The position numbers were made by a program, and so were the translations under genes. Under the pieces are notes generated by a model. It worked only from the letters and a program-made list of their open reading frames with translations, made no database searches and was not told where the DNA came from. Below are positions 1-48,596 of a stretch of DNA of 48,596 nucleotides, piece after piece; positions within the stretch are counted from its first letter, which is position 1; every line of letters starts with the position of its first letter. This stretch comes from Candidatus Omnitrophota bacterium (GTDB lineage: Bacteria > Omnitrophota > Gorgyraeia > Zapsychrales > Fredricksoniimonadaceae): positions 73,721 to 122,316 of the forward strand of contig JABDGZ010000001.1 in NCBI GenBank assembly GCA_013285735.1, in the 5' to 3' direction.

Positions 1-1
1 A

Positions 2-3000
2 ATTTTGCAGGATGCAAAAGCCAACGGCAGAGGAACACCCATTCTTGATGCAAGTGGGAATCAGATACCTCTGATGGATGATCATGGCATGCAAAAAACA
101 GAGATAGATCCAACCAGATATGCAAATTTAAAGTATAGCAGTGATGCCGTGTTAAAGGACGGATATTCCTTAGCAGCCATGGGCGGGGATACATCAGTAC
201 AGAGTTTGTATACGACAACAGTGAATCAACAAGTTGGAGCTCTTAATAAGGAAACACGTGATGTGGATGTAGCAGCCGTGAGCATGTCGATGGGAGCCAA
301 TGGTGTAATGAATCCAATGTTAGCCGGACATATCGATGTGCATACGGTTGGAGGGGATATAAATCCAGGGTATGTGATGAGGGATGGGACATTAGATGCA
401 ACGAAGTTAATGTACAAGATGAATAATGGGAAGCTTGATCAAAGCAAATTTGAAGCAGCTACATGGGCAGCATTGATTGATGCAGGGTACATTAATGATA
501 AGGGAGAGATCCAGGACAAGTTTAATAATGTAACAAATGCTGCAGGTCTGGATTTTGATGAAGACAAGGATATTAAGTTTGGTTTTAATGAATTTGCCGA
601 CAAGCATAAGACTGAAATTTACAATGGAATTCTGCAGGATGCAAAAGCCAATGGTAGAGGAACGCCGTTGGTGGATGCAAGCGGCAATCAGATACCTCTG
701 ATGGATGAACATGGCATGCAGAGAACAGAGATAGATCCAGCCAAGTATGCAAATTTAATGTACAGCAGTGATGCGGTGTTAAGTGACGGGTATAAATTAG
801 CAGCCATGGGTGGAGATACATCAGTACAAAGCTTATACACTACCTTAGTTCATCAAAATGTAGGAGCTAATAATAAGGAAACAAAGGATATGGATGTGGC
901 AGCCGTGAGCATGTCCATGGGAGCAAATGGTGTCATGAATCCAATGTTAGCCGGGCACATCGATGTGTATACGGTAGGAGGAGATATAAATCCAGGGTAT
1001 GTAATGAGGGATGGGACACTAGATGCGACGAAGCTGATGTATAAGATGAATAACGGGAAGCTTTCGAAAGGCGACTTTGAAGAAGCTACATGGGCAGCAT
1101 TGATTACTGCGGGGTACATTGACAAACAGGGTAACATTCTAGACAAGTTTAATAACGTAACAAATGCTGCAGGTCTGGACTTTGATGAAAACAATCAGGT
1201 TACGTTTGGTTTTAATGTCTTTGCAGATAAGCATAAGAATGACATTTACAATGGGATTCTGCAAAGGGCAATTGGCAGGGGAACAGCTCTGGATGCAAGT
1301 GGAAATCCAATACCTCTGATGGATGAACATGGCATGCAGAGAACAGAGATAGATCCGACCAAGTATGCAAATCTTATGTACAGCAGTGATGCCGTGTTAA
1401 AGGACGGGTATTCCTTAGCAGCGATGGGCGGAGATACTTCAGTACAAAGCTTATACACTACCTTAGTTCATCAAAATGTGGGCCAGAATAATAAGGACAC
1501 AAAAGATGTCGATGTAGCCGCCGTAAGCATGTCGATGGGGCCGAATGGTGTCATGAATCCGATGTTAGCCGGACATATCGATGTACATACGGTTGGAGGA
1601 GACATCAATCCAGGGTATGTGATGAGGGATGGGACATTAGATGCGACGAAGCTGATGTATAAGTTGAATAATGGAAAACTTGATCATAGCAAATTTGAAG
1701 CTGCTACATGGGCAGCATTGATTGATGCAGGGTACATTAATGATAAGGGAGAGATCCAGGACAAGTTTAATAACGTAACAAATGCTGCGGGTCTGGATTT
1801 TGATGAAGACAAGGATATTAAGTTTGGTTTTAATGAATTTGCCGACAAGCATAAGAATGACATTTACAACGGAATTCTGCAGGATGCAAAAGTCAATGGT
1901 AGAGGAACACCAGTTCTGGATGCAGATAATAATCCAATACCTCTTCTAGATGCAAACGGCGTACAGAGAATGGAGATTGATCCGAAAAAATATGCGAATT
2001 TAATGTATAGCAGTGATGCCGTGTTAAAGGATGGATATTCCTTAGCAGCCTTAGGCGGCGATACCTCAGTGCAGAGTTTGTATACAGTTCCTATCTACCA
2101 GAGAATTGCAGCCAATAGCAAGGAGACAAAGGAAATGGATGTGGCTGCCGTGAGTATGTCCATGGGAGCCAATGGTACGATGACCCCCATGTTAGCTGGA
2201 CACATCGACGTAAATACGTTTGGAGGGAACATCAATCCTGGATATGTCACATGGGATGGAAAAGAATTCGCCACGAAGTTTAAGACCGAAAATGGAACAC
2301 TCTCCCAAGGTGTACTAAAAGGATTAAACGCGGCCACACTCAAGGCCTTGATAGACCACGGATACATTGATGGCCATGGCGCCATCCTGGACGCATTTAA
2401 TAGTGTTGATGGTGCTCAGAATCTACAATTAGGCTCTTCATTTAAACCCAATCATAAAGACCAAATTTATAACATTCTGCAAAGCGCTGATGGAAGAGGC
2501 ACACCCATCCCCGGCGAATATCAAATGGATTTGAACAGATATGTGAATCTGGTGTATAGCAGTGACGCTGTGTTAGCGGGTGGGGACAGGTTAGCGGCCA
2601 TGGGTGGGGATAATGCGGTGCAGAGTTTGTACACCGTTCCTGTGCATCAACAAATTGCAGCCAACAGCAAGGAAACAAGGCAGGTAGATGTGGCTGCGGT
2701 GAGCATGTCCATGGGGCCAAACGGTACGATGGCCCCTATGTTAGCCGGACATATTGATGTTTTACAAGGTCAAGGCGGAGATGTTACTGGAGGGTATGTC
2801 ACCTGGAACGGGAAATTATTTGCTACGCAACTTAAAACTGAGAATGGGACACTTTCAAAAGGTGTATTAAAAGGATTAAATCCTGCCACACTCAAGGCCT
2901 TGATCGCTGCTGGGTACATTGATCCGGGTGGTAAAATTCTAGACGCATTCAATAGTGTTAATGGCTCCCAGAATTTGAATCTGGATTCTTCAAAATTTGA

Positions 3001-4390
3001 TCTCGCACACAAAGCCCAAATTTATAATGTTTTCCAAAACGCCACCGACAGAGGCAAGGTCATCCCTGGGGAATACGAAGACAATACGAATAAATATGCA
3101 GATCTTACATTTACCAGCAAGGCCGAGCTCAAGGTCGGCGATGTCTTAGCCGCCATGGGCGGGGACAGCTCAGCACAGAGTTTGTACACTGTTCCTATAT
3201 ACCAGAAGATTTCCGGTAATAGCAACGAGACAAAGCAAGTGGATGTGGCAGCGGTGAGCATGAATTTGGGAGCCAATGGTTCGATGAATACGATGCTAGG
3301 CGGCCAGATCAATGTCAATACCGTCGGAGGAGATATAGGCAAAGGCTATCTGACCTGGGACGGGAAATTAAATGCCACGAAGCTCGTGAATAATAAATAC
3401 GTTTTGGACAAGAGCAGGTTTGCAAACCTCATCTTTACCAGCGACGTGAATTTGTCTAACGGAGATGTTTTAGCCGCCATGGGCGGAGACAATTCCGTAC
3501 AGAGTTTATACACCGTCCCCATCTACCAGAGCATAGACGCCAATAGCAAGGAATCAAAGAAGATCGATGTGGCTGCGATTAGCATGTCGCTCGATAAAGA
3601 AGGCGACATGAACCCCATGTTAGCAGGGCACATTGATGTAAATACCGTCAATGGTCCTATTAACACAGGCTATGTCACCTGGGATGCGCTCTTAAATGCC
3701 ACGAAGCTGGTGAACAATAAATACATTTTGGATAAGAACAGGCATGCGGACCTTATTTTTAGCAGCGACGTTAAGTTAAAAAATGGCGATGTCCTGGCCG
3801 CCATGGGCGGAGATAATTCAGTACAGAGTTTATACACTATTAAAGTGCCCCAGCAAGTTTCTGCGGATAGCAAGGAAACAAAGTATGTGGATGTGGTTGC
3901 GGTCAGCATGTCCAAGGGTGCAGACGGGACAATGAACCCGATGTTAGGCGGGCATATTGATGTCGCCAATGTGGTCGGCGGCCCTATTAACACAGGATAT
4001 ATCACCTTTAGCGGGATCATGGATGCCACAACAGCGACGCGCAATGGGTTTACGTTGGACAAAAACAGACGGGCTGTATTTACGTATAGAAGCGATGCTA
4101 AATTAGGCGATGGAGATGTATTAGCGGCCATGGGCGGTGACAATTCAGCACAAAGCCTTTATACCGTCAAAGAGTGGCAGACCATTAATGGCATAGCTGA
4201 TAAAAAAGCGACGGATGTTGCAGCGGTCAGCATGACCAGGGACAAGGACGGCGACATAACCCCGATGTTAGGCGGACGGATTACCGTCGGAGGGGATGTG
4301 CCGATAGGCTTTATATCTGAAAGAGAAAAATTACGTAATGCAGTTCTTACAATCATCAATACCGTTGCCTTCAAGAACGGGGATGTCTTG
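2..4390 (+). repeat. Tandem repeat array, MGGD class (about 10 units)
   Basis: Units are marked by the core LAAMGGDxSxQSLYT, followed by VDVAAVSMSMGANG and MLAGHIDV...GGDINPGY. Cores begin at 170, 797, 1415, 2042, 2591, 3146, 3470, 3794, 4121 and 4388. The first spacings are 627, 618 and 627 bp, then 549 and 555, then 324, 324, 327 and 267. The long units carry an extra mainly helical insert (ATWAALIDAGYINDKGEI and the stretch after it) that is missing from the short ones. The first three units are nearly identical even in DNA, which implies recent duplication or gene conversion. The window opens inside a unit, so more copies probably lie upstream. A beta-rich stalk or adhesin is the likely role; I do not recognise a named family. 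Confidence 0.9.
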
Positions 4391-7300
4391 GCCGCGATGG
4401 GCGGAGATAGTTCAGCACAGAGTTTGGACACCATGCGTGTGGCAGATTCAAAGGCCCCGAATGGCTATAGGGATGTGACCCTGGTATCTCTTTCTGGTGG
4501 ACCAAAAAATGGCAAAAAAGGCGGCGATGATGACTGCGGCTCAGAATGCACGCCGATGATCGCAGGTATCATCATGGTCAGTGGCGATATCCCGGTGGGG
4601 TATCTGCATCATGTTGCCCGCATAGGCGGTGCTGTCTTAACAGCCTTGAATTTAGTTGCCTTAAAAAATGGTGATACCTTAGCTGCCATGGTTGGGTCAA
4701 AGGGAGCGCAAAGCTTGGATACCATGCCCATATGGCAATCACACGACGGCCAGTCAGGTTATAAGGATGTGACCTTGGTTTCAACCTCAGATAAAGGGGC
4801 CATGTTAGCTGGTGTTATGAAGGTGCTAGGATCTGGTGTGTCGATAGGAGCTCCACTTTTTTCAGGCGTCATAGAAGGCCCGAACAAAGAAGGTGCATGG
4901 ACACAATATGCTGGCAATATGGCTCTTCGTATATTATCGGCCTTTGGAGGAGGCGTGTATCAACCGATAACCAAGGCTGATCTCCCCAAAAATATGCTAA
5001 GCCGCCGGGTATTAACAGCCAGGAGCTCTGCTGCAATAACCGGTGGAGGCACCTATGCGGCAATGGTTGGTGAGAACATGGCGCAAAGCCTTGACCCATT
5101 GCCTGGAAGTGATCAACCCTTGGTCATTGCCAATGGAGAAGTGCAGTTACCAGGATATATCACGTCGGATAAGCCTATTAATCCAGAAGACTTCTATCAG
5201 ATATCTAGTGTTGATGGTGTGAAGATGGCAGCCTTAAAGCAAATACTTGCGGATAATTTTGATAATTGGATGGATGGAATCCCTTATCAGGAAACCCCGG
5301 ATGATATTCCGAATTCGCAAAGTCATGCGGATTTCAGCTCATGGAATACGGCTAAAGGCAGCAAGTGGGCAGCGGTAATAACTAGCAATGGAGCACAGGC
5401 TTTGGATAAATCAGTCGCTATTTCAGGGGGCAAGGCATCATTAAAGGGGCTTATTCAACTTTGGGATGGAGAGCACATTGCTCCAGGTGATTTTGCCATG
5501 ATAACGAGCGGAACTACTTCAAATGGAAAACCAGCGGATATTGATGCTTGGAATACACTTTCTTTGAATGGGGGGCAAACATTAGATGCAATGATAGAAT
5601 CTCATGGGGCGCAGAGTATTGCTAAAGGTGTTTCAGGAGCACCATTGGTCGCAATTTCAGAGCAAGAAGCACCAGATAGTGTCGGGAATGGTAAGCACTA
5701 TACGGGTAGTTTTGATGCGTCATTAGGGGGCGTTATCGAGCTTGCAACCGGGGAGAATATTAGCGTAGGAGATTTTTATAGGATAACGCTCCAAAAGGGA
5801 TATCAGCAGCTTACAGCAGATCAAATACAATTCTTCAAGGACTCTGGGTATGATCTTCTTAATGAAAAAGGCGACGGGCTTGATACGGTTAAAGTACATG
5901 ATTTTATAACAGGATATGAGTCACATATGCATTATGACAATGATGGCCTGGATGTTGATAAAGCTTTGAATAGCATATCCCATGAAGCCCATTTGGTAAG
6001 TAAGAATGAAGTGTCCTTAACAGGCGGGAAAGAGATGGGGGCCATGATAGGATCGCATGGAGCGCAGACCATGGACAAAATGTTTGTTACAGATGTATCA
6101 GCCCCAGGCGGACAGAGGGAAGTTCCTTTGGTGGCGATCTCCCAGGACAGGGATGATGACGGGGATTATAAACCAGGAGAATTCACGGCTAGGTTAGCAG
6201 GAAGCATTACGACACAAGACGCATTCGAAAAAGGGTATTTTTATCAAATAGATGGCAGGGATGGCTTTCCGAAAGTTCCAGCAGGAGGAGATGCGCAGAC
6301 GCAGGGTTTGTTGGCTAATGCTGGTTATCTTGATGCTAATGGTAATATTGATGAGGCCAAAGCAGCTTCGTATATAAAAGCTTATGAGTCAGATATTTAT
6401 CATACTGAAGGTAGCGATGCAGAAAATATTTATACCGCTTTGAAAAACGGGCTCACACATGATTTGTTAGCTAATGCAGGGGTTCTTGATGGTAATGGTC
6501 AAATTAATAAGGCCAGAGCACTTTCGTTTATGAAAGATTTTGTAAATGATATTTATCATACTGAGGGTGGGGATGCAGAAAAAGCGTATGACATTTTGAA
6601 AAGTTTGTACCATAGTGCTGAATTTGCGACAGAAAATTATCTTTCCATGAAAGCAGGAGACAGTGTAGCTGCCATGGTTGGAGAGCATGACGCGCAGGCA
6701 ATAGGTACAATGGTTGTCCCTGATGTGTATAGCCCGGACGGCAAGAGGGATGTGACCTTGATTTCCATTTCACAGAATAAGGATGCCAATGGGGATTATA
6801 AACCAAATGATTTCTCCTCGACGTTGGCAGGTACGATCACCTTGAAGGATGTAACCGGAGGTTTTATTAATCCAGGAGATTTTTATCAAGTAGGAGATAG
6901 TTATGATGGTTATTCAAAAATGTCAAAAGAACAAAAAGTTTTGCTATTGACCAATGATCTTATAAGTTCTGGAAGGATCAATGATAGTGCAGCACAAAAT
7001 TTTATAAGTTCATATGAGTCTACAGATACACATACGGCTACTCAAACTGCAATTTATGACGCCTTAACTAGTTTGGCCCATCATGCCTCATTTGATTATG
7101 TGAATACCCTCACAATGAAAAAAGGGGACACCATAGCTGCCATGATTGGAGAGCATAGCGTGCAAGCCTTGGATACCATGTCGGTCCCGGATGCGAATAA
7201 AGGCACAAGAGAAGTTCCTTTGGTATCAATTTCAGAAAAAACGAAAACTGAAAATAATCAAGAAGTCTATAGCGGTGAATTCAACGTGATGTTAGCAGGA

Positions 7301-10300
7301 AAAATTACACTTGAAGATGCAACAGGTGGAGCGATTAATCCTGAAGATTTTTATCAAGTTGCAAGGATAAATGGTCAAGACGTAAATGGTGTGGATCATC
7401 ATGCGATATTTGATATCGTCAATACCCTTTCCATGCAGCAAGGGGACAGCTTAGCCGCCTTGGTAGGAGAGCATGGGGCGCAGAGTTTGGATACAATGTC
7501 AGTGCCGGATGCGATCTACGGAAGCAGGAAGGTGACCTTGGTATCCATCTCAGAGGAGAAAAATCTCAATGGCGCATATACAGGAGTATTCAACCCAATG
7601 TTGGCAGGGACGATTACGACACGCAATGACATCAACCCGGGAGATTTTTATAAGATTACGAACATAGACGGTTATGCAAAGGCTCCGGATGATTTGGCGC
7701 AGGGAATACTTAAAAGATTTATTGATGGCCATGGCGGAATTGATGTGAATAAGGCAAATGATTTTATGAAAACCTATGTGCAAAATGATGCCAATGATCA
7801 AGAGGCCACGGACATTGCTAACGCTTTGACAAAGTTGGCCCATCATGCGAGTTTAGTAGATATGAATAGTATTACCTTGAGTGCTAATGATAGCTTGGCC
7901 GCGATGGTAGGAGAGCATAGCGCGCAGGCCTTGGATACCATGCCTATTTTTGATTCGAAACTCAATGATGGCAAAGGCGGCTATAGGGATGTGAATTTGG
8001 TATCAATAGCACAGGAAAAGAATGCGAACGGAGACTATATGCCAATATTCACTCCGACGTTAGCAGGAACGATTACAGCGCAGGGAGATATCAACCCATT
8101 GGATTATTATACAGTAGCGATGATGGATGGCTTCAAGCAAAGCACACCAGAAGAATTACAAGCATTAGCCGCATGGGCCAGCTTTACTGGCAATACTTCA
8201 CTAATTACTTTAGTAAATAGTTTATTAGATCCTTACAAAAGCCACGCAGAGTTTGATTTTACAAATCTCCTTTCAATGAAGAAAGGCGATACTTTAGCGG
8301 CGATGGTAGGCGAACATAGTGCGCAAGCTTTGGATACCATGCAGGTCTATGATTCAAAACTCAATAATGGCAAAGGCGGCTATAGGGATGTAAATTTGGT
8401 ATCAATCTCACAGGAAAAAAATGCGAACGGATATATCAATGGAGCATTCAATGCGATGTTAGCAGGCGACATCACCTCGCAAGATAATATCAATCCGGGA
8501 GATTTTTATAAAGTAGTAACAATAAACGGCAAGGATGTAAGCGGCAATAAAGAGTCTGTGAACCTGGCTTACGTGAATCTTCTTTCTCTGAAGAAAGGGG
8601 ATATTTTAGCTGCGACAGTAGGCGAACATGGAGCACAGGCTTTGGACACAATGCCCATCTATGATGCGAAACTCAATGATGGCGAAGGCGGCTATAGGGA
8701 TGTGAATTTGGTATCAATTTCAGAAGAAAAGAATGCCCAGGGACAATATACAGGAGTTTTCACGCCCATGATAGCAGGGAAGATCACAGACATCAAAGGG
8801 TCAATAACAGATGGATTCATTGTGCAAGATGACAGGGATAATCGAGTCATAGCAAAAAATCTTTTCACATTGGGTAAGGGTGAACAAGTTGCCGCGATGG
8901 TTGGATCGAATGGGGCACAGAGCTTGTACGTGGAGTCTGTAGATGATTTTGAAGCCGAAGGCGGGAAAAGGGATGTAACAGGCATCTCTATCACGGGGAA
9001 TGATGTAAGGCTGGCAGGATCAGTGGTCGCGGAAAGACCGGTGGGAACTTCGGAAAGAGATGTTCCGGGGACTTATAAAAAAGGAGACCTGTTCGAACCC
9101 GATGCTTTCACAATGAAAAAAGGCCAATCATTAGCAGCGCAGGTCGGAGAAAATGAGTCAGAAACCTTATACCAGTGGACACTCAAGCCATTAATAAAGG
9201 ATGGTAAAGACATAACAATGCCTGCGATTAGAATCGTACGAAGTGAATATGATAAGGATAATTCATACGTTGCCTATACTGCAGGGCCTGCGATGGGGTA
9301 TCAAATGCTGTTTGATGAAGCGCAGAAAAATTCAGTGAAAAAATTAGTGAAGGATAAAGTAGGGGACATGGATGTTGTCCTGACAGATAAGTACACTGAG
9401 GTGCTTGACTCGAAAAGAAAGGTTCAAGATAGAGACATAACAGTCGGTCCCGTATCCATAGACGGGAAGGTTGTCGTTACTGTTGTGACGGACGTAGAAA
9501 TCAATAACGGTGAAGAAATAAGAAATACTGACGGGAAGAGATATGTAGTCGATTTAAAAACAGGGACAGTGAGCGCGTATGATGAATACGCGAAAGCATC
9601 GGTAGGGTTTGATTCTGATCCCAACAAATTACATTTTAGGTATGGGATGCCGGGGGTAGAGGAACAAGTTTTGGAATGGGGTAATGATAATGAAGCGTTC
9701 AAGCCTATTTCTGTAGGCCATACAATACAAAAAGACGCCATAGTGACTAAAGACGGTCAAGTCGTGGACATTCCAGAAGGGTTTTATTATTCTAAAGTTC
9801 TAGGATTCAAAAATGTTTTAGTTCCGAATAGTCCCAATCAAGATCTTAGTGATAATCAAGAAGGAACACCAGCAACACTTTATTGGATAGATGACTTACC
9901 TGATTTAGGTCCAGGAAAGAATGGGCCCAATGGAGAAACGATTAGCATAGGTAAAGCAGAGGCACCAGGTGAACAATGGCTTGATCCGAATTTACAACCA
10001 ATCAAATCAGGGACTAAATTTCTTAATCCAGATAGAGGGTTCTTTGGCCTTGGCAATAGGGATGTGCTCACAGGATATCCCACCGAGGTAGATGCAACAA
10101 GAGTAGGATATTTGACAAATATCTCGGGCATTATTACGGGGAAATTGCGTACAAGCAATATAGCCACAGGTTTTGACGCTATAATGGCAAGAAATTTTGG
10201 ATGGAGACTGGAAACAGCCCAAGCGTTTGACATTACTAATCCAAGCGTAGTGGATCTAGTAACTACCGCTTTGATATTTGCAGGAGGCATCGGGCTGGTT

Positions 10301-13300
10301 TTTAAGGGAGGATGGGCTGCGAAGGTAGGTGTAGAAGTTGCTGAAGTTGCGGACGCAACTGCTACTACTGGAGCATTGGTAACTGGTGTTCAAGATGCTG
10401 ATGCTGTTTCAAAACTTGTATTGTTAGGAAGAGCAGCCTCTGCAGCGACCTTATCTGGCGGTATCTGGGCAGTGGTTGGTGGTGTAGCAGCAAAAGCAAA
10501 TGGCGGAGATTATCAGGATGTTCTTGTCTCAGCCAGAGATGGGGCACAGAATGCTGTGTTAATGAATTTTGGTATGGCAAGTTTAGGTAATTTGGTCAGG
10601 GGTGTCAGTCCAGTTGTAGCAAAGGCCGCAACAGCTGGAAACCCAGTGGCGCAAATCTTGGTTGGTTCAGGTCAATTTGCAGCAGAAAATCCTTGGTTAA
10701 CAATGGGATTGACTGGAGCTGGTTTGAATACTGCCCGAGGCTATATTGCTGCAAATTATGATGGCCGGCAGTATGGATGGAATGACTTTTTGATAGATGC
10801 AAGCATCGGCGGCGCTCTTGGAGCTGTTGCTGGAGGGCTGAAGATGGGCTTTAAAGTTCAAGCTCCCAAGTTAGATGTTGTTGAAGAGCAATTTGTAAAT
10901 GGAGCCAAGGTAACAAGCCAGAGCCAGATAGCATCTATTTTTGGCAGAGGAAATACAGTAAACACTTGGTGGAATGTAAGTAGTTTTTCAACAATCAGCG
11001 TCCTGGGCGGCCTAGCTGATAGATATAGGAATAATGAGAATCTTATCTCAACGCGGATTTTGGGAGATTTGGCTTTAGGTGCATTAGGCGGCGCTGCATT
11101 TACCTACCTGCCGCGACTGGCCAATGTTGGGATTTTTGGAGAAGAAGCTGTGACCGGAGGCAGCACGCCTCCTAAAATACCAGAATTTTCATTAGGAAGA
11201 ACTGCTGCATTTACAGGGATTGGGTTCGCAAGCGGCTTTGGACTTTCTTTCTTAGATCCGGATTTAAATAGGAAATCTTTTGCTGATACATGGCAAACCA
11301 GAGTATTTGGCTATGGCGGCGCTGGCGCTGCAATCGGAGCCTTAGCAGGATCAAGGGTTTTAGCAACAGCCTATACCCCGCAAGGGCTAGAAGTCACGAT
11401 AGAGGATGCGATTGGAAGAGGAGCATTGAAAGTAGGTTTAGGTACAGTCCTCGGTGGAGCCGGAGGCTATGCTCTTTCATTTACAAATCCTGATTTGGCT
11501 GGGCAAGCATGGGATAGCTCTGCTCGTAAAAGTTATTTAGGATATGGCTTATTAGCAGGAGCTTTGTTGAGCGGCAATTCTGTATTGCAAGGAACAAAAG
11601 GATTTCGTCAATGGGCCCTCGGCGGCAAGCCTTCTATAGGCGGTCTTGCCGGTATAGGCAGAGATCCATATATGTTTACGAGGCTATCTGTTGCAGGGGC
11701 ATTGGACTTTGCGGCGATTATGCCGGCCTGGAGCATGGTGCAAGTCCCTGTTGATGCGATGATTGAAGGTGCCAGAAGGACCATTTTCCCGGGATCAATA
11801 ACAGACCTTGATAGAACGAGAAAAGATTTAAATGGCAATATTACTCATTTGGATGCAAATGGCAATGAAGTGCTTAATGTTTGGAACACGCCTGGTAGTA
11901 AAGATGGTAAAAGATTGCCTGGTATTTGGGAAATGGCCAATAACGAAGCTTTTCATGATAAAAACGGAAATTCTGATCTACCTACCTTTCTAGGACTATT
12001 GGCAAGTGCTGCAAACGGGGCCAAGATGGGTCTTGCATTAGGTCCTCTAATGGGAGTGCTCCAAGCGCCAATGTCAGCTTTTACACAGAAAGAATTGGCA
12101 TCTGAGGGCGGTGCATTCGCGACATTAAGCCACAGCATGCCAGGGACGATTTTCCAATTAAGCGGGGCAAAGGCTGTAGCGCAACAGATTCTGTTAAGTT
12201 CTCCAGACATCGTGGGAGCATACCGGGAGCAGGCACAATTGACATGGGATACAGATCAATTAAAGAACAATGATTATATATGGGATCCTCTGAGAGGCCC
12301 TAAGCAAAGCAGCAACCCATTATTAGAAGCACAAGAGAATGAATTTATTAATGGTAAAATAGAAAGTTTATCTGCTGAAGATGCCGGACACATCGCCTTT
12401 ATAAGCCTTTTCTTAAAGCCAGCACCAGCACCGGTGTTGGATGCTTCTATGCTAGCGGGGCTAACAAAGATGACAAATGATCTACAGGAAGCACAAGGTC
12501 AATTGGATGAGGCACAACAGCAAGTTCCACCGACAACAGGCACAGGGGCGACGCCAACATTGGGGGCATTTGATAATGCCCATGAAGGCAAATCAGAGAC
12601 AGAAATACAAGCAGGGCATGAACGGATTCTTGCATTAGCAGAAACGGGTGTAAAGGATGAGGAAAATACTGGTACTGCAGACCATGAACTTCGAGTGTAT
12701 CAAGTCGATCAATTTGTGCAAGGTCCTGATGGGAAGCCGCTACTTGTTGATGGGGAACCGCAGCTGCAGGTGCCCAGTGGTGCAGAATTCACTACATTTG
12801 ATGAGGATGGTAAAACAGTTACGGTTATTATCCACGATGGAACAAACCCTCTTGCACTGGCACATGATATTGAGGAATCAACGAACGTCAATCCGGAGTT
12901 AGCGACAATTAAACAGATCTACCAAGGTCGAGATTTGAATACTTTGTCTCTTGAAGAAATACAGAAAGCAATTCCCGATGCAGATGCGGCGAGAGTGAAG
13001 ACATATTTTGACACATTCCAAAGCGGTAAAACCTCAGCCCATGATGTTACGGTGGCATTAGGGTTTGGTGAAGGTAAGCCAGCAGAGACGACAGAGCAAG
13101 CACCGACGACAACTGCTCATAATACATTTGTGCCTCCGGCGACAACAGAAGTTGTTGTCTCACCGGAAGTCGTTGAATCTCCTGTTTCTGACCAATCCGT
13201 AGATGCTTCTAACTTGCCTCCATCAGCAGAAGACTCTGAATTTGATACAGCAACAGGGCCGAAGCTAGATGATCAAGTTGATCTTAGCGACGAAAAACCT

Positions 13301-16300
13301 GTCGTGGTAATAACCCCTTCATCAGAACAAGGGCAGTCTGGAAATCCAAAGGAAACCGCTGAGCAGCGAGCAGCAAAAATTGCCGATTTAAAAGCAAAAG
13401 TAGACGGATTAAAAGTAGATATGGCCAAGGAAGTGGATAGATTGCTAAGAGAGAGTCCAGCGTATGCGCATTATATTGGTGATTTAGCTGGAGATTTAAG
13501 AAGTCGACAGAATGATACAGCGGCAAAGATTATTACCCGTCAAATGCGTGATACACAAAGAGATTTTATGGAAAAGGGCAATGCTCATGGAGCAGAACAA
13601 GTATACAAGGGACGTATGAATGCGGTGGCGCAAAGAGCAAGAGCAATGGGAGCCGCAGAAGTAACCCGCTCACCGGACAAATTCGAAAAATATTACAATT
13701 TAGCGATCCGACTTGCGCCAGAGAAGAAAGCTGAATTCAGGAAGAAGCAAAGCATTGATATACTTCAACCAAACTTAACTCCCCAGAGCAAAGAATATGC
13801 TAATCGTGATGAATCAATAGCCCGTTTCTTGAAAATCCTAGGGGAAGAAAAGGACACGGACTTATATAATAAGACAGTAAAGAATGTTGAGGCTTTCAAA
13901 AGATTGGAAGCGAAACTTATAGAATACCACGATCCTAAGTCAACAGGGGATCTCACAAAACAAATCATTGAGCTTTTTTCTGACAAGGGAATTCCTAAAG
14001 AAGTCCTGGAAGCTTTTTATGGTGTCATGGTGAACCATGCTCAAACGATGTTTCTGGGAGATCAGTTTAAGTCGAGCAAAAATATGTTTGATTTTATCCG
14101 CCAAGCAATGCCGGATTTAAACCATGCAACCGATCGTTATGAATATGCCGTTAGCACGGCTAAAGCATTCTTTGTACCACTTAATGTCGATGCCTCAAGC
14201 GGTACAAATGACGAAGTTCAACAAGCAAATCAAAATAGAATGAAGGAATTCAATGATGCCCGCGCCAGGAATCCAGCAAGGATTAAAGAATTGGAAAAGT
14301 CCATTCAAAAAAGTTTGGGAGACGCAGCGGCTCGCATTATTGAAAAAGGACAGACAAGGCTTGCCCAGAATAAACTGGCAGAGGACATCTTAAATCCTTT
14401 GTTAAGGTCAGAGATCGCCAAAGATTCTAAAGAACAGCTGAAAAAGCAAGCTGAAAATGCCTTAAGAGAAGCCTTGAGTGCAAATCCTGAATTTAGATTT
14501 TCAGATGCCCATCTGGAGGCCTATTTCCAACGTATCAATGTCCTTATTCCTAATGATAAGGTAAATATAGAACGTATCAATGTCGGCGATGGCTTATTAA
14601 GCATTATTGATAACGTAAGAGCTGGAACAAAAAATACGGAGTTTCAAGGAAAGCTCAGTGCCCTGAGAGATCACGTAATACCTGAAATCTTACGGGAACA
14701 ACTTTCCCAATGGGCTAAAACATTGGACGAAAGCAAGACTAAAAACGCAGGTGATAAGGCTTTAACAAGCGATTTGACGGATTTGGAATTCGAGAAGTTT
14801 ACAAAAATGGTTGATGAGGGGTTAGATGCTCTTAATTCAAGAGAATCGTTTAGCTGGACAGATATTAGGAAAATGATTGAAATCAAAGCCCAGGCAGGGC
14901 GCATAGCTTTTGAGCTAGGATCACAGGCGTTTAAGGGTAGGAATTTTGATAAAGCAGATCAGGCCTTTGCCTTGTCAGATGAAATGACTCCCAGTTTTGA
15001 AACAAAATACAGTCGGGCAGTTGTAGCATTTGTTGCCGGGGATCTTAATAAAGCTTTTGAATTTTTGTCGACTGCTGAATCGGTGGCTGAAGGTAGAAAA
15101 GGAGGCATCACTAGTGCCGAGCGCGCATTAATTGATAATTTGTTTACAGAAATTGCTGCAGAAGAGGTTTCTCCAATGGCGGCATATAATAATGTTCAAA
15201 GGATGACGGATACGCAAATAAACACTGCGCTCAGGCTTGTCAATCAAACGCTGAGTACAAAAGACATAGCCATAGACCATCCTACTTTAGGACGCGTGAT
15301 CATTGTCCAGCGTACCAAGGATCTTTTAAGTCCATTTGGCGGTGGTGTGGCCTATATCCGTGGGGATGGGACTCTTGTTATTGCACATGACGGCAGCGGC
15401 ACCCTGGGCCATGAAGTTGCTGAAGTCTTGGCACAAAGGTGGAGAACGGCCCAGGCGGCCAATGAAACAGGGAAAATTATAGATAAAAGTAATCCCCAAG
15501 TCCAGGCAGAACGGCAGGCCAAGGCGAATTTATACAGACAGTTACGTGCGGATCAAAAGGCAAATGGTCAAAAAGATAATGCTCAAATTAAATCTGCGGG
15601 TGAGGGAAAACTTGAACCGCATGACATGGTGGTTCATCTAGGTTATGGTGAAGGATTGCCTGTTGATGATGCCACCCTGGCAAAATTAGATGCAAGCACC
15701 TCTTCCCTGCGCGGACCGCCTGAAGAATTAAAATTTGTAGCTGCAGCAGGTGCTGGCCGCGTGGTTGTTACTTCCCCCAATCCATTTGATATATTCGAAC
15801 AAAGAACTGATAGCAACGGCAAGAAGCGCCAAGCCAATAGTTTTCTCTGGAGCGAGGATAATCAAAAGCAACGCGCCGTGGAAATTTTTACACAACGTCA
15901 AGTACCATCCGGACGCATTGAAGATATCCAGAAAGATACTAACAATTTATTCAATAGAGCCTTTGCAGCAGTTGCGAAAGACACGACAATTCGTGAATTT
16001 ATCCCAAGAGTTAATGAACACGGGGATATATCAGGTTTGATGGAAGAAATAGTTCGGAGAGTTAAAGAATCACCAGAATTCTTAACAGATCCAGAACTGC
16101 GAGAGGAACTTAAAAATCAAGTAGCTGTATTCATAGCCATATCTATTAATATGAGAATTTCAGGTGCAGAAAATCAATTCTTAGATATAGCTAAAGACGG
16201 TGAAGTTAAGTTTAAGGACGATTTTGGAGAGAAAGGCAATAAACGAAATGATGGATTGACCAAACTTCAGTTAGCTGCTGGGTATGCAGCATCTGAAGCT

Positions 16301-19300
16301 ATGTTGAATGCATTAGGCGACGGTACCAAGGCCGCAGAAGCCTATGAACTCGCTGCTGCTGCAGGTAAAACTACTGTATTTTCACCGCTGTCCGTTCTTG
16401 TTATGCGGATCTCTCCGGAAATTGAAGTAAAAAATTCCAAGGGCAAAACGATACCGGTTAAAACCCTGCAGTTGGTTTCAAATGAGGATAATGCTAAAGC
16501 TATTGAAGATCATCTTGCAAGTATAGGGCTAGGAAAATTTGTGAAAAGGATTAAATCTGGTGAAGATACGCAAGCAAATGTAGTCAATATCATGACCTTT
16601 GATGAATTTAAGACCAAGGAATTAAATAATTATTTTGACGATCGTGATCATCAAGCGTTTATTGATGAGTTTGACGCGGCCATGTTGAGTTCTTTGATTT
16701 ATCGCGGTGGCCCGTCTAAAGCTGAAATGCTATTAAAAACTTTGTATACCCCTGGGCAACGTTTGGAGGCGATGAACTCTTTAAAAAGTGTGGTCAAGAT
16801 TCGCTCGGGAATGATTGATCTGATGAAAGATGAGCTTGATGGAAAACTAACAAATGAGAATTACACAGCGTTTATAGGCGATGCTTTGAAGGCAGATGGG
16901 GAAACAAATAAAAGCATGCGAGGGTTTATCCGTGATGGAATCATAACAAGAAGTGATGTGGCAGAATTTGCCCGAGCCACAGGTCGCAGCATACAGGATC
17001 TGAAAGAAAAAGGATATATTAAAGTTGTTTCAGGAGAATTGAATGGCGAAGGTCGTTATAGTGTAGATTTAGGAAAGATTCGTGCTGAAATACTAAGGAG
17101 TAGTTCCGGCGCAAGTACTGATGCACTCGTAAAAGCGCTTAAGACTATTGAACAAAAAGCCCAGGAAGGCGATAAATCTAGCTTGGAAATTGCTGTGCGT
17201 AAAATGATACGTGGTGAGCTTTTAACAATGCCGGAGTTCAAGGGCAAGGGTGAAGATTTGGTTGAAAAAGCAGTGGATGATTACATCCATGCCAATATAA
17301 CGTCTATCCAGCGGGTATTTTTAGGGGAAGATAGTCCGATTACGTATGATGAAGCAAAGTTTAAGTATAGCATCAATGGTAAATATGCTGAGCGAGGAGG
17401 AACAAAGATTGCTGAAGGATCAGAAACAGTTTTCAGTCGCGATAAAGAATCTCCGGTGAATCCCATGGGTGAAATCACCTTGCTTTCAAATCCAGCGATA
17501 GAAAAAGCAGGTGGATTTGATAAATTGTCTGCAGAAGATCAAGAATTGGTTTTGCAGCATTTCCTCGACGCACGGACCAATGATACGACAGGGGCCATTT
17601 CCTTTGCCCGCGGTCTAACCAAAATGCGTAATTTAGTGGGATATTCAGCAACTCTCTCGGCAATAAAGAATCAATTAGAAACAATGGACATTGAAACCCG
17701 GGTATTTGGTACAACCATGGGATTACATTCATTTTTTGCGGGCAAGGATGGTGTGCGTGAACCAATCAGTCTTTATTTACGCGCTTCTGCAGGCGGTGAT
17801 GTGGGGATTGCAAAGATGCTAGTTGACCATATGGTTGATGCTTTAAATGTCAGGACTGGTGAAAAACGATGGGATACCGAAAAGAGTATTTGGATTAATA
17901 GTTATGGAGAAGGAAGGCAAGATGCCCTTGTACGGGAAGCTCTAACAAGAATTCAAACCATAAGTGAAGCAGATGGTAAGGAGCTAGCAGAAAAACTTAC
18001 AAGTCTTTATAAAGCTATTGAAACTGCGGATAGGAACCGTGATCAAGCCAGGACAAACAGGTTAGAGGCCCTCGCAAAGGGAGATACAGATTTAGCAGCA
18101 CAGTTAGATGGTGTAGCAAAAGACAATAAAACTTTATCAGAACAGGCAGAACAGGAATTGAAAAATACCCTTAAAAAGTATTCAGGGGACATGGTTGTGC
18201 TGATAGACAGCACCCTTGGGACAGAAGATCTTAATAAGGGTGAGGTTAAGGCAGAAGTCATTGATGGCAAGGTTTATTTTAGAGCTAATCGTGATACCGT
18301 TATGGGAAATAAAAATTCTATTCTAACCCAGCGTGCTTTAGAAAATAAAGACAAGACCATTGTCGTAGGCTCAGCTCACGAAGCTTTGTCCATTCCTGAT
18401 GCTGGTGAAAATCATTTGTGGATGATTTTTGGAGACATGGCAGAAGCGGCCCGGGACATTCAAGCCTTCCAGCGTGGGGCTTCAACAGAACAAGGTGCTG
18501 GCCGTCGTATGCGCATGTCCGTTGATTGGGTGGTTACACCTGAAATGCTCAAGAGTATTACGGACCGTAAAAATTTGGAAGAAGTGATGAATGATGGGGC
18601 GATCAAGAAACTTCAGGCGGAAAGAGGAAGTATTAATAAGCAAGTATTGGATTGGCGCAAACAATTGGAGAATGATAATACTTTATCAGGCCTCGATCGC
18701 TATCAAATAGAACAAAATATTTCGCTTTGGGAAAAAGAGTCGGAAAGAATAGGTAAAGACATAGACGCTCTCGAAGCGCCAATCCGCAACAGGGTTGAAA
18801 ACATTGCTTTGGAGTTGGAAAGGAATATTAACACAGGAGGCATTGTCCAAATCATGAAAGAAGGAAGCAATGCTGCTGACCAATCCCTGGAGGGAGCGAT
18901 AGGACAAACGTATGAGGCTTATCGTAAACTAACAGGTGCGGCAGATGCGCGCTGGATTAATAGCACAGGCATGGGTTATGTAACAAGACGAACCTCCAAT
19001 GGCAATGGGATAGAAGTTATTGTTGGTGTAAAGGGCGATAATGCACCGATTGAAGATGCTGAAAAGCTTTTTACCGTGGCCGTCCGAGGTCCAATAAAAA
19101 CACCGTATGGTGTTATTCAACAGGGTTATGCGCAGGGTATATTTAATAATGAATCAGTACCGATATTCCAGCTGCCTAATTTTAATCCCAGTAACCTTGC
19201 AGAGTCCTTGAAACCTCTTGTAGAAAAAACCCTGCCAGCAGCATACTACATGGTTCCTATTATGGGAGATAATTCACAACGAGCTTCCTGGAAAAGGGCT

Positions 19301-22300
19301 GATATCATCCTAGGAGAGCCAGATGCTGATGGAAAACCGACTAACAAGGTAATGTATCAAACCCAAATGAATTTGCAAATACCTGTGACCTTGACTGATG
19401 AAGAAAGCCAGCAATATACCCAAGCGCGTATACAGGAACTTGAAAAAAGTTTAATAGAACAGAAGAGAATATATAACAGAAATCTCGAATTTCGCGCGGT
19501 TGATTCAGCTAAAGAAAATGATCTTGGAATTAAGACATTAGAAAAAGAAATTGAAAATTTACGATCAGGGAGGACTGTTATCCGTACCAAGAATGAAAAC
19601 CGTGCTGTTTTAGTGAGGGTGGAACGTGGTTTGAACGTGGCAACCCATAAACTTAGTGAAACCCCTGAAACGACGATCCTGCAAGATGTTGATTTGGGCA
19701 ATGGCGTTAAGCTCAAAAAGGGTGATAAGGTTGAATCTATTGAAGAAGATAATGATTTGGGACGCGGCAAGATGGATATCATCAGAGGCTTGATTGACGC
19801 GCAGTTATTTGCTGACGCCGATGGCTGGAGAGTAAGACAGCTTGTTGGTAAGGAGGGATTCACCCAAGAGCAATACCAGACATTGATGGCCTTGCCGCAA
19901 GAACAACGGGCAGAATTATTAAATGCACTAAATGGGTATAAACAAGCAGTAGCAAGATTGAATAAAGATAAAAAGGATGTAGAACAGCATAGGCCATTGG
20001 TTGAACAATCAAATCAAACAGTTTTGAATATTTTCCAGAGCTACGGGATTATTCCAAGCGATCAGCTACGTAAAGCCATTTTTGTCCATCTCCAGGGAAT
20101 CAGTGATTTACATCAGGCCTTAGACCAGCAGGGCATGGATCCAAGAGCAACCGAAAGACTGATCAATCACTTTATAAGAAATAACAGCAGGATTCATCAA
20201 CCAGTCCAGCAGAAGCCAGTTGTCCCGATAGTTACAGGTAACGAAGGTCCTCGTTTGCCATCTGCACAGGAGCAATCAGGTTTAACTTTAAGCAATGGAG
20301 ATCTTCAACAACCAGCTGAATTAGAATTTCCTTCCGAAGATCATAGCAGTGCCCAGCAATTAGCCGAGCAGCAATTTACTGCTGCTCTAGCAGCAGAATT
20401 TAATACTCCTCAATATTTAGATTTGTACCGTCGTTACAGCCATGCGATGCCAAGTTTAATTGCAAAAGGAAGCACGGCCTTGGATGAATATTTAGCAAAG
20501 CAAGGAGGCAAGGAAAAGATTAGCGACACTGATCAAACATTATTAGCTTCCGTCAGGGGAAATCCTAATTTATTTGCTGCCATGAAGGCTATTTACGAAG
20601 CTCGTGAAAGTGTACGTGGAAATTTATTTAGCCAAGATGCCATGCGCCAGCGTTATTTGGAAGGATTTAATGATAGTAAGACAATTTCAATGCTTAATAG
20701 AGTGATCACCAAGGCCATGTTTGTTAATGGCATGGTATCTTTGGCTAAATATAATCCTGGTACAGGTTATTATGAATTTGAAACACCGATCAATGAAAAT
20801 AAATCCCGACGCCTTAAGGGTGTGCAAGTTGAAAACGTGGCTTGGCGAATCGGTGGTGGGACCTTTACCAAACGCCAAGTTGAACAAGCTGGTTTTGATT
20901 GGAAGAAGGTTTCAAAAAGAATGGTAGATTTGGGGCTGGCTGAGCAGGTCAGTCGAGACGAGATTCGTGTAACAGTTGATGAAGAGACAGTAACTAAAGA
21001 GTTGTCTGGGATTATTGATTCCCCGAAGGTCGAGGCATCAGCAGCTACGGGAATAACTGCCCAATCACTAGATATGTTTAAGGCATTTAAAATTGTAACA
21101 GAAGATGGGCGATTAAATTCAGAAGCCCAATTTGATGAGCGGATATTAAAGGCCATTGTAGGAGAGGGGAACTATGATAAGGTTTGTGAAACGCTACAAA
21201 AGCTTGGTCAGCAGCAGCAGGAACAGAGCAAAGATTTCATAAGGGCCATGAGCCTAGCTCCAGTGCAAATTTCACGGGATGTGCGGATAACAAACGATCT
21301 TGTTGAAAGCGATGATTTTAAGACAATATTTGCAGATGCATTGAAAAAAGATAGAGGGGAAAAGCCGGATGGGCAGCCCTGGACAATCGCAGACGCCAAA
21401 ATAGAGACGAGAAGCCCCCGTGTTACCCACGGGGAAGAATTCATGACAACAGTACACCTGAGTGACCAGGAATACCGCGACATCTTCGATGTCCAAGTCG
21501 GCGATTTAGGAAACAATGAAGAGATCACGGGTAGAATACAGGATTTGACCGTGCAACGTGCCGTCAAGGGAGGTAAATATATTTCTTCTACTGGATTTGA
21601 TCCAACCAAGCCGGACAATGCATTATTCAGAGGTTCGTATCAAGAAATTTTAAGTCTATTGCAAAAGAGCCATAGAATAGCCCAAGCAAAGGGACTGACA
21701 AAGTTAGCTGCATTCACTGAGAAAGCCCTGAATAAATTTATAAGCATGGGCGCAACGGAAGGTGATTTCGAGATTGTTTATTTGCACGATGAAGATAGTG
21801 TTAATTTACAAAAGACTTTTGCCAAGAATCTGGAAGAGCAAGAAAAAATACATAAGGCCGGCATATATGCTGCTGTAGCTCCGGCTATTAGGAATATATT
21901 GTTGGAGAATAAAGTATTGGAGAATCCACAAGCAACAAACGAACAAATGGAGGGAAAGTTTAAAGAATTGATTGAATCGTTGAGGAAGCCGGAAAAAGAA
22001 GTTAGCGAAGCAGACAAGGCCAAAGCCCGAGGAATAGCCCAGCAGGTATTTGATAAAATAAATGAGATTTTAAACACTACGCCAGCATTTAAACAGTTCG
22101 CTCACCTGGAGTATGGACTTGGTAAGGACCAATTAAAGAATGTAAATATCCTCAAAGGCTTAACCAGATTGCAACATATTAATTATCTCCAAAAAATGGG
22201 CAACAGTGTTCCCGCTGCCTATGCTGACCATGATAACAAGCGTCTGGTTATGACAGCCAACGCTATTAATAACGATGAGTTCTTAAAGCAGGTTGGTTTG

Positions 22301-25300
22301 ACCCCGGAACAGTTTGTGGGTGAGCAGGGCAAGGTCTGGCGCTTGGGGATGGCGATGATCCATGAGTTGATCGGTTTGCTTAATGATGGCGATTCCCACG
22401 AACAGAACGTTGCCCAGCAATTGGCGATGTTCGATATCTTAAAAGAAGCCGGCCAATTGACATTTGCCGGCAAAGATTTGACCTATGAGCCCAAAGATAT
22501 TAAATGGGAAAAAATAAGAGAAGCCCATGCCATGATCAGAGAGGCAAATGAAATGCAGCCTAAAGCCGCTGGTGCTGGCGGTGGAGACGACGATGAAAAT
22601 GCAGAGCGATTAGGGACAGTTACATTTAATGTAGATGAGAGGAATGAAGTCAAGATGCCGGTCGTGAGCGCTCATAACCCAAGCGATCCTGCATCTGTTC
22701 AACGATGGAAATTCACCAACAAAAAAGATGAATTAATAGGACCCCTTACAGTACGAAATAACGATGAATATGTGATGCTGGATGATTATTGTCTTTTTTA
22801 TCGTCCAGGTCAGTCGTCACCGTATGGTTTTGCATTAGGAAACAAGATATATGCTCTTGATGGCCATGGACACTTTACATTAGAAGGGAAAGCACATGTT
22901 TTAGATCATCAAACAGGGCTGGTGCGGGATTCCCAAAATAATCCATGGGCTGTTATAAAAGATGGAACATTGAGGATTGTTGATGAGAGCAGAAATTTCA
23001 GCATGAATATGGGCTACTATTATCTTGGGCATGAGCGTATGGGTATTGAACAAGTCATGTTGCGTGGAACTGTTACCCAGGAAGATACAGATGGTCAATG
23101 GAATGTTAGGGATGATTATTCCGTAACTGCACCAGAAGGTATCATCCACGAAATGAAATTGCCAGGCGTTTCAGCGGATGCGAATAGTGAACAGAGCGTG
23201 ACGATACACGGTGTTAAAAAATCTGATTTTGAGAATGGATTAGGAGAGATAGCTAAAAAGATGGCTTTAATAAAATCAGGCTTTGAAGATCATTTAGTTC
23301 CGCGTTTAATAAGCCTTGGACAGGTTAGTGCGGCATCAGAGGGTTCTCCAGAGCAAGAGGCCATTGCTTTAGCCCAGGCACGGGTAGAAAAATTAGAAGC
23401 AATGATTGCAGCATATCCTGAGGATCATCAAAAGATGATCAGGGATAAATTCGGGGTAGATAAATTGAAGGAAGGTTTAGAAAATTTGAATGGCCGCATT
23501 TTTACTTTTGACATGGACCCAGCAAGTCAAGAACGTGTTATTAATGAATACTTGGAGTCAGTGCAAGGGGCATCTCCTAGCCTAAAGGGAGTTATGAAAT
23601 CACAATTAGCGCCAATAGGAAAAGCTACAGCAGAAGGGCTTTATCTTCGTTCGAATTTAGAAGGAGTGAATGCAATGGGAGTTGCTAAACGATTGCGTCC
23701 TAATATCCCCCCAACAGCTTCGAAAGCTGAAATTCTTGAGCAGGCTGCCTTGTTTGAAATGATGAAAGAAACGTCTAAATTGAGCGATGAGGAAGCTGAG
23801 AGAAATTTAGTAACAATCAATAATGAAATTGACAAAGCACTGTCTGTCCAGAGCCAAGAGCGCAGGATGCCGGATATGATGGCAAGACCGATGCATGTGC
23901 ATGGATCGTCGGTGGCAACTGATGAAAATGTTTTAACCGATGTCAGCGTTATTCAATATACAGATCCACAGACAACAGCATATTTAATCGTCGAGGGAGC
24001 CAAGAAATACCACAATGAATTTGATATGGCCAAATGGATGATTAGCAATATGGCTTCCCGTTTGGATTGGAACTTGTATGTGCCTCCACCACCGGACCAT
24101 TTCAAGCTTACTGACAAAGACGATGCATTCGATCCCGAAGATTCCATAGATCCTGCCAAGCAAGTGTATGGCATCCTTGTCCCGTATTTGAAAATGAAGG
24201 TGATGCCCAAGGTAAAAATGGGTAAGATCTTGTTACAAGCTTATGCAGTACAGAAGAAGAGTAATCCTGAGAATGCGCAGAGAGTTATTTTCAGCGTATT
24301 TGAAGCCTATCTTGCCGTGAATCATCTTCCTAGAAAAGATGTATATACGATGCAGGACATTGAAGCCCTTCTCGCTGCAGGCGGTAGAGGGCAAGGGATT
24401 GCCGCGTCGCCTGCGGCTGCGTTGGGAAGCACTTCTCGCAATGACAGAAAGGGAGCCTATTCACGCAATGGCATAATGAAGAGCAGTGACACAGAGGTAA
24501 ATACTTGGAAACATCCTCGAGCATTGCCGCCCTATGTATCACCAACTGAAGCCCTAAGAGGATTTAATCGATGGATTGCTGGGGAATCTTATCTAGTTCT
24601 GCCTTTTATTTATCCTTTTGCAGGTACCTGGAGGCATCAATACAGAAAGCCAGTAGTACAAGCATCACATGTATCACATGGCTCAAGAGGCATCTCCGTA
24701 GGGAATAGATCAGCCATCAGACGTGTGCAGCCTCCGCGAACAGCACCGCCAGAACATAAGGCTCAAGAATCTATCGTCAAGCAGATCGAACAAATTATTC
24801 CAACACCCGCCATTAAGCCTAATCCTATCGCAGTTGAACTTGAAGAAATCGCAGAACATCATGCCGATCGATTTGCAGAAGAAGCCCAACGAGGAGAGAA
24901 TGTCCGTGAGGCAGCTTTGGCCGACGGGGCAATGCTAATTAGAATATTAAACTTAACCTGGAAACCAGAGATCGAATCGCCAGACACAGCAGTCGGTTCT
25001 TCAGTGGCCACACAAATGAATATTGTCGGAGGCGCTGACCAGGCAATGTCCAATACAGATACGGTCACGACCCAGTTCTTGCAGGGGACACAATATAAAG
25101 GGAAACCAGAAGTATTTGTTGCCTACGCAGCCTTAAATCTCAGCGGCCCAATAGATATATTGCCACCTGATGATCAAGATTTTGATCGGGCTGATACCGA
25201 AGCAGATTTCGCCCAGACAGTTAAGATTATCGGCAGCAGTTTGGCCTTATTATCGGCAGCAGTGTTTGCCAAGATTTTGACCTTGGCCTTCTTTAAACGT

Positions 25301-28300
25301 CTTGCCCGTGGGGATGATCGAAAATTGGCCTATGGCGTTGATCGCAGCATGCTTATAGTCTGGAAACAATATAGGCATGATACGACACCCGAATTTGTGG
25401 ACACCATTGGATCTGCCTTACAAGCGGAAATGGGAGGCCAATCACCGAATTCCTTGCCTCAAATAGCACCAGCCAATTTTGCTCCGTTACCTGTCCTTGT
25501 TATACCAAGATGGGATTTAGTTATGGCGCAGGGTGATCAGAGCCGTGTTGCCGAAATAGATGAAGCTCAGATTCCCGGGGCAGTCGTACCAGACGCAACA
25601 AGCCCGGCAGTGTCTAGTACTTCTGTCTCTCCATTGCCAACGGATAGCGGAACAGAAGTTCCTTCACCTGTGCAAGTGGCACTTGCTACGGCTCCGATAA
25701 AGATTGCCTCACCTGTAGCACCCACCACAGGACCTGGGGCATTTGGAGACGATGATAGGGATACATTTGTAGGCGTTGTACACGAGATGGCAGCTGCGCC
25801 AGTTACTCCGTCAGTGACGCAGGAAAGTTTCCCACTCGCTGCCCCGCAAGACGCTGCCTTGTTGGTCGGCGGCCCAGCAGGCGATGTGATGAGGAAAATG
25901 TATGGTATCCCGGCGGGAGTAGATGTGAAGGCTAGAGCAAAACCTCAGTTTGATTTTATTCAGGACATGCAAGAGGGTATAGCATTTCTTGAAAGCCAAG
26001 ATGTATTTAGGTACAAGCAACCCGTTGTTGTCATTGGCGGCACAGGCGCTGGAAAGAGTACCTTAGGAGCCTTTTTATTACAACAGCTCAGGGGCAGAAA
26101 ATTAATGTCCTTGATCCATAATGAATCGGCATTTCAACAGAACTTCCTTGATTTGAGAGAACAGGCAGAAGGACTCAAATTAAATGTTGAATCGTATAGA
26201 ACAACCGGCAATCCTAAGAAAGACGTGGATTCCATTATTGCGATGTATAAAAAAGGAGCACATATTGTTGTTGTCCTGGATATCCATGAAAAATCCTTAG
26301 TCGCTGCAGCCTTGAGTGATACTAAGTTGATGGCTAAATTGAGGGCAGAAGACGGCCTTGGATGCAATGGTGTTTTTTATGATTCAGAATTCATGAACAA
26401 AACACCGTTGAATGCAGCAGGCAAGAATAATAAACGGGTCTCCCAGAAAAATATCAAGGGGATTCGTAAAATCGTTAGGGATATTCAAGAAGTATTGACA
26501 GAGGCAGGTGGTGGAAGATTAGAAGACGCTGTTGAGAACTATACAAACACTCCTACCTCAAGAGGTAATGAGGACGTCTTTGCACCGCATCTTAAATACC
26601 TGGCCTTTAATTTGCTCCAACGGCTAGATAGATACAAGGACACGCAGAGCCTTGAAGAAATCCGGGGTAAAAAAGGCGGCAAAGAAGACATTGCTTATTT
26701 GCAAGCCTATATCACGGCTGTGGCTAATTTCCGTACGCATCGCGCCAGCAACCCCATTGCCAGGAAGGGCGCAGAATTGCAGAGCCCCAGCGGCGGGGTC
26801 AGTCCTGGTGTGCGTCCGCAGGATGATTTAATTGCCATTGCCAATAGTCTTGTTGGAGATTATCTCAAAAAACAACCAGACTCTTTGCGTCAAAAAGAAA
26901 AGACGGATATTAATAAAATACTTTCGCAACATGGCGGTGTTCAGGTTGCGGATATTGATGTGATCCGTTTCTTCAAACTGCTTGGCTGGGACATTGTTCT
27001 AGCCACCGGAAGTATCGATGACAGCGTTAAAGATGTTTTAGAGTATGGTTATGGAGCAAAGATCATTAATTACGCTGGAGCGATGGGGCCCAGGAATGAG
27101 GCAATAGCTGAAAGCAGATTTTATTCACATACTCCTTCCCATGCGGTGCTAGAAGAGCACTATATCCCAGTTGTTTCCAACGAAGCTAATATGAATGCTG
27201 TAGTTGCTGGTATTCTTAGAAGAGTTTCTTCGGGCACTGGCAATGTTTTAGTCGGCAGTGTTTTGGGCGGCGATAATTACAGCCTGGCTTCTTTTGACAG
27301 GGTGGTGCAACGCTTCTTTAAGGGAATAAAAGATACGCCTGATTGGGGCAAGCAACCGGTCATTATTTTTGAGAACGATGGCCGGATCATATTGGTTAAT
27401 GATCCCAAGAAAGGCCTGCCTAAGCCAGGACAGGAAGTTCGTATTACCAAGGAATATTACGATCATCTTACAGATGCTAATCGTCGATCGGGTGCAAAAT
27501 ATTTAGTTCTATTGGGCCCTGCTAATAGCCATGCTATTTCTCTACCTGCCATTGCTGGTGATTTCATGACAGTTCTTGCTGATGATAAGTCCACTTCCCA
27601 TGGTATTGAACAGTTCTTTGATCGTGTCCGCGGTCTGGATGTAATTGAGAGAGGCAAAGATGGAAGGCCTCTTAAAGAGACAAGGGGAAGAAAAAGCGGC
27701 AGGAATAAGACGGACACAAAAGCTGATCAACATGTTGAAAAAGAATTGGTAGTTTTCTTGAGCGATAAAGTTATTCCGTACATTCACGACTATTACGCAT
27801 ATGTTGACTGGACAAGAAAGAATCTTAAAGAACGCTCACGTGTCGAAATGCTTGAGATGAGAGCTAATTTTATTGAACAGTTTAAACAATTTGTTATCCG
27901 TGAATTGATGGCCAGGGATGGGCGCTTCCTGACGAAAAAAGCATTAGCAGCACTTGCCGTAAGATTTGCCGAAGATGACACGTGGATGCGCCATCAAAAT
28001 ATTGAAGGCCGTATCTTGACCGTTGAAGAATATTTCAAGGAATCATTAAACCGCATGAGGGCAAGTCTCAGAGCTGCTTTTATTATAGATGGGAAAGATG
28101 GAAAGCCTGATGAAAGAACACCGTTGTATGAGAAGCTTAATGACGAGGCAAAGGCATACGTCGATGACCACATAGCTAATTTACCAGAATTAGACAAGTT
28201 TGAATTTACACCTGGAGCACTACACAGAGCACTTGTTGATATAGAAACGCCAGAAGATGTGATCAATGCCATTAAGGCAAGCAATCATGACAGTTTACCG

Positions 28301-31300
28301 AAATATACCGCTGGTTTCAGTCAAGGAACCCTGGCCATGATTACCGATGTGCCGACAGAGGAAGAGGCCCCGGTTAAGGGCTATAAGAGATTTGGCATAT
28401 TGAAGGAAGGTGTATTTCCTAAATTTGAAAAGGTAAAGGCCCAGGCTCGGGTAGTACTTAACGGTCCTAAAGGACCGACCACCACTATTTATAACCCCAA
28501 CGATGTACCTGTTACTTTAAAATCAGGCATTGTACTGGAGCCAGGTGAAATTTATGCACCACGCGAGCAGAAAATTTATGGTACCTTAACCGGCCCGGAA
28601 CGCGTTGATGCAGCTAGACCTTGGGGTTATGATCCAGCACATCCCAAGGCTGCCCTGCTTCTTAATGCTCGTGGGAAAAGTGTACGGGCAAATTATATTT
28701 CCCCAGATACCGTTGAGGTTGAATCAGAACCATACAGCATGAACGGATTATCTGTCCCCGTTGTTTTTGTCGCTAAAGAAGAAAAGGACAAAGACGGCAA
28801 AACAACATTCCGCGTGATTGGCCGAAAGATTGCTTTTGCCCCTGGCAGTGTTGAGAGGTCAGAAATTCCAAATGTGGGCGACTTTATCAGAAGCGGTCTT
28901 TTAGAAGAAGTCCCAGGCGACTCAAATCGGTTACGTTTAAATCGAAATGGTGTAGGACCTATTACCCGACCCGCCGGATTGTCAGACGATGTTTGGAATA
29001 AATTGGTAATGACCCCCAGCGATTTTGTAATTAAAAAGTTGGGCGAAACTGATCTAAACCCTGTTTGGGAAAACGACGATTTTATTGTGGAATTAGCTGT
29101 TCCGGAAACCGGCGATTTGTATGTGGCAGTGCTCACGGGTTCAGATACGAGCAGGATCAAGGCCCTGTTTAAAGTTAACGCCGGGCAGGCTGATCTTACT
29201 GAAGACAATAAAAAGTTTGAATTGATTGCCCAAAATGTGGTGAATGGCAGTGTTACGCACAATTTAGCTGAATTTGGAGAGAACTCCGGAACAAATTTGG
29301 TTGCCAGTTTTAAATTGGAAACATCATCAACGGGTGAGATCAATCTGGTTTTAACAGATATCACGATTGTGGGAAGTGCTGCAGCCTTTGACACTGAGGA
29401 GAAGATCATTGAGGCAGTGGCGCTATTGATGCACAGCCTTATTGGCGGCGACAAGAATAAGCTGCGCAGTCTTAATAAGATCCTGATGGATGCTTATTTA
29501 AAATCTTCCAGTCCAACTGTTCCCAAAATTACCCAGTGGGTAGTTGATTATTTGACGGCAGCAGGCATAACAGTGACGGAAAGTAAACAGAAAGAATTAG
29601 AAGGGCTTATTGGACGTACCCTTGGTAAGGTCAATATTTTGAGCAAAGTGGAAATGCAGGCAGTAGCAGCAAAAATAGCAAAGAATCTTCCTTCAGGCAC
29701 CTTTGTAGATCAAACTGATCTTGATAATTTTGAAACCGCGGTGATCGGGTTTGTAGACAGGTTAATCGCCGAAAGGGAAAATTTTGCCACGGCAGCGTGG
29801 AATATTATTCAGCTAAAAAGGATGAAAAATAAGGTAGCTGATCAGGACACGATTAATAAAATCATAAGAGCATACGATGCGCTAGTCAAGGCCAACGAAG
29901 GAGACAGAGTTGCTTTTGAGGGCGCATTGAAAGATAGACAGAAAACCAAGTTAGAGAAAATCCTCGCAATGGGGCTGGAAAAAGCGATTGAGCTGGGATT
30001 AGTGACAAGGCTTGATCCGACACTTGAATCTGGAGCTCGAGGGATCGTAGACGGCAATACAGTTACGGTCGCAGGCGTTGAGCTGGATTTAAGTGTTCTG
30101 ATGAAGGATAAAAATGTGTTCTTTATCCAGATTCCTAACACCATTTTGAATTTCATTTGGCCATTCGGGAAATTTAAAAATTCTCCTAACGCGACTATTG
30201 TAGGCAATAATATTTTTGTCTTTGCCGCGAACAAGAATGCGATAACCCGCGAGTTATTAGCCGAGATGATCGTCCACGAATTGGTGGAGGTTAAAGCTCA
30301 ACGGGTCATGACAGATTCAGAAGCACACGTATTTGCCCAGGCGAAGGCACAAGAGTTGATCCAGCAGTATCGTGAGGAACAGGCAAGAAATTCGGATAGA
30401 GCCCGTGATGAAGCTCGACAGGCGCAAGAAGTCATTAATTCTATGCGCCAAGAAAAGACGCCAGCATCAGCCTTCAGTAAACTTTTCACCTGGTTTATTC
30501 CACAAGTCAGGTCAATGCCAAGAGTTCAGGACAAGCCGAGCGTCTCTGGCCGCAGACAGCCGGTTGTACAGATGAATGCATGGGTCACGTTCTTTGCAGG
30601 GGCATTGGTGTTAATGTGGTCAGCGTTAGTTGCCAGCCCAAGCATGACCCAGAACGGTGCAAGGAATTATGGTCAGCCGCGTACGGTGCAAGGTAATCTG
30701 CCTGCAAACAGTAGAGCCAATATTCAAGTCCAGACCTTTGCCGCGCGCCGTGAACAGGCAACTGTACCGCAGAAAGGTGCTCCGTTCCGTAATAATAACG
30801 GCGGCACAACAGGCCCAGGCAGACAACAAGGCACAGTGCCTCCTGCTGGACCTAATGTACCAGCTGCTCCAGCACCTGTGAACCCGAATCCTAATCCGAA
30901 TCCAAACCCTGGTCCTAATCCAGTGCCGCCAACGAATGGTCCTGGCGGTCATGGCTTTGGTACGCCTCCGACGCCTGTGGTACAACCTGTAGTATTGCGG
31001 TTCAATACGGATAATGACAGCGCTGTCAAGATAGCTTTGAACATCTATGCAGGAACTGTAGGCAATGTTAATAGTTTAATGATTGTCAATAAGCAGATAT
31101 TCTCACCGGGTCGTATGTTCTCTGTCATCCTTTTCCCGAAGGATCAGACAGATGAAATCGCAGGACAAGGGAAAAATAGCGAAGTAGTTGTAATTATTGT
31201 AGTTGTGTCAAATAGCACCGTTTTAAGTGAAAATGCAGAAAACGGCTTAGCGCGAGCTACGTCCGGTAATAACGAAGCAGTCAGCACAGGTAAGACAAGC

Positions 31301-34300
31301 AGTACAGTAGTAAGCAGCACTGAAGCAAGAAGCAATGCAGTTATAAGCGTAGTTGTTAATAATGAAGTTGGCATAAGTAAGATAGGTTATACCCGTTCTG
31401 TTAACGGCAGCAACAATACCGTTAATGCAGGAAATGAAACAAGCAGCAGCAACCGTGCGGTGAGCAGGGTTGTTATAAGCGTTAGCAACAGCAATACAGG
31501 TCACGGACAGAAAACTGTCTTGATCAGTGGTTTAGGAAGTGTGTCTCAAGAAGTCAGAAGCATCAGTAATACTCGTTCTCTTGGTTTCTCAAGAACAATT
31601 GGGAATACCAAAATTGAATTTGAGATTAGCGTGTCTAACCTGAATCATAGAGGTATAAGCGCCCGCAAGGGTGGCGACGTAGACGCTCATACATATAGCA
31701 TAAGATTTACCAAAGGTTCATGGATTGTGTCCGATGATCGCGGCAATCCGGAAGGTTCCAAGACTCCGGCTAGAAGCGAAGAATCGAAGACGCAAAAAGT
31801 GTTTGTTCCAAAGACAAACACCATTACAACCACGGTTGGTTCGTCCGTCCAAAACGGAGCAGAAACTAACAGTGGAAAGACTGTTGCCTCTGTAGCCGTT
31901 GTAAGCCCAGCTTCAATCCAAGGCTTCCTCAAAGCAGCTGTTAAGTCCTTAATAGACTATATCCAAGCACAAAGCTGGCTCATCTGGTTCGCGATACTTT
32001 CAGTTTTAGGGGCTATCGTTGCCTTAGCCCGCAAGGCAAGTTCTGGCAGGAAATTCGTCCTCATCGGTTTAGTATCCGCCATATTCTTGGCAGGTTCAGC
32101 ACTCCCAGCTTCAGCTCAAACATCAACTCAAAAAACCACACCTGTATTAACAAAGTTGGAACAGCGTGCGATAGCTGCAGACAATGGATTAAGAGATAGG
32201 GAACATGATCCTAAGTTACCAATTGTTAACATCATGGATCATCTTGATGCCAAAGAAGGCACTGGTAACAGGCTCATTGGCAGGGTCTTAAATAGTGATG
32301 GTAGCTATCACTTTGTCGTAGCTAAAGCTAGGCTCGAAGATAGCAAGGATCTCGGGTCCAATCCTTCCACAGATATTGTCCCAGAAATTGTCAATAAGCG
32401 TCTTGTTCGTTTCTCAACAACCGTAGAAAATCCTTTGATAATGATGGTTGATCCACTAGCGGTAAGTGATCCTAATGTTGGGCTGAACGATTATAATATG
32501 GGGAAGAATGTTAAGGCCCTTTTAAAGAATCAAAATATCTGGTTCGTCGATGTCTATCAACGCTACATTTCTCCTAATGATGATCAGGCAAAGATTGACC
32601 GCGAGAGTTTATCAGATTATGGCCAGACCAAATTAGCCCTCAAAGAAAAAACAGAGAGCATTAACAATGCAGAACAGGGCCCAGAGTCAGCCGTAGACCT
32701 GCTTAAAGCAATAATGCCTGCCATCCAAGGGACACCGTTTGATCCGAACAGTTCAAATCCTTTGATCCGGATTGTCCCTTCAAGCAACGGCGGCCCGGAT
32801 ACATTAGTACTTCAGGACAATGTTCAGCTTATCAGTGATTTAGGCCCAGGGTATAAATATGCAGCTGGCGATGACGTTGAAAAAATAAAATATACCGTAA
32901 AGAATCCTAAAGAAGCAGTTTCAAAGGCCACCATAGAAGATTTGAAGAAATTATATCCTGGCCTGAAAGAGGATGTTTTGAATAAGCTTTGGAAAATTGT
33001 TCAACCGCTTATTGAAGCCAGAGGATCTAAAACAGGATTACAGATTAAGGATGGAAAGTTACAGAATACGAAGAGTGCGTTCTTCTCAACCAATGATCGC
33101 AGGAATAACGGAAAGGGCCGAGTTAGTTCACCAGTTTTTGGTTATCCTCAAGGCGCTCATAATGAAGGTTTTGGTACGGTTTGGAATCCTAATCTTTTCC
33201 GCAGCGCCTGGGGCTTTAACCTAGGCTTTAATATCCCTGGTGCGGACATGATTACAGATAATCAGATACTTCAAACAGCTGGCCACAAGGGCAGACTTTC
33301 CGACTTTAGCAGCATCCCGACGGTTGGGATGATGGTTCTCTTTAATGACATCTTTACCCATATGAATAGCGCAGCATTGAAGGGCAAGCATATGGGGACT
33401 AATTCCGTACTTGTTGATGCCAGAGGTGCTTGGTATCAACGATTATTAGCTGCCCTCACTGTTGACAGAAAATCACTTTATGGAGCTGACAGCAATTATA
33501 GATTCACACAAACGTTTTCAATTAATTTGGGACTCGCTGAAACAGCTAATGTTATCTCCATAGATACATTGATCAATAAACCGTATGAGCCGTATAGGGC
33601 AACCGGCAAAATGGCCACGATGTGGGGTCCTCTTGAAGTCACGTTCTTTGGTCAGGCCTTCCAGGGCATTGATGGCAAGATCTATGTTGTCTTTGAACAC
33701 GAATTACCCAAAGATCCTGCAGCTATCGCGAAAATGGCAGAGTTTATTGATCCAGCATCTGCCAAGGCGTATGAAAAATTAGCTAACGATGGTTTCGGCT
33801 ATGCTGTTGGTTATACCGTTGATCCTAAGAATTCGAATAAGATTGAATACAAATTCCTTTCACTCCGCAAGCCCAATGAATTTGTTAATGATAGGCAGTA
33901 TGTAGTCATTTCCAATAAGACTGCCCAAGCTCAAGCACATGCCTTAAAAGATGATGGCCATACCTTGATGGTGGGTATTTATCCTGACGGCAGGGTCGTG
34001 AAATACGATGCCAAACATGTTCCTGCAGTCGGTGAAGGAGAAGGGAATCTGCCAGGCGGGGAAGTATTATTAGTTACAGAACGCGGCGCCTGGGTGGAAT
34101 ATTGGCTGCATCATCCTATACCGACCGATGGCCGTGACCACATTGATTTGGTTGTTCCCCAAGAAGGTAAGGGTCAATCAAAGACTATTCACCTGAGGGT
34201 TCCTAAAGCAGATGAAGATATCCCGGTTGGCCGCACCATTACTCACGATGGCAAGACAATCATGTATTTCTTCAAGAATGAAGCAGGCAAGTTCTACGTC

Positions 34301-37300
34301 GAAACCATGAGCTATTCCCTCAATAGCCCCAAGGTTAAGTATGGCGCTAATTATATTGACCCAACAGCTGAAAAAGGTGTGCTCCAATGGTTATTGGATA
34401 CGCATACAGGCGATCTTACCCCTATGCGCGACGGCAATATTCCAGAGACACATGATGTACGGTATTTGATTTACCCTGACAATGCCAGCAGTTCTACTGC
34501 TTCAACACCGACGACTACGGCTCCAGGTGCTGATCAAAACGGTGGTGATAAAGATCCTTATTTCAGAGGGAAGAGTGTTCATAGTATCGATGATATGCCC
34601 GCCCAAGTAAGAAGCTTTATTAATATGCTGCTTAAATCCAGAGGATCCTTGTCATCGTTTAAGGGTGTGGGTGCAAGCGCAGAGCCAATCACCGTCACCT
34701 TGCCAACGACAGCAGACGGTAAAATTGTTATCGCCGGAGCAGAACTTAAGGCCATCGGTCTTAAGGGAGATAAAGGATTAGGTACCAAAATCTTATTTGG
34801 CCAAAAGCCAATCGCGGTTGATCTTCCTGCAGGAACTAGCGATGCTGTCATCGCTGATAAAATTGCCGCAGAGTTCCCAACACTTGGCGATCTCTTTGAT
34901 AAGGTCGGAACCACAACAAATATCCGTCCAGGTTCTGATCCCGATACCCTGATCGTCGCGACACCTTACGGGGACAAGAAATTAAATCGCAAAGACATGG
35001 TCATGCAAGATGCTAGACACTATGTCATTGGAACATTTAATCCAGGTAGCAAGGCAATAGAAAATCGTCTGAAAGGTTTGCGGGCTGCTGCCCTGGTTGG
35101 AGGCAAAACACCGTGGTCACCTGAGGAGATCTTTAATCATATTTATGTTATTAAGGATGTTTTTGCAAGCTTTAAGGATGGCGTTGAAATCTTCTATCAC
35201 GGCAAGGTGGATGGCCCTGTCATAGAATTCCATTCCTTGAAACCGGATACCGATCCTAATGGCCCAACAGAATTAGATGTACTTTCACAGACCTACTTCT
35301 TCTATGTAAGTGCTAAGGACGGCAGGGTGGTAGCTTTAAGCGCTAAAGATGCCTGGGGCTTGTATTTAAATAATTATCAACCCAAGGGCACGATCCCGTC
35401 AATCCTGTCAATCCCAACAGATTTAGGAAACGGCGATGTTGAGAATGTATTGTACGTGGTCGAAAATGGAAAGATGCAGAAACTCGCTCTTTCACAAGAG
35501 TACATCAACAATAAATACAAATTCTACAATGACCCGAGTATGGGTGTTGATACAAGCGAAATAGGCAAACATTTCGTCGTTATCTTAAAGAGCTATTTGG
35601 GATTAACTGATCAAGGTGTCTTTGTCGATGCTTCAAGATTGCCTGAGTTCTTCAATGGGAACAAAAATGTTAAGCAAATCATCGTGGTTGATGAAGACGG
35701 AAAGACAACAGCCTATGTCTATGGTCAAAAAGGCAAGCTGGCAGACGCTGAGAATGAAACAGTTAAAGACCACAAGATTTATAAATTGAATGATTTTGCA
35801 CAAGGCAATCGCAATTCAGTTGCCTGGAATGAAATACTTAAAACGATTACCCGTGGTGATAAGACCTTTGAACTTATCGCAAGGCACAATGCCTTAACCG
35901 GTAAGGTCGAACGGATCATGCTTCTTAATATGACAAAGGGTGACAAACATTTTGGAGAAGCAGAAAATCTCTATAAGTTTGAGAAGCCAATACCGGTCGG
36001 TAATTTCAAGAATATCATTGGCACCATTGCCTTACCAAACCCCAATGATATTACCCATTCAAAGGTATATTACTATAGTGATACCGACGTCATCGTTAAC
36101 ATCGATGGAACTCCTTATGAAGCAAACATCAGTGACAAGCCTGTTGCCTTGGCTCATACCCTTGATGTGATTACATTTAACGGCGGCTTGATCACCCTTA
36201 CCGAACTTGCTCCTGTTGATGGCCCGGCACGCATAATCGGTACGGATGAAGAGGGTAAGGAAGTATTGAATTTCACACCATTTTTAAATCCTGTACAAGT
36301 TGGTGCTGAAAAAGCAATAGGAGTAGTCTCCTACAAGGATGCCAAGGATCCCACAAAGGCTCATTTAAATTACTATAATGCTAAACATCAGATTTTAGGT
36401 CATTACGGTGACGATGTTCCTGTGAGAAATATGCCTTACAGGGGTATCACTATCCCTATCCGCAAGACCGTTCCAGACAATGGTCCTGTCCGTTTATATG
36501 GTCTTGATAAGAAGGGGAATGAAGTATTGCATCGCCGTTCTTTAGATAAACCCGAAACAATTGGTAAAGGGAAAAATAAAATAACAGTGGTTGCAAAGAT
36601 TAGCATTCAAGATCCTAAGAACAGGGTCAAGGCAAATGTGTATAACGAGAATAAAAAAGGCGATTGGCTTAGCAAGAACAATCTTAAGTTCGTAGATGGA
36701 AAGAATGATCATCCGGTCAACACCTATGATGATCTTGGCCGTTCAATGTATAGAAATATTCCACTCGCCGTGGTTAGGGACAATGATGCTGATCGCACCT
36801 TCGGTGCAAACCCGCAAGGCCTGGAAGCAGGCACCTTCTATTTCTTTACCAAAAATAACCCCAATTATCATCGTTTCGGAGGCAGGGTCGTGGGTGCGGT
36901 TTTATTCGTTAATGAAGATAAAAGCGCCGATGGTTATTTCTTTGACAGGGCAGTCAACAAAACCACCCACGAAGTCACCTTCAATATCCTTAACCGTGAC
37001 GGCAGCTCTGCTGCAAACGGCCACGAGCTTCCTGTAATTCATATCAATAATACAGTTGCCTTTGCCGTTCCAGCTGACCATCGCCTAGGCGGCATACCAC
37101 AGTTCGGGACAGGCGAAGATATGGGTGTAGGGTTGCACTTCCTTAAGTATCATTTTGGTACGTACAAAGGCAAAGAAAATGTTCTATTAACAAGTGATGA
37201 CCAACCTATTGGCTATCCTAACGATGATTACAACACACCTATTACCTACCTTGGCCGCAATATCGCACCAATGTGGAAGGTTCATAATACCGCAACTGGC

Positions 37301-40300
37301 ATGTTGGACTTCATTTCAAATACGCCAAATTCGAATGCCATTGGCGAAAAGGTACATGTAGGTGCACTCGTAGATGCTCCTCGTGGGAACCAAGAACATG
37401 TGTTGCAGACACCAGACCACAAGTACGCTGTTGGTTATCCTAACAATGATTACAATACGCCGATAACTTATAATAATCAAAATATCGGACCGATGTGGAA
37501 GGTCCATAATACCGCAACTGGCATGTTGGACTTCATTTCAAATACGCCAAATTCGAATGCCATTGGCGAAAAGGTACATGTAGGTGCACTCGTAGATGCT
37601 CCTCGTGGGAACCAAGAACATGTGTTGCAGACACCAGACCACAAGTACGCTGTTGGTTATCCTAACAATGATTACAATACGCCGATAACTTATAATAATC
37701 AAAATATCGGACCGATGTGGAAGGTCCATAATACCGCAACTGGCATGTTGGACTTCATTTCAAATACGCCAAATTCGAATGCCATTGGCGAAAAGGTACA
37801 TGTAGGTGCACTCGTAGATGCTCCTCGTGGGAACCAAGAACATGTGTTGCAGACACCAGACCACAAGTACGCTGTTGGTTATCCTAACAATAATTACGAT
37901 ACGCCGATAACCTATCAGGGGCATGATATCAAACCTATGTTTAAGCTTCCGGGTAGCAATGTAATAGATTTTGACACCGAAGCCCAAGCCTTCAACCTCT
38001 TCCTTCAAGGCAAGATTCGCTATGGTAATGATTATGTTATTGATCCACAGACGCATATGCCCAAACTGAATAATAAGGGCAAGAAGATGAGGATCTTGGT
38101 TAATGATTATGGCAATGTGGGCGTGCCTAAGGGTTTCAACGGATTCAGCAATACTTCAAGTCTCTTGGATATGTATACGGTCATAAGCAAGGTCAATGGC
38201 CAAGATAGATACGTCTTTATTCGTCCTAATCAATTGATTAATTACATGACAAGGGCTAATTATTCCAAGATTGTCAAGTTTGATGCTGATGGCGTGGTCA
38301 TTGCCTACATAGATTTACATCCTGTCGATGGCGGGAAACCTATTATTAAGGAATCTAACGGCCATGAAGGTTTCAATACCTATCCTATTGATCCTAAGAC
38401 CGGCCATATTGACAGGGTACGTACAGTAGGCCATGTAGCCATAGTAAAAACCTTGGATGTCCCGTATCCCTATCAAAGAATACATAAGCCAATGAAGGTT
38501 GATGTGCATGTAACTTATGACGTCAATAATCACCCCACCAAAGCTCTTGGTATCATTAAAGAATCATTTGAAAAGAATCCCCAAGGGGAAGATAGTATGA
38601 AGGGTGTTGAATATATTGAATTCTACCCCACCGTTGATCCAGCTACCGGACGGGTGTCGGGTGGAAAGGCTATTGTTGGAGAGAAAAACACAGGACGCCT
38701 GCGGATTGTACGTCCTTTTGGTCCAAATTGGGAAATTGATTGGAATGATAGTCACATCATTGAGAGGGTTGCCTATAATAATCCTGTAACACCTAGAATA
38801 AATATTTCAGCCCCCAGCCATTCTTTAGTTGCCATGAATGACCTTCCCAAATCTGATCCATCAGGATTATGGGGCTTGTTCCTGTCCTTAGGTAGCATTG
38901 TTGTGGTGGGTAAAGGTAAAACAGCTAAAGAATTAAAAGAAGAGGCTGAAAAAGCTGAACAAGAGGCAAGAGAGTTAAGAGAAAAAACATCCCGATTAGT
39001 AGCGTCAGCCGCAAAAATACATGAAGAAGCAGAAAAAGCAGCAAAAGAAATGGAAGAAAAAGCGGTTGAGGGCACGAAGGAAGAAAAAGAAGCAGCAAAA
39101 GCGGCAGCAACTCAATTGAGAGAACTGGCAAAATTGGCCAGCGAAGAAAAAGTCGCTGCCGCAGCGGAAATGAAACAAAAAGCTATTGAAGCAAGAACAA
39201 AAGCAAACGTAGCTATAAAGGAAGCAAGATCAGCAGAATTAAAAGAAAAAGCAGGTGAAATCCAAAAGAAGGTATCAGCACGGGCCAGAACAGTAAAGAT
39301 AGTAATAGGTATTGTACTGGCAGTGGTCATAGCGCTTGTTCTAAGATTCGGTCATTTTAATACAAAGGCAGTTAAATCTGCACCAGGCAATAAGCCCGCA
39401 GCGGCTCAACAGGCAGCAGCATCGACGACATCAGCCAAGGTTGTGCCAACAGCTGAAGCTTCATCGAGAAACGCCAATGATGCCACGACCTTGATCGCTG
39501 GCAAACCATCTCGCGGTACGACATGGGATCATGAAGTGGTTACACCGGAGATGGTGCCATACATTCCTGGCGAAGATTCGTACATCTATAAGCCATTTTC
39601 TTTTGAAATAGCTAAAAAGATAGATGAAGTTGGCAGGTTAAAGATTGCGAAAATAGGAATTGGTTTTGACGATCCTTCCTGGGGCATGGATCATGCGTTT
39701 TGGGGCGAGGCTGTTCCTACTGTTGGCAGTGAATATCGTTTCTCTTTGATGGATCCTGATTTCGACCAGAAGATTGCCAGTTACGCCACCAAATTAAATG
39801 CTATTTTCCACGGCAAGGTCAAGATTATCTTTGTCTTGATGAACGAAGCCAATCTTGATGGAAATTATAATGTGTGGAGAACCAACTGGAATAAAAGTCA
39901 TACAACACAGGCTCCTGATTTATTCACCTTGCTTAAAAATAGGGCCGACGAAATCCGCGCTCTAAATTTAGGCAGCAATATCTTTGTGGGAACAGTCTTA
40001 GGCGATACCGGTGCAAGACTTTCTGACGACTTAGCCCATGCTTTTACAGCACATCTTGATTATGTCGGTATTAATTATTATCGTCATAACGATGATTTGA
40101 AACCAGCTACGCCAACTACCTTGCGTCCTGGAATTATCGCAGAAGCGACCACTAAAGCAGGCGGTGTTCATATACCGGTTTTCATTTCCGAAGCAGGAGA
40201 ACCTTCTTTTGATCCTTCAGTAGCAAAAAATTCTCCAGCTGGTGAAGAGACCCAGAAAAACGCCGATCTTGCTGAGCTAGCTAATGCCGATAAAATGGGA

Positions 40301-43300
40301 TTGGCCATCGATATAATGTCAGGGTTTGTTGACAATTACAACAAAGCACAGATCATAACAAATGGTAAAACAAATCCCAAGGAAGGCTATTGGGGATTTG
40401 TTGAACCAACTGGTAAAACAAAAGTGGCATTGGATGCAGTTAAAAAAGCACTCGGGGATAACTCCGAAACACCAGCATTCCTACCCATGGGGGATCAGAC
40501 AGCAACGGCACCAGCAGATCAAACAGCACCCCAAGAACAAGTTTCCTTAAGCAACGACACCATCGCAGCCTTGCAATTGACCGGAGACCCCTTCACTCTT
40601 CAACCTTCCCTTATCGTCAATGGCAGAGAAGGTAAGACGACTATCGTGGATCCCAATGTTGCGGGTGGCGTGGGCGGGACAATAGAACCCCTGCCAGAAA
40701 GCACAGAAAACAAGAAGTTTTACCTCATTGAACGCCATATGAGTGACCAGGTAAGCACGACAGTTCCTTCAGACATAACCTTATTAGTACAAAAAGAAAA
40801 TCATGTCTATTATTTAGTTGGCATTGTAAAAAATGCTTACATTGATATCAATACGCTTAACGAGAATGATCTGATTGCAAAAATCATTGCTTGCAATCCT
40901 GTCGTGTTGAAGGATCAGGAACCACTTATCCGTAAGTATGTAGAGACTGCTCTTAAAGAAATTACCACTGATCCAACCAAAGTGACCTTTACCATGTCGC
41001 ACGTTGAATCTGTCAATGATGGGACACTTGTATTCTTCCGTATGAATGGGGATACTTTAGCACGCATCATTGCCTTTGCTTCCAGCAGTAACAATCAAGT
41101 GGCTAAGGTGACCATTAATGGTGATTGGCAAAATTCCAAGGATAGCCATGTTGCCTATGAATTTTCTCCCCTCAAAGACAGCAATTCTCACTACTTGCAA
41201 TATAAATGGGTAACAACTCCCGGAGAGTTTACTTTAGCCAATATAATTGCGACATTTATACATGATGGCACTGAGATAAAGCCATTGATGAAACAATTAG
41301 CATTTGTTCATCAAGATTCCTTTGTTGAGATCAAGCGCTTTGTGAATCAGGACGGGACATGGGTGCCGAGTCTGCTTACCAGATACCAAGGCAAGCAAGA
41401 TCCGCTGGCCCGTGATTATATCAAACTCGATTACAACACCCCTCGTTTCATTAAATACCGCATTGATGTTGCTAATCATAAACTTACAGGAGCTCCGGTT
41501 GGCTTATCTACTGGCGAAGTTTCCGAGCAGCTTAGCAGCGGCCGTGTCCTGCGCCAAACCGAATACCAGAGCTCAGATCCTCAAACACATGAGCATACTT
41601 ATACAGTTCCTTATGAATTCCGTGATGGCCAGGAACTCAAGCACCGTACAACAACCATTACCTACAATGATGAATCGGGCATAGTCTCAGAATTTTATCA
41701 GAATGAACACTTTAAACTATACAATCTCGATGGTGTGGAATTATATAAGACAAAGGTAGGAGGCCATCAGGAAAGCAGGTACAGTTCTTTAACAAACACC
41801 TTCTCCCAAGTTAACGGTCATCAATTTATTTTTATCCACGAAATTCCTGTCTCGAAAACACTCGACGCAGCGTTGACAAACAGAATGTACATTGACGGAA
41901 AATTGGCCTACGAAGAAAAAATTAATGACCGTGGTTTTATCCCAGTATTTAAATCAGCTTTACCGGATTTTCTTGTCAACGACACCTTTATCCATGGCGA
42001 CCCGAATGAACGGACGGATAATAGTGAAAAATGGGGTAATTCAGCACCAGGTATCCTGTGGAGATATTTAAAGCATTTACACGGTGAGAAATCTTACTAT
42101 GACCTTCTTTCTCAGATGCAGCAAGAAAAGGGAAATCTGGTTGTTGATGGATCCGCCATGAGTATGCATATCAATGGCAGGGATTATGCTTTTAACGATG
42201 CGCCGGTGTTCTTTGACTGGTCAATTTGGCTTCGGGAAAACGCAGTAGTTTTATTGGGCCTGCTTGCCGCGGTAGGAGCAGCTGTTATCTGTCTGATCGC
42301 AAAAGGCTATTTTAATCGTGCACGTATCGGCAACATTAACTATAACTCATTAGCAGTCTTAGAAGAGCTTGTTGGTGATAAGACCTTGGCGCTGAAGATC
42401 CTCGGCATAGTTTTCGTGTATGGACCGATCATTATTCAGAAGAATTTAGATCCAAAGACAGATGATGGCCGGGAGCACATTATGGGGTATTTACAAGCAA
42501 GAGGCCTCAACGAAAATGAAGCTAAGCTATTGCTGGAGCGTTACATGGCTGGAAAAATAAAAATGGAAAATCTGCATATTAATCCGAAAGTTTTACTTTA
42601 TGTCGATGCAAAATACCTAGTGATTGATGATGAAAACCACGATAAGCTTAAGGCGCAAGTGGATATACTTGCTGATCTAGGCCTTCCAGCAGCAATAGTG
42701 ATTAAGGCTTTAATGAACCCTGCCAATGCAATGTGTATAACCGATACAGAACTTGAAGATGCAAGAACAAAGTATGAAGTGTCAAGCCTTGGGCGGAAAA
42801 TTGGCAATGCATTGCGATGGTGGCTGATGGCCAAGTATCTTATAGCCAAGAGTGAAAAGAAATTATTGGATAAAATAGCAGGTAGTGATGAAAAACTGCA
42901 CAGGGAGGAGATTTTGGGGTGGTTAAATTCGATGGTACAAACTCCGCAAGTCAGGGTTTTTATAAAAATCATTGAACTTTATGGTACACAGTTTACGTCG
43001 GAAAATAATTTATTGTTGGGAGAATTGATCCTGTTAGCAAGAAATCGTACGAGTTTCATAAAGTTTGTTAGCAAGGCGCTTAAGGAAATAGTATTTCGTA
43101 CTATTTTTGAAAGAATTATAGAAGAAGGTATCGGGGTTAAGTTCCATGATACGTCACGGAAACCGGATTCAACTTATGAAAGACTTCTTAATAGTTTCTT
43201 TGCGATCCATCGCAGCATATTTGATTATCCTGAAATGTTGGACCAATTAAAAGAAAAGTCTGAATGTTCAGAATTCGATATTACATTCAGGCCCTACCAG

Positions 43301-46300
43301 ATGATGGCAACTGTTCAGGGCGATAGTTTAGTGATGCAGTTATTGATAAAATTACTGGAGATGAATGCCTCGCAGACCTTTGAGAAAGACTTGGGCGGAG
43401 GGATTACCTTGGGTGGAGGTAATTTGATCCGGCCGTATGTAGTATATTTGGCCAGACATATTAGAGAAGAATTAAATCTGTGTCCGGACAACAGGGCTTC
43501 GCCAGAAGATCTGCGTAAGTTCATGAGAGCAGCCAATCAGTTTAACCGCAACACCCTGGTGGATGGACGTGCAAAATTCCAGGCAATTACTGAACGCTTC
43601 CCGTGGATAAAAACCAATGAAAAAGTCGCCCAGCTTTTCATTGATCAGGATAGCTTTAATTTATTTAGCTATCTTCCCGGCACCCTTTTTGAAGCTGTTT
43701 TAGCCCATCTAGATGAAGAAAAGAAATTTGGCGGATTTGAGATTAAATTTGATGCTGAAGGGTTGCCCGTATTAAAGAATGAAAGGGAATTCGTGATCGC
43801 ATTGAATGATTATTACACCGGGATTAGGAACGGGAAAAATCCTAAAGCAGTAGATTGCTTGTTCACAGCCTTGCAGCATTTATCCACAGAATTATTAGAA
43901 TCAAAGCATCCAGACGCAGCCAATTTACAAAGAAACTCCAGACTTATCACAGGCCTATGGTATCTGTTATGGGAAAATTATTTTGGACTAGTTACCAAGC
44001 AGTTAGAATTCTGGGGGATTGAAGACAAAGGGAACAATACGAAGGTATTTAATTTTATTAAGAAGGTATTTCCTTATCTGTTCCTCCTAGTCATCGGAGG
44101 GCAAATCCTCTTTGGAATACCAGTGTTTGGTCTTTCATTAGCTGTGTACACCATGGTAGGCACCTTAGCACCGGGCATCTATCTCTTATTGAAGGGTAAA
44201 TACAAAATCCCGAGCCAGAAAAAAATGTGGATCAGTATCTGGGTTGTATTTGCTGTGATTTACGCAGGGGTCATACCCTATTTCCTTTTTGGCAGTGTTG
44301 CTTTGATAATAATTAATGGAAATTTCTGGATAACCCTTGGGCTTTTCTTGCTAACAGCATGGCCAACCTTGATTTCAATTTTCCAACTGCATCTGGGTGT
44401 TGTCAGTTATATAGAATTACGGAATGAGTTATGGTCAGATACAGTCCGCTCATTCACCGGATTGAGTTCAATCAATCCATTCCCTACACGGTGGACAGCT
44501 GCCATATCCGTTCCAGCTATCGCTTTTGTAGCAATCTACGTCATCAGCATGTGCTATACCATCACATTGACCCCGGTCATTCTCGCCGTCATAGGGGCAG
44601 TTTGGGTCTTGGCCATTATCTTTGCACCAAGTAATCGTGCAGCCTTTAAGGAAAAATGGGTTGGACGCATGATTGATGAAGTAGAAGGTGTTGAGAATAC
44701 CTATGGCCCCTTGCTTGAAAACGGCGAAACTTTCAGGGAATATTTGGTCAGGGTTATTACCGCGCTATACAGGTCAGGTCTTTTAAGCGGTACAGAAAAA
44801 GACCTTTGGATCAAGGCCTTAAACGGTGATCTCAAGAATGGTCGCTTTGTTTGGCCAAAAGCAAAAGACGGCCAACGGAAACTATACGATGTGATTTATG
44901 CAGCAGGGCATTCGAAAACATCCCGTGACGTTTTAGTGATGTTGGAGCCAACATCATCCCATAGTCAGGCTGCCTGGGAAGTCTTTAGTTTCATGCCTGT
45001 TACTTCCATGTTCCGGGGAACATTTAACAGGAATCCCTTAACAGGCGCCCAAACAACGCTTTTGGGATATGTCGCCCGCAACCAGCCTATAGAATGGCAA
45101 AACGCCATGGATAAGATTAAAGAGAAATTTAGAGAGCATAAGGGCAATACGCTCACCCAGGAGGATAGGAAATTTCTTAATATCTTGGAGAACCTCTATG
45201 AAAACGATGATTTGATTGACCATATTTTTGTGGATCATGCAGGAGTCTTTAAGAATGCCGGCAGCTTGAGAAGAGATGTTGTTAATATCATGTTGAGATT
45301 TTTAAATGAACAGCGCGCCTCTCAAGGACCGGTTGCAGAATCCATGGCAGCAGAAAATTTTGAGTATCATTTATTAACCAGCATGGAAGTAGGGGACATT
45401 GAATATCGTCAGGCCATAACAGCCTTGATGGCCTGTGGAAAATATACGTCTGTGACAGATGCACACATTGAATTAAGTAAGTTAAAAATAACAGGGCCAG
45501 AGACTTTAAGCTTCCTTAACGGATTTATTGAAGAAAAGGACAGGGTTAGATTGGTAATGCATTTCGTGAAGAATTACAAGGAATACGAAGAATTTATCGA
45601 TACCAAATTACGTAACATCATTCACATGGAACCAATTTGGCGAGCAAATAAATTCAATGCTGACGGGACAATTAAAGAATTATCAAGCGTGACTGCATTA
45701 GTGAAGATTTTGAAAACTACGGTGAGAGCCAGGGCCCAACAAGATGGAAATCTAGTCATGGTTGGTATGATAGACACCTTTCTTGGGTTGAAATCAATAA
45801 ATGATACTGTAGGTAATACCATTGAAGGATGGGCAGATCAGTTTGACACAGATCGTCGCAACAATGAAACACTTGCTATATTAATCTTAAATTATGCCCA
45901 GTCAATATTGACCGAAAATGAGTTCGGTGGTCCGAATGGTTTGAAAGATCAATTAGACAAGACCGAACAGGTGGCAGAATACATCCTGGTCTTGAAGAAA
46001 AACCATGTTATTTATTCCCTCTATGACGTGAGCCAGGATGTGGTCATTGCGAATAATAAAAATGGTGGGATGGCGGGGAATCTTTGGTTATTCTACGAAA
46101 ATTCAATGAATCTCGACGCTTTAGTCAGAACACCTGTAGGGATACATGTGTGGCGCCCATCGGTCGCGACCTTGATGGCGCGTGATGTCAGGATTGTTGT
46201 TGTCAATCCTATGATGCGTGTTTGGGGTGCTAGCAATACTAAAACATGGGCAGGAACAGCTGATTACGGGCTATCTGTAGAGGTTTGGACAGCAGATTTC

Positions 46301-48595: not shown

Positions 48596-48596
48596 G
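48164..48596 (+). repeat. 126-bp tandem repeat encoding an alanine-rich six-heptad coiled coil
   Basis: Units begin at 48164, 48290, 48416 and 48542, the last cut by the window edge. Each encodes 42 residues, exactly six heptads: ATASTALDNARAGVTTAEAN then AEAARLALEAANAGVTAAQ and ATA. Copies differ at only a few bases. Ala is written almost only as GCA and Arg as AGA, unlike the mixed usage upstream, which points to recent homogenisation. An Ala-rich coiled coil of this type would form a long rod. The array probably continues downstream. Confidence 0.95.

Follow-up and report, generated by a model that had tools for sequence, protein, structure and literature searches.

A giant gene of an Omnitrophota genome begins with a conserved C39-like head and lies downstream of a Tad locus

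Giant genes are already known in the Omnitrophota. In Velamenicoccus archaeovorus LiM a giant open reading frame (ORF) of 39,678 aa has been described together with a Tad locus at 12382-29832, peptides of the giant ORF are up 3-fold in attached cells, and a coat role has been proposed for the product (excerpts of PMC10066038). The same excerpts describe the giants of one class as mostly poorly conserved, with functions that are hard to assess, and take Tad and the giant ORFs as two separate indications of a symbiotic lifestyle. Proteins of up to 85,800 aa are attributed to a preprint by West-Roberts in the consulted part of PMC12057145. Tad pili have been shown to kill prey on contact in Myxococcus (excerpts of PMC12075869). 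The giants of Omnitrophota are hard to study because they have little sequence in common.

The gene described here is a further member of this group. The window, i.e. the whole 48.6-kb stretch of DNA analysed (C1:73721-122316; window coordinates are C1 minus 73720), is the middle of one real giant gene of ~19,500 codons from an uncultured member of the Omnitrophota. A single ORF of >20 kb is a mark of the Omnitrophota giants, and here a single frame spans the 48.6 kb of the window and 58.5 kb of the scaffold. The first-pass annotation, made from the letters of the window, had linked the frame to the giant genes of Omnitrophota and had called it larger than almost any known bacterial coding sequence. 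The link holds, as the named genomes with the closest heads are Omnitrophota MAGs and three blocks lie in the same order as in the giant of genome G153, and so does the giant frame itself; the ranking was overstated, with frames of up to 45,037 codons in relatives and published lengths of 39,678 and 85,800 aa. Size alone is therefore not new. Reported open frames of relatives have 35,884, 39,687, 42,913 and 45,037 codons (the 39,687-codon one was inspected and is partly masked). As an observation in its own right, the 45,037-codon frame (G138:C9) carries two C39-like matches 83 kb apart.

The features of the gene and its surroundings are as follows.

C1:44866-64473, upstream of the window, same strand as the giant (tadB, tadC): Tad locus (Pfam and position)
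C1:65613-66530, upstream of the window, plus strand: conserved head, a hydrophobic helix and then a C39-like domain (alignment, Pfam, Foldseek)
Window 119..9289, plus strand: array of a ~95-aa repeat (HMM scan)
Window 26036..26059, plus strand: Walker-A-like motif (motif scan)
Window 37259..37915, plus strand: 222-bp repeat in three copies with 98% matches (tandem-repeat search)
Window 39362..40534, ~aa 15,940-16,260, plus strand: putative clan-A glycoside hydrolase-like domain (alignment, weak matches)
Window 41018..47182, plus strand: conserved tail that includes hydrophobic segments (two collinear blocks in the G153 giant; relatives; hydropathy)
Window 45026..47107, plus strand: best-conserved core of the tail, with no known family found (alignment, family and PDB searches)
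Window 48164..48596, plus strand: 126-bp alanine-rich repeat that enters the right scaffold gap (tandem-repeat search)

The closest described giant is that of G153, a single 1,974,201-bp contig in which a head frame runs from 29,823, just past tadC, for 39,687 codons including 40 kb of N. We infer that G153 is V. archaeovorus LiM, as the single contig, the position of the Tad locus and the position and length of the ORF agree with the description in excerpts of PMC10066038. The two giants share three collinear blocks, namely the head (28% identity), aa 16415-16759 (29%) and aa 16853-18469 (26%, E 5e-119), and both are low in cysteine and lie downstream of tadC (~1.0 kb here, ~0.24 kb in G153). 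However, the present giant is half as long, and there is no match between head and tail. With the other Omnitrophota giants, as described in excerpts of PMC10066038 and PMC12057145, it shares an ORF of >20 kb, hydrophobic segments and few annotated domains, whereas the published discoidin, laminin_G_3 and dockerin domains have no Pfam match in this giant at E 0.1. No description of the head or of its linkage to Tad was found in the titles, abstract openings and passages searched in PMC, and an earlier description may exist; nothing on C39 combined with Omnitrophota was found there either. The words 'peptidase' and 'operon' do not occur in PMC10066038, nor 'Tad' and 'C39' in PMC12057145.

Translated with code table 11, the +2 frame of the window (2..48595) contains 16,198 sense codons and no stops, while the five remaining frames have 513-1,479 stops apiece and a longest open run of 266 codons. 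Given the base composition of the window, the probability of so long a run without a stop is ~1e-459. An altered genetic code is not needed, since table 11 gives an open frame here and numerous stops in the other five. No Rfam family reaches threshold over the window, so that nothing points to an intron from a known family. The first-pass annotation had proposed one uninterrupted frame from base 2 that lacks both the start and the stop of its gene, is too long to be open by chance and, from repeat periods in multiples of three, is under selection; all of this was borne out, and extension to the scaffold, a check it had suggested, located both missing ends in the flanks. The giant starts at the ATG at C1:65496, the first start codon past the upstream stop and 8.2 kb upstream of the window, and ends with the TAA at C1:123996-123998, 1.7 kb downstream. 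On the scaffold the whole giant comprises 19,500 aa including 38 X (58.5 kb), of which the window holds the central 83% (aa 2743-18940).

The genome is a draft of 1.84 Mb in 69 contigs and is 71% complete. The window is one gap-free contig bounded by gaps in the scaffold of 100 N (C1:73621-73720) and 10 N (C1:122317-122326), which look like assembly graph breaks at repeats. At the left gap, 95 identical bases end the left contig and begin the window. The right gap falls inside the 126-bp repeat, which is read in the same frame on either side. The copy number of repeats at both junctions is therefore uncertain, so that 19,500 codons is a scaffold estimate.

The five tandem-repeat rows of the window have periods of 324, 156, 222, 63 and 126, all divisible by three. 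Eight copies of the N-terminal ~95-aa repeat give 28 pairs, and in each of the 28 the third codon position is the most divergent, which indicates that the frame is under selection. The dN/dS ratio was 0.05-0.35 in the 20 pairs where dS was computable, many with dS >1; in the other 8 of the 28, dS was saturated and the ratio not computable. An HMM of this repeat yielded 27 rows (one of them weak) across aa 2023-5838 of the giant, the first four upstream of the window, and no copies in the frames of 13 relatives. For this repeat AlphaFold gave a poor model (mean pLDDT 46).

The conserved head stretch covers ~aa 40-450, beginning with SRFxxWIR, followed by a hydrophobic run and then FxPxQxSWAFxYNP. 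The hydrophobic helix lies at aa 53-72 with the C39-like domain C-terminal to it, and positive residues before this first helix suggest that the following part would cross the inner membrane. Peptidase_C39, the sole Pfam family above cut-off across the giant, matches the head with 35 bits against a cut-off of 22, and it matches all 31 aligned heads at E 0.001 or better. The head carries an intact C39-type Cys-His-Asp triad (Cys170, His255, Asp271). Each position is kept in all 36 relatives of an alignment that holds 36 of the 40 head loci (the truncated L126, L127, L161 and L163 were left out), and in the 31-row alignment Cys and His are invariant and Asp is present in at least 90%. C39 peptidases have an oxyanion-hole Gln shortly before the catalytic Cys and cleave after a double-Gly leader. 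In the heads this Gln is found in one of 36 rows at Cys-6, and in none of 30 aligned rows at Cys-5.

A structure model of the head was obtained from the alignment of 36 relatives by folding the sequence of L125, which is 73% identical (mean pLDDT 82). In a Foldseek search against the PDB the best matches were PCAT transporters and C39 domains, with ComA domains lower; the C39 part alone was recognised, and the helix and the post-peptidase part were without match. The likeness to the PCAT/ComA C39 domains (PDB 6mpz, 4ry2, 3k8u) thus includes both the fold and the triad. Unlike in those proteins, the oxyanion Gln is absent, no ABC transporter family matches the N-terminal 2,708 residues of the giant, and the C39 domain here fronts a giant protein. 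The triad and the fold make the head a putative protease.

In a scan with peptide patterns, which distant relatives would escape, of one genome per species (84,980 species), 40 head loci were found, only in Omnitrophota. By record label 35 are Omnitrophota, Omnitrophica or Omnitrophus and three are Zapsychrus or Aceula, which are Omnitrophota; the remaining two, labelled Elusimicrobia and bacterium, belong to the same family (G008:C96) and the same order (G069:C18) as the present genome. A search with the N-terminal 2,708 residues gave a head match in 33 of 55 genomes, own included, and in 23 of the 28 with at least 90% completeness and at most 5% contamination. A head profile matched 114 of 237 genomes of a phylum sample, counting weaker matches, many of which cover the C39 part only. 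Of the 40 head frames, 38 are open to the end of the available DNA (21 of these for at least 3,300 codons), and two end in a stop, at 2,265 and 772 codons. The giants form a family marked by a common head, with the gene usually following tadB-tadC.

The Tad locus consists of CpaB/RcpC, a secretin with TonB_C, a TadZ-TadA-like fusion, pilin-like genes, tadB and tadC. Pfam matches to T2SSE, Secretin, RcpC and two T2SSF identify the gene set as Tad, while the pilin, TadE and TadG-like names come from sequence appearance and one Flp_Fap match below cut-off. Two details were seen in passing: the secretin (C1:45736-47454) ends in a TonB C-terminal domain, and the pilin-like genes at C1:51300-54224 include two near-identical copies, with a scaffold gap within the second at which the contig ends again have 95 identical bases. 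Between tadC and the giant lies a MazE/MazF-like toxin-antitoxin pair, named by eye (C1:64518-65089), and the interval contains 6 promoter-like sites, against 4.6 expected, of which one is a 12-of-12 match. The giant may therefore have a transcript separate from that of tadC.

The giant is linked to Tad genes well beyond this genome. Of the 40 head loci, 29 include 3 kb or more of upstream DNA, and 26 of these carry tadB and tadC there in the same orientation as the giant, with 250 to 3,471 bases between the end of tadC and the open frame of the giant. The exceptions are L127 and L129, with unrelated upstream genes, and L146, with a cluster that looks T2SS/T4P-like by eye. At the level of the class, 20 loci were hand-picked from 32 full-length head rows outside the order (31 genomes), and 19 had sufficient upstream DNA. 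In 17 of the 19 tadC is upstream on the same strand, in 16 tadB as well, at a tadC distance of <10 bases to ~9 kb, and the two loci without tadC have pilin-like genes upstream. Within the set of 55 genomes, own included, tadC is present in 37. Both tadC and head occur in 27 relatives, compared by hand: in 20 they are within a few kb on one contig, in five they are on different contigs with the head near a contig end, and in two (G012, G018) they are truly apart. Nine of the 55 genomes (completeness 80-93%) have tadC without a head match; the reverse, a head but no tadC match at 1e-30, was found in five. By genetic linkage, the giant is a candidate for a working component of the Tad apparatus.

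Beyond the repeats the body is long, and as far as aa 11,149 it contains a single hydrophobic stretch. No Pfam family exceeds its cut-off within the window, and NCBIfam gave no match on window 10502-39400. The Walker-A-like motif has no family match (Pfam AAA/ABC below cut-off only) and no PDB match; PDB searches with the Walker-A region, a region that looks helicase-like by eye and the tail core returned nothing credible. Towards the tail, the assignment of a clan-A glycoside hydrolase-like domain is weak: the score against Pfam Cellulase is 20 bits, under the cut-off of 23.5 and in one of seven members, and the PDB match, to a GH17 enzyme, is likewise weak (E 0.009). Clan A glycoside hydrolases (GH5/GH17) use an Asn-Glu and a second Glu as catalytic pair. 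The putative catalytic Glu codons are at window 39845 and 40190; Asn-Glu is present in all seven aligned sequences and the second Glu in six, the seventh being gapped there.

Hydropathy analysis gave 50 overlapping segments over the giant, 36 of them from aa 16,819 onward. The giant contains 20 cysteines in 19,500 residues (0.10%), compared with 1.12% for 44 further long frames on the scaffold, and the 14 frames of relatives contain 0.00-0.28%. This low cysteine along the giant and the frames of relatives fits export; it is no proof, as the Tad proteins tadB, tadC, CpaB and secretin are equally poor.

A query with the tail matched nine of the 81 genomes of the order, and one with a middle piece seven of the 81, own included in each. 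Two relatives share the tail on frames without N: one is a 79,596-bp contig that is a single open frame (G072:C10) and the other a frame of 30,644 codons (G062:C46). When blocks were compared in 13 relatives, at least two blocks matched in 10, always in the same order, and one block in three. In G024 and G013 the tail pieces form ORFs of their own, 5,164 and 4,966 codons long, each flanked by stops and beginning with a hydrophobic segment, and the head is on another long frame. Large blocks therefore appear to be gained, lost and exchanged among the giants. Some further observations were made by eye. The low-coordinate end of G072:C10 (L064) has the look of a glycogen-phosphorylase-type glycosyltransferase. 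Two secreted-looking proteins of the scaffold (C1:124122-126764, which has HEAT repeats, and C1:8695-13098) belong to a family with the N-terminus MGRDLLA[QE]DY..., which is common to the separate tail ORFs G024:C13 and G013:C52.

Together, these features make it reasonably probable that the gene encodes a functional exported giant with a C39 head and a hydrophobic tail, belonging to a Tad-linked family and with a role in cell contact or digestion. The N-terminal hydrophobic helix would export the product and place the C39-type papain-like domain beyond the inner membrane. A body of ~10,000 residues would follow, predicted to be mostly soluble and made up of repeats and fast-changing domains, and the chain would end in the tail rich in hydrophobic segments. 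The giant may contact, and perhaps digest, other cells that the Tad pilus brings within reach, and its C39 domain may act by trimming either the giant or a partner protein that is also exported.

More tentatively, and with somewhat less than even confidence, we propose for Omnitrophota a Tad-coupled giant-protein system in which the constant head ties a diverging body to the Tad machine and the protease processes the displayed giant. The Tad machine would export or display the giant on contact, processing by the protease would come next, and the body would be the exchangeable, target-facing part. The logic resembles that of the changeable Kil pilus tips of Myxococcus, with an unrelated protein here. 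Like Kil of Myxococcus xanthus, the present case combines a Tad apparatus with large variable surface proteins, in a predator there and in an organism with suspected predation here; the Kil tips are, however, pilin-fold minor pilins, and no pilin family matched in the giant (excerpts of PMC12075869).

Several other explanations have to be weighed against an exported, functional giant. The frame could be artificial, fused by misassembly from separate genes or repeat-collapsed contigs, and the two scaffold gaps within repeats, the 95-base identical overlap at the left one and a draft genome that is 71% complete would allow for this. However, the gap-free window by itself provides 16,198 codons, frames of 26,531 and 30,644 codons without N have the same tail in independent genomes, and block order is conserved among relatives, which together make misassembly very improbable. 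A real frame might still encode a polyprotein that the C39 domain or other proteases cut into working pieces, so that no chain of 19,500 residues persists. The conserved triad at the front of the chain is in keeping with this, as are the tail pieces of G024 and G013, which exist as separate ORFs (~5,000 codons) that each have a hydrophobic start, while the missing oxyanion Gln of the C39 domain speaks against it; on balance we regard a polyprotein as rather unlikely.

The giant could also be a passive coat or adhesin, i.e. a surface layer or attachment fibre without enzymatic action, as the repeat arrays, the low cysteine and the coat proposal for V. archaeovorus (excerpts of PMC10066038) would suggest. 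The intact C39 triad and the hydrolase-like domain, in which six of seven sequences have the two putative catalytic Glu, point instead to enzymatic action, and a purely passive role seems doubtful to us. As for the neighbourhood, the Tad linkage may be an old shared gene order that carries no functional meaning: every locus is from one phylum, some heads are away from tadBC and some tadC genes are without a head. Yet the linkage is kept in six further families of the class, even where head identity falls to ~28% (G153) and little relationship of the body can be recognised, and in G156 and G231 no more than 10 bases separate the end of the tadC frame from the open frame of the giant, so that we consider a meaningless gene order distinctly unlikely. 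A functional exported giant of a Tad-linked family remains the reading we prefer.

The combination of a constant head, a nameable active site and frequent Tad neighbours provides a handle for finding more giants. The head lets the starts of giants be recognised even in broken assemblies, and together with the Tad genes it allows tests of function in the enrichment culture with reported giant peptides. If the linkage is functional, Tad and giant ORFs, which have been reported separately, would become one system. The relatives of the head and its location next to Tad thus give a testable hint at what the giants of Omnitrophota do.
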